Of a stretch of 56,288 nt of DNA, positions 1-56,288 are shown piece after piece. Positions within the stretch are counted from its first letter, which is position 1. Every line of letters begins with the position of its first letter. Under the pieces are notes generated by a model. The model did not search any database. It saw only the letters and a program-made list of their open reading frames with translations, and was not told the DNA's origin. The stretch spans positions 1-56,288 of the forward strand of contig CANJZE010000024.1 in NCBI GenBank assembly GCA_947479455.1, in the 5' to 3' direction. The DNA is from Bacteroidota bacterium. GTDB taxonomy: Bacteria > Bacteroidota > Bacteroidia > Chitinophagales > LD1. A program made the translations under genes and the position numbers.

Positions 1-47
1 AAATTAGTTTTCGGTATTAACACGTGGTAAATAAAGGAAACTAACGC

Positions 48-863
48 TTAGTTCGAGAGAATATTTTTGTAAAAGGTGCTAAATAACGGAAGAGGGTTCT
101 CTTCTTTAATAGCCAGCTTCATTACTTTTTTACCCTTCGATTTTTTTACATGGCTTTGAACTTTCTCGTCCAGCTCTTCACCAACGATTAACGCATCGGC
201 AAATTCTGTTCCCGCAATGTTCAAGCTGGTGTTATCGCCCGCTTTGAAAAACTCCAGGTGTTTTTTAGAAATATCGCTGCTAATAGCCAACTTAGTTGTG
301 AAATTGCTTTTCAATTTATCCTTGAATTCATTTCTGGCAACCGAGTAAATAACTTTTGCGTTAGCAAAAACAGGGTCGTCTTTGTAAGTAGTTTTCAAAT
401 ACATAGGAATAAGACTTGTCATCCAGCCAATGCAATGGATAATATCCGGAGCCCAACCAAATTTACGAACCGTTTCCAACGTTCCTTTACAGAAGAAAAT
501 CATGCGGTCAGAATTATCGTCAAAGAACTTGTTGTTCTCATCGTGGAAAAGCAATTTGCGTTTAAAGAAATCTTCATTGTCTAAGAAATAAACCTGCAAA
601 CGCGCTCCAGGTAAGGAAGCTACTTTAATAACTAACGGAAAATCTTCATCATCAATAATTACGTTGATTCCTGAAAGGCGAACCACTTCGTGTAAACGGT
701 GGCGTCTTTCGTTTATAGTTCCGAACTTCGGCATCAGCACGCGTATTTCCATACCGCTGTCCTGCATGTATTTTGGAAGTTCATTCGCAATTTTGGAAAC
801 CTCAGTGAACGCCACATATGGGTCCATTTCCTGGGTAATAATCAGAATTCTCTTTTTTTCCAT
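48..863 (-). CDS. GT5-like glycogen/starch synthase catalytic-domain protein (short form)
   Basis: 271 aa. The start, KKRILIITQEMDPY, is the N-terminal Rossmann strand of GT5 glycogen/starch synthases, followed by a nucleotide-sugar-synthase-like region with IIHCIGWMTSLIP near residues 142-155, matching the 'H..DW' segment of the family. True glycogen synthases are about 470 aa with two Rossmann domains. This one has only the first, so catalysis on its own is doubtful. From general knowledge, short GT5 proteins of this kind sit divergent from panC in many Bacteroidota, and that is the arrangement here (panC starts 126 bp away on the other strand). The ATG at 863 follows a good Bacteroidota promoter. 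The function is inferred from the fold only. Confidence 0.75.
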   Translation of the reverse strand: MEKKRILIITQEMDPYVAFTEVSKIANELPKYMQDSGMEIRVLMPKFGTINERRHRLHEVVRLSGINVIIDDEDFPLVIKVASLPGARLQVYFLDNEDFFKRKLLFHDENNKFFDDNSDRMIFFCKGTLETVRKFGWAPDIIHCIGWMTSLIPMYLKTTYKDDPVFANAKVIYSVARNEFKDKLKSNFTTKLAISSDISKKHLEFFKAGDNTSLNIAGTEFADALIVGEELDEKVQSHVKKSKGKKVMKLAIKEENPLPLFSTFYKNILSN

Positions 864-920
864 ACTATTGTTTGTATTGTTTGGTGAGAAAATAAATTCA
901 GCGCTTTTTCAGCGGGAGTG

Positions 921-928
921 CAAAGATA
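921..928 (-). promoter_or_regulatory. Bacteroidota-type -7 box for the GT5-like gene
   Basis: On the minus strand the bases read TATCTTTG, an exact match to the TAnnTTTG -7 consensus of the Bacteroidota primary sigma factor, followed by CACTCCC. It lies about 58 bp ahead of the GT5 start codon. A -33 TTG at the usual distance is not clear, so only the -7 element is claimed. Confidence 0.5.
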
Positions 929-989
929 CTAACAAAAAATTAAAATAACACCAACTTTCATAGAACAAAACTGTTAAGCAATCCTATTC

Positions 990-1835
990 ATGCTCATTTT
1001 TAAACAGATTAAAGATTTACAAAAGCATCTTAAGTCCGTTGCTAATCAAGGACAAACGATTGGTTTTGTACCCACAATGGGTGCTTTGCATAAGGGTCAT
1101 ATATCTTTAATTAAAAAGAGTAAAAAGGAGTCAGATTGTACGGTTTGCAGCATTTTTGTGAACCCAACGCAATTCAACGACCCTAAGGATTTTGAGAAAT
1201 ATCCTTCCACTATTGAAGAAGATATCCTGAAATTGAGCGCAGTAAAATGCGACATCTTGTTTCTGCCTTCGGTTAAAGAAATGTATCCGGATGGGACAGG
1301 CAATAAACGCAAAATTGATTTTGGTTCACTGGCAAAAGTGTTAGAAGGGGAACATCGTCCGGGTCATTTTGATGGAATGGCGCAGGTGGTGGAGCGGCTG
1401 CTGCGCATTGTGAAACCCGATTTGCTTTTTATGGGTTTGAAAGATTATCAGCAGCAGTTAATAGTGAGTAAGCTGATTGAAAAAAGAAAACTGAAAGTGA
1501 AACTGATTGCACTGGAAACCATGCGCGAGAAAGACGGGCTTGCCATGAGTTCGCGTAATGTGAGGTTAGATAAAAAGGCGAGAAAGCTGGCGGTGGAGAT
1601 TTCAAAGACGCTACTTGGTGCGAAACGTGAAATACGAAATACGGAATACGAAATATTGAAAATACAAGAGCGCGCTTTGCAGAGACTCCAAAGTTTTAAA
1701 GGAATAGAGGTAGAGTATTTTGAAGTAAGAAATGCAAAGACTTTAATGCCGCCCGAAAAGAAATTTGAAAAACTTATTGCACTCACCGCAGTAAAAATTG
1801 GCGGGGTGAGGTTGATTGATAATTTGAAACTATAG
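990..1835 (+). CDS. panC: pantothenate synthetase
   Basis: 281 aa, normal length for PanC, which condenses D-pantoate and beta-alanine with ATP to make pantothenate (coenzyme A pathway, cytoplasm). Visible motifs are PTMGALHKGH at 28-37 (ATP-binding HIGH-type signature), VNPTQF at 57-62, HRPGHFDG at about 122-129, GLKDYQQ at 149-155 (pantoate contacts) and MSSRN at 186-190 (KMSKS-like). All are intact, so the enzyme should be active. One oddity: a 7-bp tandem array (1631-1653) encodes REIRNTEYEI near residues 214-223, in the C-terminal domain away from the active-site motifs. The gene is divergent from the GT5-like gene, an arrangement common in this phylum. Confidence 0.96.
   Translation: MLIFKQIKDLQKHLKSVANQGQTIGFVPTMGALHKGHISLIKKSKKESDCTVCSIFVNPTQFNDPKDFEKYPSTIEEDILKLSAVKCDILFLPSVKEMYPDGTGNKRKIDFGSLAKVLEGEHRPGHFDGMAQVVERLLRIVKPDLLFMGLKDYQQQLIVSKLIEKRKLKVKLIALETMREKDGLAMSSRNVRLDKKARKLAVEISKTLLGAKREIRNTEYEILKIQERALQRLQSFKGIEVEYFEVRNAKTLMPPEKKFEKLIALTAVKIGGVRLIDNLKL
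1631..1653 (+). repeat. 7-bp tandem array inside panC
   Basis: AATACGA, AATACGG, AATACGA and a partial AAT follow one another, giving 3.3 units with a 7-bp period. Similar heptamer arrays with other sequences lie inside two other genes in this window (49440-49467, 49556-49580, 50788-50820). Confidence 0.8.
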
Positions 1836-1865
1836 AGTAGCGTGTGGTAAGATTACATTCAAAAT

Positions 1866-1897
1866 AAAAAATGCGTCCAGCAAAATTGCCGAACGCA
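1866..1897 (-). terminator. rho-independent terminator of the 1920-2753 lipoprotein gene
   Basis: The arms at 1872-1883 (TGCGTCCAGCAA) and 1886-1897 pair with two mismatches or G-U pairs around a tiny loop. On the minus strand the hairpin is followed by a T-rich run. It sits 23 bp past the stop of the minus-strand lipoprotein gene and can also serve panC from the other side. Confidence 0.7.
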
Positions 1898-1919
1898 CTT
1901 TGTGTTTTCAAAAACTCTC

Positions 1920-2753
1920 TTAATGAAGCGTAATAATATGCGAAGTGCCATTTACCGTTACTACTGCTTGATTATCGCAATCCCCGTTTCCAAAATCAAT
2001 AGATTTATCCGGTTTGCCGCTGCGCTGAATCAATACGTTGCCTTTTACGAAATGTCGTCTGCAAGTGGGTGCAAGATTGCGAATGAGCGCATCAACAATC
2101 GTTGCCGTAAATTCATTTCCACCTGCATCTGTTCCGTTTGCCGAACCGGTAATACTATATTGATCATCATCGCGAGAGGGAGATGAAACTCCTGCAATCC
2201 ATTCACGGATTCTTGCAGAAGTCCAAACAATAGTGCCCAAATTATTCGCCAAAATTATTTGTCCTTGCACATTTATAGTGAACGAAGGATTACCCGCGCC
2301 ATTCAATCCGTCATTATGAATAGTCTTTGTGCCCAGTACTTGATTATCATTCACAAAGAAATCTTCAAACATAACTGTGATTGTTGTTCCTTCCTGACGA
2401 TATGGACCGTTATAGCTGATCATAATTTTTCCTTTGCGTGTTTTGCCATCAATGCCAGTACAACCTGTGCCAAAGTCGATGGTAGTACTTCGTATGGCAG
2501 AAACAGTATCTCGTGTTACTATAGCACAACCACTCAGCAAACTGTTGGCGTCATTATCTTTGTAAGAAACTGAACCGGTTTGACTCGCTTCATCTGAAAC
2601 GTTGTTTACATCATTGTAGGTTTCATCGGCCAAGGCTTGATTGTTTGCCGTTGTAAAATCTGTGTCCGTTTTCTCTTTATTGCACGAGTTGAGTGCAATC
2701 ATGCCTGCAAACAGAAAAGCAGTGCTCATGGTTTTAATCATTTTAGTTTTCAT
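1920..2753 (-). CDS. secreted lipoprotein of unknown function (paralog of 10632-11444)
   Basis: 277 aa. The N-terminus has a lipoprotein signal peptide ending in a lipobox (ALNSC, Cys near residue 24), followed by a Lys/Asp-rich linker, so it should be lipid-anchored outside the cytoplasmic membrane. The mature part is beta-rich, with recurring features: DFGTGC near residue 93, a G(K/R)TRKGKI stretch, HNDGLNGAG, and a closing DFGNGDCDNQAVVTVNG. The same landmarks in the same order occur in 10632-11444 (DYGAGC, HNDGYNGSG, DYGSGLCDNLAIVTQNG), so the two are diverged paralogs. I do not recognise the family and assign no function. Confidence 0.8.
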   Translation of the reverse strand: MKTKMIKTMSTAFLFAGMIALNSCNKEKTDTDFTTANNQALADETYNDVNNVSDEASQTGSVSYKDNDANSLLSGCAIVTRDTVSAIRSTTIDFGTGCTGIDGKTRKGKIMISYNGPYRQEGTTITVMFEDFFVNDNQVLGTKTIHNDGLNGAGNPSFTINVQGQIILANNLGTIVWTSARIREWIAGVSSPSRDDDQYSITGSANGTDAGGNEFTATIVDALIRNLAPTCRRHFVKGNVLIQRSGKPDKSIDFGNGDCDNQAVVTVNGTSHIITLH

Positions 2754-2972
2754 AACGTTTTTGTTTTTGTGGATACAACAACAGCACCCGCTTTTATCTG
2801 TTGTTGAACTCCGTTTGTTATTTATTTATGCGGGCATATCCAATCTACAACTACGACCTAAGGAAAGTTGAATGGTTTAAACAGCGGCAAAAAATTTGCA
2901 ATTGCCCACACTAAAAATATTGCAGAAGTAAAATGCCTTCTTTATTTTCCGTCAACCAAAAAACAATTGCTA

Positions 2973-3461
2973 ATGGAACCAATCTTAAAAGCCAAGTGGA
3001 GAAAATTGGATGGAGCAAAAATTGAAACGCATATAAGCACCGCTGTTGAAAATTCATTAATCAACGAGCGCGAACTGGGCAATCAAATAAAAGTATGCAT
3101 AGGTACCGACTCACAAGTTCGCGGCAGCGAAACTGAGTTTGCCACAGTCATTGTATTGTTACGCAAAGGCAGGGGAGGCTTCATGTTCATTAACAACGAA
3201 AAGACTTCTCGTAAAATGAGTTTGAAAGAACGCCTGCTTACCGAAGTGGCTCGATCGATTGAAATTGCTTACTCTCTTTGCCCGCTCTTTGATAAATACC
3301 AAACCGAACTTGAAGTACATGCCGATATCAATACCAATCCGCGCTTTGGCTCTAACTTAGCTTTGAGCGAAGCCATGGGATATATTCTATCTATGGGTTT
3401 TACTTTCAAAGCCAAACCCGATGCACACGCTGCAACTTGCTGTGCTAACAAAGTAGTATAG
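2973..3461 (+). CDS. YkuK-like (DUF458) ribonuclease H-fold protein
   Basis: 162 aa from the ATG at 2973. The frame opens earlier, at 2868, but the first 35 residues do not look like this family, and homologous sequence begins around MEPILKAKWRKLDG. Features are CIGTDSQVRG (first acidic strand of an RNase H-like fold), ATVIVLLRKGRGGFMF, LLTEVARSIEIAYSL, and ELEVHADINTNPRFGSN followed by GFTFKAKPDAHAAT near the C-terminus. These are the conserved blocks of the YkuK/DUF458 family, whose role is not established. The protein appears cytoplasmic. The assignment is by motif memory and the function is open. Confidence 0.75.
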   Translation: MEPILKAKWRKLDGAKIETHISTAVENSLINERELGNQIKVCIGTDSQVRGSETEFATVIVLLRKGRGGFMFINNEKTSRKMSLKERLLTEVARSIEIAYSLCPLFDKYQTELEVHADINTNPRFGSNLALSEAMGYILSMGFTFKAKPDAHAATCCANKVV

Positions 3462-3682
3462 TTGCCTTAACTCGTTTAAGAGTGCCGCTGTAACTTCCTA
3501 CTATACTGCCTGCAATAAGTTTTACATAATCAATCACTGGAATGGAGATATCCAAAAGTTAGTTCTTTTGAAAATAGTAATTGGCACTCCTCAACTAAAC
3601 TGAGGTGGCAATAAATTAGTTTTGGAAACTTTAAATCTATTCTTGGTTTCCACAGTTTTTATCGCATACATTCGCACCCGTT

Positions 3683-4297
3683 TTGAAAAACAAGCAACTA
3701 CAACTCTTACTAAGCAAAAGTGGCGAACTGTTTAAGAAGTATGGCATCAAGAATCTTACGATGGATGATGTGGCGCGCGAGTTGGGCATGAGTAAGAAAA
3801 CCATTTATGTTTTTGTGGAAGACAAAAACGAACTGGTGAAGCTTTCGATGGAGAGTTATTTGCAGGAAGAGCGAAATCAGTTGGAGGAGATTTTGAAAAC
3901 ATCAAAAGATTCAATTGATGAAATGATTCAGATGATTTCGTATTTCATTCATCAGGTGAAAGAGTTTAATCCTTCGGCATTAAACGATTTACAGAAATAT
4001 TATCCTGAAACCTGGGACATTTATAATGAGTATCGTTTTCATTTTATGCTGGGCATGGTTACTAAAAATCTGGAGAACGGAGTGGAGCAAGGTGTTTACC
4101 GCAAAGACCTGAATGCCGATATTATTTCAAAAATTTATATTGCGGGCATCGATATTTTGATTAACCAGCAATTATTCCCCAGTAAGAAATACGTGTTTTT
4201 GGATACTTACAAAGAGTATTTGAAATACCACCTTAGCGGAATTGTTTCGATAAAGGGATTAAAAGTTTTAGAACAGCACAATTTATTTAAGCGTTGA
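3683..4297 (+). CDS. TetR-family repressor of the efflux operon
   Basis: 204 aa from a TTG start at 3683 (TTG AAA AAC AAG). No in-frame ATG lies upstream, and the N-terminus fits the family length. The helix-turn-helix spans about residues 20-48 (KYGIKNLTMDDVARELGMS, then KKTIYVFVEDKNEL), the TetR DNA-binding signature. The rest is a helical ligand-binding domain of no recognisable specificity. It is followed 23 bp downstream by a TolC-type gene and then by adaptor and RND pump genes, so it most likely senses a pump substrate and controls this operon and itself. No clear operator was found. The segment 3590-3607 holds a short inverted repeat (CCTCA...TGAGG) that could be one. Confidence 0.88.
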   Translation: MKNKQLQLLLSKSGELFKKYGIKNLTMDDVARELGMSKKTIYVFVEDKNELVKLSMESYLQEERNQLEEILKTSKDSIDEMIQMISYFIHQVKEFNPSALNDLQKYYPETWDIYNEYRFHFMLGMVTKNLENGVEQGVYRKDLNADIISKIYIAGIDILINQQLFPSKKYVFLDTYKEYLKYHLSGIVSIKGLKVLEQHNLFKR

Positions 4298-4320
4298 ACG
4301 ACATGGTTAAAACCAAAGGG

Positions 4321-5787
4321 ATGAGAAAAATTTTACTGAGCATATTTATCGGGGCGTTTGTTAGCTCTTTTGCAGAAGATAAGCCTATTAAGACCTTTAC
4401 TTTAAAGGAAGCAGTAGCATTTGCGTTGGATAACAACACCAATGTAAAAAATGCGAAACTGGGAATTGACGAAACCAAAGCCCGGAATCTTGAAATTATT
4501 ACACAAGGTCTTCCGCAAATTACTTCAAGTATTGACTATACCTATAATTTTAAAAAACCCGAAATGCCCGGGCTTAGTAAAATATTTTCAGACACCTCGC
4601 AGGCCTCTACAAAAATTTATAGCTATTTAGCTTCACAAGGCATAGCCAATGGCGACTATACTATCTATAATATTCTTACACAAGCTGCAAATAACAGTAA
4701 AGATCAAAAAATAACTTTTGCTCTATCGCACAACCTAGCTGCGAGCATGCAGTTAACGCAGCTAATTTTTGACGGACGGTATGTTTTTGGAATTAAAGCT
4801 ACAAAAGACCTGATGCGCAATGCCCGTTTGTCGCATCAAATGAGTGAGCAAGACATTCGTTACACAGTAACTAAAGCTTACTACCAGGCGCAAGCTTCAC
4901 AAGAAGCTAACGGTATGTTGCAGGGGAATTTGAAACTGGTAGACAAATTACTGAACGATACACGCGCTATTTTTAAAGAAGGATTGATTGAAGAGTTGGA
5001 TGTAAACCGTTTGGAGTTGATTCAAACGACTTTGCAAAGCCAAATCAATGTACAGAATAACATGGCAGAAGTGGCGTTGGCAAATCTTAAATATCAAATG
5101 GGTTTATCGTTTGACGAAAACATTATTTTGAAAGACAATCTTGATGAACTAAAGGCTGCTGTAGTTCAGGATTTACCGGCACAATTTGATGTAACACAAC
5201 GTATAGAATATGATATGCTGGAAACGGCAGTTCGTTTGCAAGGATGGGACATCAACCAAAAAAAGGCGCAATATTTTCCATCGCTGTTTGGCTTTGTAAA
5301 TTATGGATGGAGCGCGCAGGGAGATAATTTTTCTAAACTCTTTAAAAAGGAAACTACTTATTATCCTGATGGTGATTCGCGCTCACGTTCACCTTGGTAC
5401 GACCAGGGACTTCTCGGGCTTAGTTTAAAGATTCCAATTTTTGATTCCGGTTTAAAATATGCTCAAATAAAGCAGACAAAAATTCAACAACTTAAAACAA
5501 AAAACAGTTTGGAGAATTTCAAAAATGCTTCTCAATTGCAATTCATAGCAGCGCGCAGTGCTTTCTATGCTGCTATTACCGAAGACCAGAATTCGAAAAA
5601 GGCGTTGGATTTAAGCGAGAAAATTTTCAAGACAAACACCATCAAATTTACAGAAGGCGTGGGTTCAAGTTTTGAGTTAGTGCAAAGTCAAACTGACTTC
5701 AGCACGAATGAAATTAAGCGCGTTCAAAGTGCATTGAATTTGCTCAATACAAAAGCAGATTTGGATAAAGCAATGGGAGTTAAATAA
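4321..5787 (+). CDS. TolC-family outer-membrane efflux channel
   Basis: About 488 aa from ATG 4321 (MRKILLSIFIGAFVSSFA, a signal peptide). An upstream in-frame TTG at 4294 would add 9 residues ahead of the signal peptide and is unlikely. The body has two outer-membrane efflux (OEP) repeats with the usual long helices: 'FTLKEAVAFALDNNTNVKNAKLG' at the start of repeat 1, and 'LLGLSLKIPIFDSGLKYAQIK' followed by a long helix in repeat 2, a typical TolC beta-strand-to-helix transition. It would form the trimeric exit duct for the RND pump encoded downstream. The next gene starts 31 bp away, consistent with one transcript. Confidence 0.93.
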   Translation: MRKILLSIFIGAFVSSFAEDKPIKTFTLKEAVAFALDNNTNVKNAKLGIDETKARNLEIITQGLPQITSSIDYTYNFKKPEMPGLSKIFSDTSQASTKIYSYLASQGIANGDYTIYNILTQAANNSKDQKITFALSHNLAASMQLTQLIFDGRYVFGIKATKDLMRNARLSHQMSEQDIRYTVTKAYYQAQASQEANGMLQGNLKLVDKLLNDTRAIFKEGLIEELDVNRLELIQTTLQSQINVQNNMAEVALANLKYQMGLSFDENIILKDNLDELKAAVVQDLPAQFDVTQRIEYDMLETAVRLQGWDINQKKAQYFPSLFGFVNYGWSAQGDNFSKLFKKETTYYPDGDSRSRSPWYDQGLLGLSLKIPIFDSGLKYAQIKQTKIQQLKTKNSLENFKNASQLQFIAARSAFYAAITEDQNSKKALDLSEKIFKTNTIKFTEGVGSSFELVQSQTDFSTNEIKRVQSALNLLNTKADLDKAMGVK

Positions 5788-5818
5788 ATAGTAAACAGGA
5801 AAAACAAAAAACAATACA

Positions 5819-6970
5819 ATGAAGTTTCAAAAATTATTTTTCGTGGCTGTTGTGTCAGCAGTTTTGGTTTCGTGCGGAAGTGCTGTAGAAAAGAAAGGAA
5901 TTGACGACAAGAAAAAGCAACTGGCAGAATTGAAAACGCAATCGAAAAAAATCAGTTCAGATATTGAATTGCTCGAAAGAGAAATTGCCAAGTTGGATAC
6001 TTCTTTCCATGTAGCGCAAAAAACAAAATTGATTACAGTTGAAACATTAAAAAAACAGGATTTCAAACATTATATAGAAGTGCAGGGCAATGTAGATGCA
6101 GAAGAAAATGTAATAGCGTTGAATCAGCAACCGGGTATTGTGACTTCTGTTTTAGTAAAAGTTGGCGACCATGTCACTAAAGGACAAATTTTAGGATTAA
6201 CACAAACTACTGCTGCTATTGAAGACCAAGTTCGCTCCACAGAAACACAAGTAACCCTGGCTAAAACTGCTTTCGAAAAACAATCGCGTTTATGGGAGCA
6301 AAAAGTAGGAAGCGAGATTCAATATTTACAAGCTAAAACACAAAAGGAGGCTGCCGAAGCTGGACTTGCAGGTTTGAAAAAGCAGTTGGAAATGACAAAA
6401 ATAATAGCTCCTATCAACGGCACTGTTGACGCGGTGAATTTGCGCATAGGTGATATGGCTGCCCCGAGCCAGTTAATGCCGGGAATTAGAATTATTAATG
6501 AGCAGAACTTAAAAGTAAAAGCAAAATTAGCCGACAGCGATTTCGGAAAAATTAAAAACAACGATAAAATTCATGTGGAGTTTCCGGACATCAACAAAGA
6601 AATTGAAACCACGGTTAGTTACGTTTCAAAAACTATTGACCCGCGTTCGCGCACTTTCAGTTTAGAAGCCAAGTTGAATAATTCGCATGGTGAATACGGT
6701 GCAAACATGATTGCGAAACTTAAAATCAACGATGCGGTTTTGAAAAATGTTTTGGCAGTTCCTTCCAACGTTATTCAAAAATCGGCCGATGGAAATTATG
6801 TGTTGATAGCAAAAGATGAAAACGGAGTAAAGAGCGCAGAAAAGCGAATGGTGAAAACAGGAGCAGAATACAATGGAGTAACCGTTATTACTGAGGGACT
6901 TACTGAAGGCGACAACATTATCACTTTTGGTTACAGCGAAGTGGTAGACGGACAGCGAATACAATATTAA
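5819..6970 (+). CDS. RND efflux periplasmic adaptor (membrane fusion protein), lipoprotein
   Basis: 383 aa. The signal peptide ends in a lipobox (LVSCG, Cys near 19), so the adaptor is predicted to be lipid-anchored. A predicted coiled-coil at residues 26-62 (KKKQLAELKTQSKKIS...) precedes the barrel-sandwich hybrid region 'IEVQGNVDAEENVIALNQQPGIV' and the lipoyl-like 'VGDHVTKGQILGLTQT'. Then follow a helical hairpin, a second lipoyl half (IIAPINGTVDAVNLRIGD) and beta-barrel and membrane-proximal domains to the end (GLTEGDNIITFGY). This is the HlyD/AcrA order. It bridges the TolC-like protein and the pump. The 63-bp gap to the pump gene contains a short dispersed repeat. Confidence 0.94.
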   Translation: MKFQKLFFVAVVSAVLVSCGSAVEKKGIDDKKKQLAELKTQSKKISSDIELLEREIAKLDTSFHVAQKTKLITVETLKKQDFKHYIEVQGNVDAEENVIALNQQPGIVTSVLVKVGDHVTKGQILGLTQTTAAIEDQVRSTETQVTLAKTAFEKQSRLWEQKVGSEIQYLQAKTQKEAAEAGLAGLKKQLEMTKIIAPINGTVDAVNLRIGDMAAPSQLMPGIRIINEQNLKVKAKLADSDFGKIKNNDKIHVEFPDINKEIETTVSYVSKTIDPRSRTFSLEAKLNNSHGEYGANMIAKLKINDAVLKNVLAVPSNVIQKSADGNYVLIAKDENGVKSAEKRMVKTGAEYNGVTVITEGLTEGDNIITFGYSEVVDGQRIQY

Positions 6971-6974
6971 AACC

Positions 6975-7012
6975 CCCAACCCCTTCCCGAAATTGGGATG
7001 AAACAAAAGGGC
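6975..7012 (+). repeat. short dispersed intergenic repeat
   Basis: The sequence CCCCTTCCCG-AAATT-GGGATGAAAC-AAAAGGG lies between the adaptor and pump genes. A variant with the same TTCCC...GGGATGAAACAAAAGGG frame lies at 52928-52958. The TTCCC/GGGA arms can pair. It may be a small mobile or structural repeat and is tolerated inside this operon. Confidence 0.6.
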
Positions 7013-7032
7013 CTCATACAAAATAATTTTAG

Positions 7033-10000
7033 ATGAACACGGAACGCCTCAAAGAATTAAAATTTACCAGTTGGTGTATTGATAATGCTACCAGCATTTA
7101 TGTTTTTACTACACTCATTGTTGTTTCCGGTTTGCTTATTTACCAGAGCCTGCCCAAAGAATTATTTCCCGATGTGGTGGTGCCCACCATTTCCATAGCC
7201 ACCATTTATCCGGGTGCTACTCCGGAAGATATTGAAACACTTATTACCAAGCCAATTGAAAAGCAGGTAAAAAGCATAAGTGGTGTAAAAAAGGTAACCA
7301 GCAATTCGCTTTCCGATGTTTCCATTATTACGGTAGAGTTTTCTACCGATTTAAAACCTACCGAGTGCAAACAAAAAGTTACAGATGCAGTAGCTAAAGG
7401 CAAAAAAGATTTGCCAACAGATTTAAAAACAGACCCGCAAATTCAGGAGTTTGATTTGAACGAGTTGCCTATTATGAACATCAACATTGCCGGTGATTTT
7501 CCGCTCGACCAAATTAAAAAGTACGCCAAACTGCTAAAGGATAAAATAGAAAGTCAAAAAGAAATTACCCGTGTAGATATTGTGGGTGGAGTAGATAGAG
7601 AAATTCAAATTAATGTGGACTTGTATAAAATGACGAGTGCCGGAATTTCTTTTTTGGATATTGAAAATGCGGTGCAGCGCGAGAATTTGAATATTTCGGG
7701 TGGCGAAGTAAACGTTGACCAGGTGAGAAGAAATTTGCGTGTAACCGGTGAGTTCAAACAACCAAAAGAAATTGGGGACATCGTTGTGCGTTCATTTACC
7801 GGCACTACTGTTTTTCTTAAAGACATTGCCAAAGTAGAAGATGCGTTTAAAGAGAAACAGGATTTTGCTCAGCTGGACCACAAACCGGTTATTGCGTTGA
7901 ATGTTGTAAAGCGCAGTGGCGAAAACTTAATCAACGCCACCGACCAGATTTATAAAGTACTCGAGGAATATCAAACCACAAAATTCCCTCAGGGGCTTAA
8001 AATAAAAGTAACAGGCGACACTTCTGAAAACACACGCGTGCAATTACACGATTTGTTGAACACCGTTATTATTGGTTTTATTTTCGTGGTTTTCATTCTC
8101 ATGTTTTTCATGGGATTCTCTAATGCGTTTTTCGTAGGGCTTTCAGTTCCACTTGCCACACTCGTTGCATTTTTGTTTATGCCGGCTCTAGGAATGACTA
8201 TGAACGTAATGGTTCTGTTTTCACTCCTTCTTGCACTAGGTATAGTTGTAGATGATGCCATTGTAGTAATTGAAAACACACACCGCATTTATAATCGTTA
8301 CGATTATGGCATTAAACAGTCGGCAAAATTTGCCGCAGGCGAAGTTTTCCTGCCGGTACTTGCGGGAACCCTCACCACGCTTGCTCCCTTTTTTCCACTG
8401 TTATTTTGGCCCGGCATTATAGGAAAGTTCATGAAAAACCTTCCTATTACACTCATCGTAACTTTAGGGGCATCGCTCTTTGTGGCGTTTGTTATGAATC
8501 CTGTTTTTGCCGTTTCATTTATGAAGAAGGATGACCACAATGCCAAATCAAATTTGAAAGACTATTTAAAGGGATTTATCCTATTTGGTTTATTGGCAAT
8601 AGGTGGATATGCCACCGGATACATTGGAGTCGGAAACTTTGCGATAACAGTTATTGTGTTTATTCTGCTTTATCATTTTGGGTTGTCGAGGGCTATTATT
8701 TTATGGCAAACAAAAATTTGGCCTGCGGTTACTAATGTCTATCGTAAAATTTTGCGCGTTTTTATTCAGCGCAAGCGACCAATTATAGTTGTTTTAGCTA
8801 CTTTGCTTTTACTTGTAGTTAGCTGGACTATACTTTTTATTACCGGGGTAAAACGCGAATTGTTTCCCAGCGGAGATCCTAACTTTGTATATGTGTATTG
8901 TCGTTTACCCAGTGGCACTGATGCTACTGCTACCGATTCTATAACTCGCATTATCGAAGGACGCGTTTACAAAATTATTGGCGAAAATAATCCTGATGTC
9001 ACTTCCGTAATTTCTAATGTAGGCTTAGGAGCAGGTGACCCGCAAAATCCTGATAAGGTGGCTACACCCAACAAAAGCAAAGTGACAGTGGCGTTTAAAA
9101 AATTTGCTGACAGAAAAAATCCGCATACGCAAATTTGGTTAGATAGTGTAAGAAATGAGTTTAAAAAAATGGGTGTTGCAGGGGCCGAAATTTCGGTAGA
9201 ACCGGAAAGCAATGGACCTCCGGTAGGTAAGCCAATTAACATTGAAATAAGTGGCGATGATTTTATTGTGATGAAAAGTCTGGCTACTGAGTTAAAGGCA
9301 AAAATCGATAAAGAAAATATTCCGGGCATTGATGAATTGAAAAGCGATTTACAAATAAGCAAGCCTGAAATAATTATTGATATTGATAAAGAAAAAATGC
9401 TGCGCGAAGGAATTTCGCTGGGGCAAGTAGGCAGCGAGTTGCGCACGGCCTTGTTTGGTAAAGAAGCCTCTAAGTTTCGCGATAAAGATGAAGATGCGCC
9501 AATTCAGTTACGACTTCGCGCGGAAGACAGACTGAAAGTAGAGCAATTAATGAACGTCAATATTTCGTACATGGATTTTAGCAGCGGGCAGTTTCGTCAA
9601 GTACCCATTTCTTCTATTGCAAGCATGCACTACGATAATTCAATTAGCGTTATCAATCGCAAAAACCAGAAACGCGTTGTAACCTTAGCTTCAGAATTAA
9701 GTGAAGGACACACAGCAAACGAAATAATTCCTTCACTGGAACAAATTATAACCAACATGAATGTACCTGAAGGTTACGACATTAAAATGACCGGTGCCGA
9801 AGAACAGGAAAAAGAAACAGGTGTGTTTTTAGGGCTTGCCTTTTTAGGTGCCATAGCCATGATGTTTCTGATTATGGTTTTTCAATTTAACTCTGTTATT
9901 AAACCGCTTATCATTTTCACCACCGTTATATTCTCGTTGATTGGTGTAGCTATTGGTTTTACTATTACACGAATGACCATGAGTACTGTAATGACAGGTG

Positions 10001-10398
10001 TAGGAGTGTTCGCATTGGCAGGCATTGTTATTAGAAACGGAATATTGCTAATTGAGTTTATTGATGAATTGCGCGAACGCGGTATGGAAGTAAGCGAAGC
10101 GGTGATAGAAGGAGGAGCTACGCGTATGACACCTGTTATACTTACGGCCGCTGCGGCAATACTTGGATTAATACCACTGGCAATTGGATTAAATATGGAT
10201 TTTGCCACTCTATTTAGTGAACTGAATCCGCATTTTTACTTAGGCGGAGATAACGTAGTATTCTGGGGACCGCTTGCCTGGACCATGATTTATGGTTTAA
10301 TAATGGCTACCTTCCTCACACTACTTGTAGTACCTACTATGTATATGCTAGGTTACAAAACCCGCGAAAAATTCAGAAGAATTTTTTCGAAAAAATAA
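7033..10398 (+). CDS. RND-family multidrug efflux permease (AcrB/HAE1-like)
   Basis: 1121 aa, somewhat longer than the usual 1030-1060. It is an inner-membrane, proton-driven trimeric pump. TM1 is near residues 20-40 (ATSIYVFTTLIVVSGLLIY), followed by the porter domain (LFPDVVVPTISIATIYPGATPEDIE). TM4 contains GIVVDDAIVVIEN at 403-415, in which D407 and D408 fall at the same positions as the proton-relay aspartates of E. coli AcrB. The second half repeats the pattern, with FALAGIVIRNGILLIEFIDE near residue 995. Extra length sits after TM6 (about 500-560), where additional membrane segments (ILFGLLAIGGYATGY, FAITVIVFILLYHFG) are predicted. Last gene of the tetR-tolC-adaptor-pump operon; a strong terminator follows. 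Substrates cannot be read from the sequence. Confidence 0.96.
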   Translation: MNTERLKELKFTSWCIDNATSIYVFTTLIVVSGLLIYQSLPKELFPDVVVPTISIATIYPGATPEDIETLITKPIEKQVKSISGVKKVTSNSLSDVSIITVEFSTDLKPTECKQKVTDAVAKGKKDLPTDLKTDPQIQEFDLNELPIMNINIAGDFPLDQIKKYAKLLKDKIESQKEITRVDIVGGVDREIQINVDLYKMTSAGISFLDIENAVQRENLNISGGEVNVDQVRRNLRVTGEFKQPKEIGDIVVRSFTGTTVFLKDIAKVEDAFKEKQDFAQLDHKPVIALNVVKRSGENLINATDQIYKVLEEYQTTKFPQGLKIKVTGDTSENTRVQLHDLLNTVIIGFIFVVFILMFFMGFSNAFFVGLSVPLATLVAFLFMPALGMTMNVMVLFSLLLALGIVVDDAIVVIENTHRIYNRYDYGIKQSAKFAAGEVFLPVLAGTLTTLAPFFPLLFWPGIIGKFMKNLPITLIVTLGASLFVAFVMNPVFAVSFMKKDDHNAKSNLKDYLKGFILFGLLAIGGYATGYIGVGNFAITVIVFILLYHFGLSRAIILWQTKIWPAVTNVYRKILRVFIQRKRPIIVVLATLLLLVVSWTILFITGVKRELFPSGDPNFVYVYCRLPSGTDATATDSITRIIEGRVYKIIGENNPDVTSVISNVGLGAGDPQNPDKVATPNKSKVTVAFKKFADRKNPHTQIWLDSVRNEFKKMGVAGAEISVEPESNGPPVGKPINIEISGDDFIVMKSLATELKAKIDKENIPGIDELKSDLQISKPEIIIDIDKEKMLREGISLGQVGSELRTALFGKEASKFRDKDEDAPIQLRLRAEDRLKVEQLMNVNISYMDFSSGQFRQVPISSIASMHYDNSISVINRKNQKRVVTLASELSEGHTANEIIPSLEQIITNMNVPEGYDIKMTGAEEQEKETGVFLGLAFLGAIAMMFLIMVFQFNSVIKPLIIFTTVIFSLIGVAIGFTITRMTMSTVMTGVGVFALAGIVIRNGILLIEFIDELRERGMEVSEAVIEGGATRMTPVILTAAAAILGLIPLAIGLNMDFATLFSELNPHFYLGGDNVVFWGPLAWTMIYGLIMATFLTLLVVPTMYMLGYKTREKFRRIFSKK

Positions 10399-10422
10399 AG
10401 CCGAAGAACACTCCTTATATAT

Positions 10423-10460
10423 AGAACCGCAAAACATTAAAATTTTGCGGTTCTTTTTTT
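10423..10460 (+). terminator. rho-independent terminator of the efflux operon
   Basis: The arms AGAACCGCAAAA (10423-10434) and TTTTGCGGTTCT (10443-10454) are perfectly complementary over 12 bp and are followed by an unbroken T run. It lies 25 bp past the pump stop codon. Confidence 0.93.
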
Positions 10461-10631
10461 TCGGTTATGCAAAAGTCAAAACTTGTATTGGCAAAAAATG
10501 ATGCGCTTGCGTAACCTTTTGCAAATGCTTTCCGTTAAAGAACGCACCGAGCAATGTTTGGCGACAAAACAAAACAAAGCCCTGCACTTCGGTAAAAAAA
10601 TTAAACAACAAAAAACTAAACTTTAAGTAAA

Positions 10632-11444
10632 ATGAAAACTACAACAACCAGATTCGCGCTTATTGCATTTTTTGCATCAGCTATGGCACTTAGTTCATGC
10701 CAAAAGGAAAAAACGAACGTTACTTTAAAAACAAACGATACCAATTCAATTCAATTGACCGATCAAATTATTGGCGAGGTAACTGGATTCAGCGATAACA
10801 CCGGTACCGGCAAAATGGATGGCGCTTCATGCAGAACGCTTACGATTGATTCTTCGAATCCGTCAACACGAGTTATTACTTTTGATTACGGTGCAGGTTG
10901 CCAAACCAGAAGAGGTATTGTTCGCTCAGGACAAATGATTGTTACCATGGATCAAAGCAGTATTACAACCGTAGGTGTGAATGTGGTTATTTCATTCAAT
11001 AATTATGCGATCAACAATGTGCAAATTACAGGTGGAACTACAGCGCACAACGATGGTTATAATGGCAGCGGAAATTTGACTTTTACGTTTAATTCAAACC
11101 TAACATCTACCGATTTAAGCAGTGGTGCAATATCAACGGCTGTAACTACTAACTATTACGAATGGTTAACCGGTTCGGCTACTTCAACAAAAGAAGATGA
11201 TACTTATGCCATAACAGGTGGTGGAACAGGAACCGATGTAGCTGGCAATAACTTTACAGAGAGTATTACCACTCCATTAATTAAGAACAAAGCATCCAAC
11301 TGTGTTCCTTTCGCAATCACAGGTGTGGTGTTAAATCAAACAGCAGGTCAGTCAGATAAAACAACTGATTACGGTAGCGGACTTTGCGATAACCTTGCTA
11401 TAGTTACACAAAACGGAAACTCACAACAAATTGTTCTTCAATAA
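10632..11444 (+). CDS. secreted lipoprotein of unknown function (paralog of 1920-2753)
   Basis: 270 aa. Signal peptide and lipobox (ALSSC, Cys near 23) followed by a charged linker (QKEKTN). The beta-rich mature region contains DYGAGCQTRRGIVRSGQ, HNDGYNGSGN, TKEDDTYAITGGGTGTD and a closing DYGSGLCDNLAIVTQNG, matching the landmarks of the lipoprotein at 1920-2753 in order and spacing. The two share the same signal-anchor design and probably arose by duplication around the efflux operon. I do not recognise a domain of known function. It sits alone, with a terminator on each side. Confidence 0.8.
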   Translation: MKTTTTRFALIAFFASAMALSSCQKEKTNVTLKTNDTNSIQLTDQIIGEVTGFSDNTGTGKMDGASCRTLTIDSSNPSTRVITFDYGAGCQTRRGIVRSGQMIVTMDQSSITTVGVNVVISFNNYAINNVQITGGTTAHNDGYNGSGNLTFTFNSNLTSTDLSSGAISTAVTTNYYEWLTGSATSTKEDDTYAITGGGTGTDVAGNNFTESITTPLIKNKASNCVPFAITGVVLNQTAGQSDKTTDYGSGLCDNLAIVTQNGNSQQIVLQ

Positions 11445-11470
11445 CAAAACACAACATTGTTTAAACAAAA

Positions 11471-11499
11471 AACCCTCTCGAGTATCGGGAGGGTTTTTG
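11471..11499. terminator. bidirectional terminator between convergent genes
   Basis: AACCCTC at 11471 and GAGGGTT at 11489-11495 pair around a roughly 11-nt loop, with A residues before and T residues after, so it works in both directions. It separates the lipoprotein (+, stop 11444) from the 448-aa gene (-, stop 11503). Confidence 0.85.
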
Positions 11500-11502
11500 T
11501 TT

Positions 11503-12849
11503 TTAAAGAACTATGTCTTTAACCTTTATATCCTGTTTTTGTTTCTTAGCTATGAATGTATCCTTATCAAGAATATTTCTTACTGCACCATATTTCAGAA
11601 AACGCTGACGAGCATATTTTTTAAGATTAGCATCCGTTAGTTTAGCATAGTTTAAAGCAATGTCGTTTACATTCTTAATCACTTGGTCGCGAATTGATTT
11701 GTAATAATCTTCTTGCATTTTTTGATCAGCTGGAGAAGGGTAACTATTTCCCGAAACACTATCGGTAAGTAAACCTACAAATGGTGCATTCTTTTTTAGG
11801 TCCTCCATATTGTCTGCTAAATCCTTAAGCGGGGTCAATGTTTTTTCGTTATCGCTAATCATTTTTGCAGATGCAACATCGTTAATACTGTTGAATAAAC
11901 CTTTGGCTTCATCTAAGCGAAAACCAGTTAGTGCATCGTAAGCGCGGCATTTATCACCTAAAGACATGTTACCGGCTTTGTCGTATAATTTTGAAGCAAG
12001 CAAATAACTTCCTTTGTTCATGGTAGAAGCTGCCAGTTTTTCGAGGGCATCATCATTTTTCTTTTCGCTTAGCGCATCGCCTAAACGCATAATCAAATTG
12101 TCTGCTTCTTCTGGTCGGTTATCAGCATACAAATAGTCGGCATATTTTTGAATTCCTTCCTCAACTCCCTGGCTTAGATATGCATCAATTGCCTTTACAT
12201 ATTCTTTGCGGTTGTAGTAAATATCTCCTGCTTGTTTAGCTCCTTCTAAACTTTTAAGTTTCAAATAAGTCTCGGCTGCCTTTGCCTCGTTGTCTCCCCC
12301 TTTATCAAAATACTCTTTTCCTATTTGTTCAATTTTTACAGCTGCATCGCCAGTTACATAGTAGTCAAGTGCTTTGTTGTAACTACCCGCACCTTTTTCA
12401 TAAAAACGGTCTCCAATTAATCTTGCTCCTTCTTTGGTGGCATCTGCTTTGCCAAACAAACTCATGGCTTTGTTCAGCGATTTAGTTTGATTTTTATCAT
12501 CCTCATTAAATGCCTGGTCAACGTATGCTTCAGCAACTCTTTTCAAGCCTTCTTTCTTTGCTTCTTTAGTTGATGCGTTGTAAGAATTTGTGGCGTTCAC
12601 CAAATCTCCCTTTTCGAGATACGCATCACCAATAACAGCCGACATTTCCTGGGGTTTCATTCCGCCTTTCTGGAAACTTGCTTTAGCCGTATTGATACCA
12701 TCTTGTCTTTTGGCAGCATCGGCCTGAGCCATGGCTTTTTTAAGTGCTGCGTTACCTTTATCAATGTCCTTATTCTGTGCGTTTAACTGCATGGAAACTG
12801 CCAGCATCATCATAATACAGGCTGTTATGCTCAAAATTTTCTTGCTCAT
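11503..12849 (-). CDS. secreted helical-repeat (TPR-like) protein of unknown function
   Basis: 448 aa. A cleavable signal peptide (MSKKILSITACIMMMLAVSMQLNAQ) is followed by about a dozen helical pairs rich in Ala, Lys, Tyr and Gly. Many have a TPR/SEL1-like feel, such as 'AVIGDAYLEKGDLVNATNSYNAST', 'AKQAGDIYYNRKEYVKAIDAYLSQG' and 'ASKLYDKAGNMSLGDKCRAYDALTG'. It is probably periplasmic or at the outer membrane, acting as a scaffold. No catalytic motif is visible. It is transcribed alone, convergent with the lipoprotein and divergent from the interrupted TIGR02757 gene. Confidence 0.75.
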   Translation of the reverse strand: MSKKILSITACIMMMLAVSMQLNAQNKDIDKGNAALKKAMAQADAAKRQDGINTAKASFQKGGMKPQEMSAVIGDAYLEKGDLVNATNSYNASTKEAKKEGLKRVAEAYVDQAFNEDDKNQTKSLNKAMSLFGKADATKEGARLIGDRFYEKGAGSYNKALDYYVTGDAAVKIEQIGKEYFDKGGDNEAKAAETYLKLKSLEGAKQAGDIYYNRKEYVKAIDAYLSQGVEEGIQKYADYLYADNRPEEADNLIMRLGDALSEKKNDDALEKLAASTMNKGSYLLASKLYDKAGNMSLGDKCRAYDALTGFRLDEAKGLFNSINDVASAKMISDNEKTLTPLKDLADNMEDLKKNAPFVGLLTDSVSGNSYPSPADQKMQEDYYKSIRDQVIKNVNDIALNYAKLTDANLKKYARQRFLKYGAVRNILDKDTFIAKKQKQDIKVKDIVL

Positions 12850-12877
12850 ATATTTTAGATTTAGTGTGATTATGGTT

Positions 12878-12905
12878 TAAATGTAAAAACAAATGGCTTT
12901 TGCAA
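12878..12905 (-). promoter_or_regulatory. candidate Bacteroidota promoter for the 448-aa gene
   Basis: On the minus strand TTG (12903-12905) is followed after 17 bp by TACATTTA (12878-12885), one mismatch from TAnnTTTG, 28 bp ahead of the start codon. The spacer is slightly short of the usual 19 bp or so. Confidence 0.35.
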
Positions 12906-12996
12906 AACTTTATTTTGTCAAAAAACATTAGCAGGGTAACAGTTTATGTCTTAAAAGTGCCATATTTCTGAGAGCTAATTCAAACTATACCTATAA

Positions 12997-13539
12997 ATGC
13001 AGCGCGAAAAAATTTACGAACTCCTCGAACGCAAATACAAGGAATGCAACTCGGCTGCTTTCCTTGAAGCCGACCCTATTTCTATTCCTCATCGCTTTTC
13101 AAAAAAACAGGATATAGAAATTGCGGCTTTCTTCTCTGCTACCATGGCTTGGGGAAATCGTAAATCAATCATCACTTCAGCCAATAAGTTGATGAACCTG
13201 ATGGACAATGCACCGCATGATTTTGTGTTGAACCATAAGGATAAGGATTTGAAAAAATTACTTGATTTTAAACACCGCACATTCAACACAACCGACACAC
13301 TTTACTTTGTTGAATTTCTAAAACAACATTATTCAAAGAACGATTCGCTTGAAGCCGCGTTCGTAAATCCGTCAATTGGTAAATCTGTAAATACCGAAAA
13401 TGCAATCGCCACTTTTCACGAAAACTTTTTTTCACTCGAAGATTCTCCGCATCGCACACGCAAGCATGTAGCCACTCCCGTTCGCGGAAGCACTTGTAAG
13501 CGCATGAATATGTTTAAAAGGATAATTAAGGTAGTATAA
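12997..13539 (+). pseudogene. N-terminal half of the host TIGR02757-family (DUF2400) gene, split by the mobile element
   Basis: Codons 1-173 (12997-13515) are host sequence. From 13516 the frame runs into the element's left arm and stops after seven foreign codons (KRIIKVV). Family signs are IPHRFSKKQDIEIAAFFSATMAWGNRKSI (residues 28-56), FKHRTFN and the break at KRMNMF. The missing part, LRWMVRKDESGVDF onward, lies 21.9 kb away at 35431-35703. Joined, the two halves give an uninterrupted reading frame of normal length (about 262 aa), so the only damage is the insertion. TIGR02757 proteins are uncharacterised. The lost C-terminal half holds LDVHVDRTARKLGL, which resembles the catalytic-Asp segment of HhH-GPD DNA glycosylases; that link is my inference. 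Confidence 0.9.
13507..13535 (+). other. attL: left junction of the integrated element
   Basis: The core AATATGTTT (13507-13515) is repeated exactly at the right junction (35431-35439). It is followed by the arm GGATAATTAAGGTAGT (13520-13535), which is the inverted complement of the right arm (35410-35425) with one mismatch. The host gene reads in frame up to the core. The symmetry centre falls between 13510 and 13511 (dinucleotide AT). Confidence 0.88.
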
Positions 13540-13593
13540 TGTAGCTGCGACATTCTATTGTATATTCGTTTTGGCAAGCATCTATAAAGAAGA

Positions 13594-14364
13594 ATGAAAT
13601 TACAACAAAACGAGCTAAAGGAATTTCTGGATTTTAAGGTAAGCCAATACAACACAAAAGCATTTATTCAAGACGACCCTATCCGAATCCCCCACCATTT
13701 CAAACTAAAAGAAGATATTGAGATTTCTGGTTTCTTGGTTGCCACTATAGCTTGGGGAAACAGAAAAAGCATTATTAAGAGCGGGGAAAGAATGATTGAA
13801 TTAATGGGGGAATCTCCATACGACTTCGCTATGTCCGCAACCCCTAAACAAATTGCAAGTCTTAACGGCTTTGTTCATCGAACTTTTAACGGGGACGACT
13901 TTGCAACCTTTTTAAAAGCAATTAGGAATTTATATAAAAGTCATGGTGGCTTTGAAAATGTATTTGCAAAACATGCCACTCCAGAAAGCCTTCAGCCTGC
14001 CATACATGAGTTCAAAAAGGTGTTTTTTTCAATTAAGCATAGTGAAAGGACAGAAAAACATGTTTCTGACCCTTTCAAAAACTCTGCGGCAAAGAAAATT
14101 AATATGTGGCTTAGATGGATGGTTCGTAAGGATAAAAGTGGAGTGGACTTTGGTTTATGGAAATCTATTTCTCCATCACAACTATCTTGCCCATTAGATG
14201 TTCATTCTGGCAACGTTGCCAGGAAACTCGGAATATTGAAAAGGGCACAAAATGATGCAACTGCTTTGGCTGAATTAAATGTTAGTTTACGAAAGCTTGA
14301 CAGTAAAGACCCCGTGAAGTATGATTTTGCTTTATTCGGACTTGGTGTATTTGAAAAATTCTGA
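13594..14364 (+). CDS. full-length TIGR02757-family (DUF2400) protein, element-borne replacement of the target gene
   Basis: 256 aa, complete. It starts 58 bp inside the left end of the element. It aligns throughout with the joined host halves: IPHHFKLKEDIEISGFLVATIAWGNRKSI, FVHRTFN, RTEKHVSDP, INMWLRWMVRKDKSGVDFGLW, LDVHSGNVARKLGIL and DPVKYDFALFGLGVFEKF. It is clearly diverged from the host copy, so it came from another lineage rather than from this gene. At the stretch matching the insertion point the codons differ: AATATGTGG instead of the core AATATGTTT, and the flanking GCGCA and TGCGC of the host site are absent, so it should not be a target. Its job is probably to restore the activity destroyed by integration. 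Biochemical function is unknown; an HhH-GPD glycosylase relation is possible. Confidence 0.9.
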   Translation: MKLQQNELKEFLDFKVSQYNTKAFIQDDPIRIPHHFKLKEDIEISGFLVATIAWGNRKSIIKSGERMIELMGESPYDFAMSATPKQIASLNGFVHRTFNGDDFATFLKAIRNLYKSHGGFENVFAKHATPESLQPAIHEFKKVFFSIKHSERTEKHVSDPFKNSAAKKINMWLRWMVRKDKSGVDFGLWKSISPSQLSCPLDVHSGNVARKLGILKRAQNDATALAELNVSLRKLDSKDPVKYDFALFGLGVFEKF

Positions 14365-14543
14365 TTCAAAACCTTCTCACTTACCAACCACCAAAAGATT
14401 TATTTTTTTTCGGCTTCTCCGTTCGTTAGATTCGCCTAAGTCGCCTTTCTGCTATGTGGAAGGGGGGCAAAAAACAAAAACAACATGGGAAAAAGATTTT
14501 TCTCGGACTATTTATTGGTGATTAATCATCAAGTAACGGCATT

Positions 14544-14613
14544 GGGAGGTTGTTGATAGCTCTCGCCTCCCTTTGCCAATTTTTTAAAGGGAGCTGCGAA
14601 AAAAAGAGCTATT
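14544..14613 (+). promoter_or_regulatory. structured leader of the replication gene (competing hairpins)
   Basis: Three inverted repeats overlap just ahead of the ATG at 14614: GGGAGG (14544-14549) with CCTCCC (14566-14571); CTCCCTTT (14567-14574) with AAAGGGAG (14586-14593); and ATAGCTCT (14556-14563) with AGAGCTAT (14605-14612). The first two exclude each other. The third pairs with the bases directly in front of the start codon and encloses the second. Such a layout suits translation or transcription control of a replication protein. No T run follows the second hairpin, so it is not a plain terminator. Confidence 0.5.
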
Positions 14614-16932
14614 ATGAAAGTAAACTACAACAGACAGAGCAATGCTATTGGCGGCAATCTCACCAGCCAGATTCAATTTCAAATTCATGCAAAACCAAGC
14701 GGTTTAAGCTGGCTTCCAGAAGAAGATAAGCCCAGCCAACAATTATTCGTTTCCGAATACCTTGTATGTGAAAATGGAGGGCTTTTAAAGCAGAAAATAA
14801 CCGAACAGAACAAAAAAGGTGGCGGCAAAAGAAAGCCCGTTAAAACGAAGGTAAAGAAGCAGTTTGCCCTTCCCAAATTGGTTAAGGAATGGGTGGATGC
14901 CAACTTTGGCGAAGAAAAATCCCGCGAAACCGCCTACCTGTATGCTTACTCTGCCCAGTTGCAAATTCAAAACCGACATAAATGGCATTCCGACTTTATC
15001 TGTCTTCCTGCATCAACTCTGAAAAAACATATAACGGATAAAAACCTGTCAAAAATTAAATCGGTTTTTGAAAATGGGAAAATCGTTTTTAAAGAAGGAA
15101 AGAAAAAGACCATTAATAATCAATTAATGAATGTCTATGATTTTAATAGAAGTATGTTTTTGGATTGCGAATTGGTCGTGGTGTCCGTAAATAAGTTTGT
15201 TGAAAAAGAAAGGGATGAAAAAATGAGTGATAATGATATGTTATCTAATACAATCCCCAACCCCCTCTCTTCTAAGGAAGAGGGGGATGGTATTAATTTG
15301 GTTTATATCGTGCGCAATTTACCTCAGAGCGCGCAATTTACCAGTTCAACCACCCAAAACAGCCTTATTGAGCCTAAATGGGGAGAAAAAACCCCCGAAA
15401 ACAGTGAAATTGCGCAGTCAGCAAATACAAAAAGGGAAATTGCGCAGTCAGCAAAACCAATACAAAGGGAAATTGCGCACGCAGCAAATACAAAAAGAGA
15501 AATTGCGCACCCAGTATTAAAGCTACCAAGCCCCTTCCCCGCAATTAATAAACGCAGATTTCAAGCCGAGGAGATTAATGAGTATACAAAAACGAACCTT
15601 CGAAAATTAAAAATTGACTTGAATAAATTGCGCAACCTGATTCCCGACCAAGTTGAAAAGTCGGTTGGAAAAATTGAAGTTATTACTACTAATCATCCTG
15701 ATAAAGTAGCGGGATATAAATACCTGGGCGGAACAGATAAGATTTACTACGATAAAATACATTCTATAATCAGCAAGCTCAAACATGGGCAAAGCCTGAT
15801 GAAGTATAAAGAAGATTGGATTGTGGGGAGTTATCAGCAATATGTGGAGCTAAAACGAAAGCAGATAAAAGAAAGCCTTTTGCTAAATATTCAGAGCTTA
15901 TCCAATCCTGAATGTTTTAGTTCTTTCCTATCTGATACCAATGGTCGCTTATTCCACAACCTATCGAATGTCTGGGGTGGATTCCGCGAACTGATAATGA
16001 TGGATAATAATCTGGTGGAGATTGATATAGCTAACTCCCAAATGGCATTTCTTGCTAAAGAACTTATGCGAGACCATAACTTTGTTTTTTGCAATCCAGA
16101 CGTAGATAATTTTGTTAGTCATGCAGGGGATGGTGTTCTATATGACCGCATTGCAAAAAATATGGACACAACAAAAGATTTCGCCAAACAGATAACCTTC
16201 AACATCATTTTTAATCCCTCAACAAAAGCGAACCAGTTAGCCAAGGGTTTTGAAAAGCATTATCCGAACGTATACCAGTATTGTACCGAGTTCAAAAAAA
16301 TATATGGAGGTAATGCACTTGCTATCTATCTCCAAAAGCTGGAATCGGATGTGATGATAAAATTGATTTATAATCTGCTTATGGAAAACAAACTCTTTTC
16401 CTTAACCATGCACGATTCAATTATTTGCCGAGCAGAAGATTTGGAAATGGTGCAGGATATAATGAAGAGAGCATTCTACGATATTACTTTCCATGCCAAA
16501 CTCCGTATAAAAAATCCCCAACAGAAAGAAGTGCTTAACAAAACGCTTCCTCCAGTTAACACAAGCAACAATCCAGAAAAAAATTGCATCGAAGCATTGA
16601 ATGTGCAAATTTCCGGTCCATTGATTAACGGAAGTAATCCCGAAGAAAATTTTGGTCGTATATCCACAGCAACAGGCACTGATTACTTCGGCAGTTATGC
16701 AAAAAAGAATAAAGAACCTAAACCGCTAACCCAAGAGCAAATGGAGTGGGCAGAGAGTTTAAATTGGGAAGAAATTTTAGCTGATGAAACAGAGCCAGCA
16801 GAAAAGCCATCCGTTAAAGTTCCACAGCTTACGGAAGAAGATGTGAAAGATTTAATGTTGGAGTGGGAGATGGAAGCAGTTGGGCAATCCAATGATGAAC
16901 TACCAGATTTTTCTGCTGATATGTTTGAGTAG
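14614..16932 (+). CDS. predicted replication protein with family-A-polymerase-like core
   Basis: 772 aa. Residues 80-200 look like a helical, winged-helix-type region (ETAYLYAYSAQLQIQ..., PASTLKKHI). Residues 205-315 are a low-complexity linker containing REIAQSANTK-type repeats. Residues 410-640 carry the polymerase-like core: 'GRLFHNLSNVWGGFREL', motif A-like LVEIDIANSQM (D471), an O-helix-like KDFAKQITFNIIFN (K521/K525), and motif C-like LTMHDSII (H600, D601). The order and the Asp/His-Asp pattern are those of Pol I/T7-type polymerases, though divergent. No 3'-5' exonuclease motifs were seen. Beside an element-encoded sliding clamp, a role in element replication is likely. The linker-coding DNA holds iteron-like repeats. 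Function is by motif only. Confidence 0.65.
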   Translation: MKVNYNRQSNAIGGNLTSQIQFQIHAKPSGLSWLPEEDKPSQQLFVSEYLVCENGGLLKQKITEQNKKGGGKRKPVKTKVKKQFALPKLVKEWVDANFGEEKSRETAYLYAYSAQLQIQNRHKWHSDFICLPASTLKKHITDKNLSKIKSVFENGKIVFKEGKKKTINNQLMNVYDFNRSMFLDCELVVVSVNKFVEKERDEKMSDNDMLSNTIPNPLSSKEEGDGINLVYIVRNLPQSAQFTSSTTQNSLIEPKWGEKTPENSEIAQSANTKREIAQSAKPIQREIAHAANTKREIAHPVLKLPSPFPAINKRRFQAEEINEYTKTNLRKLKIDLNKLRNLIPDQVEKSVGKIEVITTNHPDKVAGYKYLGGTDKIYYDKIHSIISKLKHGQSLMKYKEDWIVGSYQQYVELKRKQIKESLLLNIQSLSNPECFSSFLSDTNGRLFHNLSNVWGGFRELIMMDNNLVEIDIANSQMAFLAKELMRDHNFVFCNPDVDNFVSHAGDGVLYDRIAKNMDTTKDFAKQITFNIIFNPSTKANQLAKGFEKHYPNVYQYCTEFKKIYGGNALAIYLQKLESDVMIKLIYNLLMENKLFSLTMHDSIICRAEDLEMVQDIMKRAFYDITFHAKLRIKNPQQKEVLNKTLPPVNTSNNPEKNCIEALNVQISGPLINGSNPEENFGRISTATGTDYFGSYAKKNKEPKPLTQEQMEWAESLNWEEILADETEPAEKPSVKVPQLTEEDVKDLMLEWEMEAVGQSNDELPDFSADMFE
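15248..15292 (+). repeat. palindromic micro-insert inside the replication gene
   Basis: The segment holds AACCCCCTCTCTTCTAAGG followed by AAGAGGGGGAT: CCCCCTCT and AGAGGGGG pair around a short loop. It encodes NPLSSKEEGDG within the disordered linker. A CCCCAACCCC lead-in is shared with the intergenic repeat at 6975. It looks like a small dispersed repeat that has landed in a permissive part of the gene. Confidence 0.55.
15311..15634. repeat. seven iteron-like AAATTGCGCA copies in the replication gene (candidate origin)
   Basis: Forward copies of AAATTGCGCA are at 15407-15416, 15437-15446, 15470-15479, 15500-15509 and 15625-15634. Inverted copies are at 15311-15320 (exact) and 15331-15340 (one mismatch). 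Four forward copies share a longer unit, GAAATTGCGCA, followed by CAGCAAA in three, at 30-33 bp spacing. Seven copies of a 10-mer in 325 bp is far beyond chance. Iterons inside a replication initiator gene are a known origin layout (phage lambda O gene). Origin function is inferred. Confidence 0.6.
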
Positions 16933-16945
16933 GGGGAATAAAAAA

Positions 16946-16968
16946 AGCCAGTATAAAACTGGCTTTTA
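16946..16968 (+). terminator. terminator of the replication gene (GCCAG/CTGGC family)
   Basis: AGCCAGT and ACTGGCT pair around a short AT-rich loop, with an A run before and TTTT after, 14 bp past the stop. It is one of four related hairpins found only within the element. Confidence 0.85.
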
Positions 16969-17253
16969 CAATGTTCTGAAGCAATATACAATTGCAATAT
17001 GCGCTTTATGCGCTCAAATGTTTGTTGTTGCATTTTCATCACATCTTGTATATGATGAACTTAGTGAGAGTGCGAGTCGCCAACATCAGTTGAACTAACA
17101 AGGTCTCGCACCTAACCTTAAGGCATTGCAACATGCCCCACGAAAAGTTTACATAAGTTTACTTTTCTTTCAATCGTAAGAACTTCATTATAGAACATAT
17201 AATATAATAACGAAACACATTAAATAAAGTTTCAAATTCTCAAAAATATTTTT
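16969..17253. other. gene-free stretch between replication gene and LamG operon
   Basis: No open frame of convincing content. It holds an inverted pair, GTGCGAG (17070-17076) and CTCGCAC (17105-17111), about 28 bp apart, and a direct pair of AGTTTAC near 17147-17161. These could belong to a small RNA or a regulatory site, but nothing identifies one. The rightmost part is very AT-rich. Confidence 0.3.
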
Positions 17254-17262
17254 TAAAAAAAA

Positions 17263-17285
17263 AGCCAGCTCTTTCGAAACTGGCT
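17263..17285 (-). terminator. terminator of the LamG/lipoprotein operon (GCCAG/CTGGC family)
   Basis: AGCCAG and CTGGCT pair around a roughly 11-nt loop. On the minus strand a run of nine T follows directly. It lies 27 bp beyond the stop of the 522-aa LamG gene. Confidence 0.88.
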
Positions 17286-17311
17286 CTAATAGTGTGTTTC
17301 GATAAATTTAT

Positions 17312-18880
17312 TTACTGCAAAATAATTTGCTTCTGCGATTTAACCGTTTGGTTCTGGTCGGTGATATACATGATGTATGTTCCAGCACCACCCCAAGTGC
17401 TCAGGTCAATATAAAACTGTTGCTGATTTACTGGTTGGTTAAACACCACCTGACCAAGGGTATTGGTTATCTTTATGCTATAACCGCTCATGCTGGCATA
17501 ATTGCCGCAGTTAATCAATAAATGGTCTTTTGCGGGATTAGGATAAACCGTTAACAGGTTGGAGTTGTTGGGAGGGTTTATGCCAGTGAGGTTCACATCA
17601 ATCTTCAATGTATCCGTTACGGATAGATAAGTGGTTACTGTATCGTTTACGGTGGTTGTCACAGTATCATAGCTTGTGCAAACAACACCAGTAGTGTCAT
17701 AAACCAGCGTGGTAGAGCTGGCTGAACCCGAACAACCGTTTCCGTTTGTATAGTTATAGCTTACACTCTTTAAACCTAAACCTGCATTGGCAGGGTTAAA
17801 ACTATTGCCACTTACACCTGCACCCGTGTATGTGCCACCAGACGGGTTCCCGTTCATGTTGAAAGCAGCTGCGCCCAAGTTGGTGATGGTCGGTAACGAT
17901 AAGCTAACTGATGGATTTGGATTAACAGTTACCACCTGGCTGGCAGTTGCCGTGCATCCATTACCGTCAGTTACAGTTACCGTGTAGGTATTCCCTTGTG
18001 TTACGGTTATGCTTTGGGTTGTTGCACCATTGCTCCAGTTATAACTACTTCCAGAACTTGCCTGTAATACCACACTACCGCCCTGGCAGAAAGTGGTGTT
18101 GCCGTTGGGTAATATTGTCGCAGTTGTATTTGCACAATAATTATACAGGTTTGTTATCTCTTGTTGCGTTAGGACTCGGTTCCAAAAACCGATGTCATCT
18201 AACTTACCATTTAAAAACTCTGCATATACTGAATTTATTAATCTTGCACCAAATGATGTATTGTTTGCAGCATTTGCTGGGATTTGTGTGGGTGTGTTAG
18301 ATGAGCAGTTAGTGCATGAAAAATCAAGAGTAGTCAATAATCCATTGATATAAACTTTTGACCTATTAGTCTGAGTAACTTGTGTGCCATCGTATATTAT
18401 AATGACATTGAACCAATTATTGGCAGAAATGCTTGATAAATTTCCTATTTCTAAGCCAGCAAGATAATTTAAATATGGCCTGTCCCTTATTGATGCATAA
18501 AATCCATTTGGTGTGTTTTGTGGAACAGATGGGCCCCATAAAGCAAAGATAGTTCGAGGGGTGTTACTTGTAGTTGAAGGATTAACCCAATAGCTTAGCG
18601 TAAATTGTGTAACTCCTTGTAATCCACCAGCATTAAGTGGTAGTTGAATATAATCATTAACCCCATCAAAACTATATGCACAGTTTGTATTTCCATTTCT
18701 ATCTGTGGTTAGCGCTGCTCCGTTAACCGTTCCATTATTTCCCAAAGGACTTAAATCATTGGCATTGCCAGTAAAAGGATACCAGCCTTTCAAACCGTTA
18801 GTGGGGACATAATTTGGTATCTGAGAAAAAGTAATTGCACTGTAAACTACAAGTGCTGTAAGGGATAATAGTTTTTTCAT
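17312..18880 (-). CDS. secreted LamG-domain protein with T9SS sorting domain (element copy 1)
   Basis: 522 aa. Signal peptide (MKKLLSLTALVVYSAITFSQ), then a LamG/concanavalin-like domain over about residues 28-245 ('GLKGWYPFTGNANDLSPLGNN', 'AYSFDGVNDYIQLP', 'GKLDDIGFWNRVLTQQEI'), then one Ig/PKD-like repeat (about 255-320, 'FCQGGSVVLQASSGSSYNWSNGAT'). A Ser/Thr-rich linker ends in a type A T9SS C-terminal sorting domain from LTVYPNPAKDHLL (about 445) to the end. It should be exported by T9SS and attached to the cell surface. It is the last gene of a three-gene operon (19514-17312) preceded by an ECF-type promoter. Two relatives lie in the window: 26744-28546 on the element and 53028-54515 on the host chromosome. 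Ligand unknown. Confidence 0.9.
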   Translation of the reverse strand: MKKLLSLTALVVYSAITFSQIPNYVPTNGLKGWYPFTGNANDLSPLGNNGTVNGAALTTDRNGNTNCAYSFDGVNDYIQLPLNAGGLQGVTQFTLSYWVNPSTTSNTPRTIFALWGPSVPQNTPNGFYASIRDRPYLNYLAGLEIGNLSSISANNWFNVIIIYDGTQVTQTNRSKVYINGLLTTLDFSCTNCSSNTPTQIPANAANNTSFGARLINSVYAEFLNGKLDDIGFWNRVLTQQEITNLYNYCANTTATILPNGNTTFCQGGSVVLQASSGSSYNWSNGATTQSITVTQGNTYTVTVTDGNGCTATASQVVTVNPNPSVSLSLPTITNLGAAAFNMNGNPSGGTYTGAGVSGNSFNPANAGLGLKSVSYNYTNGNGCSGSASSTTLVYDTTGVVCTSYDTVTTTVNDTVTTYLSVTDTLKIDVNLTGINPPNNSNLLTVYPNPAKDHLLINCGNYASMSGYSIKITNTLGQVVFNQPVNQQQFYIDLSTWGGAGTYIMYITDQNQTVKSQKQIILQ

Positions 18881-18890
18881 TTATATTGTT

Positions 18891-19340
18891 TTATTGTTTG
18901 GTTCCTTTAAATAAATACTGGCTCTCGTATGGATGGCTGTTGCCAGTTAAATTGTTGTTTATATATCCAGTAATGTTCTTGCCGTTTATGCTTGCCGAAC
19001 CTGAAGTTGTGTAGCCTCCAGATGAGGTTTGGTCAAGTGTTAAGCTATTGCCTGATACAGTTCCAGTTCCGTTTAAACCACCATTTACCAATTGCAAGTT
19101 TACTTTGCTTGAAGTTGCTCCTGATGTAATAATCAATGTTTCTGCAACCACCTGACTGGTATCGTATACTTCATTGGTGGCAGCCACTCCTGGGGCGTAG
19201 TAATCAATCACATAAAGAGTTCCTGAATAAGAGCCAATAAAGTTTTGATTACTCGCTGTCTCTTTTTTACACCCTGTAGTAACCAGTATTAGAACGATTG
19301 CAGGTATTAGTAGTTTTAAGTGTAGTAAATGTTTTGTCAT
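18891..19340 (-). CDS. small secreted lipoprotein of unknown function
   Basis: 149 aa. A lipoprotein signal (LKLLIPAIVLILVTTGC, Cys near 23) is followed by KKETAS. The mature part is a compact beta-rich domain of about 120 residues with alternating Gly/Ser/Thr strands (FIGSYSGTLYVIDYY, NLQLVNGGLNGTGTVSG, SASINGKNITGYINNN), similar in feel to lipocalin-like beta-barrel lipoproteins of this phylum. It lies 10 bp upstream of the LamG gene and 9 bp downstream of the small protein gene, so the three are co-transcribed, and it may act with the LamG protein at the surface. No family is recognised. Confidence 0.8.
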   Translation of the reverse strand: MTKHLLHLKLLIPAIVLILVTTGCKKETASNQNFIGSYSGTLYVIDYYAPGVAATNEVYDTSQVVAETLIITSGATSSKVNLQLVNGGLNGTGTVSGNSLTLDQTSSGGYTTSGSASINGKNITGYINNNLTGNSHPYESQYLFKGTKQ

Positions 19341-19349
19341 CGTCTTGCT

Positions 19350-19514
19350 TTATGCTTTTTCAATGGATAAAATAATTACAGTAGCATCTTTGGGCACATT
19401 GTTTTGTTGTTTAAGTTTGGCTACAGCCTCACTTTCGGTGCCGTTGCCAATTAATTGCAGGGTGGTAGAAGTGGTGGTATTGTTCACCTTGTATTTTACT
19501 CTGTAGCTTGCCAT
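19350..19514 (-). CDS. small cytoplasmic protein, first gene of the ECF-controlled operon
   Basis: 54 aa starting MASYRVKYKVNNTTTS. The open frame extends 19 codons upstream, but that extension overlaps the predicted promoter (19533-19560), so the ATG at 19514 is preferred. The sequence predicts beta-beta-alpha-beta (SYRVKYKV, TTLQLIG, TESEAVAKLKQQNNV, ATVIILSIEKA), no signal peptide. It resembles small proteins in which a short ORF precedes a secreted-protein operon, but I do not recognise the family. It sits 9 bp ahead of the lipoprotein gene. Confidence 0.65.
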   Translation of the reverse strand: MASYRVKYKVNNTTTSTTLQLIGNGTESEAVAKLKQQNNVPKDATVIILSIEKA

Positions 19515-19532
19515 AAAGTGTTGTTTTCTTTT

Positions 19533-19560
19533 TAATAGACTAATCCTGTAAAAGGTTACC
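19533..19560 (-). promoter_or_regulatory. ECF-type promoter P1 (small protein-lipoprotein-LamG operon)
   Basis: On the minus strand GGTAACC (19554-19560) is followed after exactly 15 bp by CTATTA (19533-19538), 18 bp ahead of the ATG at 19514. The same -35 element and spacing occur at P2 (26631-26658) and P3 (28567-28594). A GGTAAC/GGAAC-type -35 is typical of ECF sigma factors. Confidence 0.75.
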
Positions 19561-19596
19561 AGTCCCCGCAAAAAATTGTTTCAATAGTCCATTTAA

Positions 19597-19632
19597 TATT
19601 TTCGGTTTAGGACTTAAAAAAACATAGGTTTG
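19597..19632 (+). promoter_or_regulatory. candidate primary promoter(s) of the sigma/anti-sigma pair
   Basis: TAGGTTTG (19625-19632) matches TAnnTTTG exactly, 15 bp before the TTG start. A second candidate is TATTTTCG (19597-19604), with TTG at 19576-19578 18 bp upstream. No GGTAACC precedes the sigma gene on this strand, so autoregulation is not indicated. Confidence 0.4.
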
Positions 19633-19647
19633 TAAAAATTTCAGAGT

Positions 19648-20241
19648 TTGACTTTTGATAAAACCAACATCATCCATGAACTTAAAAACGGCAACCAACA
19701 GGTTTTGCTTTACCTATACAAAGAGTTTAGGGATGAGTTCATCCAGTTTGCACAAAAAAATTACGGATTAAACCGCGAGGAGTTAAAAGATGTCTTTCAG
19801 GAGACGGTCATAGCGTTCTATGAAAACGTTTCCTCAGGTCGGCTGCAATTTCTAACCAGTGATATAAAGACCTACCTTTTTGCCATCGGCAAGCGTCAGG
19901 CAAGCACTTACAAAAAAAATCTTTTCAAAATCGGTAACCTATCTGCTTCAGAAGATATTAAATCTATGTTAAACGACATAGCCGAAGAAATGGAGCAGCC
20001 GAACGAAATAGAGGAATCAATAAAGAAAGTGCTCGCGGAATTGCCTGACCACGAAAGACAAATCCTGGAGCTATTCTATTATGAAAAGAAAAGCATGGAT
20101 GAGATTGCTGCTATTATGGGCTATGCCAATGCAAACAGCATGAAAAAAAAGAAATCGCTGATACTTAAAAAAGTTGGCGAGCAAGTGATAAAATTAAGTA
20201 AGGGATTATTGGGGGTATTGTTATGGATGCACATGAGCTAA
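19648..20241 (+). CDS. ECF-type RNA polymerase sigma factor
   Basis: 197 aa from a TTG start at 19648. An in-frame stop at 19633 fixes the 5' limit, and there is no ATG nearby. Region 2 covers about residues 10-75 (LLYLYKEFRDEFIQFAQKNY, EELKDVFQETVIAFYENV, IKTYLFAIGKRQA). Region 4 covers about 135-190 (LPDHERQILELFYYEKKSMDEIAAIMGYANANSMKKKK), with a clear helix-turn-helix. Regions 1.2 and 3 are missing, as in ECF sigma factors. It overlaps the anti-sigma-like gene by 19 bp, the usual pairing. I infer that it reads the GGTAACC-N15-(C/T)TAT(T/A)A promoters ahead of the LamG, lipoprotein and collagen-like genes on the same element. Confidence 0.9.
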   Translation: MTFDKTNIIHELKNGNQQVLLYLYKEFRDEFIQFAQKNYGLNREELKDVFQETVIAFYENVSSGRLQFLTSDIKTYLFAIGKRQASTYKKNLFKIGNLSASEDIKSMLNDIAEEMEQPNEIEESIKKVLAELPDHERQILELFYYEKKSMDEIAAIMGYANANSMKKKKSLILKKVGEQVIKLSKGLLGVLLWMHMS

Positions 20242-20993
20242 AATATTTTGAGGAGATAGAACGCTATCTGGACAGTGAAATGACCGAACGGGAGCGTGTT
20301 CTGTTTGAGCAAAGGCTAATTGAAGAGCCGCTGCTTAAACAGGAGTTTGATGTTTTGTCGGCAGTGGTAAGGCAAGTAAGTGAAAGTAAGAGGCATGAAC
20401 TAAAAACATTGCTACAGGAAGCAGATAAAGAATTAGACAACGGTAACGTTTCATCAACTTCAGGTAGGCAAAAGCAAACTGCTATAGATGGTAATCGTTT
20501 TTGGAACTATGCCATTGCCGCATGTATTACATTGATTGTTGGAATCAGTATGTTCTGGCTATTTAATCATGCAGATGCCGACCGAGAAAAACTGGTGGCA
20601 AATTATTGGCAAAAGGATGAAGGTCTACCTGTAATGATGGGAGAAAGTGAAGCCGTAAAGTTTGATAATGCCATGTCTAACTTCAAGGTTGGCAAGTTTG
20701 ACGATGCTCTTAATCTTTTTAAACAAGTTTATGCTTCCGATACGGTTATCTATTACACCGCGCTTTGCATGAGCGAATTAAAACAGGATGCTGCACAACA
20801 ATTTAAAACAGTTGCTGAACAGCCTAATAGTGCATACCAGGATAAGGCAAAATACTACCTCTTGCTCCTATACATTAAAGCCGATAAAAAAGCAGAAGCG
20901 AAAACTTTGTTGAATGATTTGCTGGAGAATAAATCACATCCTTACTATACACTTATCGAAAAGCTAAGCAACGAAGCTTACTTTAAAGATTGA
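20223..20993 (+). CDS. membrane anti-sigma-like protein with external TPR domain
   Basis: 256 aa. Residues 1-60 (ELKYFEEIERYLDSEMTERE, RLIEEPLLKQEFDVL) resemble the short helical cytoplasmic domain of Bacteroidota anti-sigma factors, without a zinc motif. One transmembrane helix follows at about 94-114 (YAIAACITLIVGISMFWLF). The rest (about 145-250) is helical with TPR-like pairs (DNAMSNFKVGKFDDALNLFKQV, DKAKYYLLLLYIKADKKAEAKTLL). By topology the N-terminus is cytoplasmic and the TPRs periplasmic. Its start lies within the end of the sigma gene, and its stop overlaps the convergent CHAT gene by 16 bp. Likely role: hold the sigma factor until a periplasmic signal releases it. Confidence 0.78.
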   Translation: MDAHELKYFEEIERYLDSEMTERERVLFEQRLIEEPLLKQEFDVLSAVVRQVSESKRHELKTLLQEADKELDNGNVSSTSGRQKQTAIDGNRFWNYAIAACITLIVGISMFWLFNHADADREKLVANYWQKDEGLPVMMGESEAVKFDNAMSNFKVGKFDDALNLFKQVYASDTVIYYTALCMSELKQDAAQQFKTVAEQPNSAYQDKAKYYLLLLYIKADKKAEAKTLLNDLLENKSHPYYTLIEKLSNEAYFKD

Positions 20994-23404
20994 TGCTTTC
21001 TTCGGTATACTATACCTGCCAATAAGAAACCCCCAACAACTAATATTCCAGATAAACAATAGAACCATAATTTGGGGTAATGTCTTTTGTGTATGGCTAT
21101 TGTATTGTCGTTTCCATATAAAACTAATCCCGACCAATAAAGGGGATTTACATTTTCACCTTCTGCATTTGCAAGGTAATCCAGTTTGGCAAGGCGCAAT
21201 GCTTCGCTTTTTATTTTCTCTTCATCCAGATATTTATAAAAGCCTTTCAATAGCTCACTGGTAGCTTTATCATCAACCGACCATAGAGTGCTGATAACTG
21301 ATTTAGCACCCGCCACTTTAAATGCCCTTGTAAAGTTCATTGACCCTTCACCTCCATAACCCCTTCCCAACGTGGTTTTGCAAGCGGATAAAACAACCAA
21401 TGGCGAATTACATTTTACTTCAGAAATAGATTCTAACTGAAGAAAAGATGAATCGCCTTCACCTGAAAAGAACAACCTGGACTGGTCAGTAAATTCGGAT
21501 ACCGCATTACCATGTGCGGCTAAATGAAAAACAGAACTGCTATTGCTAAATGACTGAATAAAATTGCTTTTACAGGCATTGCCATCGGTAAAATTTATTC
21601 CTTGATAGTCTTTGCTGAGTTGATTGCAAAGTGCCTGATTAAATGGTAAGGTGGCGAATTTGGTGTAAGAGGGATTAAAGATGGTTAAGTCAGAATTATC
21701 TGAATGTATAGTGTCTGCATACCAAAGTGTTGATGAGAAGTGGTAATGAATGTTATACTTCTGAATAAGAAAATTCTTGGTGCATTGTTTAAATGATAAG
21801 CAGTTAGCGGTATCGGTTAGCAGGGCTTCAATAGGCATAGTAGCGGTGCCAGAATGTGGTATAATGGTAATTGAGGTCACACCGTTTAGCTGCTTTAATA
21901 CAGGCTGAAATGTTGCTTTGTAAGCCTGATATGAAACCGATTTAAACTTACTGAAGTCCCCTTTGGCTATTAACTCTGAAAGCAAATACGCCTCGTTCTT
22001 TTTTATAGAGTAGGGAATGAACTCTTTATGGGTTATAAGTATTGCAGAGAAAGGTGTAATAAATTCAAGTATAGCTTCATCGCTTTTTAGCTTTGATTGA
22101 ATTTGTGTGGGCTTGGCTACTATAGTCCGTAATGTTTTACTGTTTAAATCGTTCTTGCTGATTGTGGATGTAAGCAATGAAAAATGATGCTGTAATTCGG
22201 TGTATGTAAATAATTCGTTCAGATATTTTTTGTCTTTCTTAATTCTATATAACTCGAAAGTAATTTCTGCCAGGTTGGGGTAAGGCAATATTCCATAACC
22301 GCCTACTACCAATGAAATATCCTTCGATTTGTAATTTCGCAATAATAGCTCATACCAGCCCTCCTCGTCTTTTGATTGTTTGTAAGCCAGATGAAGTAAA
22401 CTGGTGTCTTTGGTCAGATGATATAAATCAACAAGAGCGGCAGATTTGTAATGGATGTTTTGCAAAACACGGGCAATATCCGTTATGTTATTTTGTGGAG
22501 GGGGATTGTCGTAATTGGATGAAGATTTAAAGTTGGGAACAAGAACTTCTAATGCCTGATTGAAATACTGAAATGAAGCTCTGAGGCTATCTTTTAAAAA
22601 TTGAATATTATTAGCTAAGCCCATCAGCATATAGCTCATGGCAATTCGGTCTCCCCCTTTAAAAAAAGCTTGATGGGTTTTTATTGATTGCTGATATAGT
22701 TGGTTTCCGTTTTGATTGCACCATTTTAATAAACTATCTTTTTTCTCCGAGAACCTGTAGTTATAGCATCTGTCTACCCATAAATTTCCCCAGTCATGTA
22801 TGGCAGAACCTTTATAGTAATTATTTTTGCCGAGGGATAGTTCGCTATAGTAAATGGTTTTTTTTATGTCGTTAACAGCACTATCAAAGTCAGACTCCGT
22901 ATATTCTTTGAACAAAATCATCTTGTGAGCATAAGCATACTCGCGATAGATAGCTCCTGCATTAATTAGCTTTATACTTTTCAAATGTCGTTGTAATAAG
23001 GCAACTGCATCCGAAGCCAGCTTCATTGCTTTATCGTGCTCAATTTTGTAGTTTGCAACACGGGCAAATCGGGCAAAGAAAAGTGCATAGTAAATTGAAT
23101 CAGCGTTTACGGTTTGCAGAACTTTATAACCCTCTTTCCATTTAAGTTCGGCTGCATCCACATCCAGCATTCGGTGTAATAATTCTCCTTCGGCATCCAA
23201 TAAAAGGGCTTTCTGAAGGGGGCTTTCTAAACCTTGCTTTCTTTCTTCATCAATCAGTTTTTGTGTATTTGCAAAATCACCCTGGTAAATTTTAAAGTTG
23301 ATTTTTTTTAGCCGTTCATCAAACGATAAAGATTGTCCGTATAGCCCTTTGAAGGACATTAGGAGGGGTATAATGAAAATTAAAACTGAGAAGTGTTTTT
23401 TCAT
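20978..23404 (-). CDS. predicted periplasmic TPR-CHAT protease, membrane anchored
   Basis: 808 aa. Signal peptide (about 1-23); TPR-like helical repeats over about 30-400; CHAT (caspase HetF-associated with TPRs) domain over about 435-770 with the catalytic His in LAAHG (H631) and Cys in LSACKTT (C675), both present; then GGEGSMNFTRAFKVAGAKSV, typical of the family. One transmembrane helix lies at about 778-800, and the tail is basic (YRRKHQSLK), so the CHAT domain faces the periplasm. That is the side on which the neighbouring anti-sigma-like protein shows its TPR domain. I infer that it may cut that protein and free the sigma factor. Its own promoter is unclear: no GGTAACC lies upstream. 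Confidence 0.88.
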   Translation of the reverse strand: MKKHFSVLIFIIPLLMSFKGLYGQSLSFDERLKKINFKIYQGDFANTQKLIDEERKQGLESPLQKALLLDAEGELLHRMLDVDAAELKWKEGYKVLQTVNADSIYYALFFARFARVANYKIEHDKAMKLASDAVALLQRHLKSIKLINAGAIYREYAYAHKMILFKEYTESDFDSAVNDIKKTIYYSELSLGKNNYYKGSAIHDWGNLWVDRCYNYRFSEKKDSLLKWCNQNGNQLYQQSIKTHQAFFKGGDRIAMSYMLMGLANNIQFLKDSLRASFQYFNQALEVLVPNFKSSSNYDNPPPQNNITDIARVLQNIHYKSAALVDLYHLTKDTSLLHLAYKQSKDEEGWYELLLRNYKSKDISLVVGGYGILPYPNLAEITFELYRIKKDKKYLNELFTYTELQHHFSLLTSTISKNDLNSKTLRTIVAKPTQIQSKLKSDEAILEFITPFSAILITHKEFIPYSIKKNEAYLLSELIAKGDFSKFKSVSYQAYKATFQPVLKQLNGVTSITIIPHSGTATMPIEALLTDTANCLSFKQCTKNFLIQKYNIHYHFSSTLWYADTIHSDNSDLTIFNPSYTKFATLPFNQALCNQLSKDYQGINFTDGNACKSNFIQSFSNSSSVFHLAAHGNAVSEFTDQSRLFFSGEGDSSFLQLESISEVKCNSPLVVLSACKTTLGRGYGGEGSMNFTRAFKVAGAKSVISTLWSVDDKATSELLKGFYKYLDEEKIKSEALRLAKLDYLANAEGENVNPLYWSGLVLYGNDNTIAIHKRHYPKLWFYCLSGILVVGGFLLAGIVYRRKHQSLK

Positions 23405-23453
23405 TCAGTGGCTGAATATACGGAAGATGTTTGGTTGTGTATTGCATGAAAAA

Positions 23454-23476
23454 AGCCAGCCCTTTCGGAACTGGCT
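23454..23476. terminator. terminator of the collagen-like gene (GCCAG/CTGGC family)
   Basis: AGCCAG (23454) and CTGGCT (to 23476) pair around CCCTTTCGGAA, with A residues before and TTTT after, so it works on both strands. It lies between the collagen-like gene (stop 23547) and the CHAT start (23404). Confidence 0.85.
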
Positions 23477-23546
23477 TTTGTAAAACAGTTTATTTTAAAA
23501 ATCAGATTTCAGGTTGTTCTGAAATTATACATTGATTTGATTTTAT

Positions 23547-26500
23547 TTACCAATGAACTATGACTAAACCATCAGAACCTTTTCCCCCAACAGATGCAGG
23601 ATAGTAACCACAACCATTACTTCCAGAGCCTCCACCTGCTGCATAACCTAATGCATTGCCACCTGGAGTTGATACGTTGCTAACTGCACCTCCCGCTGAC
23701 CCTCCAACGCTGTAAATATTTGTAGCACTTCCTCCTAAATTACCACATACTGATGGGAAACCTTGACCAGAGCTGTATCCAGCAGCGCCACCATTTCCCC
23801 CATTTGCTATAATATAATTTCCGAAGGAACTTGTTCCTCCATTACTACCATTGGCATTTAAACCACCGCCTGTACCGCCTTGCCCTATAGTTGTAGATAC
23901 AGAACCATTAATTGAAACAATATTTCTGATATACTGACCAGCAGAGCCACCTATAGATCCACGGTCTCCTCCTGGATTTCCCCCACCCCCCCCACCTCCT
24001 GCTCCCCATACTTCAATAATAAAGTTTGTAATGCCAACAGGCGGTGTAAAGGTTCCAGAAGAAGTAAAAACTTGAAAGTTTGAGCCCGTATTGATGGTGC
24101 TTCCTGTTGGGCCTGTAGCTCCTGTAGCGCCTTGAGCACCTGTTGCTCCTGTAATCCCTTGTATACCCTGTATACCTTGTGTCCCAGTTGCACCTGTAGG
24201 TCCTACCTGTGTATACATAACCTGACTTACAACAATCATTGCTGATGAAACACCAGGTTTAGAAGGAGTGCTGCCTGCTGTTGCTGAATAAAGTTGCACA
24301 CTTGTATTACTCGAACTCCAAAAGAATTTAACAGAATCACCAGCACTAACAGTTACTTGGTAATCAATGGGCACAGCCATATACATTACACTTGCACCAG
24401 ATGAGTTAGACACCTGCCTTGTAGTATAGGTAAGAGCTGATGCGTTTTTCACAAGCCATAAATAGACAATTTGACCAACTGGAATATAGAATGAAAGAGT
24501 TGAATTTAAAATATATGTACCAGCATTTGAAAACACAATAGCTGAACCCGAAACACCTGTGGGTGATAAGGCTGGAACAAAGCTAATTCCATTTGTAGCC
24601 ACGGTCGAGTCAATTTTAATTAAATTGGCGGCATTGGCTACGCTATTCGTTTGAGTTGTGCTTGAATAAAATGTTCCATAATATCCCAATGCACCGCCAG
24701 TTCCTATCGCACCAGTTGAACCAGTATTACCTTGTGCTCCTGTTGCTCCTGTATTTCCAGTTACACCCTGCACTCCTTGGGCACCCGTAACTCCAGTATT
24801 GCCTGTAGCACCAGTGTTACCCGTTGCCCCCTGTGCGCCAGTATTACCAGTTGCTCCCGTCACACCTTGAGTCCCCTGTGAGCCTGTTGCACCAGTATTG
24901 CCTGTAACTCCCATAGCACCAGTTGCACCCTGCAAGGAAACAAGAAATGCTGATTGGCTTCCAGTGTTTCCTTGTAATAACCAAACTTCATAGGCACTTA
25001 ATCCAGTTGCCCCCACGTTTCCTGTTGCTCCAGTAGCTCCCTGAAGACCCTGTGCACCAGTTGCCCCTGTATTACCTGTTGCGCCAGTAACACCTTGTAT
25101 CCCTTGTGAACCCGTTGCACCAGTAGCACCAATATTACCTGTTACACCCTGAATACCTTGAGCGCCTGTGTTACCAGTTGCACCTGTATTTCCAGTAACC
25201 CCTTGTATGCCTTGTGCTCCGACAGCACCCGTATTACCAGTAGCTCCTGTTGAACCTTGAATTCCTTGTGCTCCAGTTGCGCCTGTATTGCCAGTAGCTC
25301 CCGCCACACCTTGAATCCCTTGAGCACCAGTATTACCAATTACTCCAGTATTTCCCGTAACGCCCTGAATGCCTTGTAATCCTGTATTACCTGTTGCACC
25401 CGTGTTGCCAGTAGCTCCTGTTACACCTTGGATGCCTTGCAAACCTGTTGCGCCCGTATTACCTGTTGCTCCCTGGATACCTTGTGAACCTGTTGAGCCT
25501 GTATTTCCAGTTACACCAGCTACACCTTGAATCCCCTGTGAACCTGTTGCGCCAGTTGCTCCCTGAACGCCTTGCGCCCCTGTGTTACCTGTTGCACCCG
25601 TGTTGCCAGTGGCTCCTGTTACACCTTGAATTCCTTGCAAACCTGTTGTGCCTGTATTTCCCGTAACTCCTTGAATACCTTGTTGCCCTGTTACTCCAGT
25701 TAAACCCTGAATACCTTGTGCTCCCGTAGCCCCAGTATTTCCCTGAATTCCTTGAGCGCCAGTTGCTCCAGCATTACCAGTTGCTCCTTGCCCACCTGTG
25801 TTGCCAGTGTTACCTGTTGCGCCTTGAATACCCTGTGCTCCAGTATTTCCAGTAGCCCCTTGTATTCCCTGTGCCCCTGTATTTCCAGTAACTCCTTGAC
25901 TCCCTTGCACACCTGTTGCTCCTGTATTTCCAGTAACACCTTGTATCCCTTGTGCACCAGTGTTGCCCGTTGCTCCTGTTACACCCTGAATGCCTTGAGC
26001 ACCAGTTGCACCTTGTATTCCTTGTGCCCCAGTATTACCAGTAGCTCCTGTTGCGCCCTGAATACCTTGCGCTCCTGTTACGCCTGTAATACCCTGAATG
26101 CCTTGTGCTCCCGTATTACCATTAGCACCTGTATTTCCTGTAGCTCCTTGTAAACCCTGTGCTCCAGTAGCACCCGTAGAGCCTGTTGCACCTGTAATTC
26201 CAGGTGTTCCCGATGTTTCGGCATATAGTGCATACGGAACGCTTACCAACTGTGTGTTGCCCATTGCGGTGTAATTTGCTCCCCCGTTAATATCAATATC
26301 TACTTCCAAATACTTATTTCCATTGCCCCAGTTAACAGTTGCCAGGTTTCCGTTTTTGCCTATTTCTGTGGTTACTAAACCGAACTGATTGGTGGTATCT
26401 GTTTGAGTTTCCTGATAAATGATTGTGCCTGATGGGGAACCGTTGAATATTATAAAGCGAACACTTACAGGCTGATTGGCGACAATATTGCCCTGGCTGT

Positions 26501-26594
26501 TTCTAACAACTGCCTGATAATTTAACCGCTGCGGTGATTGTGAATATGCAATAGAGGAAACTAAAAAAAGGACAAAAAGTAAATGATTTTTCAT
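23547..26594 (-). CDS. collagen-like surface fibre protein
   Basis: 1015 aa. Signal peptide (about 1-18); N-terminal domain (about 20-125) with [13 protein letters not shown] and [18 protein letters not shown], common at the head of Bacteroidota collagen-like proteins; a long Gly-X-Y region (about 130-650) built of [17 protein letters not shown] units, broken once by [18 protein letters not shown] as in phage and spore-coat collagens; a beta jelly-roll, C1q/TNF-like region (about 655-825); a short second collagen run; and a glycine-rich C-terminal domain ([15 protein letters not shown]) like phage tail-fibre tips. No T9SS sorting domain is visible, so the export route beyond the inner membrane is unclear. 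Preceded by ECF promoter P2. A trimeric adhesin or receptor-binding role is inferred. Confidence 0.88.
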
Positions 26595-26630
26595 TGCTTT
26601 AGATTTGATAATGCGTAGCCAATTACTTGT

Positions 26631-26658
26631 TAATAGTAAAAGTATGATGAAGGTTACC
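26631..26658 (-). promoter_or_regulatory. ECF-type promoter P2 (collagen-like gene)
   Basis: On the minus strand GGTAACC (26652-26658) is followed after 15 bp by CTATTA (26631-26636). The start codon is 36 bp further on. Both boxes are identical to P1. Confidence 0.75.
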
Positions 26659-26690
26659 GCGATTATAACAAAAAATATTTTAAGCTAAAA

Positions 26691-26713
26691 AGCCAGCCCT
26701 TGCGGAACTGGCT
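26691..26713 (-). terminator. terminator of the second LamG gene (GCCAG/CTGGC family)
   Basis: AGCCAG and CTGGCT pair around CCCTTGCGGAA. On the minus strand T residues follow. It lies 31 bp past the stop of the 600-aa LamG gene and just before promoter P2 of the next gene. Confidence 0.82.
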
Positions 26714-26743
26714 TTGCACTTTGTTGGCGTGTGGTTGAGCAGT

Positions 26744-28546
26744 TTATTGTAGCACGATTTTCTTAATCTCTTTAACCGTTTGGTTCGGGTCTATAACATA
26801 AAGGAAGTATGTTCCGTTTCCGCCCCAGGTTGATAGGTCTATATAGAAACTCTGTTGTGTTACTGGCTGATTAAACACAATTTGCCCAAGTGTGTTTGTT
26901 ATTTTAATCGAATAGCCATTCATGCTTGAGAGATTTCCGTTTTCAATCAATAAATGGTCGTGAGTAGGATTCGGATATACGGTGAGTGTGTTGGTATTTT
27001 GTGGCGGAGCAATCCCCGTTAGGTTAACGTTTATTTTAAGCGTATCATTTACTGATAAGTATGTTGTTACTGTATCGTAAATAGTTTGTGTAGTGGTTAT
27101 GGTGTCATATACAGTTACATTGGTAGTGTCGAATACATTTGTTGTTACAGTGTCATATGAAGTGCATAAAACTCCTGTGGTATCAAAAACTATAGTGTTT
27201 GAGCTGGAAACACCGATACAACCATTTCCATCGGTATATGTATATGAAACATTCTTTAAGCCCAAGCCAGCATTGCTCGGATTAAAGTTACTGCCATTAA
27301 CTCCAGCTCCTGTATAACTACCTCCAGATGGATTACCATTCATTGCAAATGAGGGTGCATTAATACTGGTATAGGTAGGAAGTGAAAATGAAACAGTAGG
27401 ATTTGAATTTACAGTTACGATTCTGCTGGCAGTTGCTGTGCATCCATTGCCGTCAGTTACAGTTACACTGTAAGTATTACTTTGTGTAACTGTTATTGAT
27501 TGTGATGTTGCTCCAGTGCTCCAGCTGTAATTGCCACCTCCAGTTGCAGTAAGTGATACAGAACCGCCTTGACAAAATGTAGTGGCACCACTTGCATTTA
27601 TGACAGCAGTTGGTGTGGGGTTCACAGTTACGGTTCTGCTGGCAGTTGCTGTGCATCCATTGCCGTCAGTTACAGTTACACTGTAAGTATTACTTTGTGT
27701 AGCTGTTATTGATTGTGATGTTGCTCCAGTGCTCCAGCTATAGCTGCTACCACTGCTTGCTTGAAGAAGTACACTGCCTCCCTGGCAGAAAGTGGTTGAA
27801 GATTGGGGGTTGATGGTGGCTGACGTGTTTGGACATGAGCTATAAATTGATGAAACCTCTTGAGGGGTTAACACTCTGTTGTAAATAGCTATATCGTCTA
27901 AAACCCCAGTAAAATCAACAGCGTTAATGTTTACCCAATTAGCCTTGCCTAATCTAAGTGGAACCGTATTTGCACCAATTGTAGCTGTTTGAGAGCTACT
28001 TGTCTGCGAAATAGTACCGTTCAAATAAGCTCTTGCAGTTGTTCCATCATAGGTAAAAACTACATGACGGAATGTATTTAATGTGGTTGAATTTGATGGG
28101 ACGGTGCTACCTCCAAAATTAGCACCCCCACTACTAAGTAATAATCCAAAAGAAGTTTGTGAGCCTTGATTTATATTGAAGCCAGATTGCGTTGTGCCAC
28201 TACCTGATTGTTTACTTACAGCAATGGAGGTAAATGAGCCAGGAGGAAATGCTTCAACCTTAACCCACATACTTATTGACATTTGATTTGAACTAAAATT
28301 AAAAGTGGAGCTATGTGGAACTTCAATGTATTGACCATTTCCGTTAAATCTGTAAGCGCTATTAGGATTACCTAAATGGTCAGTTGTAAGGGTTGCCCCG
28401 TAATTTGTACCATTGTTTCCATTGCCACTTAAATCCGCTGTACTACCTGCGTTAAATGGATAATAAGCAATTAACCCGTTCGTAGGAACTTGGGCACTTA
28501 CTGCTATCCAAATAATAGAAGCTAATCCGAGTAAATATTTTTTCAT
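26744..28546 (-). CDS. secreted LamG-domain protein with T9SS sorting domain (element copy 2)
   Basis: 600 aa. Signal peptide (MKKYLLGLASIIWIAVSAQ); LamG domain over about 22-240 ('GLIAYYPFNAGSTADLSGNGN', 'YRFNGNGQYIEVPHSS', 'GVLDDIAIYNRVLTPQEV'); two tandem Ig/PKD-like repeats (about 250-385) that are nearly identical to each other (FCQGGSV...SYSWSTGATSQSIT... and FCQGGSV...NYSWSTGATSQSIT...); a linker with repeated YDTVT/YDTTN; and a type A T9SS sorting domain from LTVYPNPTHDHLL to the end. It differs from copy 1 mainly by the extra repeat, so repeat number varies within the family. Transcribed alone from ECF promoter P3. Confidence 0.9.
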   Translation of the reverse strand: MKKYLLGLASIIWIAVSAQVPTNGLIAYYPFNAGSTADLSGNGNNGTNYGATLTTDHLGNPNSAYRFNGNGQYIEVPHSSTFNFSSNQMSISMWVKVEAFPPGSFTSIAVSKQSGSGTTQSGFNINQGSQTSFGLLLSSGGANFGGSTVPSNSTTLNTFRHVVFTYDGTTARAYLNGTISQTSSSQTATIGANTVPLRLGKANWVNINAVDFTGVLDDIAIYNRVLTPQEVSSIYSSCPNTSATINPQSSTTFCQGGSVLLQASSGSSYSWSTGATSQSITATQSNTYSVTVTDGNGCTATASRTVTVNPTPTAVINASGATTFCQGGSVSLTATGGGNYSWSTGATSQSITVTQSNTYSVTVTDGNGCTATASRIVTVNSNPTVSFSLPTYTSINAPSFAMNGNPSGGSYTGAGVNGSNFNPSNAGLGLKNVSYTYTDGNGCIGVSSSNTIVFDTTGVLCTSYDTVTTNVFDTTNVTVYDTITTTQTIYDTVTTYLSVNDTLKINVNLTGIAPPQNTNTLTVYPNPTHDHLLIENGNLSSMNGYSIKITNTLGQIVFNQPVTQQSFYIDLSTWGGNGTYFLYVIDPNQTVKEIKKIVLQ

Positions 28547-28566
28547 CGTTTAATTGTTTTACATCT

Positions 28567-28594
28567 TTATAAGCAATACTTCACAAAGGTTACC
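28567..28594 (-). promoter_or_regulatory. ECF-type promoter P3 (second LamG gene)
   Basis: On the minus strand GGTAACC (28588-28594) is followed after 15 bp by TTATAA (28567-28572), 20 bp ahead of the start codon at 28546. Spacing is identical to P1 and P2; the -10 differs at two positions. Confidence 0.7.
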
Positions 28595-28606
28595 ACTACT
28601 AAGGAA

Positions 28607-28683
28607 TTTTTTTGGCGGAAAATTTTTTCAAGACCCTGGATGGTTCAAAGATTGCGAAAATTTTGGCGGGAAATTTTTTCGTG
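28607..28683 (+). repeat. two copies of a TTTTGGCGG(G/A)AAATTTTTTC repeat
   Basis: Near-identical 20-bp units at about 28609-28630 and 28661-28680, some 51 bp apart, lie in the gene-poor stretch between the LamG promoter and the three-gene cluster. Further right, a CCCCCTTATTAAGCCCCCT stretch (28751-28769) repeats a TTAA-GCCCCCT motif. This could be a protein-binding or replication site; no function is assigned. Confidence 0.5.
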
Positions 28684-28855
28684 CGGGTTTGCTTGTGCTT
28701 GAAAAGTTCAATAATAGGGTGGTAAAAAGCTGCATACAACCAGCTTAATAGCCCCCTTATTAAGCCCCCTACTTTTCCTGCTCCCAATTCCAAAATTCCT
28801 GAAACATTTTTCAAATCAATTCGTATAACAGTTTTTATCCCCAAATTCTAAGACC

Positions 28856-29242
28856 ATTACGACACAGAAAGACATCGAAACAACTCATACCAAGCGAATA
28901 ATACGAGAAGAACTACTCTTCTGTCGCATTTATCAATTCGATGTTTTTCAAGCTACCCCGATTAAGAAATCAGATTTAGACGAACTGTATTTCGTGGTTC
29001 GGCATGATAACGGAGCCAGTGCAATATTCCGATTTGAGTTTGCGGAATTCTTTGATGGTGGCTTCTTGGTTTTAGACTATCTGTTTCAAAACCCATCAAA
29101 ATTGGACGAAGAGATGCTGCTCTATATAAGATTGCATTTGCTGAATAAGCTATGGGATTATGCAGAACTATACAACCACGAAGTTTATTTCTGGCTATTA
29201 GACAAGGAGGAAAATGATGAAGAACTAAAACAAGCAGCATGA
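28856..29242 (+). CDS. hypothetical protein, cluster gene 1, with unclear or non-standard start
   Basis: The frame is open from 28829 to the stop at 29242 but has no ATG, GTG or TTG before GTG 28994, which would give only 82 aa (VRHDNGASAIFRFEFAEFFDGG...). The upstream 46 codons look protein-like (REELLFCRIYQFDVFQATP, KKSDLDELYFV). An ATT at 28856 would give a natural-looking start, (M)TTQKDIETTHTKRII, and 128 aa; ATT is a rare start codon. The stop overlaps the next start by 4 bp (ATGA), so translation of the cluster is coupled. No family recognised. Confidence 0.55.
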   Translation: MTTQKDIETTHTKRIIREELLFCRIYQFDVFQATPIKKSDLDELYFVVRHDNGASAIFRFEFAEFFDGGFLVLDYLFQNPSKLDEEMLLYIRLHLLNKLWDYAELYNHEVYFWLLDKEENDEELKQAA

Positions 29243-29655
29243 AGAAGATTGCATTCGCACCGATGAACTTGAAACAAACTCCCATCACTTATAATGGTGA
29301 GGCATATTACGAAATGAATGATTGGACAGCTTATGAGATTTATTTTCCTGTTCAACATTTATTTCCAGACGAAGAGCAAATGTTCTTTGCCTTAATCGCA
29401 AATGGCGGAGAGATTATCCTGGGCATTGACTATTTCTATTGCGAAACAAATAAGGAGATACTAATGACTTACGTGTTCGAGCATTCGGAATTTTTGGATG
29501 AAGAGGCATCAGAATATATTGTCAAGGCATTTCTTAATAGCAAGATTATATCGGAGATTAGAAACTACTACAGAAAAAAAGGCTACCAACAGAACGGTAT
29601 CAAATACTGGAGACGAAAACCCATCGTTATAGATGTGGACGACCAGTGTATCTAA
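29239..29655 (+). CDS. hypothetical protein, cluster gene 2
   Basis: 138 aa, no signal peptide. It is rich in aromatic and acidic residues: PITYNGEAYYEMNDWTAYEIYF, EEQMFFALIANGGEIILGIDYFYC, then a helix ending in NYYRKKGYQQNGIKYWRRK. It overlaps cluster gene 1 by 4 bp and gene 3 by 23 bp, so the three are surely co-expressed, and probably act together. I do not recognise the family. It lies between the surface module and dnaN. Confidence 0.65.
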   Translation: MKKIAFAPMNLKQTPITYNGEAYYEMNDWTAYEIYFPVQHLFPDEEQMFFALIANGGEIILGIDYFYCETNKEILMTYVFEHSEFLDEEASEYIVKAFLNSKIISEIRNYYRKKGYQQNGIKYWRRKPIVIDVDDQCI

Positions 29656-30052
29656 GTTTATCACCATCGGAAGAAAGAAAACACCATACGACAATTGGGT
29701 TGGCATTGATTTTAAGCAACCTTTTCATCCGCTAATACGGAGCAGAGATTATTATGCAACGATATTACGCTTCGAGGTTTACATCTATGTTCCTGCCTGC
29801 AAGGAGTTCCATGAGAACATCAATTATTTCTGGATAGAAAGCCCCGACCAGTTAGAGCAAGCCATCTTTGCAATCAACTGGGGTATCGAACACTGGAAAA
29901 GCAAAGAGGTAATCTGTTTTCATCGTCTGATTGTATTACGGGGCGATGTAGAAATGTTCGGGTATGCAAAGATGCTACTCCTTGAAAAATTATATGACCA
30001 AAAAGAGAAAGAGTTCATTCAACGAGGATACGACTTGACCTTAAAAAAATAA
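29633..30052 (+). CDS. hypothetical protein, cluster gene 3
   Basis: 139 aa from ATG 29633, overlapping gene 2 by 23 bp. Content: 'TTSVSKFITIGRKKTPYDNW', 'DYYATILRFEVYIYVP', 'CKEFHENINYFWIESPDQLEQAIFAIN', and a helical C-terminus (KMLLLEKLYDQKEKEFIQRGY). It is cytoplasmic by prediction. Its short beta strands and closing amphipathic helix recall genes 1 and 2, but no convincing homology can be claimed by eye. It is followed by the first of the three CTTTGTTTGTATAT repeats and dnaN. Confidence 0.65.
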   Translation: MWTTSVSKFITIGRKKTPYDNWVGIDFKQPFHPLIRSRDYYATILRFEVYIYVPACKEFHENINYFWIESPDQLEQAIFAINWGIEHWKSKEVICFHRLIVLRGDVEMFGYAKMLLLEKLYDQKEKEFIQRGYDLTLKK

Positions 30053-30062
30053 GTCAAAAATA

Positions 30063-30124
30063 TTTCCCCTTTTTCAGCACTTTGTTTGTATATCAATCTT
30101 TGTTCCAGACTTCCCTGGTTGTCC
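30063..30124 (+). repeat. direct repeat copy 1 (CTTTGTTTGTATAT), upstream of dnaN
   Basis: TTTCCCCTTTTTCA is followed by GCACTTTGTTTGTATAT (to 30093) and then by TTCCAGACTTCCCTGG. Copies 2 and 3 lie at 32183 and 32322 beyond the resolvase gene, all in the same direction. Confidence 0.7.
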
Positions 30125-30266
30125 TGAAACCCTTTCTGGGCTTGCATTTCAGCTCATTTATTGTGAAACATTTTTGCTCCTTTTCCGTATAATATAAAGA
30201 GTAGAGAGACCGAGATTACAACTCTATTTTCCACTCACTTTTTCCTAACCCAAAACATACTGCTTA

Positions 30267-31385
30267 ATGAATAAACTAACCGTGGATATTTCCACGCTGG
30301 CGAATGCCATGCGTATCAATAACAAAGGTGTAAGTAAGAAGTCTGTTATACCGATTATTGAAAACTTAAAGTTGGATGTTACACCAACTCACCTTACCAT
30401 CACATCAACGGATTTAGAAAACTTCATTCTTACAACTATTCCATGCCATGCAGATGAAACATTTTCATTCTTGCTTCCAGCGAGTGAATTAAAACTTATT
30501 GAAAAACTGGATAGCGGTTCGCTGACAATTACTATCGAAGAAGAAAGTGGCAATGCGGTGCTAACAACAAATGATGAAACAGTAAACGTTGCAATAGATA
30601 ATGCAGATGATTATCCAGTTACACCCGCCACCAATCAAACTTTGCCGATTGTAATGTTTGGAAAAGATTTTATTGAGGAATTAAAAGGTTGTCTTGACTT
30701 CGTAAGCAAAGATGATTTGCGCCCCGCAATGACTGGCGTGAACATGCTTATTGAAAATGGCAATGTAGAAATTTGTGCAACTGATGCCCACCTTATGAGA
30801 GTAGCAAAACTATCGGAAGAGAATATAACTGATGCAGCTTGCCTTTCATTTATTATGAATCAGAAGCAATGCAAACTATTGACTGGTTTTAAGAAGGTTG
30901 AGAAGGTGAGTGTAGAAATGCAGAAGATAGATTCTGCGGTATACACTGTTTTTACATTTGCTGAAAACGGAGTAGATGTGAAAATCATAGGTAGAAATAT
31001 AGATGCGAGATTCCCCGATTATAAGCCTGTTATTCCAAGTTCACATTTAACCGAGGTCACTGTAAATAAAAATGAACTCGGAAAAAGAATTGATAAGGCA
31101 ATGCTTTATTCCAACCCGAACACGATGCAAGGTGTATTCTCAATCAACGGCAATGTTAAGTTGACTTCAAAAGACATTGACTTTAAAAAAGAATATACCT
31201 GTGAAATGCCACACGTCTTTAAAGTGGGTGAAGATTTGGAGATAGGATTCAACATGTGCTTTCTGAAAAAGATACTTGGTTGGGTTGGGGGAGAGAATGT
31301 AAACATGAAAATGAGTTACCCCAGTAAACCTGCCATCATTGAAGAAGGTAATACCCTGATGCTGATAATGCCTGTTCTGATTTAG
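30267..31385 (+). CDS. dnaN: DNA polymerase III sliding clamp (beta subunit), element-encoded
   Basis: 372 aa, full length for DnaN. It has the three-domain plan: domain 1 'KKSVIPIIENLKLDVTPTHLTITSTDLENFI', domain 2 'ELKGCLDFVSKDDLRPAMTGVNMLIENGNVEICATDAHLMRVAKL', domain 3 'RFPDYKPVIPSSHLTEVTVNKNEL', ending in TLMLIMPVLI, the usual clamp C-terminus. It would form the dimeric ring that tethers a polymerase to DNA. A chromosome already has dnaN elsewhere, so a second copy on a mobile element, together with a polymerase-like gene, suggests an element-specific replisome or interference with the host one. The resolvase gene follows 18 bp later. Confidence 0.92.
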   Translation: MNKLTVDISTLANAMRINNKGVSKKSVIPIIENLKLDVTPTHLTITSTDLENFILTTIPCHADETFSFLLPASELKLIEKLDSGSLTITIEEESGNAVLTTNDETVNVAIDNADDYPVTPATNQTLPIVMFGKDFIEELKGCLDFVSKDDLRPAMTGVNMLIENGNVEICATDAHLMRVAKLSEENITDAACLSFIMNQKQCKLLTGFKKVEKVSVEMQKIDSAVYTVFTFAENGVDVKIIGRNIDARFPDYKPVIPSSHLTEVTVNKNELGKRIDKAMLYSNPNTMQGVFSINGNVKLTSKDIDFKKEYTCEMPHVFKVGEDLEIGFNMCFLKKILGWVGGENVNMKMSYPSKPAIIEEGNTLMLIMPVLI

Positions 31386-31403
31386 TAAACCTTACACATA
31401 CAA

Positions 31404-32099
31404 ATGAGCACAACAATTAAAAAGTCTGTATGCTACATACGCACAAGTACGGCATTACAGACCCCTGATATTCAATTGAGGGATATTTACACGATTGCTC
31501 CTTCCAACATTATAGAATATGTTGAACAGTTAAGTGCATGGAAAGAAAACGTAAAACGCCCTGTATTTGAGCAACTACTTACTGAAATAAAATCTGGTAA
31601 AATTGAAGCTGTTTACGTTTGGGATTGGGATAGAATATACAGGAACCGCAACCGATTGAAAGAGTTTTTGCTGCTGTGTCAAATTTACGGTGTGCAATTA
31701 CATAGCTATAGGCAAAGTTGGTTTGAGCAATTTCATCAAATACCCCGACCATTCAATGAAATTGTGATGGACATGGTGGTTAATCTAATTGGCTGGATTG
31801 GCGAAGAAGAATCAGAAAAAAAATCTTCTCGTGTTAAGATGGCAGTTAGAAAAACGACCAAGGGAACATTCAGCCACAATGGAAAGAAGTGGGGAAGGAA
31901 AGGTTTTCCTCAACAAACAATAAACAGAGTTTTAGAATTGCATCGCCATGGAGCATCTATTAGGAAAATTGCAGGTGAAGTGAAAACTTATGATGAAAAT
32001 AATAACGCCAAGGCTATAAGCAAAAGTGTGGTTCAAAAAATAATAGTTGAAAATTCTGAATCGGGTGTCCACAAATCATTACCCCCATTAAGTCTTTAA
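31404..32099 (+). CDS. small serine recombinase (resolvase/invertase type)
   Basis: 231 aa. The N-terminal catalytic domain begins VCYIRTSTALQ, with nucleophile S15 and R13 in place. The fold continues through LLTEIKSGKIEAVYVWDWDRIYRNRNRLKEF (contains the conserved D-R-R pattern). The C-terminus has an HTH-like segment ('PQQTINRVLELHRHGASIRKIAGEV'). Such enzymes resolve dimers/cointegrates or invert DNA. It shares a likely transcript with dnaN. Three direct repeats sit around the pair (one before, two after) and are candidate recombination sites. Resolution of replicated multimers would fit an element that replicates. Confidence 0.9.
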   Translation: MSTTIKKSVCYIRTSTALQTPDIQLRDIYTIAPSNIIEYVEQLSAWKENVKRPVFEQLLTEIKSGKIEAVYVWDWDRIYRNRNRLKEFLLLCQIYGVQLHSYRQSWFEQFHQIPRPFNEIVMDMVVNLIGWIGEEESEKKSSRVKMAVRKTTKGTFSHNGKKWGRKGFPQQTINRVLELHRHGASIRKIAGEVKTYDENNNAKAISKSVVQKIIVENSESGVHKSLPPLSL

Positions 32100-32182
32100 A
32101 AAGATAGTTTTTTAGCCTGTCCATAAATCAGTCAATTTATGGTCAACCTATAGAAACTGAGGAGGAAAAATTTTCCATTTAT

Positions 32183-32215
32183 TTTTCCCCCTTTTCATAA
32201 GCTTTGTTTGTATAT
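32183..32215 (+). repeat. direct repeat copy 2 (CTTTGTTTGTATAT)
   Basis: TTTTTCCCCCTTTTCATAAG is followed by CTTTGTTTGTATAT. Beyond it come GCAGCTTTCCAGGACTTC and CAGACTCCGC, echoed after copy 3. It lies 84 bp past the resolvase stop. Confidence 0.7.
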
Positions 32216-32321
32216 AATTTCAGGAAGCTCATTTCCCGCAGCTTTCCAGGACTTCAGACTCCGCTGACGGGATAGTAAGCTGACCGTGGTTTCATTGTAG
32301 AAAATAATTTTTTCTAAAAAA

Positions 32322-32352
32322 ATCCCCCTTCCAAAACACTTTGTTTGTATAT
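32322..32352 (+). repeat. direct repeat copy 3 (CTTTGTTTGTATAT)
   Basis: ATCCCCCTTCCAAAACA is followed by CTTTGTTTGTATAT, then GCGGTTCCCTGG and CAGACTCC, about 138 bp after copy 2. The CAGACTCC part contains the stop codon of the minus-strand gene at 32382. Confidence 0.7.
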
Positions 32353-32381
32353 AGTTGAATTTGGCTGCGGTTCCCTGGAAA

Positions 32382-32933
32382 TCAGACTCCAGATTCAGCA
32401 TCAAGTTCTGCGGCTCTGACCAGTTCACCCTGTATGTAATCTTCTATGTTTGGCATTACCTTCTCGCTGACATCGACAATCTCATTTTCGGTAATCGTCA
32501 AAATATGTTGAGGATTTGTTTTCGCTATATTATAGAGCTGCTTCAATACTCCATCTTCAAAATGGTCATTGATGACTTGCTCCAGTTTTTTATGTCTAAG
32601 CGTAAATGCGGTGGGCAGTAATGATTCTAATCTTGCTTTTTCAGGATACAGGTAGGCATAATATTCATATACATCCATGTCAGTGCTTTTAATGCTATGA
32701 ATGATTTTTTCTGGTGTGCTTTTTTGCTCCAATTCTTTTAACTCTTCATCAAAGAACTTTGCATCGCGTTTAATGACTTTATTCTTTCCTTCTTCATCTT
32801 CGAGTAGTAAAGTAATTATCAATAGTGGTGTATCTGCTTTCATCGAAGAAAATACTCGCTGCCAATTCATTCCTGCTATATAAAGCGTGTAGCCATCTTC
32901 ATCAACGAATACTTCGTATGTTTTCTTGCCCAT
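32382..32933 (-). CDS. hypothetical cytoplasmic protein
   Basis: 183 aa, no signal peptide. Starts MGKKTYEVFVDEDGYTLYIAG; the middle is helical and charged (FFDEELKELEQKSTPEKIIHSI, DVYEYYAYLYPEKARLESLLP), and it ends AAELDAESGV. The last codons and the stop fall within a sequence also present in direct repeat copy 2, so its 3' end may have been shaped by repeat recombination. It is divergent from the CAP gene across a 59-bp gap. I do not recognise a family. Confidence 0.65.
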   Translation of the reverse strand: MGKKTYEVFVDEDGYTLYIAGMNWQRVFSSMKADTPLLIITLLLEDEEGKNKVIKRDAKFFDEELKELEQKSTPEKIIHSIKSTDMDVYEYYAYLYPEKARLESLLPTAFTLRHKKLEQVINDHFEDGVLKQLYNIAKTNPQHILTITENEIVDVSEKVMPNIEDYIQGELVRAAELDAESGV

Positions 32934-32992
32934 AGTTTTTCAAATAAATAGTTACAGAAATAATAGTCTGAATAAACTAACGTTAAGAAAGT

Positions 32993-33616
32993 ATGCGAAG
33001 TATCTTGGTTGCCATATTATTCATATCGAGCCTGGTAAATATTCATGCTCAAACTTTCTCCCCCGACCTTTCAACCTGGGATAAGGAAACGTTGAATAAA
33101 GCAAGACTGGCTTCATACAACCCACTGTGCCAGAAAAAATCAAATGATGTGGTTTTTTACACCAATCTGGCTCGAATGGACGGTACAAAGTTTGTGGAAA
33201 CTATTTTGAGACCTTACATGGAGTTTTATGGGGACACATCGTTTTCTCCATATCTGCAAAGTCTTATAGATTGGTTGTACACCAAGCAAAATCAGCCTCC
33301 TTTAAGGCATAACCTGGGTCTGGCAATAATGGCGAAGTTTTATGCTTTGGATGCAGGAAGAAGGGGGATAGTAGGTCATGACCGTTTTAATCAAAGATTT
33401 CAATTGGTATTAGCCACCAGAAGAGAAGTGGCTGAAAATTGTAGTTATGGTGAAGAAAACCCTCTGGGCGTTGTTATTCAGCTATTGGTTGATGAGGGGA
33501 TTGATAATCTTGGACACCGAAGAAATATTCTATCAAAAAGCCTTAAACGTATCGGAGTTGGCTTTGCTCGCCATAAGCGTTACGGCATAAACTGCATTCA
33601 GGAGTTTTCCCGATAA
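32993..33616 (+). CDS. secreted CAP/SCP-domain protein
   Basis: 207 aa. Signal peptide (MRSILVAILFISSLVNIHAQ) followed by a CAP (SCP/PR-1/Ag5) domain: VVFYTNLARMDGTKF near 50-65, 'LRHNLGLAIMAKFYALDAGRRG', GHDRFNQRF at about 128-136, REVAENCSYGEENP, and LGHRRNILSKSLKRIGVGFA with the conserved His-Arg near 180. The His/Glu positions typical of the family cavity (GHDRF, AEN, GHRR) are present. It is exported to the periplasm or beyond; bacterial CAP proteins have varied and mostly unproven roles. No sorting domain. It lies just before the integrase at the right end, a common place for accessory cargo. Confidence 0.87.
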   Translation: MRSILVAILFISSLVNIHAQTFSPDLSTWDKETLNKARLASYNPLCQKKSNDVVFYTNLARMDGTKFVETILRPYMEFYGDTSFSPYLQSLIDWLYTKQNQPPLRHNLGLAIMAKFYALDAGRRGIVGHDRFNQRFQLVLATRREVAENCSYGEENPLGVVIQLLVDEGIDNLGHRRNILSKSLKRIGVGFARHKRYGINCIQEFSR

Positions 33617-33724
33617 GTATTGGTTGAAGATTCTTGGATTTAGTAATGCAGGAAAATGTGCGTGGAGTGGGATGGTGCTCTGGAGTGAAGGCAGGAAGGG
33701 TTTTGTTAAGATTGTTAAACCTAA

Positions 33725-33740
33725 ACTACCTTAATTATCC
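33725..33740 (+). other. internal copy of the attP arm, upstream of the integrase
   Basis: ACTACCTTAATTATCC is the exact inverted complement of the left arm (13520-13535) and differs at one base from the right arm (35410-35425). It is followed by an AT-rich GATTAAAATATTTT resembling the core region, but no second arm. It ends 29 bp before the recombinase ATG. Either an operator through which the recombinase controls itself, or the remnant of an older junction. Confidence 0.65.
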
Positions 33741-33769
33741 GATTAAAATATTTTAGCAAATCAAAGTAT

Positions 33770-35410
33770 ATGATAGGAATTTATTGCAGAATAAGTAAAC
33801 GAAAGGAAGAAGGCAGAGATGTATCTATTGCCGTTCAGAAAGATGCTGGAATAAAGTTTGCAACTAAACAAAATATTCCTCACAAGCTATTCATAGACGA
33901 GGGTATATCGGGTGCAAAGGGTGAAATAGCAGACAGACCAATGTTTGCTGAGTTGTTTAAAGCAATCGAAGAAAAAAAGATTTCGATGGTTTATTGCTAT
34001 GACCAATCCCGAATTGAGCGTAACAGTAATATATGGAGTCTGTTTGTGGGTGTAATGCTGAAAAATGATTGCAAGTATTATCCAGAGGGTAAGTTCTTTG
34101 ACCTTGATGACCCGACAAACCGATTTTTTAGTGGTATATTATCCCTATCCAATGAGCTTTATTCTTCGCTGACCAGTAAGAAAGTTAAGGCTGCCATTTA
34201 TAAGAATGTTATGGAAGGGAAGGCGCATGGACTTACTGCATACGGTTATCAAAAAAATGAAAAGGGTTATTTTGAAGCAAATACCGATGAGGCTCAGATT
34301 GTAAGAAAGATTTACAATCTATCCATTAAGGGCATTGGAGTTTATTCTATAGCCAAGATTCTAAACAAAGAAAACATACCAACAAAGTTCAATCGCTTTG
34401 ACGGAAAAATTAAGCGTAAGGACGCTTATACAAAAGAGGTCTATGAGTATGAAAAGAAAAAAGTAAGATGGAGGGGAAATGTAATCCATGACATGATTAC
34501 CAATACAATTTACAAGGGAATAAGAAAATGGAAAGAAAATCAAATAATAATACCCAAAATTGTTAGCGATGAAACTTGGGAAAATGCTAATAGAAATCTA
34601 AAACACAATAAAAAGAAGGCAGGCAAAAAAGTTCATTATCATTATTTGCTAAATGGACTTTTGGAGTGTGGTAATTGCGGTTCAGTAGTGAGGGGGAAAC
34701 GAAGGCTAAAAGGTCATGACAATGCCTATAAATGCGTCAACAAAACCTCCTATGTTTCATCAAAATGCAAGGATAGCAGAGGTCTGAGCATTCCAAGGCT
34801 TGAGGCAGTTATAATTCGGTTACTTTTTTTAAATGAAGGTTTTCGAGAGACTTTATTAAAAGTGCCCAAGAATACCATCTCTGAGAGTGAGCATATCAAG
34901 AAAACGATTGCTAAGGGCGAAGCCGAACTCATCAAATGTCAATCAAGAATAAAAAGACTTCAAAATGCAATAGAATTTCAAGAGCTTGAAACTGATGAAG
35001 TATTATTGGCAAGACTTGTAAAAGCAAAAAAAGAAAGAGATAGTTTAGTAGATAATATTTCAAGTGCGAACCTGAAATTATCTGAGCTAAACTCTACCAC
35101 AAACAAAAAAATCATACACAACGCCAGCATTGAAGTTTTAAAAGATGGCAATTTTGAAGCAATTCGGTCTATCATACACTCGATTATAGAAAAGGTTATC
35201 ATTAACCACACAAAGAAGAACAAGGGAGGTAGATTTGTTATATCTATAAAATTTAAAAGAACTGATGCTGTTACTCATCTTACAACCGATTGGCAAGCTA
35301 AAAAATGGAGTTATGGTTTCTTCATGGGTGACTTTGGAGTAAAACAAAATAAATTTGACCAGGGTAGGGTTTTATTGATAGATGAAGATGATTTTATTGA
35401 TTTCGATTGA
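33770..35410 (+). CDS. large serine recombinase (integrase of the element)
   Basis: 546 aa. Catalytic domain: IYCRISKRKEEG with nucleophile S9, 'FIDEGISGAKGEIADRPMFAELF' and VYCYDQSRIERN. Recombinase domain over about 150-260 ('GLTAYGYQKNEKGYFEANTDEAQIVRKIYNL'). Zinc ribbon with C300, C303, C322 and C333, followed by a coiled-coil (about 370-445) and a C-terminal part. This is the order of phage-type large serine integrases, which join attP to attB without high-energy cofactors or long homology. The stop codon ends at the first base of the right arm, so the integrase gene abuts its own att site. It should catalyse the integration into the TIGR02757 gene. No separate excision factor was recognised. 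Confidence 0.95.
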   Translation: MIGIYCRISKRKEEGRDVSIAVQKDAGIKFATKQNIPHKLFIDEGISGAKGEIADRPMFAELFKAIEEKKISMVYCYDQSRIERNSNIWSLFVGVMLKNDCKYYPEGKFFDLDDPTNRFFSGILSLSNELYSSLTSKKVKAAIYKNVMEGKAHGLTAYGYQKNEKGYFEANTDEAQIVRKIYNLSIKGIGVYSIAKILNKENIPTKFNRFDGKIKRKDAYTKEVYEYEKKKVRWRGNVIHDMITNTIYKGIRKWKENQIIIPKIVSDETWENANRNLKHNKKKAGKKVHYHYLLNGLLECGNCGSVVRGKRRLKGHDNAYKCVNKTSYVSSKCKDSRGLSIPRLEAVIIRLLFLNEGFRETLLKVPKNTISESEHIKKTIAKGEAELIKCQSRIKRLQNAIEFQELETDEVLLARLVKAKKERDSLVDNISSANLKLSELNSTTNKKIIHNASIEVLKDGNFEAIRSIIHSIIEKVIINHTKKNKGGRFVISIKFKRTDAVTHLTTDWQAKKWSYGFFMGDFGVKQNKFDQGRVLLIDEDDFIDFD

Positions 35411-35439
35411 CTACTTTAATTATCCGTATAAATATGTTT
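35410..35439 (+). other. attR: right junction of the integrated element
   Basis: The arm ACTACTTTAATTATCC (35410-35425) is followed after 5 bp by the core AATATGTTT (35431-35439), after which host coding sequence resumes in frame (CTG CGC TGG, Leu-Arg-Trp). Joined to the left arm it gives a roughly 50-bp dyad with an 18-bp centre, typical of attP for large serine recombinases. Confidence 0.88.
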
Positions 35440-35703
35440 CTGCGCTGGATGGTGCGTAAGGATGAAAGCGGAGTTGATTTCGGAATTTGGAAAAAGATAA
35501 AACCCGCACAACTTTTAATTCCGCTCGATGTACATGTGGACAGAACCGCCCGCAAACTCGGCTTGATAAAACGCAAACAGACGGATTGGGAAACAGTAAT
35601 AGAACTAACTGAAAACTTAAAGCAGTTTGATGCAAACGACCCGGTGAAATACGACTTCGCACTTTTCGGAATTAGCGTGTTGGACAAAATGCAGATACAT
35701 TAG
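35431..35703 (+). pseudogene. C-terminal half of the split host TIGR02757-family gene
   Basis: About 90 codons, NMFLRWMVRKDESGVDFGIW to the stop at 35703, continuing the frame broken at 13515. It contains IPLDVHVDRTARKLGL and DPVKYDFALFGISVLDK, the conserved C-terminal blocks of the family. An open frame reaches back through the right att arm to a TTG at 35407, so a fragment could be translated, but it lacks the N-terminal two thirds and should be inactive. Next gene 6 bp downstream, so the element may also affect expression of 35710-37307. Confidence 0.9.
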
Positions 35704-35709
35704 CACGCG

Positions 35710-36036
35710 ATGGAATTTCCTAAAACAATTTTCGATTCTTTTGAAATTGATGAGCAACATCTTCCTGCGGCAACTAATGAAGAGGAAAAGTTTCGTGCGT
35801 TTCGGCTGTTACTGATTCAGCGAATTGAAGAACTGATTCATCGCGATTTTGAAAAACTGAAATGGATTTTGTATCGGATTGATGTGAGTGAAAAAAAACT
35901 GAACGAAGCTTTGCAGAATTCAGAAGTGGATGCTGCTACCGTTATGGCAGACTTAATTATTAAACGTCAAATTGAAAAAGCAGAAAGCAGAAAAAAATTT
36001 GGTAGTAACGAAAATGATTGGAATTTTGATGTATGA
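35710..36036 (+). CDS. conserved hypothetical protein upstream of fumarylacetoacetase
   Basis: 108 aa, cytoplasmic, mostly helical: FDSFEIDEQHLP, RLLLIQRIEELIHRDFEKLKWILYRIDVSEKKLNEAL, ending ENDWNFDV. No catalytic motif. It starts 6 bp after the split gene's stop and overlaps fahA by 4 bp, so it belongs to that transcript. Before integration it was probably co-transcribed with the TIGR02757 gene; now its promoter must lie in the element's right end or internally. The family is unnamed to my knowledge. Confidence 0.8.
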   Translation: MEFPKTIFDSFEIDEQHLPAATNEEEKFRAFRLLLIQRIEELIHRDFEKLKWILYRIDVSEKKLNEALQNSEVDAATVMADLIIKRQIEKAESRKKFGSNENDWNFDV

Positions 36037-37307
36037 GTAATGCAAATAATCCTCAATTGAAAAGTTGGGTAGAAATAAAACCCGGCAGCGATTTTCCGAT
36101 TCAGAATCTTCCGTTCGGAATTTTTAAAACGGAAACAAATAACGAGCCACGCATTGGCGTAGCCATTGGGGAGTTTATTGTAGATATGAATGTGGCAGCA
36201 GGACTTGGAGCAACTGACGGAATAGATTTACCCTTCAATATTTTTTTAAAAAATTCGCTTAATGACTTTATCGCGCTCGGAAAAAAAACAACCAATCAAG
36301 TGCGCGAACAACTTTCTGATTTTTTAAGTGAAAGCCATTCGTCAATTCTTCAGCATCCAATAATTATTGAGCATCTATTGGTAAAACAAAGCGAAGCAGA
36401 AATGTTGTTGCCTGTTCACATTCCCAATTACACCGATTTTTATTCAAGTAAGGAACATGCAACCAACGTAGGCATTATGTTTCGCGACCCGGCAAATGCT
36501 TTGTTGCCAAATTGGAAGCATCTGCCCGTGGGTTATCATGGGCGAGCTTCCTCTATTGTTGTTTCGGGAACTCCAATCCACAGACCAAAAGGACAAACCA
36601 AAGCGGATGATGCACCTGCTCCTTCATTTGGACCTTGCCGGCTTTTAGATTTTGAATTAGAAATGGCTTTCATTACCGGTAAGTCTACCGAGTTGGGAAC
36701 AAGTATTACAACCGCACAAGCCGATGAGTATATTTTTGGAATGGTGTTGTTCAACGATTGGAGCGCGCGTGATATTCAAAAGTGGGAATACGTTCCGCTC
36801 GGTCCTTTTCTTGGGAAAAATTTTGGTTCAACCCTGTCGCCTTGGATTGTAACAATGGCAGCACTTGAACCTTTCAGAGTAGAATCGCCAATACAAGAAC
36901 CAGAAGTTCTTCCTTACTTAAAATTTGAAGGCAAGAAAAATTTCGATATCAATTTAGAAGTGGAAATAATTCCCGAAAACGGAAAAGGCAAAACAGTTTC
37001 GAAAAGCAATTTCAAATACATGTATTGGAACATGGCGCAGCAACTTGCGCACCACACCGTGAACGGTTGCAACATTTGTATAGGCGATTTATATGCCAGC
37101 GGAACCATCAGCGGACCAACACCTGATACGTATGGCTCAATGCTTGAAATTAGCTGGCAAGGAAAAAATCCAATTCAAATGCCCGATGGTACTGAACGAA
37201 AATTTATTCTCGATAATGATACGGTAGTAATGAAAGGATATTGTGAGAAAGACGGAGTGCGAATTGGCTTTGGAGAATGTTCAGGGAAAATCTTGCCTGC
37301 TTTATGA
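36033..37307 (+). CDS. fahA: fumarylacetoacetase (tyrosine degradation)
   Basis: 424 aa, the normal length. It splits fumarylacetoacetate into fumarate and acetoacetate, the last step of tyrosine/homogentisate breakdown in the cytoplasm. Visible: the N-terminal domain (LPFGIFKTETNNEPRIGVAIG), the metal and catalytic segment YTDFYSSKEHATNVG (metal Asp and catalytic His), GYHGRASS, DFELEMAF (metal Glu residues), 'LFNDWSARDIQKWEYVPLGPFLGKNFG', and SGTISGP near the end. All active-site residues appear intact. It starts within the preceding small gene (ATGA overlap) and its stop overlaps the next gene by 4 bp, so it is in the middle of a tight operon. Confidence 0.96.
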   Translation: MSNANNPQLKSWVEIKPGSDFPIQNLPFGIFKTETNNEPRIGVAIGEFIVDMNVAAGLGATDGIDLPFNIFLKNSLNDFIALGKKTTNQVREQLSDFLSESHSSILQHPIIIEHLLVKQSEAEMLLPVHIPNYTDFYSSKEHATNVGIMFRDPANALLPNWKHLPVGYHGRASSIVVSGTPIHRPKGQTKADDAPAPSFGPCRLLDFELEMAFITGKSTELGTSITTAQADEYIFGMVLFNDWSARDIQKWEYVPLGPFLGKNFGSTLSPWIVTMAALEPFRVESPIQEPEVLPYLKFEGKKNFDINLEVEIIPENGKGKTVSKSNFKYMYWNMAQQLAHHTVNGCNICIGDLYASGTISGPTPDTYGSMLEISWQGKNPIQMPDGTERKFILDNDTVVMKGYCEKDGVRIGFGECSGKILPAL

Positions 37308-37579
37308 GATATTATTTAATCGCATTGCTCTTCCTAATCATGGGCGCAGGCGCGCGAACAATGTTCGAAATTGCGCATCAAGGATTAACACATGAGCACG
37401 GGTTAACTCCAGATGCCGAAACACAAAAACTTATATTCCTCACGCTTTGGTTTATAGTAATGATGATGGTAACTGTAGTTCTCCTTCGCAACAAAGAATT
37501 AAAAAACAGAAATGTTTTTATCGCGCTACTTTCAATAGGAGTTTTGGTTCCAACCGTTTACAAATTCATTTCAAACTGA
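37304..37579 (+). CDS. small membrane protein, two or three TM segments
   Basis: 91 aa from ATG 37304, which overlaps the fahA stop (ATGA). An earlier in-frame start at 37277 would place extra residues inside fahA and is less likely. Hydrophobic stretches: MRYYLIALLFLIMGAGA, LIFLTLWFIVMMMVTVVLL and VFIALLSIGVLVPTVYKF, with a His-containing loop between the first two (IAHQGLTHEHGL). Probably an inner-membrane protein; no known domain. It lies 1 bp before the flavin reductase gene. Confidence 0.75.
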   Translation: MRYYLIALLFLIMGAGARTMFEIAHQGLTHEHGLTPDAETQKLIFLTLWFIVMMMVTVVLLRNKELKNRNVFIALLSIGVLVPTVYKFISN

Positions 37580-37580
37580 T

Positions 37581-38492
37581 ATGCTTTCTATAAATCCTTC
37601 AGAAATTCCAATGCCGAAACTGCACGAGTATTTACTCAGTGCTGTTGCTCCACGCCCGATTGCTTTTGTTTCTACTATTGACAAAGACGGTTACGTAAAC
37701 CTTTCTCCGTTTTCTTTTTTCAATTGCTTTGGCTCTAATCCGCCAACGCTTGTTTTTTCTCCTGCACGTAGCGGACGCACCGGTGTCACTAAACACACGC
37801 ACGATAATGTGTTGGAAGTAAAAGAATGTGTAGTCAACATTCCGCATTACGATATGTTGTATCAAATGAACCTCGCGGCACACATGTATCCAAAAGGAGT
37901 AGATGAATTTGCAAAAAGCGGATTGACGAAGCAGGAAAGCGTAACCGTAAAACCACCACGCGTGGCAGAATGTTTTGTACAAATGGAATGTGAAGTGAAA
38001 GATGTAATCGTTACGGGTTTAAACGGTGGCGCAGGCAATTTGGTAGTGTGTGAGGTAAAGATGATTCACATCAACGAAAAGGTTTTGAATGAAGAAGGCA
38101 GCATTGACCCGAACAAAATGAATTACATAGCGCGGCTGGGAAAACAATTTTGGGCGCGTATTGGTGCGGAAAATATTATTTCTATTCCCGGTTTTAAAAT
38201 GGCGAATGAATTAGGAATTGGCTGGGATGAATTGCCGGAAGGAATCAAACACTCTAAATATCTTTCAGGAAATGATATCGCTAGAATTGCAGAACTACAT
38301 CTTTTTCCAACAGAGGATGAATTAAACGAATTGGGCAAAGCAGATTTTGTAGAAGAAATATTTTCAGAACAGAAAAATGATTTTGCCGCTTTAGAAAAAG
38401 CAATTCATTTACGCGCTAAAATTGAAGTTGAAAGAGGGAGTTTGTCGTTAGCTTTTCAGCTGTTAATGATTGCAGAAAAAAATAGAAAATAA
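37581..38492 (+). CDS. flavin reductase-like (FMN-binding split barrel) protein
   Basis: 303 aa. The N-terminal 200 residues form a flavoredoxin/flavin reductase-like split barrel: 'LLSAVAPRPIAFVSTIDKDGYVNLSPFSFFNCFGSNPPTLVFSPARSG' is the FMN-binding signature of the DIM6/NTAB group, followed by VVNIPHYDMLYQMNLAA. The C-terminal 100 residues, rich in helices (EELNEL..., QKNDFAALEKAIHLRAK), are an extension seen in Bacteroidota members. Likely an FMN-dependent oxidoreductase partner. It is linked to the fahA operon by 1-bp spacing. The substrate is not evident. Confidence 0.88.
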   Translation: MLSINPSEIPMPKLHEYLLSAVAPRPIAFVSTIDKDGYVNLSPFSFFNCFGSNPPTLVFSPARSGRTGVTKHTHDNVLEVKECVVNIPHYDMLYQMNLAAHMYPKGVDEFAKSGLTKQESVTVKPPRVAECFVQMECEVKDVIVTGLNGGAGNLVVCEVKMIHINEKVLNEEGSIDPNKMNYIARLGKQFWARIGAENIISIPGFKMANELGIGWDELPEGIKHSKYLSGNDIARIAELHLFPTEDELNELGKADFVEEIFSEQKNDFAALEKAIHLRAKIEVERGSLSLAFQLLMIAEKNRK

Positions 38493-38499
38493 AATCACC

Positions 38500-39402
38500 A
38501 TGCCATATATCCCGCTCTTCATTCTCAAATCATTTTTGCGCAGAGTAAAAAAACGTGGCGATGTTTCAAATCATCATCGCGCGCGAAAGGGTTTTGAAAA
38601 AATGATTGGTAAGCAGAATAAGCCGCTAAGCGGATTTGATTATCATCTCGAAAATGCAAATGATGTTTCTGGTGAGTGGATTTTCCCTCACGGTTGCGAC
38701 AAAACAAAAGTGTTGCTCTACTTTCATGGCGGAGGATATTTTGTTGGCAGCACAAACACGCACCGTGCATTGGTTTCTAAACTGGCGATGAACGCGGGCA
38801 TTAGTGCGTTGAGTATAAATTATCGCTTAGCACCGGAGCATCCGTATCCGGCAGCTATTGAAGATTGCGCAAAAGTTTATGATTGGTTGCTCAGCAAAAA
38901 CTTTCAGCCAAATCAAATTTGTTTTGGTGGTGACAGTGCCGGTGGCGGTTGTGTAATAGGAACGCTTACCTATCTGCGCGATAAAAATATTCCGCTGCCA
39001 AAATGTGCTATCGCCATTTCCCCTTGGCTCGACCATACTTTAAGCAGTGAAAGTTTTACTACTAAAGAACATATTGATCCGCTTTTATCGGCTAAAGAAT
39101 TTCCAACCGTTGTTCAATATTACATGAACGGTGCCGATACAAAATCACATTACGCTTCGCCTATTTTTCATTCCTTAAAAAACCTTCCACCGGTGTTTGT
39201 GCAAGTGGGTGAAGAAGAAATTCTGTTGAGCGATTCTCTAACGTTTGCCGAAAAGGCAAAAGCCGATGGAGTGGATGTGCGCTTAGAAGTTTATCCAAAA
39301 ATGTTTCACGTGTTCAATGCGTTTTGGAAAATTTTACCGAAGGCAAGAGAGGCAAACAAAAAACTGGGAGAGTTTATGCGAGCACAACTTTATGGCAATT
39401 AA
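38500..39402 (+). CDS. alpha/beta hydrolase, HSL/acetyl-esterase family
   Basis: 300 aa from ATG 38500 (the open frame begins at 38470 but overlaps the flavin reductase). The oxyanion motif is HGGG at 76-79 (LLYFHGGGYFVGS). The nucleophile elbow is GDSAGG at 142-147 (S144). INYRLAPEHPYPAAIED is the classic hormone-sensitive-lipase block. The acid lies near EEILLSDSL and the His in KMFHVFNAF. No signal peptide. It hydrolyses short acyl esters by family rule; the natural substrate is unknown. Follows the flavin reductase by 7 bp, likely the same operon. Confidence 0.9.
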   Translation: MPYIPLFILKSFLRRVKKRGDVSNHHRARKGFEKMIGKQNKPLSGFDYHLENANDVSGEWIFPHGCDKTKVLLYFHGGGYFVGSTNTHRALVSKLAMNAGISALSINYRLAPEHPYPAAIEDCAKVYDWLLSKNFQPNQICFGGDSAGGGCVIGTLTYLRDKNIPLPKCAIAISPWLDHTLSSESFTTKEHIDPLLSAKEFPTVVQYYMNGADTKSHYASPIFHSLKNLPPVFVQVGEEEILLSDSLTFAEKAKADGVDVRLEVYPKMFHVFNAFWKILPKAREANKKLGEFMRAQLYGN

Positions 39403-39428
39403 TTTCATCTTTATACAAAACCATATCC

Positions 39429-39809
39429 ATGAAAAATCTTTCACTCCTCCTCTTTGTTTTTGCATTGTTGTTTTCTGCTTGCAAAAAAGAAACCGAAACT
39501 ACTCTAACTAACACCAACCCTTCGTCTAAAACTTACAAAGTAAAATACACCATTGGTTGTACTGATTGTGAAGTGATTTATGTTTCCGATACACTGGGCA
39601 CACAATCTACTGCATTTCATCAAAACAGTACTTGGACCTATAGCTTTAACGCTAAAAAGAATCAAGAACTATTATTCTTGGCTTACAATACATCCACCGC
39701 ACCTCAAGGTGTTACAGCTACCATTTTTTTAAATGACACCATACTGGTTACCCGAACCAATTATTGTCCTATTTCAGGATATTCATTTTGTGTGGACACG
39801 GTTCGCTGA
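39429..39809 (+). CDS. small lipoprotein of unknown function
   Basis: 126 aa from ATG 39429; the longer frame back to 39324 overlaps the esterase in a different frame. Lipoprotein signal MKNLSLLLFVFALLFSAC (Cys 18), then KKETETT. The mature part has two Cys pairs (IGCTDCEVIYVSD and NYCPISGYSFCVDTV), which may form disulphides, and is beta-rich. Exported and lipid-anchored. It follows the esterase by 26 bp. No family recognised. Confidence 0.78.
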   Translation: MKNLSLLLFVFALLFSACKKETETTLTNTNPSSKTYKVKYTIGCTDCEVIYVSDTLGTQSTAFHQNSTWTYSFNAKKNQELLFLAYNTSTAPQGVTATIFLNDTILVTRTNYCPISGYSFCVDTVR

Positions 39810-39928
39810 TTTTTTCTTCCTAAATCCTGCACACGGTTTTAAGATGGGTTGAAAATTATTCGCTTCCGTTTTCTGTTGGTATCAATTCAAAATTCAATTT
39901 TGATTGTAGCTATAATTGAAATTGAAAA

Positions 39929-41125
39929 ATGCCTAGAGTTTTAAGAATAATCAATCGATTAAATTTAGGGGGACCCACTTATAACGCGGCTTACCTTACC
40001 AAATATCTCGAGCCCGAGTTTGAAACGCTTTTGGTATCGGGCATGAAAGATGAGGCAGAAGAGAGTTCGGAATTCATTGTAAAAAACTTAGACCTACACC
40101 CGGTATATATGCCCGAGATGTATCGCGAGTTAAACCCTTTTCGCGATTACAAATCGTATTACAAACTGCAAAAGCTCATTGCAGAATTTAAACCCGACAT
40201 TGTACACACACACGCAGCTAAAGCAGGAGCTGTAGGTAGATTGGCCGCATCACATAGCGGTGTTCCGGTTATCGTTCACACTTTTCACGGACATGTTTTT
40301 CATTCTTACTTCGGAAAAACAAAGACAAGATTATTTCTTGAAATTGAACGGTATTTAGCCAAACGAACCACCGGAATTGTAACGCTAAGTGAAATTCAAA
40401 AAACGGAATTGGTAGAAGAATTTAAAATAGCCCCAGCCGAAAAATTTGAAATTATTCCTTTGGGTTTTGATTTAGACCGCTTTGCATCTAATACCGAAGA
40501 GAAAAGAAAACGATTCAGAACTGAATACAATATTGACGATGATGAAATTGCCATTGGCATTGTGGGTCGATTGGTGCCCATAAAAAATCATACGTTGTTT
40601 TTAAAAGCGCTAAAAATTGTTGCTGATAAAACCACAAAAAAAATAAGAGCATTTGTTATTGGCGATGGAGAAGAGCGACACAGGATGGAGCAAATCGCCA
40701 TTGGTCTTGGTCTAAAATTCAACAACCAAAACCTGCACGAGAAAAACATTTTAACTTTTACCAGTTGGATAAAAGACATTGATGTCTCCAACGCGGGCAT
40801 GGATATTATTGCGCTTACCTCAAATAATGAAGGCACACCTGTCAGTTTGATTGAGGCTCAAGCCTCTTCTAAACCTATCGTATCTACCAATGTTGGAGGA
40901 ATTGAAAACATAGTTTCGAAAAACGAAACTGCTTTACTCTCCACCAGCGGAGATGTGCAGGCGTTCGCAGAAAATTTATTGCGGTTAATAGAAGAGGACA
41001 ATCTTCGCCAAAAACTTTCCTCATCAAGCAGGCAAATGGTCATTAATAAGTTCAGCTACCAGCGATTGTGTACTGATATGGCTGCATTCTACCACAAGCT
41101 TTTGCAAAACTCTAAGAGCAGCTAA
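39929..41125 (+). CDS. glycosyltransferase family 4 protein
   Basis: 398 aa with the GT-B two-domain plan. The N-terminal domain is 'RVLRIINRLNLGGPTYNAAYLTKYL', with DIVHTHAAKAGAVGRLAA and HTFHGHVFHSYFG. The C-terminal domain has IGIVGRLVPIKNH, VIGDGEER, and the E-x7-E donor motif in NEGTPVSLIEAQASSKPIVSTNVGG. It transfers a sugar from a nucleotide donor, probably onto a lipid-linked repeat unit of the exopolysaccharide whose export genes follow. It is cytoplasmic or membrane-associated. First gene of the locus 39929-45510. Confidence 0.92.
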   Translation: MPRVLRIINRLNLGGPTYNAAYLTKYLEPEFETLLVSGMKDEAEESSEFIVKNLDLHPVYMPEMYRELNPFRDYKSYYKLQKLIAEFKPDIVHTHAAKAGAVGRLAASHSGVPVIVHTFHGHVFHSYFGKTKTRLFLEIERYLAKRTTGIVTLSEIQKTELVEEFKIAPAEKFEIIPLGFDLDRFASNTEEKRKRFRTEYNIDDDEIAIGIVGRLVPIKNHTLFLKALKIVADKTTKKIRAFVIGDGEERHRMEQIAIGLGLKFNNQNLHEKNILTFTSWIKDIDVSNAGMDIIALTSNNEGTPVSLIEAQASSKPIVSTNVGGIENIVSKNETALLSTSGDVQAFAENLLRLIEEDNLRQKLSSSSRQMVINKFSYQRLCTDMAAFYHKLLQNSKSS

Positions 41126-41174
41126 GTCCAAATGCCTTGTTTTTTTTCATAGGTTTGTGCCACTTCGTTAATAC

Positions 41175-41939
41175 ATGAAACAACTTTTTAGATCCCTGTT
41201 TTTTATAGCGCTTCTTTATTTGATTCCAGGTTGCCGCACGCTTAATCCCAGCCAAATGTTTAAGCAAAATGATTATCAGTACTTTCAGTTGGCGCAAAAA
41301 AAAATGGAACAATATACCATTGTGCCAGGCGATGAAATTAGCATTCAGGTGTACTCAAGGGATGGCTTTAAGATGGTAGATGTAATGGGGAACTTGCTCA
41401 ACACCAGCGCAAATTTGGGCAACAACGGTAGCGATTTGTTTATTGTGGACAACGAAGGATTTGCCAAAATTCCAATTCTTGGACAGTTTTATGTAAAGGG
41501 TTATTCAGAAGCTGAACTCGAAAAAGTTTTGGCTGAAAGATATGCCGGGCTTTTTGTTGACCCCTATGTAATAATTCGGGTAAGTAATAGACATGCTATT
41601 GTTTTTGAAGGTGAAAAAGCAGAAATTATTAAATTGAACAACTCACCCACAAACCTAATTGAAGTGTTAGCTAAAGCAGGGGGCTTGGATGTTTATGGCA
41701 AAGCATTTCGTATAAAAATTATTCGTGGCGATTTAAAAAATCCGGTGGTTTATATGGTGGACCTATCTACCATTGAAGGTATGCGTAAAGCCAATTTAAT
41801 AGTGGAGAACAATGACATTATATATGTGGAGAGAAAAGCCAATTACCCTAGGGAATTACTTAAGGATATTACACCTGCTATAGCCCTTGTTACTTCATTA
41901 TCTACTTTAATATTTTTAGTTCTAAGACTTGGAAAATAA
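41175..41939 (+). CDS. polysaccharide export lipoprotein (Wza-like)
   Basis: 254 aa. The N-terminal signal with a Cys (LFFIALLYLIPGC) indicates a lipoprotein. The export domain starts YTIVPGDEISIQVYSRDGF; then DNEGFAKIPILGQFYVKGYSEAELEKVLAERY (poly-export block), a SLBB-like segment (NLIEVLAKAGGLDVYGKAFRIKIIRG), and a C-terminal hydrophobic helix (ITPAIALVTSLSTLIFLVL). It would form the outer-membrane channel for capsule or exopolysaccharide. Bacteroidota forms of this size with a C-terminal TM are common. It overlaps the kinase gene by 11 bp. Confidence 0.93.
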   Translation: MKQLFRSLFFIALLYLIPGCRTLNPSQMFKQNDYQYFQLAQKKMEQYTIVPGDEISIQVYSRDGFKMVDVMGNLLNTSANLGNNGSDLFIVDNEGFAKIPILGQFYVKGYSEAELEKVLAERYAGLFVDPYVIIRVSNRHAIVFEGEKAEIIKLNNSPTNLIEVLAKAGGLDVYGKAFRIKIIRGDLKNPVVYMVDLSTIEGMRKANLIVENNDIIYVERKANYPRELLKDITPAIALVTSLSTLIFLVLRLGK

Positions 41940-44382
41940 TAACACTGAACCAGAGAATGCTCAGCAGTCATCTTTAAATCCTGTAGATGACTTTAATCTA
42001 GGGCTGTTTATTTACATCGTCAATAAATCGGTGGTGTGGTTGGTTTTTATTGTTATCATCTGCGTTACGCTCTCCATCATTTACTTGCGTTATGCTCCCC
42101 GCATTTATAATTCGTCAACCACTTTAATGCTTAAGACCGAGAAAACAACTCAAATTCTTGGTGTTCAAAATATAGTGGTGGAACAGGATGAAACCGAGAT
42201 AAGCCGCGAAATGCGTTTGCTCAAATCGAAACTTCTTATCGAGCGCATCATTGGTTTTTTGCCCTTACAAGTTGGATATTACAAAGAGGGAAAGACAAAA
42301 TTCATTTTTACCGAGTTATATACCTCCTCTCCATTTGAGGTAGAAGGCAAAATAAAAGACAAAGGCATTATCAATACACCCATTTATGTAAAAATATATA
42401 GTCAGAATAAAATTTACATAGGATTCTCCTATAACGGAAAGGAGTTTGAATATTCAAAAGACACTGGTAAAGTAATTTCCAATCCTTATTTCACTGCCTC
42501 CATTCATTTGCGTAGAAATGTAACTGAAGAAGACTACTCGGGCATTTACTATTTTAAGTTTCAGGATAAAACTGACTTAGTTGAAGATATAGCTAACAAG
42601 CTTGAGGTGCTTCCTATTGATCCTAAAACCAAAACTATTGGATTAGTTTATAAAGATCGAAATCCTGCACGCGCGCATGATGTAGTATCCGCTGTAGCGA
42701 AACAGTTTATAGCCTACGATGTAGAGCGAAAAAAAGAAAGCATTCTCAACATCCTCGATTTTATTCAAAATCAAATTGACACCTTCGGCTTTGCTTACGA
42801 TAAATATCAAGATTCAGTTTCTACACTTAGAATTTCGGATGGGTATATTGATAAAGGGGTAGGATATTTGGGGCAACTTTCCGATCGCTTAGTTGATTAC
42901 GAACAAAAATTTCGTGATTTTGAATACGACATTACCCTACTGCAAACTTTTAAAATTTTATTGGCCACCAATAAAGAATATGCCAACCTGCCTTCATTAA
43001 AATTTAAAGTTGCACCACAAGATTTTTCGGGAGCGGTAACCACCATCAACACGTTACAACAAAGTAGAAATTTAATGTTGTTAGATGCTACCCCGCAGCA
43101 TCCAAACGTGCGCATGACCGACCGTCAGATAGAAGACACAAAAACTAAGTTGAATAAAGATGTTGACAACACCATTAACGGTTTAAAAACCAGCCTAACA
43201 TTGTTGAGACAAGAGTATCGTAAATATCTAGATGAAATTATGCGTATTCCAGGCCTGCAAAACAAGTTTGCACGCCTTGATAAAATGGCAGAAGTAAAAA
43301 ATGATTTTATCCTTAATTTATATGAACAACTATCAAATTATTTAATTGCCAGCGCAGGTATAGTTTCGGATTATGTAATTCTTGAAAAAGCAAATTTGCC
43401 GGTAACCCCCGTTTCACCAAAGGAAACGTTTGTGAAAATTGCCGGCTTTGCTGTAGGACTTTTGCTTGGTTTGCTGCTCATTATAGTCAGGTATTTACTG
43501 CACAATACCATTATATCAATTGAAGATGTAGAGCGAAAAACTAAAGCCCCTCTTTTAGGAGTTATTCCAAGACACAAGGAGGAAATGTTGCGGTCACAAA
43601 TTGTGGTTACGCAAGATCCAAAAGCTACCATTACCGAAGCATTTAGAGCAGTGCGCGCCAACCTTCAATTTATTTCGAGTGCTCCGGGACCAAAAGTTGT
43701 TTCTACTACTTCAACCATTCCTGGTGAAGGAAAAACTTTTGTGTCGCTAAACATTGCTGCTATTCTGAGTTTGCTTAATAAGAAAGTTATCATTCTTGAC
43801 TTTGATATGCGCAAACCAAGATTGGATAAAATTTTTGAAGTGGATAGCCATCGCGGGGTTAGTACTATTTTGAGTGGGCAAACTCCTATTGCCGATTGTA
43901 TTATGGAATCTGGTATTCCTAACCTTCATTTTATTACTTCGGGGCCGGTACCACCAAACCCATCGGAACTAATTTTGCTTCCAAGATTAAAGGAGATGGT
44001 GAAAGAACTTAAGGAGAATTACGACTACATTGTTATTGATACACCGCCTATTGGATTGGTAACAGATGCCCTTGAAATTTTAAAGCTGTCCGACTATCCT
44101 ATTTATATTCTTCGTGCTGCTTACTCTAACAGAAACTTTGTACACGGTATCAATCGAATTATGACCGAGAGTAAAATCAAAAACCTTTCAACAGTCATTA
44201 ACGATTACGGAAGAGGAGCATCGGGTTATGGCTATAGCTACGGATACAATTACGGTTACGGCTATGGTTACGGCTATGGTTACGGCTATGGTTACGGCTA
44301 TTATGGCAAAAAATATGGGGAGGGTTATTATACCACGGAAAGCAAACCGAAAACATCTTGGTTGAAAAAATTGTTTGAATAG
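41929..44382 (+). CDS. polysaccharide co-polymerase with tyrosine autokinase domain (Wzc-like)
   Basis: 817 aa from a TTG start at 41929 inside the wza-like gene. Wzz domain with TM1 near 30-52 (VVWLVFIVIICVTLSIIYL), a long periplasmic part, and TM2 near 504-525 (IAGFAVGLLLGLLLIIVRYLL). The BY-kinase follows: Walker A TTSTIPGEGKTFVSLN, A' VIILDFDMRKPR, and Walker B YDYIVIDTPPIG. The C-terminal tail is unusually Tyr-rich (about 16 Tyr in 'GYGYSYGYNYGYGYGYG...'), the site of autophosphorylation. The tail is coded by 12-bp tandem units. It controls chain length and assembly of the exopolysaccharide with the neighbouring Wza-like protein. Confidence 0.95.
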   Translation: MENNNTEPENAQQSSLNPVDDFNLGLFIYIVNKSVVWLVFIVIICVTLSIIYLRYAPRIYNSSTTLMLKTEKTTQILGVQNIVVEQDETEISREMRLLKSKLLIERIIGFLPLQVGYYKEGKTKFIFTELYTSSPFEVEGKIKDKGIINTPIYVKIYSQNKIYIGFSYNGKEFEYSKDTGKVISNPYFTASIHLRRNVTEEDYSGIYYFKFQDKTDLVEDIANKLEVLPIDPKTKTIGLVYKDRNPARAHDVVSAVAKQFIAYDVERKKESILNILDFIQNQIDTFGFAYDKYQDSVSTLRISDGYIDKGVGYLGQLSDRLVDYEQKFRDFEYDITLLQTFKILLATNKEYANLPSLKFKVAPQDFSGAVTTINTLQQSRNLMLLDATPQHPNVRMTDRQIEDTKTKLNKDVDNTINGLKTSLTLLRQEYRKYLDEIMRIPGLQNKFARLDKMAEVKNDFILNLYEQLSNYLIASAGIVSDYVILEKANLPVTPVSPKETFVKIAGFAVGLLLGLLLIIVRYLLHNTIISIEDVERKTKAPLLGVIPRHKEEMLRSQIVVTQDPKATITEAFRAVRANLQFISSAPGPKVVSTTSTIPGEGKTFVSLNIAAILSLLNKKVIILDFDMRKPRLDKIFEVDSHRGVSTILSGQTPIADCIMESGIPNLHFITSGPVPPNPSELILLPRLKEMVKELKENYDYIVIDTPPIGLVTDALEILKLSDYPIYILRAAYSNRNFVHGINRIMTESKIKNLSTVINDYGRGASGYGYSYGYNYGYGYGYGYGYGYGYGYYGKKYGEGYYTTESKPKTSWLKKLFE
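44254..44301 (+). repeat. 12-bp tandem repeat coding the kinase tyrosine tail
   Basis: Four exact copies of GGTTACGGCTAT (44254-44265, 44266-44277, 44278-44289, 44290-44301), with diverged units upstream. Each codes Gly-Tyr-Gly-Tyr, so gain or loss of a unit keeps the frame and changes the number of tyrosines by two. Confidence 0.92.
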
Positions 44383-44397
44383 AAAAATACACGGGTT

Positions 44398-45510
44398 ATG
44401 ATTATGGACAATCAATACATGATTGCGTTTCTGGCTTCGTTCTTATTGATAAGTGCGTTGTTCTCCTTTCTTATCAATTGGTTGTTTCTAAAATTTTCTT
44501 TCAACCTGGGCGCACGCGACAAAGACGGACTTACACAGCAAATACGGTGGGCTAAAAATGTAAAGCCTGCTATTGGAGGTATTTCATTTTTTATTGTGTT
44601 CTTAATCTCAATTTCAGTTATTGGAACCCTTCCACGTCAATCCAGTTACCTTCTCGATAAACATCTCATAGGCATAATTGCTTCTTCTTGTCTTGGCTTT
44701 ATCCTTGGCTTGGCAGATGATGCATACAACACTAACCCGCTCGCCAAATTTATTATTCAACTTTCTTGTGCTTTCATCCTCATCATTTCCGATGTATACA
44801 TCCGCGTTACAGGAAATCCTGCTTTCGATTTCATGCTCACTACTATTTGGGTAATTGGTTTGATGAATTCTGTAAACATGTTGGATAATATGGATGCTAT
44901 TACAACAACCGTTTCCATGTCTATCATTATAGGACTTATTTCAATAGTGGCAATTAGTGGAAATGAATTGGGCACTTTTTATTTAGTCATGTTAGTAGGC
45001 GTGTTTGGCGCACTGTTGGGATTTTTATATTTCAATTGGAACCCTTCTAGGGTATATATGGGTGATACGGGAAGTCAGTTTCTAGGAGTTTTTCTTGCCT
45101 CCACCAGCATTATGTTTTTTTGGGATTTTAGGGACGAGGGTTCTATTGAATTTATTCAATTGAAACAATTTGTAGTGCCGATGCTGTTTTTTATTGTTCC
45201 AATTATTGATACCACAACTGTGACCATTCGTAGATTAATGCGCAAGCAATCGCCCTTTGTAGGGGGGAAAGACCACATCACTCATCATCTCGCTTACCTT
45301 GGCTTGTCGGACAATATGGTGGCCTTGATTTTAATTTCCATCTCGCAACTTTCACTGCCGTTCGTATCTCTCATTATTACCGATATCATTCCGTGGACAT
45401 GGCATGTAACTTTGTCTTCCTTCATTTACTTTTTCGTGGTTTTCATCATCATGCAAATAGTTTACAACGCAGGTAAAAGGAAGCATGAGGCGAAATTGAA
45501 ACAGAAGTAA
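44398..45510 (+). CDS. MraY/WecA-type phospho-sugar transferase (initiating GT)
   Basis: 370 aa with about 10-11 transmembrane helices. Motifs: 'LTQQIRWAKNVKPAIGGISFF' (first cytoplasmic loop), LGFILGLADDAYN (DD pair), GLMNSVNMLDNMDAI (N-x-x-N-x-x-D-x-D type), NPSRVYMGDTGSQFLG, and the His motif GGKDHITHHLAYLG. These are the conserved blocks of polyprenyl-phosphate N-acetylhexosamine-1-phosphate transferases. It would start repeat-unit assembly on the lipid carrier for the exopolysaccharide locus. It lies 15 bp after the kinase gene. The exact sugar is not determinable. Confidence 0.93.
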   Translation: MIMDNQYMIAFLASFLLISALFSFLINWLFLKFSFNLGARDKDGLTQQIRWAKNVKPAIGGISFFIVFLISISVIGTLPRQSSYLLDKHLIGIIASSCLGFILGLADDAYNTNPLAKFIIQLSCAFILIISDVYIRVTGNPAFDFMLTTIWVIGLMNSVNMLDNMDAITTTVSMSIIIGLISIVAISGNELGTFYLVMLVGVFGALLGFLYFNWNPSRVYMGDTGSQFLGVFLASTSIMFFWDFRDEGSIEFIQLKQFVVPMLFFIVPIIDTTTVTIRRLMRKQSPFVGGKDHITHHLAYLGLSDNMVALILISISQLSLPFVSLIITDIIPWTWHVTLSSFIYFFVVFIIMQIVYNAGKRKHEAKLKQK

Positions 45511-45513
45511 AAT

Positions 45514-45840
45514 TTATTTCAGCTTTTCATTTAACTGATGCCGTGCTGCATCGCGCTTATTTTTCTTCTCCAAGTTTTTTTCAAGTGCTTCGGTAAGATT
45601 CACACCGGTTTGATTGGCTAAACAAATCAAAACCCAAAGCACATCTGCCATTTCATCGGCTAAGTCAATTTGCTTATCACTCTCTTTAAAACTTTGCTCT
45701 CCATATTTGCGCGCAATGATGCGCGCCACCTCTCCCACTTCTTCGGTTAAGCAAGCCATGTTGGTCAACTCGTTAAAATATTTTACACCTGTTGATTTTA
45801 TCCATTCGTCAACTGTGTTTTGCGCTTGCTGTATTGTCAT
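45514..45840 (-). CDS. MazG-like nucleotide pyrophosphohydrolase
   Basis: 108 aa, single MazG domain. Motifs: LTEEVGEVARIIARKYGE (EExxE metal-binding) and LADEMADVLWVLICLANQTGVNL (ExxD metal-binding) in the expected order, a four-helix all-alpha NTP pyrophosphatase. It hydrolyses (d)NTPs to monophosphates plus PPi for housekeeping; cytoplasmic. It is convergent with the transferase gene (3-bp gap) and downstream of the PaiB-like gene with a 19-bp gap, so probably co-transcribed with it. Confidence 0.92.
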   Translation of the reverse strand: MTIQQAQNTVDEWIKSTGVKYFNELTNMACLTEEVGEVARIIARKYGEQSFKESDKQIDLADEMADVLWVLICLANQTGVNLTEALEKNLEKKNKRDAARHQLNEKLK

Positions 45841-45859
45841 AACTCGAAATTTATTCTAC

Positions 45860-46480
45860 TTATTTTTTTCTCTTCTCCATTTCATCGGCAATTCTCTTTG
45901 AATCGTAGGCTTCCGATTTTTTTAATTCCTCAATTATGTTGGCGTGACTTTCAGAATCTCTGTTTTGCGATAGCTTACTTGCAGCTTCAATTCGCTCCAC
46001 TTTAATTTCGAAACCAACCAAACCGCGCAAATCCATTTCTAAAATTTTCGAAGGTGTGTCATCATAGCTTTGCGGTTTTTCGGCATGAGCGTTTTCGTAA
46101 CGTGCCATCAAGTCGCGAAGCATCAATTCCAGTTTTTCTCCTTCTATCAATTCAATTTTTCCATACGCATGAACCGCGCGATAATTCCATGTAGGCACAT
46201 TGCGGTGATTATACCACGATGGAGAAACATAAGCATGTGGGCCCATAAAAATTGCGAGCACATCTTTATTCGTTTCAAAATTTTTCCATTGTTCATTAGC
46301 ACGTGCCATGTGCCCTTGCAAAATCCAATTTCCATTTTCATCTACAATCAACTGTAATGGAATATGTGTGGCAATGGGTAAGTTTTCTTTCACAGAAACT
46401 AAAAGCGCAAAACCAAATTCGCGCACAAGTGCTACAATTTCTTGTTGGTCGTTTTCTTTAAATTGTGGTGGAATGTACAT
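45860..46480 (-). CDS. FMN-binding PaiB-like negative regulator
   Basis: 206 aa. Starts MYIPPQFKENDQQEIVALVREFGFALLVS, continues 'ATHIPLQLIVDENGNWILQGHMARANEQWKN', then 'VLAIFMGPHAYVSPSWYNHRNVPTWNYRAVHAYG' and a late RGLVGFEIKVERIEAASKLSQNR. These are the hallmark blocks of the PaiB family (FMN-binding split barrel, described as a negative regulator of sporulation and protease genes in Bacillus). The real biochemical role in Bacteroidota is unclear. It is divergent from the Omp28-like gene and upstream of the MazG-like gene. Confidence 0.9.
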   Translation of the reverse strand: MYIPPQFKENDQQEIVALVREFGFALLVSVKENLPIATHIPLQLIVDENGNWILQGHMARANEQWKNFETNKDVLAIFMGPHAYVSPSWYNHRNVPTWNYRAVHAYGKIELIEGEKLELMLRDLMARYENAHAEKPQSYDDTPSKILEMDLRGLVGFEIKVERIEAASKLSQNRDSESHANIIEELKKSEAYDSKRIADEMEKRKK

Positions 46481-46524
46481 GTAAGGTATTTACTTTGTGG
46501 TCGTCTGAAATCAAAACTAATATT

Positions 46525-47499
46525 ATGCGCAAGAATTTCACTCTCTTCCTTTTTCTCTTTATCGTAGTGCAAACTTTTGCCCAATCGCCACGAACAATTT
46601 TGATTGAACACTTCACCAATACACGTTGCAGTATTTGTGCTTCTAAAAATCCTGCTTTCTATTCTACACTTGCAAACTATCCGCAGGTGTTGCACATAGC
46701 CTTTCATCCAAGTGCTCCTTATTCACTCTGCTATTTTTCGCAACAAAACAAAACAGAGAATGATGCGCGAACAAACTATTACGGCATTTTTGGTTCGACT
46801 CCTAAAGTAGTTTTGAATGGTAAAAATTTGGGGAGCCCTTCTCCGCTTATCAATAACACAACGCTTGATACGGCACTAGGACAAACTTCACCTATTGAAG
46901 TTTCCGCTACCGAAGAATTGATAGGAACAGATTCTGTAAGAGTGAAAGTAGTAGTTAAAACAACCGGAGCGACTCTGCTTTCAACGGTAAAACTTTTTGC
47001 AGGTGTGGCAGAAAACCCCATCAACTATAATGCGTGGAATGGCGAAACTGTTCACCACGATGTTTTTAGGAAAGCGTTGACTGATGCAACAGGAAATTTG
47101 TTTGCATTACCTGTTTTGAATGATAGTTCAGTGTTTGAGTTTATTTATGCTATTGGAAACGGATGGAGTGTCAATAATATTTACACACTCGCTTTTGTTC
47201 AGCGCGATGACACTAAAGAAATTCTAAACGCGGCAAAATCGCACCGTGTAGCTGCGCCATCATCAATTGAAGATATTGAGAACGAAATGTTTTCGTTGTT
47301 CCCCAATCCAAGCAGTGCCACATTATCCCTAACAAAATTCAAATTCAACAACGCCCAGATTTATTCTGTGTTTGATATAGCAGGAAGAAAAGTAATAGAA
47401 AGCAAATTGGAACAAAATGAAATCGACATAACCGCTTTATCGAACGGAATTTATTTTCTGCGGTTAAACAACTCGCTTCGGAAATTTGTAAAACAGTAA
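46525..47499 (+). CDS. secreted thioredoxin-like/Omp28-related protein with T9SS sorting domain
   Basis: 324 aa from ATG 46525 (signal MRKNFTLFLFLFIVVQTFAQ). Upstream in-frame sequence back to 46465 lies in the divergent promoter area. N-terminal domain: 'RTILIEHFTNTRCSICASKNPAFYSTLANYP' has a C-x-x-C (RCSIC) in a thioredoxin-like context, as in Omp28-related proteins. The middle part is beta-rich (VRVKVVVKTTGATLLSTVKLFAGV). The C-terminal ~75 aa are a T9SS type A sorting domain (MFSLFPNPSSATLSLTKF ... GIYFLRLNNSLRKFVKQ). A surface or secreted redox-like protein is inferred. Confidence 0.88.
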   Translation: MRKNFTLFLFLFIVVQTFAQSPRTILIEHFTNTRCSICASKNPAFYSTLANYPQVLHIAFHPSAPYSLCYFSQQNKTENDARTNYYGIFGSTPKVVLNGKNLGSPSPLINNTTLDTALGQTSPIEVSATEELIGTDSVRVKVVVKTTGATLLSTVKLFAGVAENPINYNAWNGETVHHDVFRKALTDATGNLFALPVLNDSSVFEFIYAIGNGWSVNNIYTLAFVQRDDTKEILNAAKSHRVAAPSSIEDIENEMFSLFPNPSSATLSLTKFKFNNAQIYSVFDIAGRKVIESKLEQNEIDITALSNGIYFLRLNNSLRKFVKQ

Positions 47500-47507
47500 T
47501 CGGAATT

Positions 47508-48743
47508 TTATTTCACCACAATAATTTTCCGTATAGTAGAATTTTCATTGCTGCGCAGCTGCAATAAATAAGTTCCGTCATTTAAATCTGCAAGAGAAAT
47601 TGTTTGCAGATTGCTATTGGCAAAATTATTCAGTGTTCGCACCACTCTCCCCTTTACATCATACAACGAAGCAGAAATTTCATTGCTGTTTTTTGCATTC
47701 ACCGAAACAATCAAAACATCGCTAGTCGGATTTGGAAAAACTGAAAAAGAAATTTCATCATTCAATTTTGAAATTGCTGTAGTGAAATCAGTCACTGTTT
47801 CTGAAATAACATTGAAGCCGCTGTTAGGTCCAAGGTTACCGGGCTGAATTGTTCCATAATAAGTTGGTCCTAATACATACGGATAAACGGGCTCGTAATT
47901 ATCATCGATCGTAACGAAGTAAGCGTAAGTGCCCGCAGGATATTCAGGTGTAACACAAAAGCGACCGTTATGAATATCCAAATCGCCAAGCCCGGGAACA
48001 AATTCAAAATCTTCTATGTAAGCACCTAGTTGATATTGACTCAACAGCGGGCCGTAATGCAAAGCATCAAGCACTGTTCCATCGGGAAGAATAGTTCTGT
48101 CAGTAATTGAACGCAAACGATAGCTCGTGCGCATGCGCGTTATTGTGCCAGTGCCATTGGTATCCTGATATGCATAAGCACCATAAATAGGATAACCATC
48201 AAACACAAAACCGATGATGGGCGAATGAACGGTGTCGTTGTATTTATCGTAAAGACATTGCGGATTTACGTGCGTGTGATACTCATGCAAACCATTTGGG
48301 TGGCCGAGGCAATTATCGAATGTGTTGTTCTCGAAATAAAAAGCATTTTGAAACCACACTGATGAATCGAGAAAACTCTTCGCGTCTTTCGGATTGTAAA
48401 TAGAAACGCCATTCTTCCACAACGCAATGTGTCCGTAAGGGCATTTTACCAATGGTCCATTATTTTTTTGCGGATGCAAAGTAATTTTGAAAGTGAAGTT
48501 CATACTGTCAGGAAACCACGGATTGTTAGGCCAATCGTAACCAACCGGAATCCAATCGGGGATATCGGTGGTGTGCACATACACATTGTTAGAAGAATAT
48601 TTCACCCATTGCACATTCGTTGGAATGGTATCGAAACCGGTTTGATTGGTTGTGTTTATTACCCACGAAGTAACCGCTGGAGATAATTGTGCTTGGGAGA
48701 AGAGTTGACAAAAAATAAAACCAAGTGTAATAATTTTTTTCAT
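47508..48743 (-). CDS. secreted YHYH-domain protein with T9SS sorting domain
   Basis: 411 aa. Signal peptide MKKIITLGFIFCQLFSQAQ. A YHYH-type domain covers about 90-300: 'GHIALWKNGVSIYNPKDAKSF', CLGHPNGLHEYHTHVNPQCLY and 'SPIIGFVFDGYPIYGAYAYQDTNGTG'. In place of YHYH the motif reads EYHTH. It ends with a type A sorting domain (SFSVFPNPTSDVLIVSVN ... GTYLLQLRSNENSTIRKIIVVK). Exported by T9SS. The function of YHYH proteins is not well defined; the His cluster suggests metal binding. It is convergent with the Omp28-like gene, 8 bp apart. Confidence 0.88.
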   Translation of the reverse strand: MKKIITLGFIFCQLFSQAQLSPAVTSWVINTTNQTGFDTIPTNVQWVKYSSNNVYVHTTDIPDWIPVGYDWPNNPWFPDSMNFTFKITLHPQKNNGPLVKCPYGHIALWKNGVSIYNPKDAKSFLDSSVWFQNAFYFENNTFDNCLGHPNGLHEYHTHVNPQCLYDKYNDTVHSPIIGFVFDGYPIYGAYAYQDTNGTGTITRMRTSYRLRSITDRTILPDGTVLDALHYGPLLSQYQLGAYIEDFEFVPGLGDLDIHNGRFCVTPEYPAGTYAYFVTIDDNYEPVYPYVLGPTYYGTIQPGNLGPNSGFNVISETVTDFTTAISKLNDEISFSVFPNPTSDVLIVSVNAKNSNEISASLYDVKGRVVRTLNNFANSNLQTISLADLNDGTYLLQLRSNENSTIRKIIVVK

Positions 48744-48837
48744 GGAGAAAATTTGAGTTGAAAGACTTTGAAAGTTTATGGAAGTTTAAAAACAAAAATA
48801 GGATTAAGCACATAAAGAAAAATCAATTACGCTTCGC

Positions 48838-48942
48838 GATGATTACGCGGATAAATACATTGATTTTCGGATTAAATCTTTGAAATCTATGGCTGCTATC
48901 TGCGTATCTATCCCGCTATTCGGGAATCATCAACGAAGTTGT
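48838..48942 (+). repeat. palindromic dispersed repeat, copy 1 (with internal 18-19-bp insert)
   Basis: Matches 56047-56132 over its length, from GATGATTACGC to AATCATCAACGAAGTTGT, apart from point differences and an added segment TCTATCCCGCTATTCGGG just inside the right arm. The insert is itself a small palindrome (TCCCG...CGGGA). It lies between the YHYH gene and the GT4 gene. Confidence 0.8.
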
Positions 48943-48989
48943 ATGAATTTCTTTAAGCGCCTAATTCAGTTGAAGTTTAAAACAACGAA

Positions 48990-50321
48990 TTACAACGTAT
49001 CTAAATGCCGAGCCAGAATACTCGTTTGATTTCTGCGGCTGTAAATTTGATGTTTGTTATCGTTGTACTTGAAAACTGTTTTTGTCTGCTCAAAATAATT
49101 CAACGCAACGCGCAATTGCTTTTCTGTTTCGTCAGCATCGTTGTAAGCAATCATTTTTTTTCTTCCTGTTGCGTTCAGAATTTCAGCAGCGTTTCCAGGA
49201 ACAGGCCCAAACGAAATCATTTCTGTAGTTGAGGCGAGATACTCGAACAACTTTCCTGTAAGAATTACTTCATTGTCTTTTACATCAGGAATTGCAAACA
49301 GCAACATGCTCGCCTCCTGCATTAATTGAATTGCTTTTCGGTGATCCACAAAATCGAGATAATGCACCATGGAATCCAATCCATTTTCCGAAATACTTTT
49401 CTTGACTGCATCATCAACTCTGCCTATGAATTCGAGATTGACCGATGACCGATGTCCGATGTCCGATGTGCTCAATACAGCAATGCACTTCCACAACACT
49501 TCTAAATTTTGGCTTGCCATTAAATTACCTACATAACGAATTACAAATTCTTCAGACTTCGGACTTCGGACTTCGGACTTTCCAAAATCCTCTTCATCAT
49601 AACCATTACTAATTACTTCAATTTCCCCTGCACGGCTTTCAAATTCTTTTTTCATGCCTGGGCTTATTACCGTAACTAAATCGGCAGTTTGAAGAACTTT
49701 TGTTTCGAGTGCTTTGTCTTTTTGTTTGGTGACTTCTGTGCGAGGTAAAAAGTTATTGTAGAATATTCCTGTCCAAGGGTCGCGGAAATCTGCCAGCCAC
49801 TTTACACCAAATTTTTCCTTGAGTTGCAAACCGATTAAGTGCGCTGAGTGTGGCGGACCGGTAGTAATAATCGCATCTACTTTTTCGTTCTTCAAAATTT
49901 CTTCTGCCTGTTTTACTGCATAAGTCACCCAACCTTTACGAGCATCAGGAATAAAAAAATTAGCACGCACGTATTCTGAAATGGTTTGAAAAAAAGATTT
50001 GTTTTTGTGTGAGCTGACAGAAACTACGGGCAACGATTTGCCTTTCTTTCCTCTCAGCAAATTATAAAACTCAAAAGGCTCAAAAGTTTTGGTGCGATAA
50101 ACGCGAAGCGATGGAGAAATTTCTTTTACTAAACTTTCATCAAGGTAAGGATAGCTTCCATTGTCAACCGTAATGATGATGGGCTCCCAACCAAACTCGG
50201 GAAGAAATTTTGAGAACTTGAGAAAACGTTGAACCGCCACACCACCCGCAGGCGGCCAGTAATAAGTGAAGATGAGAACCTTTTTTTTTTCGTTCACTTG
50301 GATTGGGTTATTCAAATGCAA
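48990..50321 (-). CDS. glycosyltransferase family 4 protein carrying heptamer-array inserts
   Basis: 443 aa. GT-B fold: 'KKVLIFTYYWPPAGGVAVQRFLKFSKFLPEFGWEP' at the N-terminus, 'VDAIITTGPPHSAHLIGLQLKEKFGVKWLADFRDPW', VISNGYDEEDF, IRYVGNLMASQNLEVLW and, in the donor site, LTGKLFEYLASTTEMISFGPVPGNAAEIL. Typical of GT4 enzymes in Bacteroidota surface-glycan loci. Two coded 7-bp arrays (49440-49467 and 49556-49580) add surface segments LSTSDIGHRSS and SEVRSPKSEE between core strands; both keep the frame. It is probably part of cell-surface glycan synthesis; no acceptor is evident. Confidence 0.9.
   Translation of the reverse strand: MHLNNPIQVNEKKKVLIFTYYWPPAGGVAVQRFLKFSKFLPEFGWEPIIITVDNGSYPYLDESLVKEISPSLRVYRTKTFEPFEFYNLLRGKKGKSLPVVSVSSHKNKSFFQTISEYVRANFFIPDARKGWVTYAVKQAEEILKNEKVDAIITTGPPHSAHLIGLQLKEKFGVKWLADFRDPWTGIFYNNFLPRTEVTKQKDKALETKVLQTADLVTVISPGMKKEFESRAGEIEVISNGYDEEDFGKSEVRSPKSEEFVIRYVGNLMASQNLEVLWKCIAVLSTSDIGHRSSVNLEFIGRVDDAVKKSISENGLDSMVHYLDFVDHRKAIQLMQEASMLLFAIPDVKDNEVILTGKLFEYLASTTEMISFGPVPGNAAEILNATGRKKMIAYNDADETEKQLRVALNYFEQTKTVFKYNDNKHQIYSRRNQTSILARHLDTL
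49440..49467 (+). repeat. 7-bp tandem array in the GT4 gene (GACCGAT/GTCCGAT)
   Basis: Four heptamers in a row: GACCGAT, GACCGAT, GTCCGAT, GTCCGAT, then GT. Coded on the other strand as SDIGHRS-like residues. Confidence 0.88.
49556..49580 (+). repeat. 7-bp tandem array in the GT4 gene (ACTTCGG)
   Basis: Three exact ACTTCGG units and a partial ACTT. On the coding strand this gives SEVRSPKSEE-type residues. Confidence 0.88.
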
Positions 50322-50388
50322 TTAGCGATTGAAGATTAACGATTGCAGAAGTGAATACAAAATGCAAAACACAATCTTGCTTTAAAAA

Positions 50389-52881
50389 TTACTTTTTCTT
50401 CTGCGTTGCTTTTTGCGGCTGTTGTTTCACCTCGGGCTTTGGCTCTGCTTCTATTTCCTGCAATTTTTTTCGACCAACGAAACCAAGTGTACCAAACACA
50501 AACGCAAACAACAGGAACGAACCCGCATAAGCAATTTTGTTTCCGGCTACAATACTCTTTGGCTCAAACTTGAATTCGATTTTGTGAGAACCCGCTGGCA
50601 CAACCAATCCGCGCAAAACATAATTGCAACGGAAATGCGCCACTGGGTTTCCATCTAAGTAAGCATGCCATCCTTTGCCTTCGTTGTAATAAATTTCAGA
50701 AAATACTGCGAGCTGACTTGTTGCAGCATTAGAACTATAAGAAATTTTATTCGGAGAATAATTGTCCATTTTTATTGTAGCACTACTGTCAACGGTCAAT
50801 GGTCTATCGTCAATGGTCTTTTTAAATCTCTCATCAATCACAACAGTTTGTAGAGGGTTGAAATTATCGAGAGCTTTCATTTCATCATCGGCATTTTTTG
50901 CCCACTTAATTTCCTGCACAAACCATACGTTGCCGCAAGCTGACGGATTTCGCTGTGCCATCGGCTCTTTCGTCTGCTGATTCTGCCCGATAAAATATTT
51001 TGTATTCAGCATATTCAAGACACTACTATTATTTTTCGAAATCTGGTTTTCAATCAAATCCTGATAGCGAATCAATTTTGCTGCATGATAACCACCCACC
51101 GATTTGTGATAGTAAGAAGTCATAGCATCGTTGAACGGATCGCGCGTAACGTTGAACACGCGATAGTTCGGGTCGGTATCATTCAAAATATCCAAATCGG
51201 CTTGTGTAGCAGCGTGACTGCTTTCGGTTGCTTCTTTAAAATTATCGCTATTCAAATAACGTTTGTCAACCAACCAACCATCGAGGAGAAATACAGCAAC
51301 GAGTGCACCAAGCAAAATCTGTTTCGATACTTTTTTCTGAATGTAAAACCAAATCAATCCGAACGCAGCAGCAATAAACACCAACGAACGAAACGCATCT
51401 GCACGCAACAAACTCGCTCTGTCTTTTTTGATAGCATCAATCAACCAGCCATTTCCGTTGTCGTAATATTGTTTGTCGGCTTCAGCAGAAAAACTAAAAA
51501 ACATTCCACCAAGAATGCCGAACAGAATAACCAAGCCTGCAGTAATTCCTCCTGCTATTTTTAATTTCTTCAACAACTCATCATTCGAATTTTTTCCGGT
51601 AAAAATTTCATTCAATCCCAGAATGGCAATTAGCGGCACTGCTAATTCAGCAATTACCAAAGCCATGGACGGATTTCGAAATTTGTTGAAGAACGGAAGA
51701 AGATTAAACATCCATTTGAAGAATGGTGTGTTGTGCCCGAACGCAAGCAACATGGAAAATAAAGTGAGCCCAAGCAAAACCCATTTTAAATTGTTGCGAA
51801 CAATGAACATGGAAAACACAAACAGAAAAACAATTGCCGCACCAAAATAAACCGGACCGGAAGTGAAAGGCTGACCGCCCCAATACAAAGGCATTTGCTT
51901 GATGTATTGTTGCGCGGTGTTTTCTGCAACACCTTTGCTTATCATCGTCTGATAAGTTTCAGAACTCTCACTTAAATCGCCACCGCTTGCACCGCCTTTA
52001 ATGTTTGGAATAAGCAACGAAAGAATTTCTCCATCGCCTAATCCATAACTCCATCGCGAAGCATAATCGAAATCTAAACCTCCATCGGTCGTTGCTTTTT
52101 TCTGCGTGAGTTCCGAAGCACCACCGCGAATAGTTTCCTTCGCGTATTCTTCGGTGCCCCAAATGTTAGCTATGTTCGGCAGCAAAGCCAACACAGCCGC
52201 AACAATCAGTAAGCCCGTTGCTTTCGCAAAATGCACTAATCGTTTTTCAAGAATGCTTGTAACCAAATAATATAAGCCAACAGCACCTACTATAAGAATG
52301 AGATAGTACGCAATTTGAAAGTGATTAGCATTGATTGCCAACGAAAGAAAAAACGCGGTGATGGCAGCACCCACTAAAATATTTTTTCGGTAAGCAAGAA
52401 TTACTCCGCCCAACACAGGCGCCATCAACGCCATTGCCTGCACTTTTGTATTGTGTCCGGCTTCAATAGAAATGAGAATGAAACTCGATAGCCCATACGC
52501 AACAGCGCCAGCCAAACTGAGCCACGGATCAACTTCCAAACACAAAAGCAAAATGTAAAAACCGAGAAACATCATAAACAACAACACGGTGGCATCAGGA
52601 AAAATAACCTGCAACACGCGCACTACCTTGTCAACAAAATTGCCTGGATACAGCAATGAAATTTGCACCGCAGGCATTCCACCAAACAAACGATTTGTCC
52701 AAAGTGCAGGTTCTTCCGGATGCGCTTTGTTCCAATCCACAATTTCTTTGCTCATGCCTTCCCATTGGGTAACATCGCCCTGCGTGAGTGTTTTGCCTTG
52801 ATAAGCGGGAATGAAATAAACAATGGTAAGCAGCGCAAACGTGAGCACAGCGACAAGGTGAGGCAAAATTCTTTTTTGCAT
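50389..52881 (-). CDS. YfhO-family multi-pass membrane protein
   Basis: 830 aa from ATG 52881 (MQKRILPHLVAVLTFALLTIVYF). An in-frame start 19 codons upstream exists but lacks family character. About 12-13 predicted transmembrane helices, with a large periplasmic part at residues ~580-770. It carries 'LFGGMPAVQISLLYPGNFVDKV' early, 'YKLSSFILISIEAGHN'-like segments, and late AYLDGNPVAHFRCNYVLRGLVVPAGSHKIEFKFEP, the closing block of YfhO. These proteins are thought to be GT-C-like and to help glycosylate lipoteichoic acids in firmicutes; the role in Bacteroidota is uncertain. A heptamer array lies at 50788-50820. Confidence 0.9.
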   Translation of the reverse strand: MQKRILPHLVAVLTFALLTIVYFIPAYQGKTLTQGDVTQWEGMSKEIVDWNKAHPEEPALWTNRLFGGMPAVQISLLYPGNFVDKVVRVLQVIFPDATVLLFMMFLGFYILLLCLEVDPWLSLAGAVAYGLSSFILISIEAGHNTKVQAMALMAPVLGGVILAYRKNILVGAAITAFFLSLAINANHFQIAYYLILIVGAVGLYYLVTSILEKRLVHFAKATGLLIVAAVLALLPNIANIWGTEEYAKETIRGGASELTQKKATTDGGLDFDYASRWSYGLGDGEILSLLIPNIKGGASGGDLSESSETYQTMISKGVAENTAQQYIKQMPLYWGGQPFTSGPVYFGAAIVFLFVFSMFIVRNNLKWVLLGLTLFSMLLAFGHNTPFFKWMFNLLPFFNKFRNPSMALVIAELAVPLIAILGLNEIFTGKNSNDELLKKLKIAGGITAGLVILFGILGGMFFSFSAEADKQYYDNGNGWLIDAIKKDRASLLRADAFRSLVFIAAAFGLIWFYIQKKVSKQILLGALVAVFLLDGWLVDKRYLNSDNFKEATESSHAATQADLDILNDTDPNYRVFNVTRDPFNDAMTSYYHKSVGGYHAAKLIRYQDLIENQISKNNSSVLNMLNTKYFIGQNQQTKEPMAQRNPSACGNVWFVQEIKWAKNADDEMKALDNFNPLQTVVIDERFKKTIDDRPLTVDSSATIKMDNYSPNKISYSSNAATSQLAVFSEIYYNEGKGWHAYLDGNPVAHFRCNYVLRGLVVPAGSHKIEFKFEPKSIVAGNKIAYAGSFLLFAFVFGTLGFVGRKKLQEIEAEPKPEVKQQPQKATQKKK
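50788..50820 (+). repeat. 7-bp tandem array in the YfhO gene
   Basis: GTCAACG, GTCAATG, GTCTATC, GTCAATG and a partial GTCTTTT follow at 7-bp steps. Coded on the opposite strand as KKTIDDRPLTVD in the periplasmic part. Confidence 0.75.
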
Positions 52882-52927
52882 GAAGTAGTTTTGAGTGGCG
52901 TGAAAATATGAAACCATCCCTAAATCA

Positions 52928-52958
52928 CCTTCCCACAAGCGGGATGAAACAAAAGGGG
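52928..52958 (+). repeat. short dispersed intergenic repeat (relative of 6975-7012)
   Basis: CCTTCCCACAAGCGGGATGA is followed by AACAAAAGGGG, the same design as the repeat at 6975: TTCCC, a short loop, GGGATGAAACAAAAGGG. It lies in the leader of the YfhO gene. Confidence 0.65.
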
Positions 52959-52977
52959 ACTTAACAGCAAAATAAAA

Positions 52978-53008
52978 AAATCCCTTCGCTGTTTTGCGAA
53001 GGGATTTT
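52978..53008. terminator. bidirectional terminator of the LamG host gene
   Basis: ATCCCTTCGC (52980-52989) and GCGAAGGGAT (52996-53005) pair around TGTTTT, with an A run before and T residues after. It lies 20 bp beyond the stop of the minus-strand LamG gene. Confidence 0.92.
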
Positions 53009-53027
53009 GTGTTTTTAAAATCAAAGC

Positions 53028-54515
53028 CTACTGCAACACTATCTCCTTAGTACTCTTAACTGTTTGCGAAGCGTCCAAAACATACAGTATGTAAGTACCA
53101 ATGCCAGTAAAAGTATTTAGGTCAATATTAAATTGTTGCTGATTCACTGTTTGATTAAATACTATTTGCCCTAAAGCATTCGTAATTTTAATTGAATAAC
53201 CACTCATGCTGTTAAAGTTGCCATTATTAATAACTAAATGGTCGTGAGCAGGGTTCGGATAAACGATAACTGCATTGGTGTTGTTTGGCGGAGCTATACC
53301 GGTAAGATTTACATTGATGACCAACGTATCGGTTACTGATATGTGTGCCGTAAGGGTATCATAAGTAGAGCAAACAATTCCTGTTGTATCATACACGATT
53401 GTTGAAGCTGTTGCTGTGTTACTACAATTATTTCCATCAGTATATGAATAGGTTAGCAGTTTATTTCCTAATCCTGCCTGCGATGCATTTAAGGTAGTGC
53501 CGCTAAGACCTGATACACCGCTATATATTCCACCGTTTGGTGAGCCATTAAGCGTTACAGCAGAAGCATTATTGCTTACAAAAGCCGGTAGTGAAAACAA
53601 AACTGTTGGCACGGGATTAACGGTAACTGATTGCGATGCGCTTGCAGTGCAGCCGTTAGCATCTGTTACAGTTACAGCATAACTACCGCCTTGGTAAACT
53701 GTTGTATTTTGTGTGGTTTGCGTATTACTCCAAACATAGTTCGTTCCTGTACTTGCACCTAATACTACGCTACCACCTGGACAGAAAGTTGTAGATGATT
53801 GTGGAGTAATAGTGGCAGAGCATGAATTTGCGTTATACAGTTGTGTAATTTCTTGCTGTGTTAAAGTGCGGCTCCAAATTCCAATATCATCTATTTTGCC
53901 TGTAAAACCATATTGTAATGTTCCTACTGTAATGTCAGAAATATTATTTGCACTACCTAAGCCAGGAATATTGTTTGTAGAATCTATTAGAACTCCATCG
54001 TGATACACCCTAAAAGTTGAGTCTAAAACAGTCCCGACTATAAAATGCCAATTATTTAAAGAGGGAGTGGGCACTCGTGTAATATATTGTGTTCCTATAG
54101 TGTAACAATCGAATTCCAGATTTGGCGAACTATAGCTAAAGTCATGATGTCTTATCCAAAATGCTCCTTCGGCACCATCGCCCCCTTTTATAATAATATC
54201 TTGAGCAAAATTATTTGTAGTAGGATTATACCATAATGCAACCGAAAAATTAGGAGAAACATTTAACTGGGAACTATGAGGTATTGTAATTGACTGAACT
54301 GGAGTAAAAGAATACGCGGCATTTGAATTGCCGAACCGGTCTGTGTCTAGTGTGGCTGAATTAACCGTTCCATTATGCCCATTTCCACTTACGTCATTAG
54401 CATTACCAGTAAAAGGCCAATAACCTACCAGTCCACTCGTGGGAACATAATTAGGTATTTGAGAAAAAGCATTTAGGCTAAATGCCAAACCTGTGAGTAG
54501 AAATATTTTTTTCAT
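53028..54515 (-). CDS. secreted LamG-domain protein with T9SS sorting domain (host chromosomal paralog)
   Basis: 495 aa. Signal peptide MKKIFLLTGLAFSLNAFSQ; LamG region about 25-235 ('GLVGYWPFTGNANDVSGNGHNG', 'AYSFTPVQSITIPHSS', 'GKIDDIGIWSRTLTQQEI'); one Ig/PKD-like repeat ('FCPGGSVVLGASTGTNYVWSNTQ'); and a type A sorting domain from VIVYPNPAHDHLVI with 'MSGYSIKITNALGQIVFNQ' to the end. It has the same domain order and near-identical sorting domain as the two element-borne LamG proteins, although it lies 17 kb outside the element. No GGTAACC site lies upstream. It is probably a surface-attached protein with unknown ligand. Confidence 0.9.
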   Translation of the reverse strand: MKKIFLLTGLAFSLNAFSQIPNYVPTSGLVGYWPFTGNANDVSGNGHNGTVNSATLDTDRFGNSNAAYSFTPVQSITIPHSSQLNVSPNFSVALWYNPTTNNFAQDIIIKGGDGAEGAFWIRHHDFSYSSPNLEFDCYTIGTQYITRVPTPSLNNWHFIVGTVLDSTFRVYHDGVLIDSTNNIPGLGSANNISDITVGTLQYGFTGKIDDIGIWSRTLTQQEITQLYNANSCSATITPQSSTTFCPGGSVVLGASTGTNYVWSNTQTTQNTTVYQGGSYAVTVTDANGCTASASQSVTVNPVPTVLFSLPAFVSNNASAVTLNGSPNGGIYSGVSGLSGTTLNASQAGLGNKLLTYSYTDGNNCSNTATASTIVYDTTGIVCSTYDTLTAHISVTDTLVINVNLTGIAPPNNTNAVIVYPNPAHDHLVINNGNFNSMSGYSIKITNALGQIVFNQTVNQQQFNIDLNTFTGIGTYILYVLDASQTVKSTKEIVLQ

Positions 54516-54856
54516 TGTATGTTTTTTAAGAACTGTTTAATTTTTTGCATTAGGATTCAAAGGCACTTGCGGGCAAAAAAATAGGCGTGAACCCTATGTT
54601 TCGCGTTCAACACACAACGGGCATCTGGAAACGCCTCGAGAGATTGAAAACTAACACAAGGACACGCCCGAACGGGCGCGTCTTGTATAGATTTCTCTCT
54701 CTTTTAATTTTCCAGATTTTGTTGTGAGAAAAACACTACAGCAACGCTGCTATTTTTATTGATTGGATTTTACATAGGCATATTTTTATTGATTAAACAT
54801 GTTGTCAAATGTAATCTTGATTTCTCTTACAAAGAATTTTTATTGTTGCTTCTTTT
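54516..54856. other. gene-free stretch with a GC-rich hairpin
   Basis: No convincing ORF. GACACGCCCG (54661-54670) and CGGGCGCGTC (54673-54682) pair nearly perfectly and stand out as GC-rich in an AT-rich region. TATTTTTATTGATT occurs twice (about 54749 and 54781). The hairpin might be a transcription terminator or part of a small RNA; no T run follows at once (TTGTATAG), so a terminator is uncertain. Confidence 0.4.
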
Positions 54857-56023
54857 CTAGTTCTCAAACTTCAACTTCGTCCAATAGATATACGTTTTAC
54901 CAAGTTGTCCGCGTATCCAATTTTTCTTCTTCTTGTGAATGTCACTTGAGTAATTCATCAGCACATAATTATTATTATCCAACTGAACAATTCCGGGGAA
55001 AGAGTTATCGCCTGTGCTTGGAAAATCGGTAACGAGCGTTAAACTCAAATCATCTTTGTTCAGCTTAAACAACGAAGTCACTTTTCGTGTAATGGAATAT
55101 TGAATCAGGTTGCGCGCTCGTCCCTGTGTTTCGCTTTTGCGGTGTTTTACTTTGTCAATTTCTCCATCCAAATTTCTTCGCGATACCAAATAGATATCAT
55201 CGTTATGCGCAAATAGCAAAGCACTATCGTATTTAGTTTTGACACGAATTTTCTTCCAATCGTAAATAGAGGTTTTATCTGCTTTGCAAACCAACGCACC
55301 AGTTCCTTCCAGTCGAACAGTCGAGTAAAGATTTCCGATGCTGTCGAAAATAAACTCGCCCTCTTCTGCCGAAAAAGTATTGACCTGTGGCTCTTTTGAA
55401 ATCGGATGCCAGTCAACTGCGTTGATGCTTTGAAACAAACGCAGGTTACTTGTCTTGTGATTATTTTGATAAAGTCCTTTACCGTAATAAGCAGAAAGAT
55501 AAAGAGTGTCCTTGCGTTCGCGGATTCTCCAAGGCACAAAACCATCGAGGTGTGCGGAAGAAAGCGAAGTCCATTTTCCATTGCCGATGGTTCGCGTTTG
55601 TAAAATTTCGCGCGGGTCAAATTTGAACATGCTTTTGCTTCCTGTGAAACAATACAGATTGAGCGTATCATGATAAACTGCAAACTTCGGTTCACGCAAA
55701 TCACAATGAAGATTTATTTCGGTTTCGAAATTCCAGTTTTCTAAATCGGTGGAGCTAACCACATACATCACCGCTTTGCCTGAAGGAAAATGCGTAGGTG
55801 CTGTTCGAAATGCGAGATAGAATTTGTCTTTGAACTTCGCTAAATCCAAGTTGTTATTGCTGCGCTGAATTTTACATTGCATAGGAAGTTTGCCTGAAGT
55901 AGTTAGGTTTTTCCATTCATCATATTTTACCGTTTGTGAGAACGAGTTTGAAATTTGGAAGCAGAGAAGAAGGAGGATTAATTTTTGTAGCACGCGAAAT
56001 TTGATTTTGGGATTTAGGCTCAT
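54857..56023 (-). CDS. secreted sialidase-fold (beta-propeller) protein of unknown substrate
   Basis: 388 aa. Signal-like N-terminus (LQKLILLLLCFQISNSFSQ) after a short basic leader. Repeated propeller-blade patterns: 'LAKFKDKFYLAFRTAPTHFPSG', YVVSSTDLENWNFETEI, 'LFQSINAVDWHPISKEP', 'GALVCKADKTSIYDWKKI'. The S-x-D/N-x-x-x-W style blade ends recall the Asp-box of sialidase-type six-bladed propellers. Catalytic assignment is not possible by eye. It is probably a secreted glycan-active or glycan-binding protein. It is divergent from the manC-like gene, with the palindromic repeat in the gap. Confidence 0.72.
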   Translation of the reverse strand: MSLNPKIKFRVLQKLILLLLCFQISNSFSQTVKYDEWKNLTTSGKLPMQCKIQRSNNNLDLAKFKDKFYLAFRTAPTHFPSGKAVMYVVSSTDLENWNFETEINLHCDLREPKFAVYHDTLNLYCFTGSKSMFKFDPREILQTRTIGNGKWTSLSSAHLDGFVPWRIRERKDTLYLSAYYGKGLYQNNHKTSNLRLFQSINAVDWHPISKEPQVNTFSAEEGEFIFDSIGNLYSTVRLEGTGALVCKADKTSIYDWKKIRVKTKYDSALLFAHNDDIYLVSRRNLDGEIDKVKHRKSETQGRARNLIQYSITRKVTSLFKLNKDDLSLTLVTDFPSTGDNSFPGIVQLDNNNYVLMNYSSDIHKKKKNWIRGQLGKTYIYWTKLKFEN

Positions 56024-56046
56024 AAATACAAAACCATTACCTAACG

Positions 56047-56132
56047 GATGATTACGCAGATAAATTCATTGATTTTTGGATTACATCATTGAAATCTTCG
56101 GCTGTTATCTGCGTAATCATCAACGAAGTTGT
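56047..56132 (+). repeat. palindromic dispersed repeat, copy 2 (MITE/REP-like)
   Basis: The left arm GATGATTACGCAGATAA (56047-56063) and the right arm TTATCTGCGTAATCATC (about 56105-56121) are perfect inverted complements over 17 bp, with a loop of about 41 bp, followed by AACGAAGTTGT. The same unit, with an insert, lies at 48838-48942. Neither copy has coding capacity. Confidence 0.85.
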
Positions 56133-56231
56133 CACTGCCTTTGGTATTTATTTGTCCTGCGCCAAACGTTTTGTCACTTGTTATGAATAATTACTTTTGC
56201 GCGCCTTTTAAAAAGCACACTTCATTCAGCA

Positions 56232-56288
56232 ATGAGCCATACTTATGTTGCTATCATGGCGGGAGGAATCGGTAGTCGGTTCTGGCCG
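56232..56288 (+). CDS. mannose-1-phosphate guanylyltransferase, N-terminus only (cut by window end)
   Basis: 19 codons from ATG 56232: MSHTYVAIMAGGIGSRFWP. AGGIGSRFWP is the nucleotide-binding G-G-x-G-x-R-F/L-W-P signature of GDP-mannose pyrophosphorylases, which make GDP-mannose from mannose-1-P and GTP. The rest lies beyond the window. It would supply the sugar donor for the surface polysaccharide genes in this region. Confidence 0.85.
   Translation, partial: MSHTYVAIMAGGIGSRFWP

Follow-up and report, generated by a model that had tools for sequence, protein, structure and literature searches.

A candidate integrative element of Bacteroidota that splits a TIGR02757 gene and carries a complete ortholog of it

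What is a complete TIGR02757 gene doing inside an insertion that has itself cut a TIGR02757 gene in two? The question is raised by a stretch of Bacteroidota DNA, here called the window and analysed over its whole length of 56,288 nt.

The split gene and the insertion

The host TIGR02757/DUF2400 gene lies on the forward strand as an N-terminal half (12997..13515) and a C-terminal half (35431..35703), each including the 9-bp core AATATGTTT, at which the halves rejoin in frame to a single 260-aa ORF, as the original prediction had claimed. Against the TIGR02757 profile, the N-terminal half scores 104 bits (cut-off 139.2), or 144.8 bits together with its neighbours in frame, and the C-terminal half, which matches DUF2400 positions 142-224, scores 123 bits. 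The site is uninterrupted in the nine genomes of the same genus whose TIGR02757 gene was retrieved. The core is present on the forward strand at the left junction (13507..13515) and the right junction (35431..35439), and its symmetry centre on the left, between 13510 and 13511, coincides with the AT of the NMFLRWM Met codon. Core to core, the element spans 21,924 bp (13507..35430) and contains, besides a large serine recombinase (LSR), a TIGR02757 gene that is complete; this anatomy is established by sequence. No restored gene end of the tRNA, guaA or dusA type is seen, as the host halves stay broken next to a separate complete gene, and no tRNA was found in the window.

The complete gene, a putative rescue copy of 256 aa (13594..14364, forward strand), scores 224.2 bits against TIGR02757 (cut-off 139.2; positions 1-227 of 229), covers DUF2400 positions 1-224 of 225, and reaches 284 bits in a further scan for membership in these families. 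It is about 46-47% identical to the rejoined host protein and up to 70% identical to f56 copies, so that the predicted presence of a diverged complete gene was borne out. Its predicted distance of 58 bp from the left end of the element holds only when measured from 13535, where the recombinase arm ends: from the inferred crossover (13510/13511) to the gene start the distance is 83 bp, and from the stop codon of the truncated host ORF it is 54 bp. It is the sole intact TIGR02757 copy found in the 3.76-Mb assembly.

The LSR (546 aa; 33770..35410, forward strand) has Resolvase, Recombinase and zinc-ribbon domains (PF00239, PF07508 and PF13408, all above cut-offs) and matches integrase PHROG 95. 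Between the two genes lie, on the forward strand, a 772-aa protein without Pfam family and with a weak match to PHROG 4756, of unknown function (14614..16932), a homolog of the DNA polymerase III beta clamp, DnaN (30267..31385), and a small serine resolvase/invertase-like protein (31404..32099), the last two identified by Pfam and PHROG matches. The cargo (17312..29655) comprises LamG/T9SS proteins, an ECF sigma factor, a CHAT-domain protein, a collagen-repeat protein and unknowns. The best PHROG matches for nine element proteins are to integrase, invertase, beta clamp and one unknown family. Relaxase and T4SS families are absent from the Pfam matches of the 18 scanned element ORFs, several of which have no family, as are phage structural and packaging genes from the Pfam matches of the element ORFs; PADLOC, run on six element proteins, found nothing.

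The inferred attachment sites have recombinase arms next to the cores, on the left GGATAATTAAGGTAGT (13520..13535, forward strand) and on the right its counterpart with one mismatch (35410..35425, reverse strand). A third, internal arm with a 16/16 match (33725..33740, reverse strand) lies 29 bp before the recombinase start and is a possible operator. At up to two mismatches, the 16-bp motif occurs three times in the window, against 0.02 occurrences expected by chance. This excess, together with four other genomes in which the same TIGR02757 codon has been struck, argues that insertion at this site is more than chance.

Recurrence of the recombinase and its target

The association between LSR and TIGR02757 was surveyed in a class sample of 395 genomes. 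Only three of them contain the LSR at E<1e-280, namely the window's own genome, G372 and G379, with the next match at 6.7e-69. All three have both host halves and an intact TIGR02757 copy inside the element, at the end opposite the LSR, which is what the original prediction had proposed to look for. The three genomes belong to different families, yet the insertion codon is identical, and no other intact copy was found in any of them; each of their elements also has a small resolvase-domain protein. Since the three LSRs are just 37-39% identical and nevertheless form one clade at 100/100 support, the association of this recombinase subfamily with TIGR02757 appears to be old.

The attP layout is common to four elements (those of the window, G372 and G379, and a remnant in G109): 16-bp inverted arms as half-sites, an 18-bp spacer and a 2-bp AT centre, about 50 bp in all, with a chance control for the window. 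The minimal attP of phage A118 is equally 50 bp long, and symmetric cores are reported to permit integration in either orientation (PMC3556126). As the central AT is symmetric, both orientations should be open to these elements, and both are found: the insertion is direct in the window and G372 and inverted in G379, G109 and G513. Recurrence, att layout and the two orientations are established at the sequence level; that the LSR acts on the predicted att sites, and that the element is still mobile, we infer.

The search for the LSR took in about 740 distinct genomes, which hold three intact examples, including the window's own. No further members were found in 46 genomes of the order of G379, 329 of that of G372 and 12 of that of G109, which partly overlap with the class sample. 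A search of genome contigs with the recombinase gave one distant match (21% identity). The matching plasmid (48) and phage (135) records are all below 60% identity, and at most 34% among the 15 matches listed of each. Among viral contigs, scans with single proteins turned up no relative; an alignment-based search of such contigs found L115, a prophage inserted in yifB, the distant match L116, and eight viral TIGR02757 homologs. The L115 recombinase is 39% identical to that of the window over 413 residues, a raw identity equal to that among the subfamily LSRs, but falls outside their 100/100 clade. Three yifB-targeting elements with related LSRs, in which both gene halves are in view, carry no second yifB; of these, G980 alone has its LSR in the nearest group of the tree. 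Relatives integrated elsewhere, named by the original prediction as evidence against it, thus exist outside the subfamily (yifB-inserted LSRs, including L115), while the subfamily members sit in TIGR02757 in three of three cases.

We consider it likely that this is an LSR-driven integrative element for which a conserved stretch of TIGR02757 serves as attB and the complete ortholog as a standing rescue component. Integration at the AT of the conserved Met codon would cut the host gene in two, and the ortholog would take over its function. It could be argued instead that the carried gene is ordinary cargo with a DNA-repair-like use to the element, and that the landing in the host's TIGR02757 gene is coincidental. 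Fifteen phage records do encode a TIGR02757 homolog, apparently for reasons unrelated to integration, and in the two phage neighbourhoods that we inspected the homolog sits amid replication and recombination genes, and the stretch shown has no annotated integrase. However, target and carried gene are of one family in all three intact elements, the copy is always at the end opposite the LSR, and in the tree the phage and viral copies branch outside the clade to which the element copies belong, which makes coincidence improbable.

G109 and G513, both 99% complete genomes, have decayed insertions at the same TIGR02757 codon and no intact copy, and 42 of the 395 class genomes have no TIGR02757 match. 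As hosts can evidently lose the gene, the strict dependence of the host on the element that had been predicted is doubtful. Neither did we find a case of the predicted replacement of the local allele; each split host copy clusters with those of its own genus. In G706 and G1383, a 3' part of the gene occurs in duplicate at that codon, the trace expected of a patching element.

Several other loci were not counted: gene halves cut off by a contig end close to the insertion position, with the missing sequence out of view (G490, G556, G265, G448, G1282); one gene in two pieces, nearby or overlapping (G005, G025, G173, G245, G653); a full gene with a 21-bit scrap (G240); and C-terminal parts without a full N-terminal half (G530, G012, G501, G1408), where neither an arm (L070, L072, L213) nor an LSR (L070, L072, L073) turned up. 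The two full copies of G483, which lie on separate contigs, were likewise set aside, as were other genomes with a single weak or partial TIGR02757 match in the class sample, the order sample and the f56 sample (339 genomes). Eight matches to a 17-bp arm pattern in viral sequences were taken as chance, with no LSR or TIGR02757 in the stretches covered.

Origin and properties of the carried copy

The element copy of the window is related to Flavobacteriaceae-like copies. A foreign origin of the copies in the window and G372 is well supported, although not proved; in G379, the host gene falls into the same radiation as the element copy. In the proposed tree of host and element copies, split host genes cluster with their own genera. 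Monophyly of the three element copies finds neither support nor rejection (AU p 0.188), and a grouping of the window copy with the gene of its host is disfavoured, though not rejected at 5% (AU p 0.065). Similarity to the genes of another lineage means that some genome must once have held both copies, which could be taken to suggest that a second copy was gained first and that the redundant resident copy then offered a free landing site. That order of events is hardly credible, given that in three genomes, from different families, the intact copy sits inside an att-bounded element at the same codon, and that these genomes have no other intact copy that we could find.

The three carried copies (pS 0.82-0.87, pN 0.23-0.27) are under purifying selection, and we infer that they complement the broken host genes. 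They may also be protected from the element itself. The residue after NM is F or Y in 76 of 76 cellular copies not chosen by similarity to the element copies, and W, N or M in the three element copies. The codons around the crossover thus differ from those of used targets, and, with its insertion codon altered, the element copy probably makes a poor attB that would resist integration. The altered residue is not unique to element copies, an idea that we rejected: F/Y is absent in 7 of 37 native copies ranked by similarity to the element copies, which have M or W instead, and in 7 of 10 viral or phage copies. The alteration may therefore stem from the donor lineage and not from selection on the element.

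Why a whole gene, and not a patch? A 3'-end patch works in one orientation only, and a symmetric core would therefore oblige the element to carry a complete gene that drives its own expression. A promoter-like box (TAnnTTTG) belongs to two of the three copies, consistent with expression independent of orientation; entry and expression would then both be possible either way round. One may go further and see orientation freedom as the very reason for the whole gene, with selection benefiting the element, whose host is spared, more than the host itself. Both orientations are indeed observed, and G706 and G1383 show the duplicated 3' part at the same codon; the proposal, which we find somewhat doubtful, refines the rescue explanation and is no true rival to it.

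The rescue explanation can be extended to a natural "break-and-replace" lineage, a scenario that we offer tentatively and with slightly more doubt than belief. A branch of LSRs most closely related to yifB-targeting ones would have adopted a conserved repair-like gene as its target and gained a target-altered whole ortholog as a backbone gene, the symmetric crossover dinucleotide making a whole self-expressed gene necessary where an end patch would not do. Each transfer would swap the functional allele of the host, and hosts may escape by changing the same codon, as the M/W of the seven native Flavobacteriaceae-like copies might reflect.

The host gene probably has a role related to DNA repair. 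A structure model of TIGR02757 (pLDDT 84.5) gave Foldseek matches at probability 1.00, with a best E of 0.013 and none at E<=0.001. VIA-align aligned it to EndoIII at Z 14.1 (189 residues, 3.3 A), with glycosylases filling most of 50 rows, a score that mostly helical models may reach by common arrangement, the queuine-salvage protein DUF2419 scoring 11.8. On this model, TIGR02757/DUF2400 is predicted to have an HhH-GPD DNA-glycosylase fold, like EndoIII, MutY and OGG1. In the literature searched, one paper names DUF2400 and none TIGR02757; the model supplies a pointer to a glycosylase-like fold for DUF2400.

Relation to known systems

In the usual description, site-specific elements either spare their targets by inserting at gene ends or select genes that are dispensable; comK, the target of Listeria phage A118, is interrupted without a known replacement gene. 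The element described here inserts into the interior of a gene that is widely conserved and brings a full replacement, and does so in three deeply diverged versions. Serine-integrase IMEs and ICEs at internal sites of rumA, mutT and hsdM likewise have a serine integrase, a very short direct repeat and an internally split target, but they disrupt dispensable genes or exchange a 3' part, and the consulted portions of the sources describe no complete replacement ortholog (PMC5704250, PMC4701971); in the window element, moreover, no relaxase was recognised. Genomic islands specific for dusA also restore the protein gene that they enter, but are reported to supply only a new 5' end, resulting in a chimeric gene, and to use a novel integrase family (PMC4482086). 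The A118-family LSRs resemble ours in domains, pseudo-palindromic attP and minimal attP of 50 bp, whereas their asymmetric GG core is reported to fix the orientation that the symmetric AT leaves free (PMC3783163, PMC3556126). The WHO elements in yeast FBA1 are selfish, have one conserved target gene and bring a nuclease-resistant gene sequence, but they rely on a homing endonuclease and gene conversion and supply a 3' end to a chimera in place of a whole ortholog (PMC7282813). The window element is not of this type, since its integration enzyme is a serine recombinase and the scanned ORFs match no homing endonuclease family.

A literature search aimed at elements that replace the genes they break, with subscription papers and preprints mostly outside its scope, found no description of a complete replacement ortholog. 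From the present elements come candidate LSRs whose 50-bp attP sites are mapped and whose core is symmetric. The arrangement also resembles that of engineered home-and-rescue gene drives, which break a target gene and carry a recoded rescue copy, just as the window element appears to do, but are synthetic, nuclease-based and eukaryotic. The elements offer a bacterial test bed for the joint evolution of target choice, orientation and rescue.

A complete second copy of a split gene

In the window, which is one entire contig (C24 of genome G000), an unbroken TIGR02757/DUF2400 protein of 260 aa is encoded when positions 12997-13506 are joined to 35431-35703 across the 9-bp repeat AATATGTTT. The intervening 21,924 bp hold a large serine recombinase (LSR) of 546 aa at the right end (33770-35410) and a second, complete TIGR02757 gene (13594-14364, 256 aa, 224 bits against a cut-off of 139), whose product is 46% identical to the rejoined host protein. 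An assembly-wide search for the family recovered only the split gene and the single intact gene. The site sequence is continuous in the nine same-genus genomes whose gene was fetched. The original observation of a split TIGR02757 gene with a complete copy in the insert stands and is more general than could be seen from the window; two other genomes, G372 and G379, show the same arrangement.

These were found by searching TIGR02757 in an even sample of 395 genomes of the class (match in 353) and examining the nine, besides the window's, with more than one match. Each combines both halves of the split gene with a single intact copy, the contigs measuring 102 kb (G372) and 59 kb (G379). The G372 rescue copy begins about 88 bp past the left crossover, and the LSR there, of 599 aa, terminates just short of the right junction. 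The G379 element is inverted as a whole: its 566-aa LSR adjoins the N half, its rescue copy the C half. Both elements carry type I restriction-modification cargo, that of G379 also a GmrSD-type protein, and a small resolvase-domain protein is common to all three. An order sample of 396 genomes contained no further genome with three matches. A second inspection, of 19 genomes drawn from the two samples, covered split and double matches and some of the partial ones. G483 has two full, similar copies on separate contigs (C48 and C49).

An LSR search of the same class sample, run independently of TIGR02757, matched 72 of the 395 genomes, with values below 1e-280 only in G000, G372 and G379 (next, 6.7e-69). 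The replacement gene is present in all three members of this LSR subfamily found, two of them independent of the window. No new members were found among 46 order-mates of G379, 329 of G372 and 12 of G109, and leaving out the window's genome the frequency is 2/394 class genomes, about 0.5%.

The remainder of the window element includes a 1015-aa collagen-repeat cargo protein with dozens of imperfect repeats (23547-26594), flanked by a CHAT-domain protein and a LamG/T9SS protein, and a DnaN (beta clamp) homolog (30267-31385) adjoining the small serine resolvase. Similar stretches with an AGCCAG...CTGGCT inverted repeat lie 3' of cargo genes (17241-17285, 23432-23476, 26669-26713) and are probably terminators, and a repeated segment ending in CTTTGTTTGTATAT (30043-30093, 32165-32215, 32302-32352) is possibly a shared promoter motif.

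The attachment site and the target protein

Placed side by side, the element ends of the window, G372, G379 and G109 share one layout: inverted arms of about 16 bp (ACTACCTTAATTATCC ... GGATAATTAAGGTAGT and close variants) around an 18-bp spacer with AT at its exact centre, this AT being part of a Met codon in the conserved NM[F/Y]LRWM segment. Arms and spacer make up 50 bp, equal to the minimal attP length reported for the A118 integrase (PMC3556126). Insertion is direct in the window and G372 and inverted in G379, G109 and G513, as expected from a symmetric core dinucleotide, which according to the same paper permits synapsis in either orientation (PMC3556126). The window holds three arm copies, against 0.02 expected from shuffles, the third 29 bp ahead of the recombinase start. 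By eye, G379 has a close counterpart in the same place (15/16 bases of its own left arm) and G372 a weaker one. The third arm suggests that the recombinase may control its own promoter there.

No solved relative of the TIGR02757 protein was found by sequence, the two matches having E-values of 0.3 and 0.95. The structure model (pLDDT 84.5) resembles HhH-GPD DNA glycosylases, to which Foldseek assigns a probability of 1.00, yet with a best E of 0.013, and VIA-align gives Z 14.1 to EndoIII across 189 residues. Queuine-salvage DUF2419 also reaches 11.8, and high Z values may, by the tool's own warning, arise for helical models; we therefore regard the predicted HhH-GPD fold as no more than likely. 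The insertion point lies directly after the conserved Lys of KR.NMFLRW and ahead of the conserved PLDVH, which, by comparison with OGG1, we take to be candidate catalytic residues.

Origin of the replacement gene and its altered core

The element copies are 62-66% identical to one another, their LSRs only 37-39%. Among the copies, synonymous sites are saturated (pS 0.82-0.87) and pN is low (0.23-0.27), and they are therefore under purifying selection. By eye, TAnnTTTG boxes, a Bacteroidota promoter motif, precede the G372 and G379 copies, with a near match ahead of the window copy. In trees of 89 and 58 rows, the split host genes group with their own genera (the window's with G496 and others, that of G372 with G218, that of G379 with G796 and G784), and the element copies sit in a radiation of family f56 (presumably Flavobacteriaceae, with more than 200 sampled genera) together with part of genus g193. 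By these trees, this radiation appears foreign to the window and G372 hosts; the G379 host gene itself lies inside it. The branching order of the three copies is not fixed by the trees, a single clade not being rejected (AU p 0.188). The window copy is 47% identical to its own host gene and up to 70% to f56 copies; a topology that holds it with the host gene and G496 fares worse, though short of rejection at the 5% level (AU p 0.065). The most plausible interpretation is that the replacement gene belongs to the element's backbone; the proposals that insertion is free of cost to the host and that the local allele is replaced are unproved or unsupported.

Overlapping the core, the residue that follows NM is F or Y in 76/76 cellular copies not chosen by similarity to the elements (chosen by family score or kinship, hence not independent); it is W, N and M in the three element copies, and M or W in 7/37 copies chosen by similarity to them. 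The right half of the used target (TGT[TA][TC][CT]TnCGnTGG, a consensus drawn post hoc that the three split hosts match by construction) matches 81/113 cellular copies and 0/3 element copies. Since M/W natives include that of G1182, whose 16-kb locus has no LSR match or arm, the altered core may be inherited from a donor, or selected. Whichever its origin, it probably makes the element copy a poorer integration target. TIGR02757 homologs also occur in phages and viral contigs (L117-L124, L129, L130), in both annotated cases inside replication/recombination modules; in 7/10 the residue after NM is not F/Y.

The three LSRs form a clade (100/100) that joins, at 100/99, two LSRs in yifB/comM, L115 (a prophage) and L127 (G980); several branches of this tree are long, and only its starred forks are secure. 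The L115 LSR is 39% identical to the window's over 413 residues, equal in raw identity to the other two members. We assigned yifB from protein starts and from tblastn comparisons between loci. No second yifB copy exists in the three yifB elements with both halves visible (G305, G1107 and G980, of which only G980 has an LSR in the nearest group), and thus, among the elements observed, a rescue gene is a feature of the branch that targets TIGR02757. yifB/comM is a recurrent target of second-tier LSRs of the class, which lie in or beside it in L089, L090, L091, L093, L094, L125, L126 and L127. The L115 prophage (8910-13041; IMG/VR 2627854001) encodes, adjoining its LSR, a 468-aa protein with motifs like those, by eye, of the window's 772-aa protein (14614-16932).

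Decayed insertions and described systems

The same codon was entered in five genomes. In G109, the TIGR02757 halves flank 650 bp in which both end arms and the C-terminal remains of a recombinase persist. G513, of the window's genus, keeps the N half at the syntenic locus together with one arm and a recombinase remnant in inverted orientation, and its C half is reduced to the last bases; the window and G513 thus differ in orientation within one genus. Neither assembly, both 99% complete, has an intact copy; the TIGR02757 gene can therefore be lost, and strict dependence of the host on the element is doubtful. In G706 and G1383, the C part of a full gene recurs almost unchanged 5 and 10.6 kb further on, beginning at the same codon, the trace expected from an element that restores 3' ends. 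Neither locus showed an arm, and no LSR was found by search in G706 or by eye among the G1383 ORFs. Between the duplicated C parts (L212 in G1383, L074 in G706) are, by eye, metal-efflux-like genes or IS transposases, and no recognised integrase.

In the available parts of the literature searched on elements that replace a broken gene, no published description of a complete replacement ortholog came up. The closest described systems are dusA islands (PMC4482086), WHO elements (PMC7282813) and elements that break dispensable genes (PMC5704250). Whereas dusA islands and WHO elements patch their target at one end, the window element supplies a complete ortholog.
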